A DNA stretch of 40,005 nt from a virus, in IMG/VR virus record IMGVR_UViG_3300031261_000032, positions 1 to 40,005 of that record. One strand, 5' to 3'. The notes under the pieces were generated by a model, which did not search any database, was not told the origin of the DNA, and saw only the letters and a program-made list of their open reading frames with translations. The translations under genes and the position numbers were made by a program. Of this stretch, positions 1-40,005 are shown in pieces. Every line of letters starts with the position of its first letter. The stretch's first letter is position 1.

Positions 1-1
1 T

Positions 2-346
2 TCTGAAGACTGGGAAAACCAGCCTTCAGAAGTAAAGCATGCTATTTATCTATTAAAACCAATAGATGAACCAGGTGAATTATTTTGGGGAGTTCCTCCA
101 ATAGTAAATCCACTTAAGTTAGCAGCGTCAGAAAGGGAACCAGACTCCATAAGATTGAATAGAAAACTATATGAACTAGAAGTAGTTTCAAAGTGTTTTA
201 AACTAATAATTGAACATTCTGATCAATGGCAAACACAAAATTCTGACGACCTAAAAAAGGAAATCATTTCAAGAGTAAAAGAATATGAAGAAGAAATCAT
301 TAGCATCTCTAAACCTGTGCCTTTTACATGCCATATCCAAATATGA
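2..346 (+). CDS. C-terminal part of an unknown protein (5' end outside window)
   Basis: The frame is open from the first base of the window to a TGA at 344, giving about 114 residues. An apparent start near 155 is only an internal TTG, because the frame continues upstream, so this is the 3' end of a longer gene. The fragment is mixed charged and hydrophobic, with a helical Lys/Glu-rich tail. The downstream JAB gene starts inside it (overlap about 60 bases), which suggests one operon. By analogy with bacterial ubiquitin-like operons an E2-like protein could precede a JAB protein, but I see no diagnostic residue for this, so the function is unassigned. Confidence 0.6.
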   Translation, partial: SEDWENQPSEVKHAIYLLKPIDEPGELFWGVPPIVNPLKLAASEREPDSIRLNRKLYELEVVSKCFKLIIEHSDQWQTQNSDDLKKEIISRVKEYEEEIISISKPVPFTCHIQI

Positions 347-782
347 TGATGATTTATTAGAAGAACAAGGTGGATTTATATTAAAAGAAGTTGGTGTGGA
401 TAACTATGAATTTGTACCAGTTACTAATGCCTTAACCGGTACGCATGCCGCTAAAGGTTTGTATATAGCTGAAACAAGTGAATTTAATAATAAGGTTGCA
501 GCTAGAACATTTGATGATACCTGGACTGTCTTTGCTAGTTATCATACTCATCCTTTAGGTATGCGAGCATTACCTAGCAATACTGATGTCTCAAAATTGT
601 TCACTAATTTCCCGGTTAACTTTATCTATGCTCCTGATAGAGAGTTGAATAGATTTGATTATAACCCAAACTATGTTAAAGATGGTTCTGATAGTAAGTG
701 GATTTTTACTAATGTAAGTAACTTTAATGGCTTTAAAGGAGATAATAAAATTGAAAAATGGATTGAATCTGAAAATTTATGA
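285..782 (+). CDS. JAB/MPN-domain metallopeptidase-like protein
   Basis: This 165-residue protein carries a JAMM-type metal site: His87-Thr-His89, then Ser98 and Asp101 in the stretch HTHPLGMRALPSNTD. A candidate upstream catalytic Glu lies near residue 63 or 66. The His-to-Asp spacing is one residue longer than in the textbook JAMM motif. JAB proteins remove ubiquitin-like modifiers or process their C-termini, and are Zn-dependent. The gene overlaps the preceding frame and overlaps the next gene by ATGA. A ThiF/E1-like gene follows two genes on, and JAB plus E1 is the hallmark of bacterial ubiquitin-like and PRTRC-type operons. Family assignment is fairly firm; the substrate is unknown. Confidence 0.75.
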   Translation: MKKKSLASLNLCLLHAISKYDDDLLEEQGGFILKEVGVDNYEFVPVTNALTGTHAAKGLYIAETSEFNNKVAARTFDDTWTVFASYHTHPLGMRALPSNTDVSKLFTNFPVNFIYAPDRELNRFDYNPNYVKDGSDSKWIFTNVSNFNGFKGDNKIEKWIESENL

Positions 783-1060
783 ATACTGAAACTAATACTG
801 AAACTAAACCTGAAACTAATACTGAAACTAAACCTGTTATAGAAATAGATCCTTCATCAGTTGGGCATTTTTGTACTGTTAAATATGAGGATGAAGAAGA
901 ACCTGTTGATGGAATTATAGTTGAATATAATGATCCATGGTTTCTAGGTGATCCAACCGTAGCAGTTTTTCTTTTAGATGCGTATATAATTGATGCCTCA
1001 GTTGAATTGGACCAGATAATTGAAATAAGAGGGCTTGTAAAATCTGATAAATCTAAATGA
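779..1060 (+). CDS. Small acidic protein with NTET/KPET repeats, unknown
   Basis: This 93-residue protein has a low-complexity N-terminus of repeated N-T-E-T and K-P-E-T units (about residues 1-19). A compact predicted beta-rich part follows, containing GHFCTVKYEDEEEPVDGIIV, which resembles the small SH3-like barrels found later in the window. It is sandwiched between the JAB and E1-like genes with four-base overlaps on both sides, so it is probably co-translated with them. Its position would suit a ubiquitin-like modifier, but there is no C-terminal di-glycine and no clear ubiquitin fold signature, so that is speculation. Confidence 0.7.
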   Translation: MNTETNTETKPETNTETKPVIEIDPSSVGHFCTVKYEDEEEPVDGIIVEYNDPWFLGDPTVAVFLLDAYIIDASVELDQIIEIRGLVKSDKSK

Positions 1061-1668
1061 AATCTAAAGTAAAAATAGATAGGATAGGAATTGCAGGACA
1101 AGGCGGAATTGGGGCTTTTTTAACTAGATTCTTGTTTGATTATGGAGCTAAACGTAATCAATTTGACTTTAGTGGTTGTACAGTTGATACCTTCGATATC
1201 GATATCGTCGACGCCTCTAATCTTCTTCATCAAGATTTTACAGATGATGATATAGGTAGATACAAAGCTGACATTGTGGCTGAAAAGTGCTTAAATCTTG
1301 TAAATCCTAATAAAAGGTTTATGGAGGTTAAGGATTTTGAGAACTATGATGTTATTTTTAGCGCTGTAGATTCCATGTCCTTCAGGTCTTCACTCTACAA
1401 GTATGGATTCGATCACCCTAGTTTGATGTGGATTGATGGAAGATGTAGTTCTAGACAGGTAGGACTATATCACTCTAAATTGAGTAGAACGGTATTGGAA
1501 AAGGCAATTAATGATAGTAAAGAACGTACTGGATGTTTGTTGGAATATGACAAGAAAAATAAAACTTCTCATGTAACTCCTCAAATAATCGCTGCTATGA
1601 TGACTCAAACTTTTCTCAATTATATTAGAGATGAATTACAGCTTGACCCTGTTGTTCTTCTTTTGTAA
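1057..1668 (+). CDS. ThiF/E1-like adenylyltransferase-family protein
   Basis: This 203-residue protein has an N-terminal Rossmann nucleotide-binding motif (GIAGQGGIG, residues 11-19). It is followed by the E1/ThiF signature DIDIVDASNLLHQDF, with Asp47/Asp49, Asn55 and a later DIGRYK in which Lys70 matches the ATP-contacting Lys. E1-like enzymes adenylate the C-terminus of ubiquitin-like or sulfur-carrier proteins. Candidate catalytic cysteines are in DGRCSSRQ and TGCLLEY. At 203 residues it is shorter than typical ThiF (about 240 or more). It lies in an ATGA-overlapping operon with the JAB gene. A PRTRC-like or other phage-borne ubiquitin-like pathway is inferred. Confidence 0.75.
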   Translation: MKSKVKIDRIGIAGQGGIGAFLTRFLFDYGAKRNQFDFSGCTVDTFDIDIVDASNLLHQDFTDDDIGRYKADIVAEKCLNLVNPNKRFMEVKDFENYDVIFSAVDSMSFRSSLYKYGFDHPSLMWIDGRCSSRQVGLYHSKLSRTVLEKAINDSKERTGCLLEYDKKNKTSHVTPQIIAAMMTQTFLNYIRDELQLDPVVLLL

Positions 1669-1691
1669 TATGAGATACGAAAATTAAAGCG

Positions 1692-1720
1692 AGGGTTGGC
1701 ATATAATCTATACCAACCCT
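1692..1720 (+). promoter_or_regulatory. Intergenic hairpin upstream of the SSB-like gene
   Basis: An 8-bp perfect inverted repeat (AGGGTTGG / CCAACCCT) encloses a 13-base AT-rich loop containing TATAAT. There is no following T-run, so it is a weak intrinsic terminator at best. It may instead be a processing or mRNA-stabilising hairpin between the E1-like and SSB-like genes. Confidence 0.45.
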
Positions 1721-1775
1721 TCAAAACTAAAATATAAACAATGACAATAAACTAATAACTAATAACTAATTAAAT

Positions 1776-2765
1776 ATGGCAATTATTCGTGCAAGTAAAG
1801 CGTTTGAAGGTAGTGAACTTACCCAAAAATCTGCAACCTATATCAAGTCCAATACCCGGATAGTGGATTTTAAGAATAAGGAGAATGGTGTTTACCTATT
1901 CCTTTTAGGGGCATATAAAGAAGATAGTGCTGGTAATGGTGTGTGGTATAAACCGGTTAAGATTCGTGATAATTACGGGGTGAGCATGTATAAAAAGAAA
2001 TTTGCTATCCAGCCTAACTGTCCAATTGAGTATTTTGCAAATAAAGTGCTGCAATTTGCTCCTGATATGGCTAAGAGTAGGGAGATCGAGGAAGATGGCA
2101 GAAAGAAATGGATTTATCCAGTTTGGGGTAGGACTGCTTGGAGAGTGCTGTATAATGCTGCTATCTTCAATGATTATGGCGCTGGTGTTCATGTTTTGGA
2201 TTTGCCTCAATCTGGTGGTGCTAGTGTGATTGATGAACATGTGAGAGGGAAGCAGGCAGATGGTTCACCAAATCTAGATATTACTGACTATGAGCATGCT
2301 GTTCCAATCAATATCAAGCTAGACTTGAAAGTGAAGGGTCAACCGTGGAAAATAGCTATTCAGACGCAAAAGACTTATCCTTTGCCTCGTGAATTGGCAG
2401 ATACTGATTATTTGTATAATCTGGATGAAGTTATTGCATATCCTGATAAACAAGCGCTTATTGATGAGCTTAAGAGTCTTGTACCTGTGGATATATTTAG
2501 AAAGGGCTTGGAAGGTTATTCAGATGGTCTCACTCCTGAATTTACATCTACTCCTGAAACTCCAGAAGTAGATGTTAGGTCAGAAGTACCTCCAGTATAT
2601 GAGAATCCGGTAGCTTCCATACCAAGGTCTAACACAGCTAAAACTGTGGCACCAACTGTAAGTATTCCAAAAGCTAATACTGAGCCTAAAGCTTCAGAAC
2701 CAGTAGCTAGTAATAGTGATGTTTTGAAACGGGCGCAGGAATTCTTGAAGAATAAAGTTAAATAA
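1776..2765 (+). CDS. Probable single-stranded DNA-binding protein (gp32-like)
   Basis: This 329-residue protein begins MAIIRASKAF and has a central segment with VYLFLLGAYKEDSAGNGVWY and a Cys-Pro-Ile-Glu-Tyr-Phe stretch. The arrangement recalls phage OB-fold ssDNA-binding proteins, and a Pro/Ser/Thr-rich flexible C-terminal third (about residues 250-310) fits a linker. The next gene is a RecA/UvsX-like recombinase, the usual partner of such a protein in phage genomes. There is no clear acidic tail; it ends FLKNKVK. The assignment rests on layout and overall look rather than a decisive motif. The start is supported by a long A/T-rich leader and no upstream in-frame alternative. Confidence 0.5.
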   Translation: MAIIRASKAFEGSELTQKSATYIKSNTRIVDFKNKENGVYLFLLGAYKEDSAGNGVWYKPVKIRDNYGVSMYKKKFAIQPNCPIEYFANKVLQFAPDMAKSREIEEDGRKKWIYPVWGRTAWRVLYNAAIFNDYGAGVHVLDLPQSGGASVIDEHVRGKQADGSPNLDITDYEHAVPINIKLDLKVKGQPWKIAIQTQKTYPLPRELADTDYLYNLDEVIAYPDKQALIDELKSLVPVDIFRKGLEGYSDGLTPEFTSTPETPEVDVRSEVPPVYENPVASIPRSNTAKTVAPTVSIPKANTEPKASEPVASNSDVLKRAQEFLKNKVK

Positions 2766-2773
2766 GTAACTCT

Positions 2774-2805
2774 GGGAGCACTAATATTAATTAGTGCTCC
2801 CTTTT
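2774..2805 (+). terminator. Intrinsic terminator between SSB-like and recA-like genes
   Basis: An 11-bp perfect stem GGGAGCACTAA / TTAGTGCTCCC with a 6-base loop is followed by TTTT. The U-run ends only three bases before the ATG of the next gene, so the next gene's start is almost fused to the terminator. Confidence 0.8.
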
Positions 2806-2808
2806 ATT

Positions 2809-4005
2809 ATGCCTACAAATAACGACGAAATATTCCAGAAATTGCTGGAAGCTACAGAACATCAGTTTAAGAAGAAGTTTAAAGACACCAATGCCAAGTT
2901 TATTCTAGCTAGTGAAGAAAAGCCAGCTATTGGATTAATAGTAGATAATCCGGCTCTAGAATATATATTAGATAGAAGGTTTTTAGCTTACGGCAGATTT
3001 TATCTAGTATATGGTAAAAAGAGTTCTTCCAAGACTTCCTTATTCTATGAAATTGCCAAGATATTTCAAAAGAATAATGGCAAAGTAATCTGGCTTGAGA
3101 CTGAAAATGCCATTGACTTGGATTACGCTAAGAGCCAGGGTGTGGATTTGGATAGTGTAATGTTAATTCATCCTCAGACATTGGAAGAAGCATTAAGTAT
3201 AGCTGAATCATTTATTAGGAATTTAAGTAAGCTAGATCCGGATGGACAGATGCCTATTTTGATTTGTTTAGATAGTATTGCTGGTAGTACAACTGAATAT
3301 GAGCAAGACACCTCTAATAATGTAACTGATACAATGCCAGGAGCACATGCTAGACTGCTAAGTAGGTTTTATCGAGAGATGGAACATCCTTTAGCAAATG
3401 AGCGTTGTGTGTTTCTGGCATTGAACCAGTTAAAGAAAGCGGTAGGTGGATTTACTCCGTTTGGTGGTGAAGCTGAGAGTATGATGGGTGGAGAAGCACC
3501 TAGATTTAGCAGTACATATCAAATTAAAATGGAAAAGATTAAGGATTTGACTGCTGAAGGAAAAGATGATGGTCCTGAGCGGAAATTTGGCTCCATTCAT
3601 CAAATAACCTGTACTAGAAATAAGTTAGGGAGGGAAGGCAATACCCAAAGAATTAGATTCGATCTATATATTGAGGGTGGTATTGATTGGTATTCTCCAT
3701 TAGTATCTGAAACATTAGCTAAAAGTTATAAAGACTTGGTTACTGCTAAAGGTCCTAGGTACTCATGGAACATACCTGGAATGACTTATATTGATAAAGA
3801 TGGTACGGAAAAACCTCTCAGTACTGAAGAAAGTTATTATGATAGGGATTTAGGGTATATGATAGCCCATAGTACACAAGCTAAGGAGGCTATTAGAACT
3901 GCTTTTGGAATCAGACCTCTTCCACCTCAAGCAGTAGTGGAAGAAGTTGAAGCTGAAAGACTTACTAAACGTAAGAAGAAGAAAGATGAAGAGAAATCAT
4001 TATGA
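2809..4005 (+). CDS. RecA/UvsX-like recombinase
   Basis: This 398-residue RecA-fold ATPase has Walker A around residues 69-77 (GKKSSSKTS; the usual Gly before Lys is Ser) and Walker B PILICLDSIAG with Asp155. An upstream segment, VIWLETENAIDLDYAKSQGVD, matches the RecA/UvsX core just after the P-loop. It would form the presynaptic filament for homologous recombination and replication restart, with the upstream SSB-like protein as partner. An upstream GTG at 2794 lies inside the terminator stem, so ATG 2809 is the better start. It overlaps the next gene by ATGA. The C-terminus is Lys/Glu-rich. Confidence 0.85.
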   Translation: MPTNNDEIFQKLLEATEHQFKKKFKDTNAKFILASEEKPAIGLIVDNPALEYILDRRFLAYGRFYLVYGKKSSSKTSLFYEIAKIFQKNNGKVIWLETENAIDLDYAKSQGVDLDSVMLIHPQTLEEALSIAESFIRNLSKLDPDGQMPILICLDSIAGSTTEYEQDTSNNVTDTMPGAHARLLSRFYREMEHPLANERCVFLALNQLKKAVGGFTPFGGEAESMMGGEAPRFSSTYQIKMEKIKDLTAEGKDDGPERKFGSIHQITCTRNKLGREGNTQRIRFDLYIEGGIDWYSPLVSETLAKSYKDLVTAKGPRYSWNIPGMTYIDKDGTEKPLSTEESYYDRDLGYMIAHSTQAKEAIRTAFGIRPLPPQAVVEEVEAERLTKRKKKKDEEKSL

Positions 4006-4418
4006 AGAAATTAATCAAGAAATCTAAAGTAGTTAAACGAATTGTCAAACCAATTGTCAAACCAGTCAAGGCTAAGGTAAAGACTAAGATAAAATCCAAG
4101 ACTAAAGCTAAGCTGGTAAGAAAGAAGATCAAAGTAGAGGAACCTATTGAGCCAGTCAAGTCTCATATTGCAGTGCTTACAAATGTTGAAGTTAAAGTAC
4201 CTAAGACAGCTGAACAGACTGCAAACTCAAGTACAACTACATTTGAGAAAGTAGTCAGAATTAGTAGCATGCCATTTGAGCAACAGATGTCAGTAGTCTT
4301 TAATCCGTTACAAACCATGACTAAAACTGAATCTCCTCCAAACATAAGTGAGGCCACAAAAATAATTGAACATCAAAACGAAAATGAAACAACAACTCCT
4401 GATAATAACACCCCATAG
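4002..4418 (+). CDS. Lys-rich protein with histone-H1-like basic N-terminus
   Basis: In this 138-residue protein roughly the first 48 residues are dominated by Lys with Val, Ile, Pro and Ala (K-x-K, V-K-P type repeats), like the tails of linker histones and bacterial nucleoid proteins. The remainder is Ser/Thr-rich and probably disordered. It overlaps the recombinase gene by ATGA, so a DNA-associated role such as condensation or tethering is plausible but inferred. Its last 35 bases overlap the start of the following gene in another frame. Confidence 0.7.
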   Translation: MKKLIKKSKVVKRIVKPIVKPVKAKVKTKIKSKTKAKLVRKKIKVEEPIEPVKSHIAVLTNVEVKVPKTAEQTANSSTTTFEKVVRISSMPFEQQMSVVFNPLQTMTKTESPPNISEATKIIEHQNENETTTPDNNTP

Positions 4419-5229
4419 TTTTGTAGACCTTATCACAAATAGTAGTACCGAGCTATTCGTGTGTAGTACTAAGAAATCAGTTGAAATGGTCGAGGAGCTT
4501 TTAAAGAAGCTCCTCCTAAACCATAATGAGATGCTGGATACTCCTAATCAGTATGTTTTTTCCGAAGTATTTAAGCCAGTGGAAATAGCCAAATATACAT
4601 ATGATAAGGAGTTATTCTCTAAAGATGTAGTAGCTAATTATCATAATTATCATTGGGAAGACGATAATTATAAATATGTTTCACAAAGGCAAAGGCCCGA
4701 TTCTTATATCCAAGCTGAAATTGAAGAAAATAAGCTGAGAAAAGAACATCCTGCCATTGTAAATCGTCGTAAGTATGAGGAGGATGAGACAAAGGAAGAA
4801 CAGAAAAAACGGGAAGAAGAAAATCGAGATTATTGGAAACAAGAGAATAGAATTTGGACTCAGGTAGGTGTAGAAACATTAGGAACTGAAGTTGATTTGT
4901 TTATTGAATTCCTTAAATTAAACAAGGCTGAGCAGTATATTGATTTAGTGAATACTTGGGCAGATAAAGCTAAAGAAGATCACTTAAAAGAGCAAGGAGG
5001 TAAGTTTGTTGGGCTTCATAGAATAGTAAGTGAAGCTGAAGCTAACGAGGATAAAATACCCAAAGAATTGGCTGAGTTATTTGACTTCTTTACTTTGGTT
5101 AACGGATATGAATTTTCTATCCATAAAGGTCAAATTCTAATCTATTCAGCTAATGATAACACCATTCCTTATTCATTGTTTGAACAAATAGCTGAATATT
5201 TTTCAGCTAGACGATATCACATAGGTTAA
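4384..5229 (+). CDS. HSFVDLITNSSTE-motif protein, long paralogue
   Basis: This 281-residue protein of unknown function has near its N-terminus the motif HSFVDLITNSSTELF, repeated almost exactly at the N-terminus of the next gene, so the two are paralogues. A highly charged Glu/Lys/Arg stretch in the middle is probably an extended helix or coiled coil. I chose ATG 4384 over the TTG at 4366 because it places the shared motif directly at the N-terminus, as in the paralogue. It overlaps the Lys-rich gene by 35 bases. Confidence 0.75.
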   Translation: MKQQLLIITPHSFVDLITNSSTELFVCSTKKSVEMVEELLKKLLLNHNEMLDTPNQYVFSEVFKPVEIAKYTYDKELFSKDVVANYHNYHWEDDNYKYVSQRQRPDSYIQAEIEENKLRKEHPAIVNRRKYEEDETKEEQKKREEENRDYWKQENRIWTQVGVETLGTEVDLFIEFLKLNKAEQYIDLVNTWADKAKEDHLKEQGGKFVGLHRIVSEAEANEDKIPKELAELFDFFTLVNGYEFSIHKGQILIYSANDNTIPYSLFEQIAEYFSARRYHIG

Positions 5230-5233
5230 ATAC

Positions 5234-5635
5234 ATGATAAATACATTAAAGATTACAGTACATAGTTTCGTTGATCTAATTACGAATAGTAGCACAGAAA
5301 TCTACATTCAAGCTACACAGAAGACAATAGAATCAATTACCAAACTAGTTGATAATATTTTAACTGTGGCTGGTAGTACGTTTAAGTGTGAGGATTTGTT
5401 TGATATTACCATAGATAAAGAAAGTTTCTATAAGAATTATTATCATGGTGAGGAGGAAGGTGAACCTAAAAAGACAGTAGAAGAATTTTTTGACATGGAA
5501 CTTGAAGCAGATGCATATAGAGATATACATATAACTGTAAAAGCCAAGATTAACACTTTGGCAGCTAAACAAGCAGCTGAAATATTAAGTAGCTTAACTA
5601 GTCTATTTTGTATGGAAGCTCGCTACGATGGATGA
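5234..5635 (+). CDS. HSFVDLITNSSTE-motif protein, short paralogue
   Basis: This 133-residue protein shares the N-terminal motif HSFVDLITNSSTE and the following helix with the upstream gene, but lacks its long charged insertion. The rest alternates acidic stretches with a C-terminal alpha/beta segment containing KINTLAAKQAAEILSSL. No catalytic motif is visible. It sits four bases after its paralogue and six bases before the radical-SAM-like gene, so it is probably in the same transcript. Confidence 0.75.
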   Translation: MINTLKITVHSFVDLITNSSTEIYIQATQKTIESITKLVDNILTVAGSTFKCEDLFDITIDKESFYKNYYHGEEEGEPKKTVEEFFDMELEADAYRDIHITVKAKINTLAAKQAAEILSSLTSLFCMEARYDG

Positions 5636-5641
5636 TTAAAC

Positions 5642-6502
5642 ATGTTAAAAATAAAAAGAAGAATTGAAAAAGAAGCGAATTATAGTGCGGTATTCTTTGA
5701 TGGTAAAACATTAAGAATACCGCTTAATCCTTCTAAACCAATCACAGAATTACGATATCCAGAATTCTATGACCTTAGTTTTGGTGATAAGTGTGTAACT
5801 GGAAAATGTCCATGGTGTTATGCTAAAGGAAATCCTAAAGGTAAGCACTATTCTAATATAGTAGGCAAGATTGAGAAGTATTTTGGTTCAATGACAGAGA
5901 ACCAACGTTGTTTCCAGGTAGCTGTTGGTGGGCAGCAAGAACCATTAGAGCATCCTGAATTCTGGGATGCAATGAAGTTGCTAAAAAGTTTGGATATTGT
6001 TCCTAACTATACTACTAACGGAGTTCTATTTGATGAAAATGTAGTTAACAAGACTAGAGAACATTGTGGTGGAGTAGCAATAACTCTACACCCTCATTTA
6101 GAAGATGATTGGAGGAAAGCGTTGGATTTGGCTATTAAGTGTAAACTTAAGGTTAATATTCATTTTATAGTATCAGATGAAGATTCAGTAGATAGGTTAA
6201 TTACACTCTATAATGAATATAACGGCAAAATTGATTACTTCGTTCTATTACCTTACATGAATGTTGGTTTTGCTGCTAAGAACCCTAAAACCATAGCTTA
6301 TGATAAACTTGCTGCTTGGTTAGATAGTGTCCAGAATTACGCTAATATTGCTTTTGGTGCTAACTTCTATAAGTTCCTTAATACTAATAAGAGGTGGGAT
6401 GTCTCATTATACCCTCCAGAAATCTTGAGTAAATATCTAGTATTAGATGACAATATGAATTTGTATAATAACAGTTTTGAAATGAAGCTAGTTAGATATT
6501 GA
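5642..6502 (+). CDS. Radical-SAM-like Fe-S protein
   Basis: In this 286-residue protein a Cys cluster, CVTGKCPWC (Cys51, Cys56, Cys59), is followed by an aromatic residue, as in the 4Fe-4S site of radical SAM enzymes. The first spacing is four rather than the canonical three residues. Later segments fit the TIM-barrel layout: a VGGQQEPLEHPEFW stretch (GGE-like, SAM binding), a YTTNGVLF strand and an ITLHPH strand. Radical SAM enzymes cleave S-adenosylmethionine to start radical chemistry. The substrate is unknown. It could be a nucleotide or protein modification enzyme. Confidence 0.7.
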   Translation: MLKIKRRIEKEANYSAVFFDGKTLRIPLNPSKPITELRYPEFYDLSFGDKCVTGKCPWCYAKGNPKGKHYSNIVGKIEKYFGSMTENQRCFQVAVGGQQEPLEHPEFWDAMKLLKSLDIVPNYTTNGVLFDENVVNKTREHCGGVAITLHPHLEDDWRKALDLAIKCKLKVNIHFIVSDEDSVDRLITLYNEYNGKIDYFVLLPYMNVGFAAKNPKTIAYDKLAAWLDSVQNYANIAFGANFYKFLNTNKRWDVSLYPPEILSKYLVLDDNMNLYNNSFEMKLVRY

Positions 6503-6534
6503 CATTAGTGTGTAGTCTGGCATATTAATCAATT

Positions 6535-7062
6535 ATGTCAGACTACATTCTCAGCTTAGATAATGGTACAGGCAGCACAGGTATCGCTATGTTTGGACCT
6601 AATGATTTGGTTAGATACGAAAAGTTCCCTACTAAAAGTACTATAAACTACCAGAAAGAGGAACAACATATAACTAGAGTGGATGTTCCAGCTCTTAGAA
6701 TACTATTAGTTAATTGGAACATACCTAAAGATACTATTGTACTGTTAGAAAGACCACTTATTAATCCTACTAGATTTAAAGCCAGTATATCTGCTGCTAG
6801 ATGTTTTGAAGCCACTATTATAGTATTAGAAGAATTAGGCCTGGATTATAAAGTGGTTGATTCGAAAGCTTGGCAGAGAGTATTACTACCTAATATAGAA
6901 GGTAGTAATGAACTTAAGAAAGCTTCATTAGAATTAGGAAAGAAATTATTTCCTAACTTAAAACTAAAGAAAGATGCAGATAGTTTGCTGATTGGATACT
7001 GGGCCAAAAATAAAGACAAACTAGAAACAATTAAACCTATTAAAAAGAAAATAAAATTATGA
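6535..7062 (+). CDS. RuvC-like Holliday-junction resolvase
   Basis: This 175-residue protein shows the RNase-H-fold resolvase pattern: SLDNGTGSTGIAMF with Asp9 on strand one, VLLERP with Glu72, and an acidic pair Asp147/Asp149 in KKDADSLLIG near the C-terminus. These acidic residues would bind two Mg ions. RuvC-like phage resolvases cut branched DNA before packaging, consistent with the nearby recombinase. It starts after a short intergenic gap and is followed ten bases later by the glycosylase gene. Confidence 0.75.
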   Translation: MSDYILSLDNGTGSTGIAMFGPNDLVRYEKFPTKSTINYQKEEQHITRVDVPALRILLVNWNIPKDTIVLLERPLINPTRFKASISAARCFEATIIVLEELGLDYKVVDSKAWQRVLLPNIEGSNELKKASLELGKKLFPNLKLKKDADSLLIGYWAKNKDKLETIKPIKKKIKL

Positions 7063-7072
7063 AAACTTAACC

Positions 7073-7726
7073 ATGACTAAACCTGAAATTGAACGCTATA
7101 TCTCTGAAATACCTAGACAAACTGTAACTGAATATATCAACTATTGGAATACTATAAAACCTGTAAATAAAGATGAATACTATAATAGATTTGTATTTAG
7201 TCATCTTTCTGTGCATTGTAGTTGGCGAGCTAATATAAAAGCTTATAAGATGGTGATAGGTAGAGTAATACCTGATAAACAAACCTTAAAAGATGTAATA
7301 TCTTATAGTGGGGTAGGACTTATTAACCTTAGAACCAAAGGTATGTGGGAGTTTAAGGAATCATTCTATAATAACCCTGCTCAATATTATAAGTCTGAAG
7401 CTGAGACTTGGGATTGTTTTCGAGATAGAATAATGAATCTCATACATGGATTAGGATATGCTAAAACAGCCTTCGCCCTGGAGTTATGTTATCCTAATGA
7501 AGCTGAAGTTACTTGTTTAGATGTGCATATGCTTAGATTATATGGCTATGATAAGTCACAAACACCTAATAAAGCTTTATATAAGGAATTTGAAGAGCAT
7601 TGGGTTAATACTTGTAAGACTAATAATATTCCCCCATTCATAGCTAGATCAATATGGTGGGATAAAAATCAGGTTAATACTAATGAAAGTTTGGGTAAGT
7701 ATTGGACTTATGTATTCGAAAAATAA
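7073..7726 (+). CDS. HhH-GPD family DNA glycosylase (endonuclease III-like)
   Basis: This 217-residue protein has a helix-hairpin-helix HGLGYAKTA (about residues 125-133) followed by the GPD loop ending CLDVHMLRLYG, with Asp150 as the expected catalytic Asp. In the family this fold removes damaged or mismatched bases. There is no clear C-terminal four-Cys Fe-S loop, and the hairpin Lys is not in the exact bifunctional lyase position, so a monofunctional glycosylase is likely. It sits with recombination genes, pointing to genome repair or base-modification maintenance. Confidence 0.7.
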   Translation: MTKPEIERYISEIPRQTVTEYINYWNTIKPVNKDEYYNRFVFSHLSVHCSWRANIKAYKMVIGRVIPDKQTLKDVISYSGVGLINLRTKGMWEFKESFYNNPAQYYKSEAETWDCFRDRIMNLIHGLGYAKTAFALELCYPNEAEVTCLDVHMLRLYGYDKSQTPNKALYKEFEEHWVNTCKTNNIPPFIARSIWWDKNQVNTNESLGKYWTYVFEK

Positions 7727-7779
7727 TGAATATTTTCTAGTCAGTTAATTAAAACTAAAGTTAATTGACTAGAGAGTAT

Positions 7780-7962
7780 ATGGATAAACTAACCCAATTC
7801 AAAAATCTAACTTGTATTAGAGAGTTACCTATGAGATGTTATAGTAAGAAATTTAGAATATTACACGAACACCTGCCTAATATAGATAATGAAGTCTATT
7901 ATCATTTAGAATGTCTGGAATGTAATATGCAATTTGCTGTAAAGGAACTATATGATAAGTGA
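7780..7962 (+). CDS. Small Cys-containing protein, unknown
   Basis: This protein of about 60 residues starts at ATG 7780 (an upstream TTG at 7765 is less likely). Paired cysteines near the N-terminus (about residues 11 and 19) and a C-terminal C-L-E-C could bind one zinc ion. Its last bases overlap the MazG-like gene by 11 bases. The function is unknown. Confidence 0.6.
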   Translation: MDKLTQFKNLTCIRELPMRCYSKKFRILHEHLPNIDNEVYYHLECLECNMQFAVKELYDK

Positions 7963-8251
7963 CCCTAAAAAACAAATAGTGGATATTAATAAAACTTTTG
8001 CCAAAGAACTGACTGTCAAATACGATAAAGGTCAAAGAGAACATGGTGGTAATTTCTATGCCAAACCTACAGTAAGTAATATTAGGGAAGAGGTGGTTGA
8101 TCTAGTAGCTTATACTCATGTTCTGGAAAAGCATAAAGATAAAGTGGTTCAAGATTTATGTGAGTTATGGGATAAATTGAAAGAAGCCAAATGTAAAAAA
8201 GAATTGTTAGATAGGCTAAGTGTTATTATAACTAACACTAAATATATTTGA
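7952..8251 (+). CDS. MazG-like / all-alpha NTP pyrophosphatase-like protein
   Basis: This 99-residue, all-helical looking protein has KGQREHGGNFY followed by IREEVVDLVAYTHVLE. The E-E-x-x-D pattern on a helix resembles the Mg-binding helix of MazG-type nucleotide pyrophosphohydrolases, common in phages for clearing modified or host (d)NTPs. It is the last gene before a strong terminator. It could alternatively be a non-catalytic relative. Confidence 0.5.
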   Translation: MISDPKKQIVDINKTFAKELTVKYDKGQREHGGNFYAKPTVSNIREEVVDLVAYTHVLEKHKDKVVQDLCELWDKLKEAKCKKELLDRLSVIITNTKYI

Positions 8252-8364
8252 CATATCATATTCTATTAATTATATTGAACTTAATGCAAAGTTTAGTTAC
8301 ATCAATTAAAACTACCTACTCCCCTAATAAGGAAGGTAGTTGACAGGGTGTATTGATATTTTAC

Positions 8365-8394
8365 ACCCTAGGTTTAAGTACCTAGGGTTTTTTT
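8365..8394 (+). terminator. Intrinsic terminator ending the DNA-metabolism block
   Basis: A 9-bp stem (ACCCTAGGT with ACCTAGGGT) and 6-base loop is followed by a T-run (8388-8394). It lies about 110 bases after the MazG-like gene and marks the boundary with the tRNA/accessory region. Confidence 0.85.
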
Positions 8395-8453
8395 GTGACA
8401 ATTTGTTTGAGGCGTTACTCTTGTATTGCAGATATTGGCAAGACCAATACTCT

Positions 8454-8569
8454 AGTCAATATAGGTGGGATTCGTTCCTGCTAGCTGTTGTGCCTTTAAA
8501 TTAACAGCTCGGTTATTATAATGTATGGTGATGAACCTAGAGTATAATAGCGTGCGGTGAATATTGATT
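8454..8569 (+). ncRNA. Candidate structured RNA with three internal hairpins
   Basis: The stretch 8252-8597 has no convincing gene. Within it, 8454-8462 pairs with 8561-8569 (core TCAATAT / ATATTGA). Inside lie a small GGGA-TTCG-TTCC hairpin (8468-8479), a 7-bp stem AGCTGTT / AACAGCT (8483-8489 with 8503-8509), and a 9-bp stem with one G-U pair (8512-8520 with 8543-8551) that itself contains GGT-GATGA-ACC. A separate hairpin TATTGG / CCAATA (8433-8449) lies just upstream. The layout resembles a folded non-coding RNA just upstream of two tRNAs. I do not recognise the family. Confidence 0.45.
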
Positions 8570-8597
8570 TATTCTATAACTAATTTCTGATCTTTAA

Positions 8598-8670
8598 GCA
8601 GGGGTGATGTAATGGTAGCATGGACGCTTTCTTGTGTCTTGTATTGGTGTAAACCCAATCCCCTGCTCCA
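8598..8670 (+). tRNA. tRNA, anticodon unclear (six-base anticodon loop)
   Basis: The acceptor stem GCAGGGG/CCCCTGC is perfect, with a TCCA 3' end, a D-stem ATGT/GCAT with AATGGTA loop, and a T-stem ATTGG/CCAAT with loop TGTAAAC. The anticodon stem GACGC/GTGTC leaves only six bases (TTTCTT) in the loop, so the anticodon could be TTC or TCT. It may be a degenerate or specially folded tRNA. Confidence 0.65.
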
Positions 8671-8673
8671 ACT

Positions 8674-8748
8674 GCTCGTGTCGTATAGTGGCTAATACCT
8701 CTGTCTTTCCAACAGAAAAAAGCGGGTCGGAACCGCTCACGAGTACCA
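8674..8748 (+). tRNA. tRNA-Glu(TTC)
   Basis: Acceptor GCTCGTG/CACGAGT, anticodon stem TCTGT/ACAGA with loop CTTTCCA (anticodon TTC), T-stem AGCGG/CCGCT with loop GTCGGAA, encoded ACCA end. It lies three bases after the preceding tRNA. Confidence 0.85.
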
Positions 8749-8757
8749 ATTAACATT

Positions 8758-9030
8758 ATGATTGCTGATATTTATGCTTTTTCTAGAGATGGATTTAGAC
8801 ATGATACTTTTCAAAATTTTTTAAACGGTGATTTTCATGGTGTGTTTCAGTTTGACCGGTCTACTATACCACCATATAATCTGTTTAAAGTATCAATCAA
8901 TTTAGATGATTATGATATAAGTTGTGGACCTGGTGTTGTATATAATCATACTGTCTTACATTTTAGAAAGAAAACTATAAACTCCAGACCTGCAGAAAGT
9001 GGTGAACGGAGGCTTGAACCTTATTTATGA
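8758..9030 (+). CDS. Small tagged protein, unknown fold
   Basis: This 90-residue protein follows tRNA-Glu by nine bases. The body is beta-rich, with alternating hydrophobics in FKVSINLDDYDISCG, and has no known motif. It ends GERRLEPYL, the first instance of the shared C-terminal tag. The stop codon overlaps the next start (ATGA), so translation is probably coupled. Confidence 0.7.
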   Translation: MIADIYAFSRDGFRHDTFQNFLNGDFHGVFQFDRSTIPPYNLFKVSINLDDYDISCGPGVVYNHTVLHFRKKTINSRPAESGERRLEPYL

Positions 9031-9296
9031 ATGAATATATAGTAGGAGATGAAGTTTCTGTAACTCTTAATTCTGGTAATCGAGTTAAAGCAAAGATTAT
9101 AAGTATTGATAATGACGAGCTTGCACTAAAGTTTGTAGAGTATACAGAGCTTGTAAACATTGATGCAAGCGGTGGTTCAAGCGGTGGTTCAGGCGGTTGG
9201 CCTACTATTCATAGACACATAAATGAGGTAATCTCTTTAGTATCTAAAACTAGAAAAGAAAATCCTTTTGATAGGAAACTGGAGTTTGATTTATGA
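9027..9296 (+). CDS. Tagged SH3-like small barrel protein with GGS linker
   Basis: This 89-residue protein opens MNEYIVGDEVSVTLNSGN, then VKAKIISIDNDELALKFV, a five-strand pattern typical of SH3/KOW/Tudor-like barrels (GDxV start). A natural linker SGGSSGGSGG near residues 49-59 precedes a short segment and the tag DRKLEFDL. Its N-terminus closely resembles those of the genes at 30665, 32131, 32382 and 33797. It overlaps both neighbours by four bases. Confidence 0.75.
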   Translation: MNEYIVGDEVSVTLNSGNRVKAKIISIDNDELALKFVEYTELVNIDASGGSSGGSGGWPTIHRHINEVISLVSKTRKENPFDRKLEFDL

Positions 9297-9760
9297 AAAT
9301 AACAAAAATAGCTAATAGATGGTATGACGAAAACAATAATAGTTGGTCTACAGAAGAACTAGCTACTCTATACTCACCTACCCTAACTAATTGTAGATGG
9401 TGTAGAGATTGTAGAGATTGTAATTATTGTTGTCTTTGTAGTGATTGTAGTAATTGTAGTAATTGTAGTGGTTGTAGTGGTTGTAGTGGTTGTAGTAATT
9501 GTTATAATTGTAATTGGTGTAGTAGTTGTGGTAGTTGTAATAGTTGTTATAAATGTACTGATTGTAATGATTGTAGAGGTTGTAGTAATTGTAGTAGTTG
9601 TTATAGTTGTAGTTATTGTGGTAATTGTAAAGATTGTTTTCACTGCTATTTATGTAAAATTTGTAGTAACCTTAGATTTTATGAAAAAGGATCACAATTA
9701 AATACTATTATAAGAGTGGAGGCTAATGCTTTTGACAGAAAATTAGAAATAGACTTATGA
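9293..9760 (+). CDS. (Cys-x-x)n repeat protein, about 30 repeats
   Basis: This 155-residue member of the family has 12 copies in this window. The head MKITKIANRWYDENNNSW (residues 1-18) and an S-x-E-E-x-A-T-x-Y-S-P-T-L segment lead into roughly 30 consecutive Cys-x-x triplets (about residues 34-124), mostly C-S-N, C-S-G, C-R-D. A short spacer and the tag FDRKLEIDL end the protein. Almost every Cys is TGT, so the DNA is a near-perfect TGTAGTAAT-type 9-base pattern. Such Cys density suggests metal binding, Fe-S or disulfide-laddered solenoid structure. No characterised family is recognised. Confidence 0.85.
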   Translation: MKITKIANRWYDENNNSWSTEELATLYSPTLTNCRWCRDCRDCNYCCLCSDCSNCSNCSGCSGCSGCSNCYNCNWCSSCGSCNSCYKCTDCNDCRGCSNCSSCYSCSYCGNCKDCFHCYLCKICSNLRFYEKGSQLNTIIRVEANAFDRKLEIDL

Positions 9761-10062
9761 AAAAAGACACACTTGTAACATTAACCAAATTAAAACCCCT
9801 TGAAAATCCAGAGTATCCAACTCCAAATAAAGCAGACTACAGACCAGGACAATTTAATGGAAATGTAAGTTTACCAATAGATTATACAGCTACTGGAATC
9901 TTATTAAAAGATATTGAGGTTGGAGAGCCTATTCTTATGTTCAGACATATTAGAAATGGGATTAAAACTCCTGGTCATTTTTCTTCTAGCCGAGTCTCTA
10001 AAATAGAAGGTAATTTGTTATACACTAATAACAGTATTTATAAAATTGAAATATTAACTTAA
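9757..10062 (+). CDS. Small untagged protein, unknown
   Basis: This 101-residue protein overlaps the Cys-repeat gene by ATGA. The first third is Pro/Lys-rich, then GILLKDIEVGEPILMF and a beta-rich tail, which could be another small barrel. It ends IYKIEILT and so lacks the shared tag, an exception in this run of genes. Confidence 0.65.
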   Translation: MKKDTLVTLTKLKPLENPEYPTPNKADYRPGQFNGNVSLPIDYTATGILLKDIEVGEPILMFRHIRNGIKTPGHFSSSRVSKIEGNLLYTNNSIYKIEILT

Positions 10063-10067
10063 ACTAT

Positions 10068-10490
10068 ATGGAACAACTATATAAAAAGACAAAAAAGAAC
10101 GGTAAGACTAAATATGCTAAGGTAAATTTAAAAGACTTGGCTGATAATTTACTAGTTGATAGAATGACTCTAAGCCCAGGTCTTTGGCTGGTTAAAGAAG
10201 TTCCTAATTGTAAGTCATTAAGTTCAGTTTCTAAAGTATCTAGAATACCGGATTACCCCTACGATTTTACTAGTATAATCATGAATCGTGACGAACTGGC
10301 CGATTTCCTCGTCAAATTTAACAATGATTATTCTAAAAAACATCCTAGCTCAGGGAATGGATGGCAAATATTTCCGAGTTATTCCGAACTAGCTGAGGCT
10401 ATTTTAAATGAATTGATTAGACTGGCTGGCCTAGGATTTGGTGAAAAGCGAGAAGTACCTGTAACTAGAAAATTAGATTTAGAGTTATAA
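10068..10490 (+). CDS. Tagged protein, paralogue of the 10492 gene
   Basis: This 140-residue protein and the next gene share a central pattern: G-x-(W/Y)-L-V-K-x-(V/L)-P-N followed by S-K-x-x-(R/K)-x-P-D. A C-terminal helical region precedes the tag VTRKLDLEL. No enzymatic motif is visible. It is separated from its paralogue by a single base, so the pair probably arose by tandem duplication. Confidence 0.7.
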   Translation: MEQLYKKTKKNGKTKYAKVNLKDLADNLLVDRMTLSPGLWLVKEVPNCKSLSSVSKVSRIPDYPYDFTSIIMNRDELADFLVKFNNDYSKKHPSSGNGWQIFPSYSELAEAILNELIRLAGLGFGEKREVPVTRKLDLEL

Positions 10491-10491
10491 T

Positions 10492-10932
10492 ATGGCAGAC
10501 CTATACTATAAAGTTGGAAAAAGATATAGAGTAGCTTTATCTGATGTAAGTGAAGGAGCTATGACAACATTTTTATCAGAAGATGGAATAAGACCTACCT
10601 TTCTAACTATAGGAAATTTGGAGGCAGGTATATATTTGGTAAAACCACTACCTAATACTACTTTAGTGAGCATAATCTCTAAACTAGCTAAATATCCGGA
10701 TAAACCTGAATTACTGGCTCAAATAAAAGTTACCCAGTCTGAAATGGAATATTTTATTGCTGAGTATAGAAGAACTAGGATTACTAGAATAGGAACTGAT
10801 ACATTAAGTAATCAAGAAATAGCCAAGGTTATTTTTGATTATCTTATAGCTAAATCTGGTATTAAATTTTCGGAGAAGCCGGTTGAAAAAGTTGAACATA
10901 TAGTAGAACGAAAACTAGAACTGGATTTATAA
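10492..10932 (+). CDS. Tagged protein, paralogue of the 10068 gene
   Basis: This 146-residue protein resembles its upstream neighbour (GIYLVKPLPNTT versus GLWLVKEVPNCK) and keeps a similar length. It ends VERKLELDL. tRNA-Ala begins two bases after its stop codon. Confidence 0.7.
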   Translation: MADLYYKVGKRYRVALSDVSEGAMTTFLSEDGIRPTFLTIGNLEAGIYLVKPLPNTTLVSIISKLAKYPDKPELLAQIKVTQSEMEYFIAEYRRTRITRIGTDTLSNQEIAKVIFDYLIAKSGIKFSEKPVEKVEHIVERKLELDL

Positions 10933-10933
10933 C

Positions 10934-11005
10934 GGGGCTATAGTGATAATAGTAGCACGGAAGTTTTGCAAACTTCAGGACACAGAGCGTAACTGTGTAG
11001 TTCCA
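10934..11005 (+). tRNA. tRNA-Ala(TGC)
   Basis: Acceptor GGGGCTA/TAGTTCC (two G-U pairs), anticodon stem GAAGT/ACTTC with loop TTTGCAA, T-stem CACAG/CTGTG. The T-loop is AGCGTAA, with none of the canonical TTC, and the D-loop lacks GG. No CCA is encoded. Confidence 0.8.
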
Positions 11006-11009
11006 ATCC

Positions 11010-11083
11010 GGTCTGGAAGCATTAAAGTGATGCAGAGAACTCTTAATTCTCAGAATAGGGAGCGTTACCCTAGCAGACCACCA
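11010..11083 (+). tRNA. tRNA-Lys(CTT)
   Basis: Acceptor GGTCTG/CAGACC, D-stem GCAT/ATGC, anticodon stem GAGAA/TTCTC with loop CTCTTAA (anticodon CTT), T-stem TAGGG/CCCTA with unusual loop AGCGTTA, encoded ACCA. Confidence 0.85.
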
Positions 11084-11359
11084 ATTAAAACGAATGATCA
11101 AATTGAACATGTAGAACTTATTACTATACCTCTGCCTATAGTACTAGAAATAGTAAAGGAGTATATAGAAGCTAAATATAATCTAACTGGTGGAGAAATA
11201 TTTTTAAGAAAACAAAAAGGACCAACACCTGCTACAGGATATATGAAACTAAATGAGCCTGAATTGTATGATTTAAAATATAGAACTGTTGCAACACAAG
11301 CTGATATACATAAAGATTTATCAGAATTGCTGGAAAGAAAGTTAGAAATTGATTTGTAA
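11084..11359 (+). pseudogene. 5'-truncated tagged ORF downstream of tRNA-Lys
   Basis: The frame is open back through both tRNAs to 10943, but it has no ATG between the tRNA-Lys 3' end and a Met (YMKLNEPE) well inside the frame. The only candidates near the tRNA end are ATT codons at 11084 and 11102. The encoded stretch is protein-like, with amphipathic helices in IPLPIVLEIVKEYIEAKY, and keeps the tag LERKLEIDL. The most economical reading is that insertion of the tRNA pair removed the 5' end of a tagged gene. Use of a non-standard start is the alternative. Confidence 0.55.
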
Positions 11360-11365
11360 GTCATT

Positions 11366-11442
11366 GCAAACGAAGCTTATATGGATAAGCAACCGACTTT
11401 TAATCGGTAGATAGCTTGGTTCGAATCCAGCCGTTTGCACCA
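11366..11442 (+). tRNA. tRNA-Lys(TTT)
   Basis: Acceptor GCAAACG/CGTTTGC, D-stem GCTT/AAGC, anticodon stem ACCGA/TCGGT with loop CTTTTAA, canonical T-loop TTCGAAT, encoded ACCA. Confidence 0.9.
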
Positions 11443-11454
11443 ATTTAATAATTT

Positions 11455-11540
11455 GCACTGTTATCCCGTAGAGGTAGCGGATTCGACTGTAGATCGAATG
11501 CTAAATAGCTCGGGTGGTTCAACTCCATCACAGTGCACCA
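11455..11540 (+). tRNA. tRNA-Tyr(GTA)
   Basis: Acceptor GCACTGT/ACAGTGC, anticodon stem TTCGA/TCGAA with loop CTGTAGA, long variable arm as expected for bacterial Tyr, T-loop TTCAACT, encoded ACCA. Confidence 0.9.
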
Positions 11541-11552
11541 AACCAAAACAAA

Positions 11553-11810
11553 ATGAAAATAAAACTAAAATATAATGCAACGGGTGCAATGAAAATTATC
11601 ATGCACATCTTAAAAAGATCTACTAAACGGCATAAGGCCCTAACTTTTAAACAAATAATGAGAGAAGGTTTAAGACTTTTTGGACCGTATCTTTATAGTG
11701 AAGACTATATGAGAAAAGGTATGGCTGACCTTAGAAGAATAAAATTTAGACTTGTTAATCATAAACCAAAAGATTTAAGGATACAATATAGTTATAGGTA
11801 CATATACTAA
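11553..11810 (+). CDS. Small basic protein, unknown
   Basis: This 85-residue protein is rich in Lys and Arg. I chose the start 11553 (MKIKLKYN) because the longer frame from 11514 begins inside tRNA-Tyr. The middle, ALTFKQIMREGLRLFG, looks helical and could be a small DNA- or RNA-binding helix. No tag. Confidence 0.65.
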   Translation: MKIKLKYNATGAMKIIMHILKRSTKRHKALTFKQIMREGLRLFGPYLYSEDYMRKGMADLRRIKFRLVNHKPKDLRIQYSYRYIY

Positions 11811-11825
11811 TATAGTATAGTGACA

Positions 11826-12839
11826 TTACGAAACATTTTTATGCAAGTGTAATTCAATGGTAGAATGAGGCTCCTCCAAAGCTTTAATGGGCGTTCGACT
11901 CGCCTCACTTGCTTGTAATTGTTTAATTAATAAATTAGGTTCTTTTACTATTTCCTCCCAATTACCACCATATTTTTTAGTCTTAATGATAACTAGATTT
12001 GGCACTTTAGCTGTTTTCATTTTGTACTCTGCTTCTTTAGTAATATATCCTTTCAATTCAACGAAAATATTGTTTAAAATAAAGTCAGGATAGTAATTGC
12101 GGGATTTACCGTCTAACGTAGTATAAGGAAATCCTTTTAAGTTTCTAGAATAAGATAGATTTAATTGTTCGGCTATTTTGCAAAAATTATATTCCATAGT
12201 TGACTGACAGTGTATTATTGTACCATCTTTTTTGGTATAGTCTGAGTGTTTACCCCAACCTCCACCTTTACGAGGGCCTCCGGTTTTACCTTTCAATACT
12301 TTTGATTGCAGTAACTTATAACAAGCTGAAGAACATGTTGACTTTCTGCAGTGTGTTTTAAATGGGTTAAGACATATTATACATATTTTATTCACTATTT
12401 TAACGACTTGTCCATTTTTATATCTAAAACGAGGAATACCGTCGTTTTCGTAACGATTTTTTAATGCTAAACTTATGTTCATATTTTTAGTTTTAATTTG
12501 TTTTGTTGTTAGATGACTATTCCTATATTTAGCGCTGCAAGACTTATTGCAAAAATTTAGTTTTGTTCGTTTGATTTCCTTCTGTAATTTATATCTTGTT
12601 TTTCCACACTGAGCACAAGTTACAAGTTTTGCAGCATTAGGTTTGCATTGTTTTGAACAATAATCGGACACACGACAACTAAGTTTATTTGCAATCTGAC
12701 GTTGCACTTCATTTTTATTTTTGTAGTATGTTTTATGACAATTACAACATTCTAAAGGTATAAGATCTCTAGAACCACAAGTGTCAAATATAGCTTGTAA
12801 CATCAATATCTTCATATGAGTTATATTACCACTATCCAC
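11826..12839 (-). CDS. Zinc-finger PD-(D/E)xK homing-type endonuclease
   Basis: This is the only minus-strand gene, about 337 residues. Several Cys clusters (CCNCHKTYY, CSKQC, CAQCGKTRY, CNKSC, CIICLNPF, CSSAC) suggest zinc ribbons for DNA recognition. Near the C-terminus YYPDFILNNIFVELKGY gives Asp and Glu-x-Lys of a PD-(D/E)xK nuclease, after a TMEYNFCKIAEQL helix, as in some phage homing endonucleases. It sits between tRNA-Gly and tRNA-Asp on the opposite strand, typical of a mobile free-standing endonuclease. Its last 28 or so codons run antisense through tRNA-Gly, so the natural stop may have been lost. The exact start is uncertain. Confidence 0.75.
   Translation of the reverse strand: MDSGNITHMKILMLQAIFDTCGSRDLIPLECCNCHKTYYKNKNEVQRQIANKLSCRVSDYCSKQCKPNAAKLVTCAQCGKTRYKLQKEIKRTKLNFCNKSCSAKYRNSHLTTKQIKTKNMNISLALKNRYENDGIPRFRYKNGQVVKIVNKICIICLNPFKTHCRKSTCSSACYKLLQSKVLKGKTGGPRKGGGWGKHSDYTKKDGTIIHCQSTMEYNFCKIAEQLNLSYSRNLKGFPYTTLDGKSRNYYPDFILNNIFVELKGYITKEAEYKMKTAKVPNLVIIKTKKYGGNWEEIVKEPNLLIKQLQASEASRTPIKALEEPHSTIELHLHKNVS
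11843..11913 (+). tRNA. tRNA-Gly(TCC)
   Basis: Acceptor GCAAGTG/CACTTGC, D-stem ATTC/GAAT with AATGGTA loop, anticodon stem AGGCT/AGCTT with loop CCTCCAA, T-loop TTCGACT. No CCA encoded. It overlaps the 3' end of the minus-strand endonuclease gene. Confidence 0.88.
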
Positions 12840-12862
12840 TCCAAACTAGCAACAACGATTAT

Positions 12863-12938
12863 GCTCTATTAATGTAAGGGTTAGCAATGCCGACCTGTCA
12901 CGCCGGAAGAACGGATTCGAGTTCCGTATAGAGCGCCA
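12863..12938 (+). tRNA. tRNA-Asp(GTC)
   Basis: Acceptor GCTCTAT/ATAGAGC, anticodon loop CTGTCAC (GTC), T-stem ACGGA/TCCGT with loop TTCGAGT, encoded GCCA. The anticodon stem has one A-C mismatch. Confidence 0.87.
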
Positions 12939-12948
12939 CTAAAACAAA

Positions 12949-13473
12949 ATGACAATAACTAAAAGAGACGATAGATGGTATGATGAACGAGGTAATAGTT
13001 GGAGAACAGAAGAATCAGCTACTACATACTCACTTACCCTAATTAATTGTAGAGATTGTAGTAATTGTAATAATTGTATAGGTTGTAGTAGTTGTAGTAG
13101 TTGTAGTGGTTGTAATAGTTGTAGTGGTTGTAGTACTTGTTATAATTGTAGTGGTTGTAGTGCTTGTAATATTTTTAATTATTGTCATGATTGCAGTAGT
13201 TGTTTTAATTGTTATAGTTGTACTGATTGTAGTAATTGTAGTGATTGTAATTATTGTAGTCGTTGTAGTGATTGTAGTAGTTGCAGTAATTGTATTGATT
13301 GTAATATTTGTAGTGATTGTAGTTATTGTAGTAGTTGTAGTAGTTGTACTAACTGTAATCATTGTGAATTGTGTGGAAAATTAGTTGATCAAAAGTTTCA
13401 AGAAAAGATTAAAGACCCATTAATTAGGACAGAGTTTAATGTAGAAAACAGGTTACTAGAACCAGACTTATAA
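12949..13473 (+). CDS. (Cys-x-x)n repeat protein, about 36 repeats
   Basis: This 174-residue member starts ten bases after tRNA-Asp with head MTITKRDDRWYDERGNSW. About 36 triplets follow. One repeat has Phe in place of Cys (F-N-Y). The repeat ends C-E-L-C, then a helical spacer and the tag ENRLLEPDL. The head is nearly identical to that of the 16155 gene, but the C-terminal spacer is different, so the copies are mosaics. Confidence 0.85.
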   Translation: MTITKRDDRWYDERGNSWRTEESATTYSLTLINCRDCSNCNNCIGCSSCSSCSGCNSCSGCSTCYNCSGCSACNIFNYCHDCSSCFNCYSCTDCSNCSDCNYCSRCSDCSSCSNCIDCNICSDCSYCSSCSSCTNCNHCELCGKLVDQKFQEKIKDPLIRTEFNVENRLLEPDL

Positions 13474-13477
13474 ATTT

Positions 13478-13759
13478 ATGCAGTTAATTGAACAAACAAT
13501 ACTAGACTATATTGTAAAACCTGATAAACTTGAAACTAAGTTGTCTCATATTATTGGATTTAATATAGTCAAAAACAAGCTATCACCAACCTCAATCAAA
13601 TGTGTTACTACAATACTAGAACAGGAAAAGGATGCAGTGGATTATTTTACTGTTCATCCATATACTAGGCTAGGTTGTGATAATACCAATTATGATAGGC
13701 AAAATGATTCTTTGTACCAATCACCTAACCAATTTCGTTACTTAACATACACTGATTAA
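13478..13759 (+). CDS. Small protein preceding the Cas4-like nuclease, unknown
   Basis: This 93-residue, mainly helical N-terminal half has a YDRQNDSLYQSPNQFRYLTY tail. Its stop overlaps the start of the nuclease gene (TAATG), implying coupled translation and perhaps a shared role. No motif recognised. Confidence 0.65.
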   Translation: MQLIEQTILDYIVKPDKLETKLSHIIGFNIVKNKLSPTSIKCVTTILEQEKDAVDYFTVHPYTRLGCDNTNYDRQNDSLYQSPNQFRYLTYTD

Positions 13760-14532
13760 TGACCTGGCGCTTCTCACATTCAAGTATAGGAAGTTACAAG
13801 CAATGTCCTAAGAAGTATGAACTTACCTACCTTCAAAAAGGTAAAGTACAAAAAGAGGATACAGTTGAACTATTCTTAGGAAAAAGGGTGCATGAATGTT
13901 TAGAAGTATTATATCACTATGCTAATTTAGGCAATACCTGGCTTTTAAAAGATTTGACTGATCTATTTATCGTTTTATGGGAAGAGAAATGGAATAATGA
14001 TATAAAGATAGTTAGATTCGGCCTACCTGCTCTACATTACCTTGATTTAGGTATAAAACAACTAACTGACTACTATAATAAGTATCATCCTTTCAACCAA
14101 CACAAATCCCTGAGTTTAGAGCAGAAGCTATATTTTAATTTAGCCCAAGATGAAAAGTATGTAATGTCTGGAGTAATTGATAGGATAGAAGAAATTGAGC
14201 CTGACTATCTAGCTATTCATGATTATAAGACTGGTAAGAATATGATGAGTCAGAAAGAATGTGACTCAGACCGACAACTTGCTACTTATGCTATTGGGGT
14301 TTTAAATAAATATCCTGCTACTCAAAAAATTGATTTAGTCTGGCATTATCTACTATATAATGTTGAAGTTGTATCTAGTAGGACTGCTGAACAATTAGAA
14401 AAGTTAAAGGTTGAACTGATAACAGATATTGATACTATATCTAAAGCTGTTACAGATAATAACTTCAAAACTAATATATCACGTTTATGTGATTGGTGTG
14501 AAGTTAAGAAATTTTGTCCTGCTCACAAATAA
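13759..14532 (+). CDS. Cas4/RecB-family PD-(D/E)xK Fe-S nuclease
   Basis: This 257-residue protein has the order Cys16 (SYKQCPKKYE), His45 (GKRVHECLE), Asp141 (SGVIDRIEE), Asp155-x-Lys157 (IHDYKTGK), then Gln173 in DRQLATYAIG. It ends with Cys244, Cys247 and Cys253 in RLCDWCEVKKFC. This is the complete RecB-like nuclease core with the four-Cys 4Fe-4S clasp known from AddB and Cas4. It is likely a 5'-to-3' DNA exonuclease in recombination or host DNA processing. No CRISPR array or cas gene is present nearby, so a CRISPR role is not supported. Confidence 0.85.
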   Translation: MTWRFSHSSIGSYKQCPKKYELTYLQKGKVQKEDTVELFLGKRVHECLEVLYHYANLGNTWLLKDLTDLFIVLWEEKWNNDIKIVRFGLPALHYLDLGIKQLTDYYNKYHPFNQHKSLSLEQKLYFNLAQDEKYVMSGVIDRIEEIEPDYLAIHDYKTGKNMMSQKECDSDRQLATYAIGVLNKYPATQKIDLVWHYLLYNVEVVSSRTAEQLEKLKVELITDIDTISKAVTDNNFKTNISRLCDWCEVKKFCPAHK

Positions 14533-14537
14533 TTTTA

Positions 14538-14613
14538 GGCTGTATAGTGAAAGTGGATATCATACAATTCTTCTAAATTTGAGTTCCTGGTTCGATCCCA
14601 GGTACAGCCACCA
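14538..14613 (+). tRNA. tRNA-Arg(TCT)
   Basis: Acceptor GGCTGTA/TACAGCC, anticodon loop CTTCTAA, T-stem CCTGG/CCAGG with loop TTCGATC, encoded ACCA. One T-T mismatch in the anticodon stem. Confidence 0.87.
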
Positions 14614-14677
14614 TTTTAAAACCGAAGCCGTTGAACTTCATTAAATCTTCAACAAACAACAAATAAACACTAACTAT

Positions 14678-15220
14678 ATGAATAAAGTACCTATTACTAA
14701 AACCGCCCTACAAGCACTTTCAACTCCTACTAAAGATGTGATTGACAAGGCTTCACCACTAATTAAACGCTTTGCTGAAATTATCATGGGTTATTATAGC
14801 CCTGAAGAACCAGCTGTTTTTGAGTCTGAAGGAGATAAGATAGTCCAAGCTTTGTTTGATAAATGGCCTAAAGATGATACTACTTTGCGGCTAGCTGAAT
14901 TGACTGAAGCTATTTACGGATATAAGCCTGTTGTTAAAGATAATAAGACGATTAAATTTGGAGAATTGATTAAGTACAATAGTGACGTCTATGTAACTGT
15001 GCATAGTGATAGTAATAGTTTTTATGTTGCTTCAGTGAATGGAGCAAATTGTCTACGTCTATATCCAAATAATGCTATTAATAAAGTTACGGCTGCTGAA
15101 GCTGGTATTTTTGTTAAAGAATTCTTGAAAGTTAAACCTAGTATATTACTTACTACGCTAGGTAAGGTAGCTATCAGTATTGTTTTAGAGTTTTTGGAAC
15201 AGGTTGGAGATAATATTTAA
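14678..15220 (+). CDS. Unknown protein, 180 residues
   Basis: The gene is preceded by a long A/C-rich leader after tRNA-Arg. The N-terminal half is helical; the middle (KFGELIKYNSDVYVTVHSDS) is beta-rich and could form a small barrel, and the tail is a hydrophobic helix. No catalytic or binding motif recognised. It stands alone between tRNAs. Confidence 0.7.
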   Translation: MNKVPITKTALQALSTPTKDVIDKASPLIKRFAEIIMGYYSPEEPAVFESEGDKIVQALFDKWPKDDTTLRLAELTEAIYGYKPVVKDNKTIKFGELIKYNSDVYVTVHSDSNSFYVASVNGANCLRLYPNNAINKVTAAEAGIFVKEFLKVKPSILLTTLGKVAISIVLEFLEQVGDNI

Positions 15221-15226
15221 TCTAGT

Positions 15227-15302
15227 TGGTGTGTAGCTCAATTGGTAGAGCAATCGATTGTTACTCGATAGGTTCTTGGTCCGACTCCAAGCACACCAGC
15301 CA
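15227..15302 (+). tRNA. tRNA-Asn(GTT)
   Basis: Acceptor TGGTGTG/CACACCA, D-arm AGCTC..GAGC with GG, anticodon stem ATCGA/TCGAT with loop TTGTTAC, T-stem CTTGG/CCAAG with loop TCCGACT, encoded GCCA. Confidence 0.9.
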
Positions 15303-15308
15303 ACATTT

Positions 15309-15447
15309 GCTAGGTAGTTTAATATTATGTGTTATAATGATGACTTCAATAGACTATCTGCTAGCGTAGTTGCGACCCATTATTAAACGCACTTGTAAAA
15401 CCACAGCTTTCTAAGCTGTTGATGTCGTGTCAAGAACGACCCTGGCT
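15309..15447 (+). ncRNA. tRNA-like RNA with expanded 5' region
   Basis: The 3' half looks like a tRNA: anticodon-type hairpin ACAGC/GCTGT with loop TTTCTAA (would read TCT, Arg) and a T-arm GTCGT/ACGAC with loop GTCAAGA. The 5' part is too long. It holds a bulged stem (15309-15320 with 15351-15365) enclosing ATTAT/ATAAT, and the string TGCTAG(c)GTAGTT occurs twice as a direct repeat (15308 and 15359). CCTGGCT at 15441 can pair with TGCTAGG at 15308 except for the outermost pair. It is either a tRNA disrupted by a small duplication/insertion or a distinct tRNA-like RNA. Confidence 0.35.
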
Positions 15448-15455
15448 GTCAATTT

Positions 15456-15638
15456 ATGAATGAACAACAACGTAAGAAAAAACTAGTAGATGTAATAAAT
15501 CTGGTTGATGATGAACTTAGACTAGTTATCAAAGCAACTTATGCTAAAGAGCGTACAACTGAGGAAAGACTAGCAATTGCAGATATAATAGAGGCTCAAG
15601 GCCGACTATTAGATGCACAGTCACGTCTCGAAAAATAA
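15456..15638 (+). CDS. Small helical protein, unknown
   Basis: This 60-residue protein is highly charged and almost entirely predicted helix (NEQQRKKKLVDVINLVDDEL through EAQGRLLDAQSRLEK), perhaps a coiled-coil dimer. It lies between the tRNA-like element and tRNA-Met. Confidence 0.6.
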   Translation: MNEQQRKKKLVDVINLVDDELRLVIKATYAKERTTEERLAIADIIEAQGRLLDAQSRLEK

Positions 15639-15643
15639 ACTTT

Positions 15644-15720
15644 TGCGGGAGGGTAGGTTAGATCTACAGAAGTCTCATAAGCTTCTTTAAACTAGGTGCA
15701 ATTCCTAGTCTCCGCACCCA
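15644..15720 (+). tRNA. tRNA-Met(CAT)
   Basis: Acceptor pairs TGCGGG with CCGCA (imperfect at the inner end), anticodon stem GAAGT/GCTTC with loop CTCATAA, T-stem CTAGG/CCTAG with loop TGCAATT, encoded CCCA. The D-loop GTTAGAT has no GG. A CAT anticodon could also be an Ile tRNA modified at C34. Confidence 0.75.
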
Positions 15721-15727
15721 TTTAAAT

Positions 15728-16153
15728 ATGAACCATAACCTTTGTCCTAACTGTAATAATACTGGAAAATATCTTGAATACTTTGATTCTTTCTATTGTC
15801 CTGACTGTGATAACTGGCTTGAACCAATTTGTGAGGATAAAGAATGTAGATATTGTAGTGATAGGCCGGAAAAGCCTAGTTTACAATTTTTACCTAATAA
15901 AAAGACTTATTCTGACTTAATAGGTGATTTAATGGAATATAATCATTTCGTAGCTCTAACCGTATCTGGTTCTATAATAACTGAAGATGGTTATGTCGAA
16001 TCTGTATTTATTGATGGTATTCATAGACCGGAGATATATATTGAGGGTGGCTGGACATTGGAACCGGATAGTAAATTTTATAAACACTACGAATTATTAG
16101 AGTTGGGTAAAGCATTTCCTGATAAGGTAATTCAATTAGAATGGTGTACCTAG
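15728..16153 (+). CDS. Zinc-ribbon protein, unknown
   Basis: In this 141-residue protein the N-terminal Cys pairs C-P-N-C, C-P-D-C and a C-R-Y-C variant (within residues 6-45) can hold one or two zinc ions. The C-terminal part is alpha/beta with no known motif. The TAG stop is one base before the next Cys-repeat gene. Confidence 0.7.
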   Translation: MNHNLCPNCNNTGKYLEYFDSFYCPDCDNWLEPICEDKECRYCSDRPEKPSLQFLPNKKTYSDLIGDLMEYNHFVALTVSGSIITEDGYVESVFIDGIHRPEIYIEGGWTLEPDSKFYKHYELLELGKAFPDKVIQLEWCT

Positions 16154-16154
16154 T

Positions 16155-16562
16155 ATGACAATAACTAAAAGAGACGATAGATGGTATGATGAACGAGGTA
16201 ATAGCTGGGATACTGAAGAAGCAGCTACTTTATACTCACCTACCCTAACCGATTGTACTAATTGTTATAATTGTTATAGTTGTACTAATTGTAGTCATTG
16301 TAGTAGTAGTTGTATTAATTGTAAAGATTGTAGTAGTTGTAGAGATTGTTATAATTGTAGTAATTGTAGTAGTTGTAGAGATTGTTATTATTGTAGTAAT
16401 TGTATTAATTGTAATAGTTGTAGAAGATGTAGTCGTTGTGATAGCTGTAGTGATTGTAGTGAGTGTATTGGTTGTAATGACTGGACTAATAATAAGAAAT
16501 ATGAACCAGTAATTAGACCATTTATAGATTGTAGAGATAGACTATTAGACCCTTATTTATGA
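16155..16562 (+). CDS. (Cys-x-x)n repeat protein, about 24 repeats
   Basis: This 135-residue member has head MTITKRDDRWYDERGNSW and about 24 triplets with one extra Ser that breaks the phase (C-S-S-S-C), then C-I-G-C-N-D-W. The post-repeat segment TNNKKYEPVIRPFIDC is shared with the 28232, 29178 and 31338 copies. The tag is RDRLLDPYL. It overlaps the next gene by ATGA. Confidence 0.85.
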   Translation: MTITKRDDRWYDERGNSWDTEEAATLYSPTLTDCTNCYNCYSCTNCSHCSSSCINCKDCSSCRDCYNCSNCSSCRDCYYCSNCINCNSCRRCSRCDSCSDCSECIGCNDWTNNKKYEPVIRPFIDCRDRLLDPYL

Positions 16563-16936
16563 ATTCCAAATTTGAACAATTATTACGAACTAAAGGCTGG
16601 GTAGTTGAAAATAACAATATTTATGTCAAGGATTACCATTTTATATTGAATAATATGGATAAGTTAGTATCCATCAATGTATACTTTTCAGACTATACCA
16701 ATGATGGATTTCCCAAGTTTGCTAGATATTCAGCTTTAAATAAATCAAGTATCTATTTATCCAAAGCTAATGCATATACTATAATTAAGAGTAAAGATAG
16801 AATTATATTAATGTTGGATCTAGCTGGGCAAGAATGTGCTATTAAATTTTTAATGTATAGTGAAGCAGTCCATACACTTATGCATCAAGCTAAACTAATA
16901 TTGGACCAAGCTAATCAAACTTATGCAAGTATCTAG
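16559..16936 (+). CDS. Unknown protein, 125 residues
   Basis: An alpha/beta protein opening MNSKFEQLLRTKGWVVENNN, with a central beta pattern (FILNNMDKLVSINVYFSDY) and C-terminal helices. No tag and no recognised motif. It overlaps the Cys-repeat gene by four bases and the phosphoesterase gene by 14 bases. Confidence 0.7.
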   Translation: MNSKFEQLLRTKGWVVENNNIYVKDYHFILNNMDKLVSINVYFSDYTNDGFPKFARYSALNKSSIYLSKANAYTIIKSKDRIILMLDLAGQECAIKFLMYSEAVHTLMHQAKLILDQANQTYASI

Positions 16937-17666
16937 TAATAAGCAAAGAGTGTTAGTACTATCAGATGTTCATCAAGATATAGCTAGACTAAGATATATT
17001 TTAACCCACGAAGACTACGATTTTATAGTTAATTTAGGGGATTTGTTTGATTCATTTGATTATAGGAGAGAAGATGATATAGTAGATACTTGTAAATTCA
17101 TAACTGAGTATATAGATAATCCTAACTATATTTCACTTCAAGGCAATCATGACCTACATTATCTATACAGTAGTCCTATGACTTGGTGCTCTGGTTATCA
17201 TAAAAATAAAGAGAAAGTAATTAATAGGTACTTTAAACAGGATAAAATAGAAGTAAGAAAGAAGTTTCGATGGTATTGTTGGATAGATGACTTTCTTTGT
17301 ACCCATGCTGGACTACATCCTTATTACCTAAGCCCTATGCAATCTTTAAATAAGGAAGAGTTATCAATTTGGTTAGACAATGAAAGTAAGAAGGCTGAAA
17401 CTAATTTACTCATAGAACAACCTCATTGGTTTTATAGTGCTGGAAAAGCTAGAGGTGGTAGAGCTAGTGTAGGAGGGATTGTTTGGTTAGATTTTAATCA
17501 AGAATTTGTAGCAATAGATGGCCTAAATCAGTTATGCGGTCATACTCCTTACAATAACATAACTCAATACAAGAATACTAATAGTTATGATATTGATTGT
17601 CATGTAGCTCAATATCTTATAATACAGAATGGTAAGTTAGAAATTAAAGACTATGTAGATTTATGA
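16923..17666 (+). CDS. Calcineurin-like metallophosphoesterase
   Basis: This 247-residue protein has all signature blocks: SDVH (Asp15, His17), NLGDLFD (Asp40), QGNHD (Asn75, His76, Asp77), CTHAGLHP and CGHTPY. These bind two metal ions and hydrolyse phosphomonoesters or diesters. The layout resembles phage lambda-phosphatase and ApaH-like enzymes rather than Mre11, as no extra domain is present. The substrate is unknown: phosphoprotein, 2',3'-cyclic phosphate or diadenosine polyphosphate. Start and end overlap its neighbours, so it is in a compact operon. Confidence 0.85.
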   Translation: MQVSSNKQRVLVLSDVHQDIARLRYILTHEDYDFIVNLGDLFDSFDYRREDDIVDTCKFITEYIDNPNYISLQGNHDLHYLYSSPMTWCSGYHKNKEKVINRYFKQDKIEVRKKFRWYCWIDDFLCTHAGLHPYYLSPMQSLNKEELSIWLDNESKKAETNLLIEQPHWFYSAGKARGGRASVGGIVWLDFNQEFVAIDGLNQLCGHTPYNNITQYKNTNSYDIDCHVAQYLIIQNGKLEIKDYVDL

Positions 17667-17851
17667 AATATTTCGTCACTTATAAAGAGGCTAACTATCC
17701 TAAAACTTGGACTTGTTCTAATGAACCTGCTTGGGAATCTAGTTTTCGTGAATTCAATAATCTTAAAGATGCCGAAGATCTGATAAATGGTATAATTAAT
17801 CAAACTGAATATTTTAAAGATATTAATTTATCTGTTGCAGTAGTTATGTAA
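17663..17851 (+). CDS. Small unknown protein
   Basis: This 62-residue protein overlaps the phosphoesterase gene by ATGA. It contains an aromatic-rich N-terminus (YKEANYPKTWTC) and one short helix. It is probably a small alpha/beta protein of unknown function. tRNA-Ser begins three bases after its stop codon. Confidence 0.6.
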   Translation: MKYFVTYKEANYPKTWTCSNEPAWESSFREFNNLKDAEDLINGIINQTEYFKDINLSVAVVM

Positions 17852-17854
17852 TTT

Positions 17855-17941
17855 GGCAGCATCGCATAATGGTATTGCCCCTCATTTGAAGTGAGAGTGC
17901 GGGTAACACCGGTGAGGGTTCGAGTCCTTCTGCTGCCTCCA
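17855..17941 (+). tRNA. tRNA-Ser(TGA)
   Basis: Acceptor GGCAGCA/TGCTGCC, anticodon loop TTTGAAG (TGA), long variable arm as expected for Ser, canonical T-loop TTCGAGT, encoded TCCA. Confidence 0.9.
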
Positions 17942-17947
17942 ATTTAA

Positions 17948-18021
17948 CCAGATATAGCGTAATAGTAGCGTACAAGCCCTGGGAGCTTGTGGTGTCTGTG
18001 CAACTCAGACTATCTGGACCA
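17948..18021 (+). tRNA. tRNA-Pro(TGG)
   Basis: Acceptor CCAGATA/TATCTGG, anticodon stem CAAGC/GCTTG with loop CCTGGGA (C rather than T at position 33), T-stem GTCTG/CAGAC with loop TGCAACT. The D-loop AATAGTA lacks GG. Encoded ACCA. Confidence 0.85.
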
Positions 18022-18024
18022 TTA

Positions 18025-18314
18025 TTTACTAGTTACCGGGTCCGAAACTGTCCTTAACCAGACAAAGTAGGTACCAAATACAGATAGAGAACTGTAGTCA
18101 ACAACGCACACTTAGTAAATGGAGTGTGGACGGAAATGAGCCAGGGAATCTGGATGATACCGTGCAGCCAACAACTTAGTAATAAGTCTGTGGACATGAT
18201 AGGTGAAGGTCAGGATAACAACCTGGACAAGTCCTAAAGGGTTATGTAAATAGTATAGCAATATACAGCCCAGTACCTTGAAATATAGGTGTGTTGAGCC
18301 TGGTAATTAGTAAA
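18025..18314 (+). ncRNA. Large structured RNA closed by a 16-bp helix
   Basis: There is no protein gene between tRNA-Pro and tRNA-Ile. Bases 18025-18040 pair with 18299-18314 over 16 consecutive positions (14 Watson-Crick and two G-U), closing a domain of about 290 bases. Inside, two units look duplicated: each has an AACAAC element, a short AGTAA-containing stem (CACACT/AGTGTG; ACTT/AAGT), a GTGGAC element, and a following CAGG..CTGG hairpin. I see no RNase P or tmRNA signature and no clear group I core. Large ornate phage RNAs (GOLLD, ROOL types) also sit beside tRNAs, but they are longer. Confidence 0.65.
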
Positions 18315-18318
18315 ACAT

Positions 18319-18392
18319 ACACACGTAATTTAATAGTAGAATATTTGCCTGATTAGCGAATTGTACTTGTGCAACTCAAGTCGTGTGTACCA
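18319..18392 (+). tRNA. tRNA-Ile(GAT)
   Basis: Acceptor ACACACG/CGTGTGT, anticodon stem TTTGC/GCGAA with loop CTGATTA, T-stem ACTTG/CAAGT with loop TGCAACT. The D-loop AATAGTA lacks GG. Encoded ACCA. Confidence 0.87.
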
Positions 18393-18417
18393 ATTTAAAC
18401 GAACAAAACAAACATCC

Positions 18418-18729
18418 ATGAACAAATTTAATACAACAATGATAAAATTTATTCCAGCAATGGTAACATTAGCAGTATTATACTTTATTGCTGCTATTTT
18501 CGTTGGTTATTATACGGCAAACAGAGACAAACTACTTCAAAAGCAGAGAGAAGAACAATATAAAGTGATATTAATAAATGCATATCTCACAGGTTATGAA
18601 GATGCACAAGATGTTTATGGTAAGATGATTAAGAATGAATTCCATAATCATACTGACTTAACAAATTATTCACAAACAGCCTATGATAACTTTTGTACTA
18701 ACACAGTGAATAAGTATCCGTTACCATGA
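18418..18729 (+). CDS. Small single-pass membrane protein
   Basis: This 103-residue protein has one clear transmembrane helix (IPAMVTLAVLYFIAAIFVGY, about residues 12-31), followed by a charged helix and a soluble domain. I chose the start 18418 because the longer frame from 18361 begins inside tRNA-Ile. It overlaps the next gene by ATGA. The function is unknown. Confidence 0.7.
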   Translation: MNKFNTTMIKFIPAMVTLAVLYFIAAIFVGYYTANRDKLLQKQREEQYKVILINAYLTGYEDAQDVYGKMIKNEFHNHTDLTNYSQTAYDNFCTNTVNKYPLP

Positions 18730-19061
18730 AAAAGACAACTATTAATGTAATAATGGGCTTAAAAGTGATGGACGACCTTATGCACGCAACTGGTGTGTTT
18801 GAATCTTTTAAGAGATTTGGCGAACATCAAGTTATAGAGTATGAAATGCAGAAAAGTGAACCAGATTTAGATTTCATAACCAGGTTTAAAGAATCAGCTG
18901 AAAAAGAAGGCTATATAATTACAGCTATCTGGGTAGGTGAAAATCCTCAAGTCAATTTAGTGGATTGGTCAATTAAAGCAATTAGTGATGGACAAAAATG
19001 GAGTATGTTAGAACCATATTTAAACCATTTCGGTATACAAAAACAAGAAAAAACTATATAA
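18726..19061 (+). CDS. Unknown protein, 111 residues
   Basis: It opens MKKTTINVIMGLKVMDDLMH, with a central amphipathic helix and EGYIITAIWVGENPQVNLV. No known motif and no tag. It is translationally coupled to the membrane protein gene upstream. Confidence 0.65.
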   Translation: MKKTTINVIMGLKVMDDLMHATGVFESFKRFGEHQVIEYEMQKSEPDLDFITRFKESAEKEGYIITAIWVGENPQVNLVDWSIKAISDGQKWSMLEPYLNHFGIQKQEKTI

Positions 19062-19068
19062 TTAAAAT

Positions 19069-19365
19069 ATGAACGCTACTGAACTATTAGATAAGTTTGA
19101 AAAAGAACTCCCCAATCTAGGAACTTGGTACTGGACTGAAAAGACAGGCTCCAAACCTAGAATATTAGTATGCATCACTAAAATGCTTAAAGCAGGGCTG
19201 GAAGAAGAAACTGTTAAAGATATTATTATTAGTATGATGTATACTGGTTATGTAGAGCATGAAAGACAGGTTAAAGCCGAGACTGGTTTAAGTGTAGAAA
19301 AGTTTATGCAGAAAAAGCTTGAATCTTTGCCTGTTGAACAAGAACATTGTCTTACTAACGAATAA
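19069..19365 (+). CDS. Unknown helical protein, 98 residues
   Basis: An acidic, mainly helical protein (NATELLDKFEKELPNLGTW; KAGLEEETVKDIIISMMYTG). No recognised domain. It lies between the 18726 gene and tRNA-Phe. Confidence 0.65.
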   Translation: MNATELLDKFEKELPNLGTWYWTEKTGSKPRILVCITKMLKAGLEEETVKDIIISMMYTGYVEHERQVKAETGLSVEKFMQKKLESLPVEQEHCLTNE

Positions 19366-19371
19366 TTTAAT

Positions 19372-19447
19372 CCGGTTCTGGTGTAGTAGGTCTGCACGCT
19401 TGACTGAAAATCAAGAGGTCGTTTTTCGATTAAACGGAACCGGGCCA
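19372..19447 (+). tRNA. tRNA-Phe(GAA)
   Basis: Acceptor CCGGTTC/GAACCGG, anticodon stem CTTGA/TCAAG with loop CTGAAAA, T-stem CGTTT/AAACG with loop TTCGATT, encoded GCCA. Confidence 0.92.
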
Positions 19448-19458
19448 ACCTATAATTT

Positions 19459-19767
19459 ATGCTGCAAAAACTGCCAAAAAGCGTAGGTGATTCCATTACT
19501 TTGGGTTCTTTAATATGTATAGGAATTGCCCCAACTAGTAATTCTTCTTTTGTTCCATTTGCCTCTTTCGAAAGAGATGGAGAGTTAATTAGTTATGAAA
19601 TAAAGAATCAAGCGTTAATAGATCAGTTATCTGATACCTTAACCGATATGCTTATGTCTAATATGAAAGACATTGACGTTAGAATTGATTATAAGTATGT
19701 AGTAAAAGCAGGTTACATAGAATTACTCTATAATAACAACACTATAGAAATTCAAAATGAAAACTAA
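19459..19767 (+). CDS. Unknown protein, 102 residues
   Basis: Beta-rich N-terminal half (SITLGSLICIGIAPTSNSSF) followed by a helix and two strands. No known motif. Its end overlaps the start of the next, frameshifted, gene by 11 bases. Confidence 0.65.
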   Translation: MLQKLPKSVGDSITLGSLICIGIAPTSNSSFVPFASFERDGELISYEIKNQALIDQLSDTLTDMLMSNMKDIDVRIDYKYVVKAGYIELLYNNNTIEIQNEN

Positions 19768-20102
19768 AATAAACACTAGTACTCTACCTAGTCTGGCTCT
19801 TCTTTCTATATTAGGTGAGGATGCAATAAAAATATTAATAACTCATGCTTTAGATAAAAAAAGAAGATGAGAAGCATATATTTGATATTGACCTTAAAAT
19901 TGATGGTAAAGAGTATGATTTTCTTGTGTTGGTAGAACAATATCAAAAAAATCTGGAGCGTATGATCGATCTTGAAGTTAATAGCAGACTTGAATCTAAG
20001 TTTAATGAGCTAACCGACAAGTTATCTTTTATATCTAGCATGTTTGATGCAGCTAAGGCAAAAATTAAGAGTGAACTTAATTTAACTGAGGATGATTATT
20101 GA
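19757..20102 (+). pseudogene. ORF split by a frameshift at an A7 run
   Basis: ATG 19757 opens a 37-codon frame that stops at 19868, just after seven consecutive A bases (19856-19862). Removing one base of that run joins it in frame to D-E-K-H-I-F-D-I-D-L and on to a TGA at 20100, giving one protein of about 114 residues. Its C-terminal helix (LEVNSRLESKFNELTDKLSF) looks real. This is a sequencing or assembly error, a genuine inactivating indel, or homopolymer slippage used for expression. No function is recognised. Confidence 0.6.
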
Positions 20103-20110
20103 TAGTTAAT

Positions 20111-20184
20111 GGGGGATTAAGCTAGTAGTAGACGCAGGCTTTTACACAGCCTGAGGATTGGTGCGATTCCAATATCCCCTACCA
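20111..20184 (+). tRNA. tRNA-Val(TAC)
   Basis: Acceptor GGGGGAT/ATCCCCT, anticodon stem AGGCT/AGCCT with loop TTTACAC, T-loop TGCGATT. The D-loop lacks GG. Encoded ACCA. Confidence 0.87.
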
Positions 20185-20189
20185 TTTAT

Positions 20190-20501
20190 ATGCCTACAAA
20201 AATACAAGATTGTAAAGGTTTATCTGTTTGTATTAATAATCATGTCTTCAAATCTAATGAGGTTAGATTAATACCATTTAGTGCTGCTGAAAAAGAATGT
20301 AAATGTGTTCTTTATACTGATAGTGACTATGTTATAAAAAGACGAGAGCCAGTAGATCTAGAATTTCCTGGATTTTTATTAGCTTGTCCAGTCTGTAATG
20401 TTATTCAGATAGACGGTTTTAGAAATGCCCCTACTAATTCAACACCAATAAAAGGTGTTGATAATACAATACCTGAGAGGAGATTAGAAATAGATTTATG
20501 A
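20190..20501 (+). CDS. Tagged Cys-containing protein, unknown
   Basis: This 103-residue protein has scattered Cys residues (DCKGLSVC, CKC, and CPVC near residue 70) that may bind zinc. It ends PERRLEIDL, the shared tag. It starts six bases after tRNA-Val and overlaps the next gene by ATGA. Confidence 0.7.
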   Translation: MPTKIQDCKGLSVCINNHVFKSNEVRLIPFSAAEKECKCVLYTDSDYVIKRREPVDLEFPGFLLACPVCNVIQIDGFRNAPTNSTPIKGVDNTIPERRLEIDL

Positions 20502-20716
20502 ATTTAGAAGCAGCTATAAACAAGATAAAAGGCAAGACTATCTATGTCTGGGTGCCTTATAATAGAATAGATCAATGTGCAGTTGAAGTTGACTATGTTA
20601 GTGCAGTTAATTGGTTAAAACACGTATATAAAGAAGAGAATGATATTGATCCAATACTAATCTCTGATCTTAATAAAGATGTTGTGTTAGGGAATGTACA
20701 AAGATTGTTGTTATGA
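20498..20716 (+). CDS. Small unknown protein, 72 residues
   Basis: An alpha/beta protein (KIKGKTIYVWVPYNRIDQ) ending NVQRLLL. The end is Leu-rich but is not a convincing tag. It overlaps both neighbours by four bases. Confidence 0.6.
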   Translation: MNLEAAINKIKGKTIYVWVPYNRIDQCAVEVDYVSAVNWLKHVYKEENDIDPILISDLNKDVVLGNVQRLLL

Positions 20717-20916
20717 GTGATGAGCCCAAACCAGTAAATATGGATAAACTTAGGGAAGCTGTGGAGTATTGTGATTTGCAAGGTAACTGTGATTACGATA
20801 ATAGTATAGTTCAAGGATATGCTGGTAACTATTTGGAAGAAGTAATTAAGACTTATGAACGTGGAGATGAACAGTGGCCTATTCCTCATCCTTTGATTAA
20901 AGTACAACCGTTTTAG
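20713..20916 (+). CDS. Small unknown protein, 67 residues
   Basis: An acidic protein (MDKLREAVEYCDLQGNCDYD) with no known motif. It ends in TAG twelve bases before tRNA-Met. It is probably translated with the two preceding genes. Confidence 0.6.
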   Translation: MSDEPKPVNMDKLREAVEYCDLQGNCDYDNSIVQGYAGNYLEEVIKTYERGDEQWPIPHPLIKVQPF

Positions 20917-20927
20917 TAAATTTAGCA

Positions 20928-20998
20928 GGCAGACGAACTTAGGTTCAGCTAACTCTCATAAGGTAAGTGGCTGAGTGCAAATCTCAGGTTTGCCACCA
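20928..20998 (+). tRNA. tRNA-Met or tRNA-Ile2 (CAT)
   Basis: Acceptor GGCAGAC/GTTTGCC, anticodon loop CTCATAA (one mismatch in the stem), T-stem CTGAG/CTCAG with loop TGCAAAT, encoded ACCA. This is the second CAT tRNA in the window. Initiator, elongator or Ile2 identity cannot be decided by eye. Confidence 0.75.
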
Positions 20999-21063
20999 TA
21001 ATTCACACAATTAAATTTGTGATAGGGCAGGCTTAAATTAGCTTGCAAAACAACAGAAAATAA

Positions 21064-21300
21064 ATGAATACAAATAATACAAATACAGAAGTTAGTCATC
21101 CTTCACCTACTGTCGAAAGTTTGATGGATGAACAAAATTCCACTTGTTGCATTGATAGTTATAAAGGGAGACCTACTTTTGCTATTAATAAAGAAAGTCC
21201 ATATCCTTTTAGTTTTGGTCTATTAAAAGCTAGATTAATTGTAAAACATATGGAGGCTTTGCAGAAGTTCGTAGAATCAGATGGTAGAAGCTTGGTTTAA
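21064..21300 (+). CDS. Small unknown protein, 78 residues
   Basis: Low-complexity N-terminus (NTNNTNTEVSH) followed by a short alpha/beta part with YPFSFGLLKARLIVKHMEAL. No tag. It lies alone between tRNA-Met and tRNA-Thr. Confidence 0.55.
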   Translation: MNTNNTNTEVSHPSPTVESLMDEQNSTCCIDSYKGRPTFAINKESPYPFSFGLLKARLIVKHMEALQKFVESDGRSLV

Positions 21301-21306
21301 TATTTC

Positions 21307-21380
21307 GCTTCTGTAGTTTAAGAGTAAAACTCAGGTTTTGTAAACCTGGTATCCTGGTGCAAGTCCTGGCAGAAGCTCCA
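21307..21380 (+). tRNA. tRNA-Thr(TGT)
   Basis: Acceptor GCTTCTG/CAGAAGC, D-stem GTTT/AAAC, anticodon stem CAGGT/ACCTG with loop TTTGTAA, T-loop TGCAAGT with one T-T mismatch in the T-stem, encoded TCCA. Confidence 0.87.
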
Positions 21381-21386
21381 TTCCGA

Positions 21387-21415
21387 GGCAAGAATAACTA
21401 TTATTCTTGCCTTTT
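21387..21415 (+). terminator. Intrinsic terminator abutting a Cys-repeat gene
   Basis: A perfect 11-bp stem GGCAAGAATAA / TTATTCTTGCC with a three-base loop is followed by TTTT. The next ATG is at 21421. The same stem, TTTTATT, ATG arrangement occurs at 2774-2809. Confidence 0.85.
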
Positions 21416-21420
21416 ATTAT

Positions 21421-21873
21421 ATGAAGATAACAAAACGAGAAGATAGATGGTATGACGAAAACGGTAATAGTTGGTCTACAGAAGAACTAGCTACTAGATA
21501 CTCTCCTACTCTAACCAATTGTAGTAATTGTAATAATTGTAATTATTGTAGAGATTGTAGTTATTGTAGTAGTTGTATTTATTCTAATGGTTGTAGTAGT
21601 TGTAGTGAGTGTAATGGTTGTAGGAATTCTCTTAATTGTATTAGTTGTAATTGGTGTAGTAGTTGTGGTAGTTGTAATAGTTGTATTAGTTGTAGTGTTT
21701 GTAGTCTTTGTAGAGATTGTACTTATTGTAGTAATTGTAATAATTGTAGAAAATGTGAAAATTGTTATTTCGTTAGTAGTCTTGAAAATTACGCCCCACT
21801 TCTTAAATTTGAACCATCTTCAACTAGACCAGAATTAGATATTAATGATAGAAAACTAGAACCAGACTTATGA
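21421..21873 (+). CDS. (Cys-x-x)n repeat protein, about 27 repeats
   Basis: This 150-residue member has head MKITKREDRWYDENGNSW and about 27 triplets, two of which have Ser instead of Cys. The segment from C-R-K-C-E-N-C to the end (positions 21750-21873) is almost base-for-base identical to that of the 24139 copy. The tag is NDRKLEPDL. It overlaps the next gene by ATGA. Confidence 0.85.
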   Translation: MKITKREDRWYDENGNSWSTEELATRYSPTLTNCSNCNNCNYCRDCSYCSSCIYSNGCSSCSECNGCRNSLNCISCNWCSSCGSCNSCISCSVCSLCRDCTYCSNCNNCRKCENCYFVSSLENYAPLLKFEPSSTRPELDINDRKLEPDL

Positions 21874-22244
21874 CTTTAAGAGACATATTAGACAATGATT
21901 TAATTGAACGTATTAGAAACCATAACGAAAAAGAAGTAAACCCTGAATCTTCTAGATTTAGTTCGGATGCTGATTTAACCTTATTTCATAAATGGGCTTA
22001 CAAAGTAGAGAAAGGTTGGTATGGATTTGATTTAGGTAATAAAGTCCCGTATTGCTGGGTACTTGCCATAGATAAAGTATTAAAAAAGATCGAAGAACTA
22101 GACCCAGAATTTACTATTCAACAAATAAAGTTAAAGTACGGTCAATTATGTTTCTATATTGATTATAATAAGAACATAGATGAGATTAATCAATTAGCCA
22201 AGGAATTACTGGAATTATGTTGTAGTAGGCACTTAATTTATTAA
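21870..22244 (+). CDS. Conserved-looking phage protein, 124 residues
   Basis: A GWYGFDLGNKVPYCWVLAID segment and a C-terminal IQQIKLKYGQLCFYIDY pattern recall a small alpha/beta domain seen in many phage hypothetical proteins (K-x-K-(F/Y)-G-x-L-x-F-Y). The function of that domain is unknown to me. No tag. Confidence 0.65.
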   Translation: MTLRDILDNDLIERIRNHNEKEVNPESSRFSSDADLTLFHKWAYKVEKGWYGFDLGNKVPYCWVLAIDKVLKKIEELDPEFTIQQIKLKYGQLCFYIDYNKNIDEINQLAKELLELCCSRHLIY

Positions 22245-22283
22245 TTGCTAGTAAATGTAGTTTTATACCTTTAAAATATAAGT

Positions 22284-22565
22284 ATGAAGTTACCAAGGAT
22301 TAATCGTTATATCCCTAAAGATACACCGGTAATTAAAGGTATGATTCTTAGAGGATTGTGTGACTATGAAGAAAAAGCAATATATATTAACCCCAAACAA
22401 AGTGATAAAGAACGGCTTATTACAGCATGCCACGAGTCAACACATTACTTATTTCCATCTTTGACTGAAAAGAAAGTAGAAGAATACGGTTGTCTAATAG
22501 GTGAAGTGTTGTGGCGGTTAGGATATAGAAGCAGAATTAGAAAGAAACGAAAAGCTAGTATTTAA
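22284..22565 (+). CDS. Minimal HExxH zinc metallopeptidase-like protein
   Basis: This 93-residue protein has the zinc site HESTH (His50, Glu51, His54), preceded by an alpha-helix (KERLITACHESTHYLF). A Glu in KKVEEYG (about residues 66-67) is a candidate third ligand, as in gluzincins and ImmA/IrrE-like proteins. A strand with AIYINPKQSD just before it fits the edge-strand of such domains. It is very short and may be a stand-alone minimal domain. The substrate is unknown. Confidence 0.65.
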   Translation: MKLPRINRYIPKDTPVIKGMILRGLCDYEEKAIYINPKQSDKERLITACHESTHYLFPSLTEKKVEEYGCLIGEVLWRLGYRSRIRKKRKASI

Positions 22566-22589
22566 TTTAAGCTTTAATATAATATCAGA

Positions 22590-23381
22590 ATGCGTGAAAT
22601 GTATGATATTGTATTAAAGAAATCTATATTTATTTTAGATAAAAAGTTAATGTCGGTTAGTCGAGAACTTGGTCTGGATTATACTGCAGTCTCCAAACTT
22701 CTACACAAAGAACAATTCCACGTAGTTGGTAGATATATACTACCAGAGAATAAAGATAAGATATTTACTTTAGTTAATTATGATACTGGTGAAGAGTATG
22801 ACTGTATAACTAATAAGAGTTTAAAACATCATTTTAATCAAGAACTTACAGAGAATGAAATTAAGTATGTATATGAATTATTATCTGGCAGGCAATATTT
22901 AGCTTCTATTTGTGATCGAGCTCTTATTAAGAAGGGTGTAATTAAAGATGGAAATTTCGTTAATATCAAAGCTTCTTCTATTAGATATAATAAGGAAAGA
23001 GAAGCACAGTTATATCGATGTACAACTGCCAGAGATTTGAGAGGCAGGTTGGCTAATATAATACAAGCAGTAATAAATAAAAGAAAAAACTCAGCCATAA
23101 AATCATTAGTTGGTTGCACTTATAATGAATTAGCTCAACATCTATCTAATCGATTTACTTCACAAATGACTTGGGGTAACTATGGAGAATGGGTAGTGGA
23201 CCATATAATACCGTTGTCATTGTTCGATTTAAGTAATAAAGAAGAAGTATTAAGAGCTAATCACTATACTAATTTACAACCTTTATGGTCTTCTAAAAAT
23301 ATTGCTGAGAAATACGGTGAGTTTAATTATATCAGCAATAGTGAGAAGAATTGTAAGAATATACTAGGCGGAAGAATTTAA
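22590..23381 (+). CDS. HNH homing-type endonuclease
   Basis: This 263-residue protein has in its C-terminal third the typical block MTWGNYGEWVVDHIIPLSLF, then NHYTNLQPLWSSKNIAEKYG: His of DHIIP, Asn of TNLQPL and the final catalytic Asn/His region of HNH endonucleases. The N-terminal half contains a probable helix-turn-helix (SVSRELGLDYTAVSKLLHKE). It is a free-standing mobile endonuclease, ending just before tRNA-Gln, and probably spreads into conserved tRNA-rich sites. Confidence 0.85.
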   Translation: MREMYDIVLKKSIFILDKKLMSVSRELGLDYTAVSKLLHKEQFHVVGRYILPENKDKIFTLVNYDTGEEYDCITNKSLKHHFNQELTENEIKYVYELLSGRQYLASICDRALIKKGVIKDGNFVNIKASSIRYNKEREAQLYRCTTARDLRGRLANIIQAVINKRKNSAIKSLVGCTYNELAQHLSNRFTSQMTWGNYGEWVVDHIIPLSLFDLSNKEEVLRANHYTNLQPLWSSKNIAEKYGEFNYISNSEKNCKNILGGRI

Positions 23382-23382
23382 T

Positions 23383-23456
23383 TGGGATGTTGCATAATGG
23401 TAGTGCCAGGGTCTTTGGAGCCTTAGGTGAAGGTTCGATTCCTTCCATCCCAGCCA
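23383..23456 (+). tRNA. tRNA-Gln(TTG)
   Basis: Acceptor TGGGATG/CATCCCA (U1 as typical for Gln), anticodon stem AGGGT/GCCTT with loop CTTTGGA, T-loop TTCGATT, encoded GCCA. It starts just after the HNH gene stop. Confidence 0.9.
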
Positions 23457-23458
23457 TT

Positions 23459-23664
23459 TACAATATAAACGAAATCAAGTCACGTCAATATTAACTGAAG
23501 GTACGTTGCTCTGGCTCTATGTATCAACTAGAATAAGTTAATAAATCCCCGAAATTTATAGAGATAAAGTACGGGCAGAACCTCATTGAAAGACCACCCT
23601 TTAAAGCAATTTTATTGTGTAGACTAGGTGGGAGTTAAGCTAGAGTTGTGCCTAGCATATTGTA
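23459..23664 (+). ncRNA. Candidate structured RNA following tRNA-Gln
   Basis: No gene is seen in 23457-23689. Bases 23459-23466 (TACAATAT) pair with 23657-23664 (ATATTGTA). Internal helices include CTCTAT/ATAGAG (23515-23520 with 23558-23563) or the competing ATAAAT/ATTTAT, and CTAGG/CCTAG (23624-23628 with 23651-23655). It starts three bases after a tRNA. I do not recognise its family. Confidence 0.4.
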
Positions 23665-23689
23665 TTTAAAACCATAAAACCATAAAACT

Positions 23690-24142
23690 ATGAAACGACC
23701 TACAAGAAAAGCAACATTAGAAGATTCAGTAACGTATATTCTAGCAGAGATTAAAGAATTAGAAGCTTGTCAATATCTGCTTACGCAGATCATTTATAAA
23801 CTTACTAATGATTATGCACCGGATGATACTCTTTCTGATAGTGTAGCTAAGATAACTGAAAGAATAACTCGTAAAAAGTGCAGGCTGTTTGAACAATTAG
23901 CCACAATTTCTGTTCTTAGCCCAACTGCTGAAGCTAAGTTAAAACAAAGATTAATCGATAAATTAAATAAATCTGGTTCATATTTCAGCAATTTTGTTAA
24001 TCAATCTTGGACTGATATCTCTACCAACCCTGAAGAATTAAAGCAAACTATAAAAGATCAGATGAGTAAAGCATTACAAGTAAGAGAGGATGAGGTAGAT
24101 ATGATAGCAGTACCTAAAAGGAAGTTAGAACCAGATCTATGA
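23690..24142 (+). CDS. Tagged helical protein, 150 residues
   Basis: Mainly helical, with KATLEDSVTYILAEIKELEA and several amphipathic helices. A repeated AAAACCATA leader lies just upstream, typical of the A-rich starts here. No enzymatic motif. It ends PKRKLEPDL and overlaps the Cys-repeat gene by ATGA. Confidence 0.7.
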   Translation: MKRPTRKATLEDSVTYILAEIKELEACQYLLTQIIYKLTNDYAPDDTLSDSVAKITERITRKKCRLFEQLATISVLSPTAEAKLKQRLIDKLNKSGSYFSNFVNQSWTDISTNPEELKQTIKDQMSKALQVREDEVDMIAVPKRKLEPDL

Positions 24143-24594
24143 AGATAACTAAACGAGAAAATGATAGATGGTATGACGAAAACAATAATAGTTGGGAAAC
24201 TAAAAAATTAGCTACTTTACACTCACCTACCCTAACTAATTGTAGTTGGTGTGGTGGTTGTAGAGATTGTAGAGATTGTAGAGATTGTAGAGATTGTAGA
24301 GATTGTAGTAATTGTAGTGATTGTAGTAATTGTAGTTGGTGTGGTGGTTGTAGTTATTGTATTTGTTGTAATCAGTGTATAAGTTGTAGTTATTGTAGTG
24401 GTTGTAGTAATTGTAGTTATTGTAGTCATTGTAATAATTGTAGTGATTGTGGTTATTGTCATTATTGTAGAAAATGTGAAAATTGTTATCTCGTTAGTAG
24501 TCTTGAAAATTACGCCCCACTTCTTAAATTTGAACCATCTTCAACTAGACCAGAATTAGATATTAATGATAGAAAACTAGAACCAGATCTATGA
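24139..24594 (+). CDS. (Cys-x-x)n repeat protein, about 27 repeats
   Basis: This 151-residue member has head MKITKRENDRWYDENNNSW. Its repeat contains five consecutive identical C-R-D triplets encoded by five exact copies of TGTAGAGAT (24259-24303), a sign of recent slippage. The C-terminal spacer matches the 21421 copy. The tag is NDRKLEPDL. It is directly followed by another family member. Confidence 0.85.
   Translation: MKITKRENDRWYDENNNSWETKKLATLHSPTLTNCSWCGGCRDCRDCRDCRDCRDCSNCSDCSNCSWCGGCSYCICCNQCISCSYCSGCSNCSYCSHCNNCSDCGYCHYCRKCENCYLVSSLENYAPLLKFEPSSTRPELDINDRKLEPDL
24259..24303 (+). repeat. Five exact tandem copies of a 9-base unit
   Basis: The unit TGTAGAGAT (Cys-Arg-Asp) occurs five times without a base change, inside a longer, less exact 9-base periodic tract. 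Confidence 0.95.
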
Positions 24595-24965
24595 AGATAA
24601 CTAAACGAGAAAATGATAGATGGTATGACGAAAACAATAATAGCTGGGATAGTGAAGAACTAGCTACTTTCTATTCACCTACCCTAACTACTTGTAGTTA
24701 TTGTAGTGGTTGTAGTTATTGTAGTAATTGTAGTAGTTGTAGAGATTGTAGTTATTGTAATCTTTGTAATGATTGTACTCGTTGTACTAATTGTGATTAT
24801 TGTGATAATTGTAGTCATTGTGGTTATTGTAGTGATTGTAGTGATTGTTTAGGTTTATATAATTATCGAGATAAAGAAAATTTAGAACCTCAAGTAAGAA
24901 TATTACCTCCAACATCAAGAATAGAATTAGATATTAATGATAGGAAATTAGAACCAGACTTATGA
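24591..24965 (+). CDS. (Cys-x-x)n repeat protein, about 17 repeats
   Basis: This 124-residue member, tandem to the 24139 gene, shares its head (MKITKRENDRWYDENNNSW) but has only about 17 triplets and a different spacer (LGLYNYRDKENLEPQVRI) before the tag NDRKLEPDL. It overlaps the next gene by ATGA. Confidence 0.85.
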   Translation: MKITKRENDRWYDENNNSWDSEELATFYSPTLTTCSYCSGCSYCSNCSSCRDCSYCNLCNDCTRCTNCDYCDNCSHCGYCSDCSDCLGLYNYRDKENLEPQVRILPPTSRIELDINDRKLEPDL

Positions 24966-25171
24966 CTATAGATCAAAGAATAACTAGATTGGAGAAGAAG
25001 GCTGGAAGGCCAGATTTACCAGGAACTACAATTAGTAGAATACTTTATAAGAAGAAAGGGTTTGGCTGGACTGTAGGAGTTGGAGCAATGCATTTATCTA
25101 GAATATGGTTTCATGCTAAAACTATAGAATCAGCACTATCCAAAGCTGAAAAACACTTTAAAATAAAATGA
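24962..25171 (+). CDS. Small basic protein preceding the DNA ligase
   Basis: This 69-residue basic protein contains DQRITRLEKKAGRPDLPG and a beta-like GFGWTVGVGAMHL segment. It overlaps the ligase gene by ATGA and could be a small nucleic-acid-binding partner, but there is no direct evidence. Confidence 0.6.
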   Translation: MTIDQRITRLEKKAGRPDLPGTTISRILYKKKGFGWTVGVGAMHLSRIWFHAKTIESALSKAEKHFKIK

Positions 25172-26316
25172 CTAAATTTAATACACTTTATAAGCGGGCT
25201 AGTAATGGGAAGATACAGGAATGGACCATAGTTGTAGATGATAATTCTTACATAGTTACGGAAGGCATGAAAGATGGAAAGCTAACTACTACCGCTCCTC
25301 ATACATGTGAAGGTAAGAATCCTGGAAAGAAGAATGAAACTTTAGCAACAGAACAAGCTCTGAAAGAAGCCAAAGCAGTTTATGATAAGAAACTTCGTAG
25401 AGGTTATGTAGAAAGTATTGGTGACGTTGATAATACTACTTTTGAAAAACCTATGAAAGGTTCTAAGTTTCAGGATTATGAAAACGAAGTTGAATACCCT
25501 GTAGGTTATGACGATAAAATTAATGGGGTGAACTTTAGAATTAAGGCTAAAGGGATTGAAAGTACGGGTGGGGAATTCTTTTTAACTGCTCCTCACATCA
25601 TTAATAGCCTAAAACCTTTATTCACTAAGTATCCAAATCTAGTATTGATGGGTGAAGGTTATAATCCTAAAGCTGAGTTCCTTCATCAAATAACTGAGAT
25701 TCTTACAGTAACTAAGAAAAACAAAGACATTACACCAGAATTATTAGCATTAAGTGAGAAAGTTTGTGAATGCTGGTTATTTGATGGGTACGGCTTTGAT
25801 AATATTGATGAAAATACTAATTGGATGAAGAGGAGAGAAGCAGTTAAAAAATTAGTCAAAGGTTATAAGTATGTTTATGTTTTGCCTTATAAGACAGCTA
25901 ATAATAAGGCTGAGTTGGATATTGCTTTGGCTGAAAATAAGACTAGAGGTGGTGAAGGTCTTATGGTTCGTTGGAAAAATTGTGAGATAAAACATGGTAA
26001 AAGCAAATATCTACTCAAGCTAAAACATTGGGAAGATGAGGAGTTTGAATTGGTGGATTTCGCTCTAGGGAACGGAAATTGGAGCACATTTCCTAAAAAA
26101 GCAATTTTCAAATTACCTGAACCTTGTAAAGATAGAGATGGTAATATCTTAACTACTTTTGCATCCAATATAGAAGGAGGAGAAGAATATCTTGCTAAAT
26201 TATGGAAAGACCGTAAAGACTTGATAGGTAAGAAATTTACTGTGAAATACCAGCTTAAAAGTGCTTATGGTATTCCTCAAATTCCTTGGTTAATTGTACC
26301 TAGAACATATGAATAA
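25168..26316 (+). CDS. ATP-dependent DNA ligase
   Basis: In this 382-residue protein the nucleotidyltransferase motifs appear in order: motif I DDKINGV with Lys117 as the adenylated residue, motif III-like LMGEGY (Glu163), motif IV GGEGLMVRW (Glu263) and motif V YLLKLKHW (Lys284/Lys286). An OB-fold-like C-terminal region follows (FTVKYQLKSAYGIPQIP). The N-terminal 80 residues (YKRASNGKIQEWTIVVDDNS) form an extra beta domain, WGR-like, seen in some phage ligases. It seals nicks in replication and repair. Motif I has Asn where Asp is usual (K-x-N-G). Confidence 0.85.
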   Translation: MTKFNTLYKRASNGKIQEWTIVVDDNSYIVTEGMKDGKLTTTAPHTCEGKNPGKKNETLATEQALKEAKAVYDKKLRRGYVESIGDVDNTTFEKPMKGSKFQDYENEVEYPVGYDDKINGVNFRIKAKGIESTGGEFFLTAPHIINSLKPLFTKYPNLVLMGEGYNPKAEFLHQITEILTVTKKNKDITPELLALSEKVCECWLFDGYGFDNIDENTNWMKRREAVKKLVKGYKYVYVLPYKTANNKAELDIALAENKTRGGEGLMVRWKNCEIKHGKSKYLLKLKHWEDEEFELVDFALGNGNWSTFPKKAIFKLPEPCKDRDGNILTTFASNIEGGEEYLAKLWKDRKDLIGKKFTVKYQLKSAYGIPQIPWLIVPRTYE

Positions 26317-26491
26317 ACAAATAATGAAACAAGCAGGGTTTACTGAAGAACTTAAACAAATAGAAGTAGGTAATTGTCCTATCTGTCGTAAACCGATAAA
26401 TTTAGAAGATTTCAGAAATGCTTTGTCTAAAAGAGAATATGAGATCTCGAAAATGTGTAATGCCTGTCAGGACTTAATCTTTGGCCCATGA
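26309..26491 (+). CDS. Small zinc-ribbon protein
   Basis: About 60 residues starting at ATG 26309, overlapping the ligase stop. The pairs C-P-I-C and C-N-A-C are spaced by about 30 residues, enough for one zinc ribbon. Unknown role; possibly a DNA- or protein-binding accessory of the ligase operon. Confidence 0.65.
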   Translation: MNKQIMKQAGFTEELKQIEVGNCPICRKPINLEDFRNALSKREYEISKMCNACQDLIFGP

Positions 26492-26494
26492 TTT

Positions 26495-26800
26495 ATGTGG
26501 ATAAAATGGAAATATAATGATCATGGCTGGCCTGATTTTAAAGAACTTGAGATCCCTGATGATTTTGATGGTTGTGATTCGATAGAGGATTATCTTTGTG
26601 AGCGCGGATATGTTCCAATAGGTATTAAAAGATTTCTGTCGAGTAAGATAAAGTGGGAGAAGATAGACCTTACTTCTCAAGAAATTAAAGCTAGAAAGAT
26701 AACTTCATTAAAGAATGAAATCCACTATCATACAATGTGTTTAGCTGACTATAAGAAAGAATTAGAGGAATTACTTAGAGATGATGTCAAAACCACTTAA
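26495..26800 (+). CDS. Unknown protein, 101 residues
   Basis: Trp- and Asp-rich N-terminus (MWIKWKYNDHGWPDFKELEI) followed by a C-terminal coiled-coil-like helix. No known motif. It overlaps the PTH2-like gene by 20 bases. Confidence 0.65.
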   Translation: MWIKWKYNDHGWPDFKELEIPDDFDGCDSIEDYLCERGYVPIGIKRFLSSKIKWEKIDLTSQEIKARKITSLKNEIHYHTMCLADYKKELEELLRDDVKTT

Positions 26801-27128
26801 AATGTATATCTTTGTGAGAAAATCGCTACCGTCCCACAAAGTAATTAGTGTAGCTCATGGTGTATTAATAGCGCATTTAAAATTCAGTCCACTCACACCT
26901 TTAGTATATAGTAATGAAAACCAGAGAGTATATAATGAATGGCTTAATACCTCATTTCGCAAAGTAGTATGTGAAGTGACTGATGCGGAGTTTACGGAGC
27001 TAAAGAAGGAATCTGATTATATAACAGTAACAGAATCAGCCTTACCTGGAGAAGAATTAACACTGGTATTCTGTCCTAGATATGAATGGCCGGTAAAGTT
27101 TAAAACTTACCCTTTATTCAATATATGA
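26781..27128 (+). CDS. PTH2-like protein (peptidyl-tRNA hydrolase fold)
   Basis: This 115-residue protein has the length and order of PTH2 proteins: first strand KMYIFVRKSLPSHK, helix VISVAHGVLIAH (PTH2 has a His at this helix), then W plus RKVVCEVTDAEFTEL, and a final LPGEELTLVFCPR strand. PTH2 recycles peptidyl-tRNA, so a phage-encoded version would fit a genome with many tRNA genes. Some catalytic details differ, so activity is uncertain. Confidence 0.6.
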   Translation: MMSKPLKMYIFVRKSLPSHKVISVAHGVLIAHLKFSPLTPLVYSNENQRVYNEWLNTSFRKVVCEVTDAEFTELKKESDYITVTESALPGEELTLVFCPRYEWPVKFKTYPLFNI

Positions 27129-27358
27129 TAAAAGTAACTATAATATACGTGGATAGCTGGTTACAAGGAAGTCATATGGTAAATTTAACTAAAATGGCTA
27201 GGGTTGAAGCCTCATCTATCAAAGCTATAATGGAATCTAAATATAGAGATTCGATTGTCTATATGTTTGAAGGTTGGCCGCTTATGGTAGGTGAAACGAT
27301 AGAAGACTTAAACAAATCTGAAATTATAACAATAAACGAAGACAGTACTAAAATATAA
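27125..27358 (+). CDS. Small unknown protein, 77 residues
   Basis: Alpha/beta, opening MIKVTIIYVDSWLQGSHMVN. It overlaps the PTH2-like gene by ATGA and precedes tRNA-Leu. No motif and no tag. Confidence 0.6.
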   Translation: MIKVTIIYVDSWLQGSHMVNLTKMARVEASSIKAIMESKYRDSIVYMFEGWPLMVGETIEDLNKSEIITINEDSTKI

Positions 27359-27369
27359 ATAATTAACTT

Positions 27370-27446
27370 GGGTGAGTAGACCAGTGGAAGGAGTCACATG
27401 TCTTAGGAACATGGCAGGGTGGGTTCGAATCCCATCTCACCCACCA
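27370..27446 (+). tRNA. tRNA-Leu(TAG) with short variable arm
   Basis: Acceptor GGGTGAG/CTCACCC, anticodon stem CATGT/ACATG with loop CTTAGGA, T-stem GTGGG/CCCAT with loop TTCGAAT, encoded ACCA. The variable region is only about five bases, whereas bacterial Leu tRNAs normally carry a long variable arm. Confidence 0.8.
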
Positions 27447-27475
27447 AACTAATAACAACAATAATAACTAAACTT

Positions 27476-28186
27476 ATGGAACAAACATTACAATTACAAC
27501 ATTTAACAAATAATTCTGACAGCGCATTACCTTCTTTCTCTACTTTTACTGAACCAGGTATGTCACAATCAGAGCTATTACTAACTAGAATAGATACTCT
27601 GGAAGCTGGGATTAGGGAGATTAAAAATATAGGAGCAACTATAGATAAAACGTTAAATAGTATACTTGATTTGATTGAACTTAAAGAAGCTAATCAACCA
27701 GCTACTACTGAAAACTTTACGCTAACTCCTACACCATCAACTAACGATGTAGCAGTTTCAATTATACCTACAGCAACTAAAAAATTGCTTAAGAAGGCAG
27801 AACAAGAAGGTGTTGTAGAAAAAATGCATGATGCTTTTTCAAATAATCCAATATTGAATGCTAATAAAAATAAATTGGTTCACGCATCTCTACATAAATT
27901 GTTTGTATTGTCCTTGGTATTTGATGGCCGCTTTTCGAGTCAAGATGCTAAGAAGGCCTTGTTAGAATATGGCTTCAATTATGCTGAACAAAATGGACCT
28001 ACCGCCTTATTACATGATTTTGCTAAACGAGATTGGTTGACCGAAGTTGCACCTGGAGATACTACTCAGAATAAAAAACTTTCGTTCTATATCGTGAATC
28101 AAAAAATCCTCTCTGTTATTGCAATATTGTTAAACCCGGCTATTTTTATTGAATTGTATGATGATAGTAGAATAACTACTGCATAG
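27476..28186 (+). CDS. Unknown protein, 236 residues
   Basis: The start 27476 is chosen because the longer frame starts inside tRNA-Leu. A probable coiled coil (ELLLTRIDTLEAGIREIKNI) is followed by a Thr/Pro-rich linker and a helical C-terminal domain with LHKLFVLSLVFDGRFSSQDA. It resembles a structural or regulatory protein, but no family is recognised. It ends in TAG, 17 bases before a TGA that precedes an orphan tag relic. Confidence 0.65.
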   Translation: MEQTLQLQHLTNNSDSALPSFSTFTEPGMSQSELLLTRIDTLEAGIREIKNIGATIDKTLNSILDLIELKEANQPATTENFTLTPTPSTNDVAVSIIPTATKKLLKKAEQEGVVEKMHDAFSNNPILNANKNKLVHASLHKLFVLSLVFDGRFSSQDAKKALLEYGFNYAEQNGPTALLHDFAKRDWLTEVAPGDTTQNKKLSFYIVNQKILSVIAILLNPAIFIELYDDSRITTA

Positions 28187-28202
28187 TTCTACATAATAGT
28201 GA

Positions 28203-28235
28203 TTTAATAATCGAAGACTAGACCCTTTCTTATGA
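28203..28235 (+). pseudogene. Orphan C-terminal tag relic
   Basis: Between the 27476 gene and the next Cys-repeat gene, a stretch preceded by an in-frame stop reads F-N-N-R-R-L-D-P-F-L-stop. That is the shared tag with no gene attached, and its TGA overlaps the next ATG. It looks like the 3' remnant of a lost tagged gene. Confidence 0.75.
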
Positions 28236-28639
28236 CAATAACAAAAATAGCTAATAGATGGTATGACGAAAACAATAATAGCTGGTTATCAGAAGAAGCA
28301 GCTACTCAATACTCACTTACCCTAACTAATTGTAGTAGGTGTAGTGATTGTAGTAATTGTATTGATTGTAGAGATTGTAGTAATTGGTGTAGTAATTGTA
28401 ATAATTGTAGAGATTGTAGTTATTGTATATATTGTAGTGATTGTAGTTATTGTATATATTGTATTGATTGTAATATTTGTAGTGATTGTAGTAGTTGTAT
28501 TAATTGTAGTAATTGTAGTGATTGTAGAGATTGTAGTAGTTGTATTGATTGTAGTGATTGTACTAATAATAAGAAGTATGAACCAGTAACTAGACCATTT
28601 ATAGACTGTACTAACAGACTATTAGAACCAGATTTATGA
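28232..28639 (+). CDS. (Cys-x-x)n repeat protein, about 25 repeats
   Basis: This 135-residue member has head MTITKIANRWYDENNNSW (as in the 9293 gene) and about 25 triplets with one inserted Trp (C-S-N-W-C) that shifts the register. The spacer TNNKKYEPVTRPFIDC and tag TNRLLEPDL match the 29178 copy. It overlaps the next gene by ATGA. Confidence 0.85.
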   Translation: MTITKIANRWYDENNNSWLSEEAATQYSLTLTNCSRCSDCSNCIDCRDCSNWCSNCNNCRDCSYCIYCSDCSYCIYCIDCNICSDCSSCINCSNCSDCRDCSSCIDCSDCTNNKKYEPVTRPFIDCTNRLLEPDL

Positions 28640-28884
28640 CAAATATCACAGTACGAGATAAATATGACCAATCTATAGAAGTAGGAAATAATGTTATAGT
28701 AAAGTATTATGGCAGTATTTATAAAGGAACTGTCATTAATATTAAACTAATAAATAGTACTGGGACTAGTACCAGTGATTTTTGTGCTCATTTAAGAGAT
28801 TATTGGATTAAAGTTATCATCCATTCACCTATTAGAGGAGATAAAGAGATAACTAGTAAATCAGGAGAAATAATAAGAATATGA
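28636..28884 (+). CDS. SH3-like small barrel protein without tag
   Basis: This 82-residue protein has VRDKYDQSIEVGNNVIVKYY then KGTVINIKLI, the same barrel pattern as the tagged GDxV proteins. It ends SGEIIRI with no tag. It overlaps both neighbours by four bases. Confidence 0.65.
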   Translation: MTNITVRDKYDQSIEVGNNVIVKYYGSIYKGTVINIKLINSTGTSTSDFCAHLRDYWIKVIIHSPIRGDKEITSKSGEIIRI

Positions 28885-29153
28885 AATATAATCTAGTTCA
28901 AATTCGTAGTCATATAAAGAATCAACTTCGTGTTTCCTTTGAAGAAATTGAAATAGAAGGTGAAGTAATAGAAATCAGTTCACCAATGAATACTGGATTT
29001 TATTATTGCCTGGCTAAAAGAGGCAAGAAATATGCTTTTGATAGATTAAAGAAACATTTAATAAAAATGTATGATAAAGAAATTACAAAGATAACAAAAG
29101 AGTTAGACATGCTTAAAGCCGTAGAATATCCACATCGAAAAATAAGACATTAA
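28881..29153 (+). CDS. Unknown small protein next to a tag relic
   Basis: A 90-residue basic protein with a beta-rich start (RVSFEEIEIEGEVIEISSP) and helical end. Its TAA lies inside an orphan tag sequence in another frame (29146-29181), so it may have replaced most of a former Cys-repeat gene. Confidence 0.65.
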   Translation: MKYNLVQIRSHIKNQLRVSFEEIEIEGEVIEISSPMNTGFYYCLAKRGKKYAFDRLKKHLIKMYDKEITKITKELDMLKAVEYPHRKIRH

Positions 29154-29181
29154 TGATAGAAAGTTGGAACCAGACTTATGA
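29146..29181 (+). pseudogene. Orphan C-terminal tag relic (D-I-N-D-R-K-L-E-P-D-L)
   Basis: In the +1 frame relative to the preceding gene, the bases read D-I-N-D-R-K-L-E-P-D-L-stop, identical to the ends of the 21421, 24139 and 24591 genes. An in-frame stop lies just upstream, so no gene is attached. Ribosomal +1 slippage near the end of the 28881 gene could in principle add this tag. Confidence 0.75.
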
Positions 29182-29609
29182 CAATAACAAAAAGAGCTGA
29201 TAGATGGTATGACGAAAACGGTAATAGTTGGATAACTGAAGAACTAGCTACTACTGACTCTCCTACCCTAACTAATTGTTATAATTGTAGAGGTTGTAGT
29301 AATTGTAGAGATTGTAGTTATTGTATATATTGTAGTGATTGTAGTAATTGTATTAGTTGTATTAGTTGTAGTGATTGTAGTAATTGTAGTAATTGTTATA
29401 GTTGTATTGATTGTAGTAATTGTAGTGATTGTTATAGTTGTAGAGATTGTAGTAGTTGTATTGATTGTAGTAGTTGTAGTGGTTGTAGAGATTGTAGTAA
29501 TTGTAATAATTGTATTTATTGTAGTGATTGTACTAATAATAAGAAGTATGAACCAGTAACTAGACCATTTATAGACTGTACTAACAGACTATTAGAACCA
29601 GATTTATGA
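29178..29609 (+). CDS. (Cys-x-x)n repeat protein, about 28 repeats
   Basis: This 143-residue member has head MTITKRADRWYDENGNSW and about 28 triplets without interruption, rich in C-I-D, C-S-D and C-S-N. The spacer and tag TNRLLEPDL are the same as in the 28232 copy. It overlaps the ATP-grasp gene by ATGA. Confidence 0.85.
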   Translation: MTITKRADRWYDENGNSWITEELATTDSPTLTNCYNCRGCSNCRDCSYCIYCSDCSNCISCISCSDCSNCSNCYSCIDCSNCSDCYSCRDCSSCIDCSSCSGCRDCSNCNNCIYCSDCTNNKKYEPVTRPFIDCTNRLLEPDL

Positions 29610-30451
29610 AAGCACATTGGATCATAGAAAATTTTACAGATTCGGAGGATTACAGGGATTTAATTAAAGCAGTAAAAGATTTAGGCAAGGAATGCTTTGT
29701 AATAGATAAACGTAATCATTTTGATTTTAATCCTGCCTCATTTGTGGAAAATGAATGTGTAATAGTTCAAGGGTCAATTCAAATGGTTAAGAATATAGAA
29801 TCTAGGTTACCTAAAAATTGCTTTCCCATCAAATATTGCACCTTCAACAATTATCTTTGCTCGGTTTACTATCCTAAATTAAAAGACTTCCTATTTAATG
29901 ATAAGTATGTATTACTTCCGCTAAAAGAACTTAAAGAGAATAAGTTTGATTATTATCAGAAGTTTGGAAAAGAAGCACTTATATTTGTAAGACCGGATAG
30001 TGGAGAAAAGACATTTCAAGCCCAACTCTTAGATTTGCAGGATTTCGACAGATTTTGGACTAACTCTATAGCTTCCAGTACTTTAGATGATGATTTAGTA
30101 CTAGTTTCTACGCCTAAAGATATAATAGGTGAGTGGCGTTTTATATGTTCAAAGTATAACGATGGGGAAATCATAACTCAATCTACTTATCGATATCAAG
30201 GCAAGTTATGTTATATACCTGCTGCACCTGTTAAAGCAACTGAACTTTGTAAAAATATATTAAAGGTTCAATATTACCCAGACTCTGTTTTTTGCATAGA
30301 TATCTGCCAGGCTGGGGATAACAAGTTCTATTTATTAGAATTAACCTCCTTTTCTAGTGCTGGTCTATATGCTACCGATAAAAAGAAGATAGCAACTAGA
30401 GTAAGTGAAATAACCGAATTTGAATATGGAAGAGAAATATTCTATAGGTGA
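29606..30451 (+). CDS. ATP-grasp domain protein
   Basis: This 281-residue protein has the middle segment LIFVRPDSGEKTFQAQLLDL with GEWRFICSKYNDGEIITQST and a C-terminal FCIDICQAGDNKFYLLELTSFSSAGLY (broken across the core). This fits the ATP-binding and Mg-binding parts of ATP-grasp ligases of a type common in phages and bacteria. Such enzymes join carboxylates to amines. The substrate is unknown; peptide tagging is one possibility worth testing, given the tagged proteins around it. It overlaps the neighbours at both ends. Confidence 0.65.
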   Translation: MKAHWIIENFTDSEDYRDLIKAVKDLGKECFVIDKRNHFDFNPASFVENECVIVQGSIQMVKNIESRLPKNCFPIKYCTFNNYLCSVYYPKLKDFLFNDKYVLLPLKELKENKFDYYQKFGKEALIFVRPDSGEKTFQAQLLDLQDFDRFWTNSIASSTLDDDLVLVSTPKDIIGEWRFICSKYNDGEIITQSTYRYQGKLCYIPAAPVKATELCKNILKVQYYPDSVFCIDICQAGDNKFYLLELTSFSSAGLYATDKKKIATRVSEITEFEYGREIFYR

Positions 30452-30668
30452 TCTTGTTGAATTATTAAATTTAGGTGAAGGGGAGATCGTCTCTATAAAA
30501 AACACTTATTATCATATGAGAATGTTGAATCATGTATCTATTGGTAAACGTGATTTAGATCCGGGAGATATACTTAATGTGTGGCCTGACGAAATAGTAA
30601 AAAAGATAGTAATTCTAAGACCTGATTATAGTAACTTAGATGAAAGAAGAATTGATATTGAATTATGA
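30426..30668 (+). CDS. Tagged SH3-like small barrel protein
   Basis: About 80 residues from ATG 30426 (26-base overlap with the ATP-grasp gene). EKYSIGDLVELLNLGEGEIV begins the barrel, and a second half with DPGDILNVWPDEIV closes it. The tag is DERRIDIEL. ATGA overlap with the next gene. Confidence 0.7.
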   Translation: MEEKYSIGDLVELLNLGEGEIVSIKNTYYHMRMLNHVSIGKRDLDPGDILNVWPDEIVKKIVILRPDYSNLDERRIDIEL

Positions 30669-30913
30669 ATGATTATAAGGTAGGTGATGTGATTGAGGCT
30701 TTTTATGTAGCATCTATTTATTGTACAGGTAAAATAGTAGAATTTAAGTTTAAGGGAGTTCTCATACGTATACTAGAAGACATGAATTACAATGATATAA
30801 TATGTTATCCTAGTAATACACAGTTATTTCTCCCATTTGAAAATATCATAGGGTTTAGTCAACTTATTAGAACAGAAAACATATATGAACGAAACCTTGA
30901 CCCATATTTATAA
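30665..30913 (+). CDS. Tagged SH3-like small barrel protein
   Basis: This 82-residue protein opens MNDYKVGDVIEAFYVASIYC then TGKIVEFKFKGVLIRILE. The tag is YERNLDPYL. The DNA encoding the tag also encodes, in another frame, the first residues of the next gene. Confidence 0.72.
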   Translation: MNDYKVGDVIEAFYVASIYCTGKIVEFKFKGVLIRILEDMNYNDIICYPSNTQLFLPFENIIGFSQLIRTENIYERNLDPYL

Positions 30914-31151
30914 TATAGGTGATGAAGTTAGTGGGAATTATGCACAATTAGCTGAGTTTAAAGGATTTATAGTATCATATAAATTTTATTTCAATAAACC
31001 TTGGTATTATGTACAGCTAACTGAACGCATATTTATACACAAAGAATTACCTATAGGTTGGATCATAGCTGTTTCAGAGATGGAAATTAAGGAAGTTAAA
31101 AAATTAAGAAAAGAAAACATATATGAGCGAAACCTTGACCCATATTTATAA
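30885..31151 (+). CDS. Tagged SH3-like barrel protein with dual-coded start
   Basis: This 88-residue protein starts inside the preceding gene's tag: MNETLTHIYNIGDEVSG uses the same bases as E-R-N-L-D-P-Y-L plus stop. KGFIVSYKFYF continues the barrel. Its own end is again YERNLDPYL, which in turn overlaps the next start. There is no downstream ATG that preserves the GDEV motif, supporting this start. Confidence 0.72.
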   Translation: MNETLTHIYNIGDEVSGNYAQLAEFKGFIVSYKFYFNKPWYYVQLTERIFIHKELPIGWIIAVSEMEIKEVKKLRKENIYERNLDPYL

Positions 31152-31341
31152 TATAGGTGATGAGGTGGCATTTTATAGAGGTACTCATAGGTTTGAAGGT
31201 AGAATAATAAATAGCGCAGCATTTCATGATCATTGGTGTGTTCAATTATTGAACTCTAAATTTATGTCAGTACATAAACAATGTTGTAATAAAATTAGAA
31301 AAGAAAATCCTTTAGATAGGAAACTAGAGCTTGATTTATGA
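31123..31341 (+). CDS. Tagged SH3-like barrel protein with dual-coded start
   Basis: This 72-residue protein begins MSETLTHIYNIGDEVAFY, overlapping the upstream tag by 29 bases as in the previous gene. The body FEGRIINSAAFHDHWCVQLL completes a short barrel. It ends LDRKLELDL. ATGA overlap with the Cys-repeat gene. Confidence 0.7.
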   Translation: MSETLTHIYNIGDEVAFYRGTHRFEGRIINSAAFHDHWCVQLLNSKFMSVHKQCCNKIRKENPLDRKLELDL

Positions 31342-31895
31342 CAATAACTAAAAGAGATAATAGATGGTTTGACGAAAACAATAATAGCTGGGATAGTGAA
31401 GAAGAAGCTACTCTATACTCACCTACCCTAACCGATTGTACTAGTTGTTTTAATTGTTATAGTTGTATTGATTGTAGTAGTTGTATTGATTGTAGAGATT
31501 GTAGTAGTTGTATTGATTGTAGTAATTGTAGAGATTGTACTAGTTGTGATAGTTGTAGTGGTTGCATTGATTGTAGTGGTTGTGTTGATTGTAGAGATTG
31601 TAGTGGTTGTAGTGGTTGTATTTATTGTATATATTGTAGTGATTGTAGTGAGTGTTATGGATGTAGAGATTGTAGTAATTGTAGTAATTGTTATAGTTGT
31701 ATTGATTGTAGTAATTGTAGTGATTGTAGAGATTGTAATAATTGTAGAGATTGTAGTAGTTGTATTGATTGTAGAGATTGTAGTTATTGTAGTAGTTGTA
31801 TTGGTTGTAATGACTGGACTAATAACATGAAATATGAACCGGTAATTAGACCATTTATAGACTGTACTAACAGACTATTAGAACCAGACTTATGA
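31338..31895 (+). CDS. (Cys-x-x)n repeat protein, about 41 repeats (longest)
   Basis: This 185-residue member is the longest copy. Head MTITKRDNRWFDENNNSW (Phe replaces Tyr), then about 41 triplets with internal higher-order repeats such as C-R-D-C-S-S-C-I-D. Spacer TNNMKYEPVIRPFIDC and tag TNRLLEPDL. The long, imperfectly repeated tract suggests growth by duplication of several triplets at a time. Confidence 0.86.
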   Translation: MTITKRDNRWFDENNNSWDSEEEATLYSPTLTDCTSCFNCYSCIDCSSCIDCRDCSSCIDCSNCRDCTSCDSCSGCIDCSGCVDCRDCSGCSGCIYCIYCSDCSECYGCRDCSNCSNCYSCIDCSNCSDCRDCNNCRDCSSCIDCRDCSYCSSCIGCNDWTNNMKYEPVIRPFIDCTNRLLEPDL

Positions 31896-32134
31896 CACAA
31901 AAGGAATATAAAGTAGGAGATGTGGTTGATTTTGAGGTTAGTAATTTGAAAGGAATAGGAACTATAACACCATATAATGGAGACATAATGTATGCTGTAA
32001 TTATAGAGGAATTTCCCGGTATACCTAGTAGAACTAAATGGCATATATTTCCTGATGAAATAACAGGTATACATGTTGAACCTAGAATAGAATTTGACAT
32101 CACAAAAGATAGAAGATTAGAGTTAGAACTATGA
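31892..32134 (+). CDS. Tagged SH3-like small barrel protein
   Basis: This 80-residue protein opens MTQKEYKVGDVVDFEVSNLK, then GIGTITPYNGDIMYAVII and a final strand near WHIFPDEITGIHV. The tag is KDRRLELEL. Four-base overlaps at both ends. Confidence 0.72.
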   Translation: MTQKEYKVGDVVDFEVSNLKGIGTITPYNGDIMYAVIIEEFPGIPSRTKWHIFPDEITGIHVEPRIEFDITKDRRLELEL

Positions 32135-32385
32135 ATGAATTTGAAGAAGGAATGAAAGTTATAGTTACTTTTTATAGCGGTAATAAAGCTGTAGGAATAA
32201 TAATATGGTATGCTGATGATACTTCCTATGAAGTTGAAGTCTTGCATTATACAGAAATTAATGATAAAGAGAAAACGGTGGAGACATTTCCAAATCCTTA
32301 TAGTAACATTAACTTCATAAATACCGAAGCAATACCAAGTAGAACAGAGAATCCTTTTGATAGAAAATTGGAACCAGATCTATGA
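32131..32385 (+). CDS. Tagged SH3-like small barrel protein
   Basis: This 84-residue protein, MNEFEEGMKVIVTFYSGNKA then VGIIIWYADDTSYEVEVL, is closely similar in layout to the 9027 and 33797 genes. It ends NPFDRKLEPDL. Confidence 0.72.
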   Translation: MNEFEEGMKVIVTFYSGNKAVGIIIWYADDTSYEVEVLHYTEINDKEKTVETFPNPYSNINFINTEAIPSRTENPFDRKLEPDL

Positions 32386-32633
32386 GTGAATATAAAGTAG
32401 GAGATGTTGTAGTTTATTGGTCTATTAGTTCTAACTCAGAGGCAGTTGCTAAGATAGTCGAAACCGATTGGACTAGTTTTAATTATTTAAGGGTAATTAT
32501 AATAAAACATGATCATCTTAGTGCAGGTACATCAATTTATTTAACAGAGAGTGAAATAATAAGATTGGACGGTCCCATTATAAAACACTGTTTTGATATT
32601 ATGTTAGATAGAAGATTAGATTTGGAACTATAA
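32382..32633 (+). CDS. Tagged SH3-like small barrel protein, last of the run
   Basis: This 83-residue protein begins MSEYKVGDVVVYWSISSNSE, then AVAKIVETDW. It ends LDRRLDLEL with TAA. It is the last gene of a run of ATGA-linked genes (29178-32633), and a G-free C-rich tract follows. Confidence 0.72.
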   Translation: MSEYKVGDVVVYWSISSNSEAVAKIVETDWTSFNYLRVIIIKHDHLSAGTSIYLTESEIIRLDGPIIKHCFDIMLDRRLDLEL

Positions 32634-32640
32634 GTAACTG

Positions 32641-32726
32641 TTTTACCTTATATACCACATTCTCTACTCCAATCTACCACTCTCTCCCCATAATCCTCCC
32701 CATCACTCACAATTTCAACTACTTAC
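32641..32726 (+). terminator. Possible Rho-utilisation (rut) tract
   Basis: These 86 bases contain no G at all and many C (CTCTCCCCATAATCCTCCCC and similar). They directly follow the end of a long gene run, in an otherwise AT-rich, G-containing strand. An unstructured C-rich, G-poor RNA is the hallmark of Rho loading sites. There is no intrinsic hairpin here. The downstream stretch to 32765 contains TATATAAT, a possible promoter -10. Confidence 0.5.
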
Positions 32727-32765
32727 GAAACTTGTATTAACTCTATATAATAACTTTCCAACTAT

Positions 32766-33032
32766 ATGAATCCTAAAGTAGAACTAATAAAAATAAACAA
32801 AATCCCAATTAGTATAGGTGTGGATAAATACGTATTCCCTATTAAAAATAGTATAGTACATCATAACCAAGACTCACTACTAGGCTCTACTATAGTATCA
32901 GATCCAGGTTATAGTGTATTAGGATTTCGCCGTGACCCTAAAGCTCTATCCAACCATAATCTAGCCTTTGAACTAGCAGAACTAGCCTGGAAAATACAAG
33001 AATTTGATCTTATATATGAAAACACTAGCTAA
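32766..33032 (+). CDS. Unknown protein, 88 residues
   Basis: Beta-rich N-terminus (VELIKINKIPISIGVDKYVF) then a helix. First gene after the G-free tract, so it may start a new transcript. No motif and no tag. It overlaps the next gene by 17 bases. Confidence 0.65.
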   Translation: MNPKVELIKINKIPISIGVDKYVFPIKNSIVHHNQDSLLGSTIVSDPGYSVLGFRRDPKALSNHNLAFELAELAWKIQEFDLIYENTS

Positions 33033-33249
33033 CTACCTCAATGACCCGGATAATGACTTAACTGTTGAACTTGATGCTGAATTATTAAAGAAGATTCAAC
33101 TAGATACTCTTTATAGTCTATTAATTAAGAGTACTGAAGCCTTAAATCTGCCTGCTATCTCTAAGGAGCATACTGATATAATGGTAATTCATTTAATCCT
33201 TAATGAAATAGAACTTTTGAAATATGGATTCAACATTAAAGAAGTGTAA
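33016..33249 (+). CDS. Small acidic helical protein, unknown
   Basis: About 77 residues from ATG 33016 (an upstream TTG at 33004 is less likely). Rich in Leu, Asp and Glu, mostly helical. No recognised motif. Confidence 0.6.
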   Translation: MKTLANYLNDPDNDLTVELDAELLKKIQLDTLYSLLIKSTEALNLPAISKEHTDIMVIHLILNEIELLKYGFNIKEV

Positions 33250-33272
33250 GAAACTAATAACCTGGGCTGAGC

Positions 33273-33473
33273 ATGAAATTAAAGATTGAATACTTGAAAC
33301 TACTATATAAAAGAGTACTTAACTGTATATACTATGCTTGTTTGACTGACCAATACTTAAGTTGTATAGTACTAATTATAGTTTATCCTATATCTCTTAT
33401 TATAGTGAATCTATATAACAAAGTTGTAATTAAAGATAGTAAACCTAATTGTTGGAATGATTTTTTCTTCTAA
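33273..33473 (+). CDS. Small membrane protein
   Basis: This 66-residue protein has one hydrophobic helix (YLSCIVLIIVYPISLIIVNL, about residues 28-47) and a basic N-terminus. It is probably an inner-membrane protein of unknown role. It ends three bases before a Cys-repeat gene. Confidence 0.6.
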   Translation: MKLKIEYLKLLYKRVLNCIYYACLTDQYLSCIVLIIVYPISLIIVNLYNKVVIKDSKPNCWNDFFF

Positions 33474-33476
33474 GAT

Positions 33477-33800
33477 ATGACAATAACAAAAAGAGCTGAT
33501 AGATGGTATGACGAACGAGGTAATAGTTGGTTATCAGAAGAATTAGCTACTTTATACTCACCTACCTTAACTAATTGTAGTTATTGTGATGATTGTAGTA
33601 ATTGTAGAAATTGTAGTAGTTGTAGTAATTGTAGTAGTTGTAGAGATTGTATTAGTTGTTATGATTGTAACGATTGTAAATATGTCTGTTGCCTGACAGA
33701 CAGAACAAGATTTACTGCTCAATTCGAACCTGCTACAGAAGATACTATAATAAGACCTGAACTTGACATTAATAATAGAAGACTTGAAATTGAACTATGA
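33477..33800 (+). CDS. (Cys-x-x)n repeat protein, about 11 repeats (shortest)
   Basis: This 107-residue member has head MTITKRADRWYDERGNSW and about 11 triplets, then KYVCCLTDRTRFTAQFEP and the ending EDTIIRPELDINNRRLEIEL. The last 20 residues are identical to those of the 35117 copy. ATGA overlap with the next gene. Confidence 0.85.
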   Translation: MTITKRADRWYDERGNSWLSEELATLYSPTLTNCSYCDDCSNCRNCSSCSNCSSCRDCISCYDCNDCKYVCCLTDRTRFTAQFEPATEDTIIRPELDINNRRLEIEL

Positions 33801-34063
33801 ATGAATTTAATATAGGTGACATTATTTCTGTAACATTTACTTTTTCTGGTAATCAAGCTATTGGTGTTGTAATTGACGATGATAATTTTATGATCACGTC
33901 TTATACTAAAGTACTTAAACCAGACTATGTAGTTAAAGGTTTATCAGACCGTGAACCTCTTTATGGATGTAATATAAGGAATATTCAACTAGTATCACGG
34001 AGTATTAGACAAGAAGTTAGACAAGAAGACCCATTTTCCCGTAACCTAGACCCATATCTATGA
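33797..34063 (+). CDS. Tagged SH3-like small barrel protein
   Basis: This 88-residue protein opens MNEFNIGDIISVTFTFSGNQ then AIGVVIDDDNFMITSY, parallel to the 32131 gene. It ends FSRNLDPYL. ATGA overlap with the next gene. Confidence 0.72.
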   Translation: MNEFNIGDIISVTFTFSGNQAIGVVIDDDNFMITSYTKVLKPDYVVKGLSDREPLYGCNIRNIQLVSRSIRQEVRQEDPFSRNLDPYL

Positions 34064-34509
34064 ATGAAGAATACCTTAAACTAGTTAAAGAACTGCAAAC
34101 TACAGTAAAAATTGAATTGGACAAAGCTCCACTAAAAGATAATTACTCCCCAAACTATCCTGAAGCATCTGTTAATACCTTGGCAGTTAATATAGGTATT
34201 ATTATAGATGATAGATTTAGTGTTAATGACTTATCCAATACTAACACTATAAACCCTCCTATTAAGCTCTATTGGCTCCAGGTCACGTCCTATAATGATT
34301 TTGAAGTCTTCCTGTCTACTAGAGGTATTCCAGCCTATATCTCATTTGACGGTGATCTAGGCCCTAAAGTAAAGGATGGTGAGGATTGCGCCAAACTACT
34401 TGTAAAGGTATGTAAGGCCAATAAGTTGAAAGAACTACCTCAATACGAATGTCACTCCCCTACCCTCTCTAAGAAACAGAAGATAGAAGAGATACTATTA
34501 AACTATTGA
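34060..34509 (+). CDS. Receiver-like (cREC-type) domain protein
   Basis: This 149-residue protein ends with LYWLQVTSYNDFEVFLSTRG, then PAYISFDGDLGPKVKDGEDC and a helix. This strand-helix-strand pattern ending (S)F-D-x-D-L-G resembles the cyclic-phosphate-processing receiver family, where the paired Asp bind metal. That family is linked to RNA or nucleotide phosphate repair; here it neighbours tRNAs. No tag. Family call by eye only. Confidence 0.5.
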   Translation: MNEEYLKLVKELQTTVKIELDKAPLKDNYSPNYPEASVNTLAVNIGIIIDDRFSVNDLSNTNTINPPIKLYWLQVTSYNDFEVFLSTRGIPAYISFDGDLGPKVKDGEDCAKLLVKVCKANKLKELPQYECHSPTLSKKQKIEEILLNY

Positions 34510-34512
34510 TTA

Positions 34513-34812
34513 ATGAGAACAGAGCTTGAATGTAATAAGAGAGACTTGGAGGATCATCTATTATCAGAAGCTATTGAAAGCTTTAGTAATATTCTCTCTA
34601 ATAATGGTTGTAATGATCTTTATATACCGAATACTGAGGAAGCTAGGCTACTTTGGGATGAATATCAAGCTTGGAACCTCAAAACTCCTTTAACCGAGCT
34701 TAAAGGACATGTAGATTACTGGCCACCCTACGTCGATTCCAAGAATAGGTTAGTAGTATATGATTCTTTATTCATATACTTATTGCGAAAACGTACAGGT
34801 TTGCTAGATTAG
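34513..34812 (+). CDS. Unknown protein, 99 residues
   Basis: Helical N-terminus (ELECNKRDLEDHLLSEAIES) followed by Trp/Pro-containing segment HVDYWPPYVDSKNRLVVYDS. No motif recognised. Ends in TAG eight bases before tRNA-Leu(TAA). Confidence 0.65.
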   Translation: MRTELECNKRDLEDHLLSEAIESFSNILSNNGCNDLYIPNTEEARLLWDEYQAWNLKTPLTELKGHVDYWPPYVDSKNRLVVYDSLFIYLLRKRTGLLD

Positions 34813-34819
34813 ACTTTAT

Positions 34820-34908
34820 GCCTATGTGGTGGAATTGCTAGACACCCGGGAATTAAGATCCCGTGACCTTCAAAAGTCGTGCAGGTTGAAGTCCTGCCAT
34901 GGGCACCA
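34820..34908 (+). tRNA. tRNA-Leu(TAA)
   Basis: Acceptor GCCTATG/CATGGGC, anticodon stem CGGGA/TCCCG with loop ATTAAGA, long variable arm (GAC..GTC), T-stem GCAGG/CCTGC with loop TTGAAGT, encoded ACCA. Confidence 0.9.
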
Positions 34909-34922
34909 ATTTAAATAACATT

Positions 34923-35120
34923 ATGGCTCAATTAATAATAAAGAATATTACCATGAATCAAGCCAAAGTATTAGCTAGTTACTACCAAAGACAAGGGGAA
35001 CAACACGCTGAAGTATGGTTTGAAGACAGAAACGAAGAAACACCAATAGTAGATGTATCAAAATGTCCTTGGTTAATAGTAGATGAAAAAGAAGAAACTG
35101 TAACTATTATTTGTAAATGA
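34923..35120 (+). CDS. Small unknown protein, 65 residues
   Basis: Start 34923 is used because the longer frame begins inside tRNA-Leu. Alpha/beta pattern (AQLIIKNITMNQAKVLASYY, then VWFEDRNEE and strands). Overlaps the Cys-repeat gene by ATGA. No tag. Confidence 0.62.
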   Translation: MAQLIIKNITMNQAKVLASYYQRQGEQHAEVWFEDRNEETPIVDVSKCPWLIVDEKEETVTIICK

Positions 35121-35449
35121 AACTAACAAAACGAGAAAATGATAGATTCTATGATGAAAACAATAATAGTTGGATAACAGAACAACTAGCTACTGTATAT
35201 TCACCTACGCTGATTAATTGTAGATATTGTAGTGATTGTAGTAATTGTAGTAATTGTAGTAGTTGTATTAGTTGTTATATATGTGTTAATTGTAGTAATT
35301 GTAGTGAGTGTTATAGATGTAGAGATTGTATTAGTTTGTATAGACATTACAACGAAGAAAAATTAAAACCTCAGAAGTATGACACTGAAGATACTATAAT
35401 AAGACCTGAACTTGACATTAATAATAGAAGACTTGAAATTGAACTATGA
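35117..35449 (+). CDS. (Cys-x-x)n repeat protein, about 12 repeats
   Basis: This 110-residue member has head MKLTKRENDRFYDENNNSW (Phe for Trp in the usual RWYDE) and about 12 triplets, spacer SLYRHYNEEKLKPQKYD, then the ending shared with the 33477 copy and tag NNRRLEIEL. Overlaps the AAA+ gene by ATGA. Confidence 0.85.
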   Translation: MKLTKRENDRFYDENNNSWITEQLATVYSPTLINCRYCSDCSNCSNCSSCISCYICVNCSNCSECYRCRDCISLYRHYNEEKLKPQKYDTEDTIIRPELDINNRRLEIEL

Positions 35450-36426
35450 CCACCAATAATTTAGAAGAATTTGGTACTAAACTACCAGAACATACAGCTA
35501 AATCTAATCAGATTATGATACCTGATGCTATCCTTTATGCTGCACCAGAAGAAATCAATGTAGCTAATGGATCAGCTCAAACTCCTACTCAATGGACGGA
35601 GCCAGTTTCAGGAATGTTTTTATCCACACCTGAAACAATTAAGAAGTTACCGTCTAATGTATATAAGTATGTAGCTTATTCAGATAATAAATGGGGTTTT
35701 CTGAAAGTTAATATCAATGTTGACGAACTACTATTACTACCTGATAGTACTTCAGATCTAGTACTTCAAGAGATTCAAACCTTTCTAGACAATGCGGAAA
35801 CCTTTAAATACTATGATGTATTGCATAGAAGAGGGTTCTTATTCTATGGTCCAGCAGGTTCAGGCAAGACTTGCTTAGTACAACAAATCATTAAGAAGGT
35901 GATTGACCAGAATGGAGTGATTTTGCTTTGTGATAACCCACAAGCTATCGAACTAGGTTTAAGAGACCTTAGAGCAGTTGAGCCAGATAGATTCATAGTT
36001 TGTCTATTCGAAGATATTGATGCCTTGATTCAGAGATATGGAGAGAAGGAGATTCTTGCTATATTAGATGGTGAAAGTCAAATCAACAAAGTCTTGAATA
36101 TAGGAACAACTAATTACCCTGAAGTATTGGATAGGAGAATCATTAGACCTCGTAGATTTGATATGGTGATTAAGATTGACTGGCCTAGTGAAGCAGTTAG
36201 ACGACATTATTTTAAGAATAAGCTTAAGATTGATGACAAAGAACTGGGTAAGTGGGTTAACGCCACGGATAAGTTCTCCTTCGCTGCTTGTGCTGAGTTG
36301 ATGATTAGTGTTAAATGTCTGGGTAAGGATTTTGAGAAAGCAGTGGAACATTTACGTGAATTAATGAAACATAAACCAGATAGCCGGGATTTTAACAGCC
36401 CTGCAGACTTTAATATAGGACATTAG
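35446..36426 (+). CDS. AAA+ ATPase (BCS1/FtsH-like core)
   Basis: This 326-residue protein has Walker A GPAGSGKT (residues 135-142), a Walker B of form IVCLFEDID (Glu189-Asp190), sensor-type IGTTNYPEVLD, and an arginine-rich second region DRRIIRPRRFDMVIKI, as in classic AAA ATPases. The N-terminal 110 residues are unrelated to a protease or known adaptor. Likely a remodelling ATPase. Its place directly after a Cys-repeat gene makes a link to handling these small proteins possible, but unproven. Confidence 0.8.
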   Translation: MTTNNLEEFGTKLPEHTAKSNQIMIPDAILYAAPEEINVANGSAQTPTQWTEPVSGMFLSTPETIKKLPSNVYKYVAYSDNKWGFLKVNINVDELLLLPDSTSDLVLQEIQTFLDNAETFKYYDVLHRRGFLFYGPAGSGKTCLVQQIIKKVIDQNGVILLCDNPQAIELGLRDLRAVEPDRFIVCLFEDIDALIQRYGEKEILAILDGESQINKVLNIGTTNYPEVLDRRIIRPRRFDMVIKIDWPSEAVRRHYFKNKLKIDDKELGKWVNATDKFSFAACAELMISVKCLGKDFEKAVEHLRELMKHKPDSRDFNSPADFNIGH

Positions 36427-36433
36427 TTTTAAA

Positions 36434-36522
36434 GGATAGTTAACTAGTAAAGTTACTAGAACAGTTTACTAAACTGATTGCTCCTTAACTGGAGTGGGGA
36501 GCATTACCTCAGCTATCCTCCA
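36434..36522 (+). tRNA. tRNA-Ser-like (apparent anticodon ACT)
   Basis: Acceptor GGATAGT/GCTATCC, anticodon hairpin ACAGT/ACTGA with loop TTACTAA (ACT at 34-36, A in the wobble position), long variable arm with GCTCC/GGAGT, T-stem TGGGG/CCTCA with unusual loop AGCATTA, encoded TCCA. The long variable arm supports Ser. Confidence 0.7.
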
Positions 36523-36530
36523 ATTTACTT

Positions 36531-36998
36531 ATGAAACTAACAAAAAGATATAATAGATGGTATGACGAAAATTATAATAGTTGGGATACTGAAGAATCAG
36601 CTACTCAATACTCACCTACCCTAACTAATTGTAGTAGGTGTAGTGATTGTAGATATTGTAGTCTTTGTAATTATTGTAGTAATTGTAGTAATTGTAATGA
36701 TTGTATTACTTGTATTAATTGTAGTGATTGTACTCGTTGTATTAATTGTAGAGGTTGTATTTGTTGTAATCAGTGTATAAGTTGTAGTGATTGTAGTAAT
36801 TGTAGTAGGTGTACTAGTTGTAATCGTTGTAGCGGTTGTAGCGGTTGTAGTGATTGTACTCGTTGTATTGATTGTAGTTGGTGTAGTTTACTTATAGATA
36901 GAATAAGATTTTTCCCACAAACTGGCCCTGACAACTCGGAACTAATAACTAGAAAAGAAATAGCATTAACAGATCGAAATCTGGAACCATTTTTATGA
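36531..36998 (+). CDS. (Cys-x-x)n repeat protein, about 28 repeats
   Basis: This 155-residue member, nine bases after tRNA-Ser, has head MKLTKRYNRWYDENYNSW. About 28 triplets include C-I-C-C-N-Q-C, also seen in the 24139 copy. The spacer is unique and the tag is TDRNLEPFL. ATGA overlap with the next gene. Confidence 0.85.
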   Translation: MKLTKRYNRWYDENYNSWDTEESATQYSPTLTNCSRCSDCRYCSLCNYCSNCSNCNDCITCINCSDCTRCINCRGCICCNQCISCSDCSNCSRCTSCNRCSGCSGCSDCTRCIDCSWCSLLIDRIRFFPQTGPDNSELITRKEIALTDRNLEPFL

Positions 36999-37324
36999 AA
37001 ATAAAACCAGGCTTTGAAGAAGAATTTGAAGTAGCCAAGACTTTAATACATAAACATACTGATGCTATAATCAAATATGTTAATGATTGGAGTTTGGCGA
37101 TGGAGAACTGTATAGCTGAAGGTCAATCATTAAAAGATATAGCCATGCCTTTAAGTGAACAGATTTCTATTATAGATAGCAGGCCTGACCATGTTAAAGT
37201 TATGGCCGCTATACTATTAATGAACTGTTGGATTTATGGGGATGAGTTGACTGAGATATTTCATCCTAGCCACCTTAACTTTGAGCTGGAACTGCTAAAA
37301 CAATTAAAGTTTGCTAATTACTAG
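36995..37324 (+). CDS. Unknown helical protein, 109 residues
   Basis: Helical throughout (KIKPGFEEEFEVAKTLIHKH; PDHVKVMAAILLMNCWIYGD). No motif and no tag. Followed immediately by tRNA-Arg(CCT). Confidence 0.65.
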   Translation: MKIKPGFEEEFEVAKTLIHKHTDAIIKYVNDWSLAMENCIAEGQSLKDIAMPLSEQISIIDSRPDHVKVMAAILLMNCWIYGDELTEIFHPSHLNFELELLKQLKFANY

Positions 37325-37327
37325 AAT

Positions 37328-37403
37328 GAGGGTGTAGTGAAATAGCATATAATAACTCTTTCCTAAAGAGTAGTTACAGGTTGAAATCCTGTCATCCTTA
37401 CCA
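37328..37403 (+). tRNA. tRNA-Arg(CCT)
   Basis: Acceptor GAGGGTG/CATCCTT, anticodon stem ACTCT/AGAGT with loop TTCCTAA, T-stem ACAGG/CCTGT with loop TTGAAAT. The D-loop lacks GG. Encoded ACCA. Confidence 0.85.
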
Positions 37404-37412
37404 AATTAAACC

Positions 37413-37505
37413 ATGAAACTAGACGATCAAACAAAAGACAACATTATTGAAATCTTATGGGCAGTATTCTTTGTATTATTGCTCTTAAAGATATTCATAT
37501 TTTAA
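37413..37505 (+). CDS. Membrane micropeptide, 30 residues
   Basis: Starts nine bases after tRNA-Arg. It has a charged N-terminus (MKLDDQTKDN) and one hydrophobic helix (IIEILWAVFFVLLLLKIFIF). Too short for homology judgment. First of three consecutive small membrane ORFs. Confidence 0.5.
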   Translation: MKLDDQTKDNIIEILWAVFFVLLLLKIFIF

Positions 37506-37509
37506 CTTT

Positions 37510-37653
37510 ATGAAACTGCAAAAAATACTAGAAGCCTGTTTATGGATAACTCTTATTATCTTCATAAGTGCTATAGCGGCTCTTACACATCACTTTTTAC
37601 TAACTATTCTGTTTTCGATTTTTTGTTTACTCTTTATTGGTTATAAAACTTGA
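37510..37653 (+). CDS. Membrane micropeptide, 47 residues
   Basis: Two predicted hydrophobic helices (CLWITLIIFISAIAAL and FLLTILFSIFCLLFIGY) separated by T-H-H. Starts four bases after the preceding micropeptide, so the two are probably co-translated. Confidence 0.5.
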   Translation: MKLQKILEACLWITLIIFISAIAALTHHFLLTILFSIFCLLFIGYKT

Positions 37654-37717
37654 AAATATCATTATCATTGTTGTATATAATAACACTATTCACAAAAACC
37701 TTGAATTTACAAACTAA

Positions 37718-37882
37718 ATGAAACCAGACAAAAAGAAGAAAGACCTTTTAATGCTACTATGCGTTATTGGTGGGATGAGCTTGTTTGCAGGCATGACACA
37801 TACCCCAATACTATTAGTAGCAATTCCGGTTTACCTTTATCTCTATCTAGACGACCTTGATAAAGATATCAATGAAGATTAA
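37718..37882 (+). CDS. Small membrane protein, 54 residues
   Basis: Lys-rich start (MKPDKKKKDLL), two hydrophobic segments (LMLLCVIGGMSLFAGM; PILLVAIPVYLYLYL) and an acidic tail. Third in the membrane micropeptide run; holin-like or superinfection-exclusion roles are possible but unsupported. Confidence 0.55.
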   Translation: MKPDKKKKDLLMLLCVIGGMSLFAGMTHTPILLVAIPVYLYLYLDDLDKDINED

Positions 37883-37888
37883 CACAAA

Positions 37889-38473
37889 ATGAACAATAAA
37901 CTAACTGTATTTTTAGACTTGGATGGCACTATTGTAGACTGGTTGGATAAGATGAGAAAAGAATGTAAATTACCAATCAGTGCATTTACTCAATTTTATG
38001 AGAATCCAGACTCTCTAACTGAGGAAGCAATTACTGAATTATTTGGAGGAGAAAATAAATTTCGCAAACTAATGTATAACAGAAGTGCTAAATTCTGGTA
38101 TACTCTTGATAGCTTTTGGTGGATGGAATATCTGATAGTCCAGTTAAAAAATAACTTTAATGAAGTTGCCTTCTTTACTAGCCCTGGAGATAACCCTGAA
38201 GCTGGGAAGGGTAAGATTTTATGGCAACAAAAGCATTATCCAGAGATTCCTCTTATTATGGGGAAACACAAGCATTTATGTGCTGGTCCTAATAAAGTAT
38301 TAATAGATGATAACTATAGGAAGATTGGTAGGTTTATTGAATATGGAGGTTATGGCATTCTTTGGCCTAATCAGTTTCATGTAGCTAAGTTTAATGCCGG
38401 TAGAACGTACTCACTTATTTCTGATATAGTAGCTGAAATTCTAGCTTACCAGAAATACCATACCTTGATTTAA
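37889..38473 (+). CDS. HAD-family 5'(3')-deoxyribonucleotidase-like
   Basis: This 194-residue protein has N-terminal FLDLDGTIVDW with Asp10 as nucleophile and Asp12 as acid/base, motif II FFTSPG, motif III lysine in MGKHKH, and motif IV LIDDN. This is the layout of NT5C-type nucleotidases that dephosphorylate (d)NMPs, matching a phage that controls nucleotide pools. Confidence 0.8.
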   Translation: MNNKLTVFLDLDGTIVDWLDKMRKECKLPISAFTQFYENPDSLTEEAITELFGGENKFRKLMYNRSAKFWYTLDSFWWMEYLIVQLKNNFNEVAFFTSPGDNPEAGKGKILWQQKHYPEIPLIMGKHKHLCAGPNKVLIDDNYRKIGRFIEYGGYGILWPNQFHVAKFNAGRTYSLISDIVAEILAYQKYHTLI

Positions 38474-38474
38474 T

Positions 38475-39146
38475 ATGTCTGACCTCATTTTTAGTCGTGA
38501 AGTGCTTAAGTTGAATAAAAATCATTTACCTATAGGATTCTTCACGCCTAAAGATGTATTTACAGCTTTGGCTAATTATATGGTTGATAGAAGACAGAAC
38601 TATATACTGGATGTTAAAGGTAATAAAATGCGCAAGATGCTGGCTTATGATATTACTTATGAACAGATAGATGATGACCTATACGACTTCTCCAAACTTC
38701 TTAATATGCGGGTAGTTGACTGGGATGAATGGATAACCTTGCCAGTAAGGAGTTATGATCTATTCGTACATACCCCTAACCTTGTAGTAAGAGTGCCTAG
38801 AGTAGTTGTAAGTCTGGCTTGTGAAGAAATGCCTAAAGTTCGATATAATACTAGCTTAAAATCTGTTTATAACCTGTATGAAGGTATTTGTCAGATAAGT
38901 AAGAAAAGATTAACAATGAAGGAGGCTAGTCGTGATCATGTAATACCTGTCTCTAAAGGTGGCGAAAATAAGCTAAATAACATCATCTTGGTCGATAGAT
39001 GTATTAATAGCAGAATGGGTAATAAGTATAAACATGAGTTAGGATTGCCAGAGATTAAACCTAAAACCCCTAAAACCATGCCGGTAAAAGATACATTAAG
39101 AAATATTAAAGGTGTTCCGGAATGGGAATACTGGTTAAAAAGATGA
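38475..39146 (+). CDS. HNH endonuclease
   Basis: This 223-residue protein has the C-terminal block CQISKKRLTMKEASRDHVIP, then SKGGENKLNNIILV and CINSRMGNK: the DH of the beta-beta-alpha metal motif, the conserved Asn, and a final C-x-N-S pattern. The N-terminal half is of unknown fold. Candidate homing endonuclease or defence/packaging nuclease. It overlaps the WGR gene by ATGA. Confidence 0.8.
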   Translation: MSDLIFSREVLKLNKNHLPIGFFTPKDVFTALANYMVDRRQNYILDVKGNKMRKMLAYDITYEQIDDDLYDFSKLLNMRVVDWDEWITLPVRSYDLFVHTPNLVVRVPRVVVSLACEEMPKVRYNTSLKSVYNLYEGICQISKKRLTMKEASRDHVIPVSKGGENKLNNIILVDRCINSRMGNKYKHELGLPEIKPKTPKTMPVKDTLRNIKGVPEWEYWLKR

Positions 39147-39520
39147 GTACTATATTAAAGAGTGAATATCTTTATAATGATAATGATAATCATGATAAAG
39201 TATATAATGTGACGCTAAAAGAAGTGGAAGGACAAATCACAACAGGTACAGTTATTGATTTTGTAGTTACTGCCGAATATGGTAGGAGAGGTTCGGTTTT
39301 AAAGACCATAACTAAATATGATGGCATTAGCTATGGTAAAGCTAAAGAAATTTATACATCTTTAATAGCAGAAAAAATAGCCAAAGGTTACAATAAAGGA
39401 CCTAAAAGAAAGAAGGTCAAATCCGAACCTGAATTGAAACCTAAACTGAAACCAAAGAAGTTGGAAACCCAGGAGCTAAACGATGTACCTTTTAGAAGAT
39501 TAGACTTTGGTGACTTATGA
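39143..39520 (+). CDS. WGR-domain protein with degenerate tag
   Basis: About 125 residues from ATG 39143 (ATGA overlap with the HNH gene). LKSEYLYNDNDNHDKVYNVT, then FVVTAEYGRRGSVL and a closing helix match the WGR domain (here YGRRG), known to bind DNA ends or nucleic acids. A Lys/Pro-rich linker leads to FRRLDFGDL, a possible divergent form of the shared tag with one extra residue. Confidence 0.75.
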   Translation: MSTILKSEYLYNDNDNHDKVYNVTLKEVEGQITTGTVIDFVVTAEYGRRGSVLKTITKYDGISYGKAKEIYTSLIAEKIAKGYNKGPKRKKVKSEPELKPKLKPKKLETQELNDVPFRRLDFGDL

Positions 39521-40005
39521 ATAACAACCTTACTCTTTTTAGTTATGTTGATAATACTACTTTAACTTTGGCTCAAGGTAGGTTAATTAGTAGTTTTGCC
39601 AGACATTTTGGGTATCCTAATAAAGTTATGAGAGGATTGATAGATATGGATAGGGCGGTACAGGAAAGACTTATTCACTTTGATTTGCCAAATTACGTTA
39701 TTAGAGATACCTATTATGTAGTTAATGTTAAATTATCCATTAATAAGCTGTTTTCTGAGAAGTCTTTCTATAAAAGCGATCTGTATTGCCAGTATACCTT
39801 AAAAGCCTCAGACCCGGCTAAAACAGATTCGGTATTGGTTGTTTCCAGCCCAGATCTTTATATAGTTGTTCCTTATGATATTATAGTTAATGGTAAAACA
39901 GCTTTGGATCTTTATGGAGGGGGTATATTTTTGAATTATGAAGGCTGTACTGGTCAGGTTCTTATACCTATTAAGCACTATTTAGATGGTAAGTTCCCAG
40001 ACCCC
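39517..40005 (+). CDS. Unknown protein, 3' end outside window
   Basis: The frame opens with ATG 39517 (ATGA overlap) and runs to the window end without a stop, about 163 residues. N-terminal beta pattern and a basic helix (ASSFARH-like segment), later beta-rich. No motif recognised from the visible part. Confidence 0.65.
   Translation, partial: MNNNLTLFSYVDNTTLTLAQGRLISSFARHFGYPNKVMRGLIDMDRAVQERLIHFDLPNYVIRDTYYVVNVKLSINKLFSEKSFYKSDLYCQYTLKASDPAKTDSVLVVSSPDLYIVVPYDIIVNGKTALDLYGGGIFLNYEGCTGQVLIPIKHYLDGKFPDP

Follow-up and report, generated by a model that had tools for sequence, protein, structure and literature searches.

Genes sharing a C-terminal peptide in a giant phage genome

We analyzed a window of 40,005 nucleotides (positions 1 to 40,005 of IMG/VR record IMGVR_UViG_3300031261_000032) from an uncultured giant phage, in which 27 genes, all on the plus strand, finish in R-[KRNL]-[LI]-[DE]-[PILF]-[DEYF]-L at the stop, as checked for all 27 open reading frames. 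The residue preceding the arginine is D or E in 18 of the 27 and N in 6, more exceptions than the "few" counted in an earlier, sequence-only reading of this DNA. That reading spoke of unrelated families, and the bodies indeed differ, but grouping by eye yields far fewer than 27 families: 12 Cys-repeat proteins, nine small proteins (most with G-D-x-V at the start), a single pair and four singletons.

The Cys-repeat proteins are encoded at 9293..9760 (tail DRKLEIDL; matching phrog_15341, of unknown function, E=3e-17), 16155..16562 (DRLLDPYL), 21421..21873, 24139..24594 and 24591..24965 (all DRKLEPDL), 12949..13473, 28232..28639, 29178..29609 and 31338..31895 (all NRLLEPDL), 33477..33800 and 35117..35449 (both NRRLEIEL) and 36531..36998 (DRNLEPFL). 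The small G-D-x-V proteins lie at 9027..9296 (DRKLEFDL), 30420..30668 (ERRIDIEL), 30665..30913 and 30885..31151 (both ERNLDPYL), 31123..31341 (DRKLELDL), 31892..32134 (DRRLELEL) and 32382..32633 (DRRLDLEL), together with a G-D-x-V-like protein at 33797..34063 (SRNLDPYL) and one of the same sort at 32131..32385 (DRKLEPDL); BLAST does not unite all nine. The pair consists of paralogues at 10068..10490 (TRKLDLEL) and 10492..10932 (ERKLELDL), singleton bodies are found at 8758..9030 (ERRLEPYL), 10943..11359 (ERKLEIDL) and 23690..24142 (KRKLEPDL), and a further tagged gene is located at 20190..20501 (ERRLEIDL). SH3-like barrels, as proposed earlier, are unproven, the two small proteins scanned giving sub-threshold Pfam matches only (e.g., PUA_4, E=0.002). 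When tails were cut off, the 82 nonredundant tagged open reading frames of the species formed 21 clusters (strain copies included). Three of 53 Cys-repeat proteins lack the tag, and the alternative C-termini of this family are of two kinds, one a hydrophobic and the other a Lys-rich helix.

Chance can be excluded as the source of the tag because R.[LIM][DE].[DEYF]L is C-terminal in 25 of 92 gene calls in the window (greedy gene calling missed 2 of the 27) versus none of 11,574 internal positions. Across records G000, G002 and G007, which represent one phage (G000 and G002 are 99.4% identical over 14.6 kb, G002 and G007 100% over 91.8 kb), it ends 44 of 332 nonredundant gene calls versus 0 of 65,815 internal positions. 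The tag thus recurs in the rest of the genome, and searches of relatives recovered it in orthologues and a similar tail in an AAA+ module.

Selection acts on the peptide

The suggestion that selection acts on the peptide was upheld by near-random codon use, retention in diverged orthologues and a pN/pS near zero within the tag. Codon identity of tags between families is 0.468, versus 0.406 expected from codon usage. The tag is kept in orthologues with 27-53% identity, such as the G005 counterparts of the genes at 10068..10490 (53%, ending PRRLDPDL), 20190..20501 (34%, ERNLDTEL) and 23690..24142 (27%, KRELSPDL). Comparing close strains, we counted 11 synonymous and 2 non-synonymous changes in the last seven codons, as against 77 and 532 in the bodies (p=1.6e-8; pairs below 75% identity or 85% coverage dropped), and under looser pairing the tag counts in three record pairs were 9/0, 12/5 and 8/2. 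Amino-acid changes make up a larger fraction of the changes in the bodies of the tagged proteins, which are small and fast-changing, than of those in untagged genes.

A similar tail on the proteins of an AAA+ module

An R-x-[LIV]-x-hydrophobic tail is also present at or near the C-terminus of three proteins, an AAA ATPase, a DUF3150 protein and a WGR-like protein, in 14 lineages, most of which are without the swarm of tagged proteins. The three genes are clustered in 12 far records; searches of G017 and G029 returned no match to any of them. This module lies outside the window and, like the differences in tail spelling between groups, was not visible to the earlier reader. The ATPase belongs to the classic AAA clade (PF00004, E=1.3e-30; AAA_lid_3, 36.7 bits versus a cut-off of 27.2, for the piece in G002), and its profile finds CDC48-like chains as best PDB matches. 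In its tail, R and K are invariant in 11 of 11 aligned sequences; the window species' own ATPase ends RALDPFN, without the K or a final Leu, and most far ATPase tails extend beyond the motif. Rfam gave for the ATPase insert a single sub-threshold match to a snoRNA family, which we take as chance. The DUF3150 protein exceeds the PF11348 cut-off in G002 (E=2.2e-10, 40.7 versus 24.9 bits), other members being assigned by HMM homology; Tyr and Arg of its tail are invariant in 17 of 17 aligned sequences, and a fold search with its model yielded no match at E<=0.001.

The third protein is encoded in the window at 39122..39520 on the plus strand. Its end, FRRLDFGDL, had been taken for a degenerate copy of the tag; instead, the gene encodes a core member of the module, whose tail is close to the DUF3150 tail of the same species (TRRLDFDEL in G001 and G002). 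It matches PADLOC WGR_XIII (E=9.6e-14), but we call it WGR-like because its score against Pfam PF05406 stays below the cut-off (17.6 versus 22 bits, E=0.0044; 19.6 bits for the G031 protein); a Pfam scan for WGR in proteins of four other relatives gave no match. The window protein was also found (E=6.9e-4) by an HMM made from far relatives after trimming 12 C-terminal residues from every protein, both those used for building and those searched. This search returned 17 rows at E<0.02, and 17 of 17 end in R-x-[LIM]-x; as five were seeds, four of them first picked by tail, the fair test is the other 12, from eight lineages. In an alignment of 10 WGR-like proteins, bodies are only 13-27% identical to that of the window protein, and the few positions that are conserved include the tail's R and L. 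Tails have a pLDDT below 50 in the models of DUF3150 (residues 323-328) and the ATPase (496-527), as expected of a free end, although shallow alignments (17 and 11 sequences; pTM 0.47 and 0.52) may be the cause and two core segments of the ATPase model score as low.

Tail dialects match within genomes

Five groups of relatives have five tail dialects, each regular expression matching 5-44 C-termini within its own group and no more than one in any other, a specificity that is partly circular since the expressions were fitted to the data and tails anchored on the R by eye. The window species has a longer dialect, R-[KRNL]-L-[DE]-x-[DEY]-L, at the end of 44 gene calls. Within a genome, the DUF3150 tail and the WGR-like tail are alike (permutation p=1e-5, the lowest value that the test can give, with the 14 lineages set by the tail-stripped HMM; p=1.3e-4 with 10 lineages of the far clade alone), in a test that ignores descent; an earlier version used 13 lineages partly chosen by tail regular expression and was redone with the 14. 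The polymerase tree offers 3 independent contrasts only, all of which are concordant (sign test p=0.25). The pair test left out G005 (a fragment with neither DUF3150 nor WGR) and G006, G022 and G025, in which no WGR was found; G003 and G008 were outside the compared records.

A putative docking motif for a shared partner

Taken together, we propose, with a probability of roughly 0.55, that the tail serves as a short linear motif by which proteins dock, via their C-terminus, to a putative shared partner in a phage AAA+ module, and that it was co-opted in the window species by about 44 small fast-evolving proteins. Among the readings offered by the sequence-only analysis, which included hub docking, this is the best fit. 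One putative partner, in or near the module, would have a groove for the tail, which may add as a beta strand, as the alternating hydrophobics L-x-I-x-L suggest. The core subunits would assemble by binding this groove, and the small proteins might be adaptors or clients carrying their variable domains to the ATPase, perhaps directed at changing host targets. It is tempting to speculate further, though here we are doubtful, that this amounts to a phage adaptor system, in which dozens of rapidly diversifying small plug-in proteins attach to an open site on a single AAA+ machine; one unfolding or remodelling engine could then act on many changing host targets, with a private C-terminal code in each phage group that would keep plugs from fitting the machines of other groups.

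A C-terminal docking motif common to unrelated proteins is a principle with precedents. As described in PMC4254994, the AAA ATPase Mpa and the non-homologous Bpa, both mycobacterial proteasome activators, end in the same C-terminal residues (a GQYL/HbYX motif) and dock on one partner. The phage case resembles this in placing a common ending on an AAA ATPase and unrelated proteins, but differs in its motif, in its dozens of bearers rather than two, in its group-dependent spelling and in that no proteasome gene was found. In the literature searched, we found no description of the phage tail system, its scale or its dialects.

Cultured phages offer distant comparisons. The four inspected that have a related AAA protein do not clearly share the tail, which speaks against the proposal. 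In cultured phages such as Pseudomonas phage vB_PaeS_FBPa45, a related ATPase (29% identity) has a DUF1257 gene as neighbor, at a distance of about 1.6 kb, but no shared tail was seen; in Tunturiibacter phage Tunturi_3, an ATPase and a protein similar to DUF3150 (23.9% identity for the latter, E=1e-4) are encoded, but the tails, DRKFHLEGEEF and GRIIR, are not clearly shared. The ATPase of Mycobacterium phage Catdawg ends VRVLDL, which is a lead only, as R.[LIVF][DE]-hydrophobic ends just 1 of 103 gene calls, without excess. RecA and AAA matches in the phage collection were distant, and tblastn against it, at the limits set, found no match for the window gene 5642-6502, a Cys-repeat protein, a 166-aa tagged protein, the G002 gene 83178-84311 or an N-terminal fragment of the ATPase from G013. 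A polymerase search of genome contigs gave one distant partial match and no host.

Alternative explanations

The tail might instead dock to a partner that has nothing to do with the AAA+ module, for instance a hub of the host, a membrane site or a scaffold site, to which the ATPase, DUF3150 and WGR-like proteins would go as well. Dialects could then reflect host differences, and the hydrophobic- or Lys-rich-helix C-termini of the Cys-repeat proteins would suit localization. We nevertheless regard such a partner as rather unlikely: in far relatives where other tagged proteins are scarce or absent, the tail is common to three proteins encoded in a single gene cluster, which points to the module.

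Packaging into the virion is improbable. T4 internal proteins are variable small proteins with a constant terminal signal, the same layout as here; their signal, however, is N-terminal and is removed in the head, whereas the phage tag is C-terminal. The tag is on none of 80 genes in putative structural regions of G002, a count weakened by the definition of these regions by position with partial verification: among 10 of their proteins compared with PHROGs, only a tail-sheath-like and, weakly, a tail-fibre-like one are structural, and two others match a DNA ligase and, in RNA-polymerase-like fashion, a transcription enzyme. Several proteins of these regions share a different, N-terminal motif, and the tail also occurs on the ATPase and on a protein encoded between SbcD- and SbcC-like genes. 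The packaging signal envisaged by the earlier reading is thereby disfavored, as is clamp binding (below), while its peptide selection is supported and its hub docking fits best.

We likewise give little credence to a degradation or protease-docking tail, inserting in a peptidase ring in the HbYX/GQYL manner or marking turnover. In its favor, the present system also includes an AAA ATPase, and Mpa and Bpa, unrelated in sequence, dock on one ring via GQYL (PMC4254994). Yet no proteasome/HslV-type or ClpP gene was found in 15 phage records, several of them fragments, though a host ring may still serve; the 20S-/HslV-type peptidase scan was negative in all 15 and positive in 11 of 14 control genomes. 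Most tags also lack a penultimate Tyr (Tyr at -2 in 10 of 82, Asp or Glu in 66).

Sliding-clamp binding, cited earlier as a precedent, is very improbable. Clamp motifs are short, hydrophobic and often terminal peptides, as is the tag; K-L-E-I-D-L resembles the hexapeptide Q-L-x-L-x-L, and one tagged protein lies inside a recombination-gene cluster. Against this, all 82 tags have K, R, L or N in place of the Q, 41 of 82 have proline at the second hydrophobic position, and the DNA polymerases bear no tail (G002, G005 and G006 end CWNWK, CWEWKKE and CWNWK). The I-x-I/V tail of small heat-shock proteins is a similar R-x-I-x-I-like beta-strand peptide; this candidate was rejected, as none of 22 phage records has an HSP20 gene or domain (13 of 14 controls matched, 12 over the cut-off). 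Finally, a footprint at the DNA level, whether left by recombination or a spreading gene-end cassette or serving to couple translation to the next gene, would agree with the overlap of stop and next ATG (ATGA) in 20 of the 27 genes and with the plainly duplicated Cys-repeat genes, but is already contradicted by the codon and selection data and by the orthologues above, and tags also precede TAA stops without overlap (7 of 27). All five of these readings fit worse than docking to the module.

Implications

If module docking is right, it would be a new way for a virus to organize dozens of accessory proteins, in which a single ATP-driven machine is served by an attachment code that spans the genome. 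Module docking would provide a handle on the roles of DUF3150, DUF1257, DUF2997 and phage WGR-like proteins, and would show a way of using tails to sort unrelated small proteins whose function is unknown. Should the partner be found, peptide-groove pairs with different specificities would become available.

A shared C-terminal tail on otherwise dissimilar small proteins

All 27 open reading frames (ORFs) that the sequence-only reading had listed as tagged stop where it placed them and end in R-[KRNL]-[LI]-[DE]-[PILF]-[DEYF]-L. Its remark that a few lack an acidic residue before the Arg holds in kind rather than in number, D or E occupying this position in 18/27 and N in 6/27. R.[LIM][DE].[DEYF]L is C-terminal in 25 of the 92 gene calls of the window (the gene caller used dropped two of the 27 tagged ORFs) and internal at 0 of 11,574 positions. 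The records compared with the window, itself an IMG/VR record of 40,005 bases, are fragments: G001 spans it at 99% identity, G002 (151 kb) shares about 14.6 kb with it at 99.4%, and G007 (127 kb, of which G010 is a part) shares 91.8 kb with G002 at 100%; G004 (97.3% versus the window) and G012 (95.7% versus G007) are close strains. The spelling of the window's species ends 44 of 332 nonredundant gene calls of the window, G002 and G007, with 0 hits at 65,815 internal positions, and a second cluster of tagged genes is present in G007. Counting strain variants, the species has 82 tagged ORFs, which fall into 21 BLAST clusters once the last 16 residues are cut. An R-x-[ED] element stands shortly upstream of the tag in 54 of these 82, many of them paralogues or strain copies (33/46 Cys-repeat, 21/36 other), versus 18 of 4,250 background windows; a bipartite signal is therefore possible.

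Sorted by eye, 12 of the 27 bodies are Cys-repeat proteins and 9 are small proteins, most of which begin with G-D-x-V; the rest are one pair and 4 singletons. Scans of ten proteins against Pfam and PHROGs brought up hardly any known family: a Cys-repeat protein matched phrog_15341, of unknown function, and the others had nothing beyond Pfam domains below threshold or weak PHROGs matches. The Cys-repeat proteins (window 9293-9760, 12949-13473, 36531-36998 and others) have a conserved RWYDENxNSW start and, along a stretch of some 100 residues, roughly one Cys in every three positions. Among the 53 unique ones in the fetched loci, three lack the tag and end differently (L055 1134-1529, L055 7415-7948 and L107 2444-2977), one with a hydrophobic membrane-like end and two with Lys-rich helix-like ends. 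Fifteen tRNA genes lie among the tagged genes (window 8674-37403), and Rfam adds one more at 18319-18389. A tagged 166-aa protein of G002 (L030 18383-18883), flanked by SbcD/Mre11-like and SbcC/Rad50-like genes, is alone among the tagged proteins in having a recognised orthologue in the relative G006.

Selection on the peptide

Synonymous codon differences had earlier been read as selection on the peptide, and this view is supported by codons compared between families, by tails kept in orthologues and by changes in tag versus body between strains. When families are compared, 0.468 of 1,152 pairs of codons for a given residue are identical, where codon usage predicts 0.406; the excess lies chiefly at position -3 and at the last Leu, where an ATGA overlap limits codon choice. 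Orthologues in the relatives G005 and G006, 27-53% identical, retain a tail (TRKLDLEL/PRRLDPDL, ERRLEIDL/ERNLDTEL, KRKLEPDL/KRELSPDL and the trio NRRLDMEL/ERRLDTDL/DRNLSFEL). The ends of untagged orthologues often differ, and some are also conserved, for example IKEEVRVIESRL and the end of the polymerase. Between strains (window/G004 and G007/G012), the tag, taken as the last seven codons, shows 11 synonymous and 2 non-synonymous changes, against 77 and 532 in the rest of the tagged proteins (Fisher p=1.6e-8). A looser pairing of three record pairs, in which paralogues may be mixed and two of the three pairs are non-independent, gave synonymous/non-synonymous counts of 9/0, 12/5 and 8/2 for the tag and 77/513, 69/442 and 49/370 for the bodies. 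Leaving out the Cys-repeat proteins leaves a single tag difference, too few for significance in that subset by itself (p=0.19). In untagged genes the last seven codons carry 1 synonymous and 7 non-synonymous changes. Bodies without Cys repeats have pN/pS values of 1.06 and 2.91, from few changes, and untagged genes 0.44 and 0.21; Cys-repeat bodies have 1.18 and 1.65, values that repeat slippage can inflate. Taken together, these counts indicate that the tail is constant while the payload bodies change quickly or freely.

A like tail on the subunits of an AAA+ module

The DUF3150 protein of G002 (PF11348, E=2.2e-10) ends in GEYTRRLDFDEL, and its gene adjoins a split AAA ATPase gene, a DUF1257-like gene (below cut-off) and a DUF2997 gene. 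We take the ATPase to resemble Ycf46 and the gene set to resemble Ycf46's chloroplast neighbours. In more distant relatives, found via their DNA polymerase (49-55% identical), a pattern search recovered the window-type tag in 0 of 19 records. Their DUF3150 proteins end in RKLSV, RKLEV, RKLEI, RKLSI, RNLDV, RAIKL, RRIQV or RKFNV, with RKLA and RKLTVK as odd cases, and a Tyr and the Arg are invariant in the 17 DUF3150 tails aligned. The ATPase has R-K near its C-terminus in 11/11 aligned proteins, mostly with a few residues beyond (MRKLSIAIGNEE); the tail in the window's species, RALDPFN, departs from this rule. The ATPase gene is split in two in G002, G019, G022, G026 and G027; in G002 the two parts are about 290 bases apart, the break (112642-112934) falls close to the Walker A motif, and the insert has no Rfam intron match.

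A small WGR-like gene with a like C-terminal end clusters with the DUF3150 and ATPase genes in 12 far records. Five far WGR-like proteins, four of which had first drawn attention through their tails, served as seeds for an HMM of this family; to limit circularity, every protein was shortened by its last 12 residues before the HMM was built and run. The search returned 17 rows at E<0.02, all 17 with a tail (12 non-seeds, 8 lineages), and a second round gained one protein, from G026 (E=0.0027, tail present). Among the non-seeds of the first round was the window gene at 39122-39520 (E=6.9e-4). Its tail, RRLDFGDL, is near the RRLDFDEL of its own species' DUF3150 protein, although in G001 some 61 kb separate the gene from the module.

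Group-specific spellings and their covariation

Five groups of relatives have five tail spellings: R-[KRNL]-L-[DE]-x-[DEY]-L in the window's species; R-[RNE]-[LM]-[DS]-[TP]-[DES]-[LI] in G005; R-[NK]-[LIV]-[STD]-[LF]-x-L in G006 (six ORFs, four of them in tandem); R-[AK]-I-[KR]-[IL] in G031 (DUF3150, WGR-like and three small proteins; the ATPase itself has RKIKA); and R-K-L-x-[VIL] in the far clade. The matrix of spellings by genome groups is near-diagonal (own-group counts 44, 7, 5, 6 and 22; off-diagonal 0 or 1); the patterns were fitted to the groups, so that the diagonal is partly built in, which does not apply to the near absence of off-diagonal hits. Across G006 and the far records, R.[LIVF].[VILFAM] ends 45 of 3,031 proteins versus 10 expected. 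By our count 28 of these 45 are DUF3150 or WGR-like proteins, so that in the far clade the swarm of small tagged proteins is slight or absent.

Within genomes, DUF3150 and WGR-like tails match each other beyond shuffled pairings (p=1e-5, the floor, for 14 lineages; 1.3e-4 for 10 far-clade lineages); an earlier run on 13 lineages, partly picked by pattern, gave p values of 1e-5 to 3e-4. The two tails agree in having an acidic or non-acidic third residue after the Arg in 14/14 cases. On the polymerase tree this agreement comes down to no more than three contrasts that are independent, each of them concordant (p=0.25 by sign test), and shared descent may thus account for part of the match.

Packaging, docking and relation to known systems

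A role of the tail as a virion packaging signal is improbable, since none of the 80 genes in putative structural regions of G002, set by position, is tagged. A scan of ten proteins from these regions gave a tail-sheath-like protein, a weakly tail-fibre-like one, a DNA ligase (L026 18571-19968; phrog_114, E=3.5e-21) and an RNA polymerase beta-subunit-like protein (L027 10819-13155, G002 50816-53155; phrog_3015, E=2.3e-15); the other six have no PHROGs match. Because the regions are thus only partly shown to be structural, the argument carries less weight than it might seem; we raised the odds of packaging slightly, and those of docking elsewhere than on the AAA+ module and of a DNA footprint each fell by a very small step. 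The tail-sheath-like gene has the polymerase-like and ligase genes in its region. An N-terminal motif, [FY][IV]xGF[IV]KxA (AFINGFIKAA, AYINGFVKRA), possibly a head-sorting signal, recurs in several proteins; it occurs in five genes of G002 (40117, 46914, 60426, 64781 and 76701, in L025-L032), four each of G013 and G019, five of G030 and 0/107 of G006, and past residue 45 it is seen 0, 2, 1 and 2 times in G002, G013, G019 and G030.

A short conserved C-terminal motif behind a variable linker, shared by several proteins of one gene cluster and by many unrelated small proteins and spelled by group, would have the look of a docking motif. In AlphaFold2 models of the DUF3150 protein and the ATPase (mean pLDDT 76 and 73, pTM 0.47 and 0.52), pLDDT is below 50 at the tails (residues 323-328 and 496-527). 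This suits a free end, but the low values may in part stem from shallow alignments, and the ATPase model has two core segments with equally low values. The DUF3150 model has no match among solved structures at E<=0.001.

As a working precedent we propose mycobacterial Mpa and Bpa, which have GQYL in common, are otherwise not homologous and bind a single ring (PMC4254994). The phage system would work along those lines without belonging to that class: its motif is a different one, and no such ring peptidase gene was found among 15 records. The literature searched, with subscription papers largely outside it, has no mention of DUF3150 or of an AAA ATPase with DUF1257, and nothing on point appeared among the matches listed for Ycf46 with phage, for the WGR domain with AAA and phage, or for C-terminal motifs common to phage proteins. 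In cultured phages with related ATPases the tail is not clearly present; Mycobacterium phage Catdawg gp97 (L246 5821-7599) ends in a tail-like VRVLDL, and its genome has no excess of such ends beyond gp97. We rate the system as new, because each known docking or sorting system tested fails a defining feature; the C-terminal docking motif as a general principle is already known.

We favour a reading in which core subunits and small tagged proteins plug into one site of the AAA+ module, to which the tail, given its L-x-I-x-L alternation, might be added as a strand in a groove. The tail is real, is a peptide-level feature and is clade-wide on the AAA+ module; in the window's species it has been adopted by a swarm of small proteins, which would be adaptors or clients of the module whose bodies diversify.
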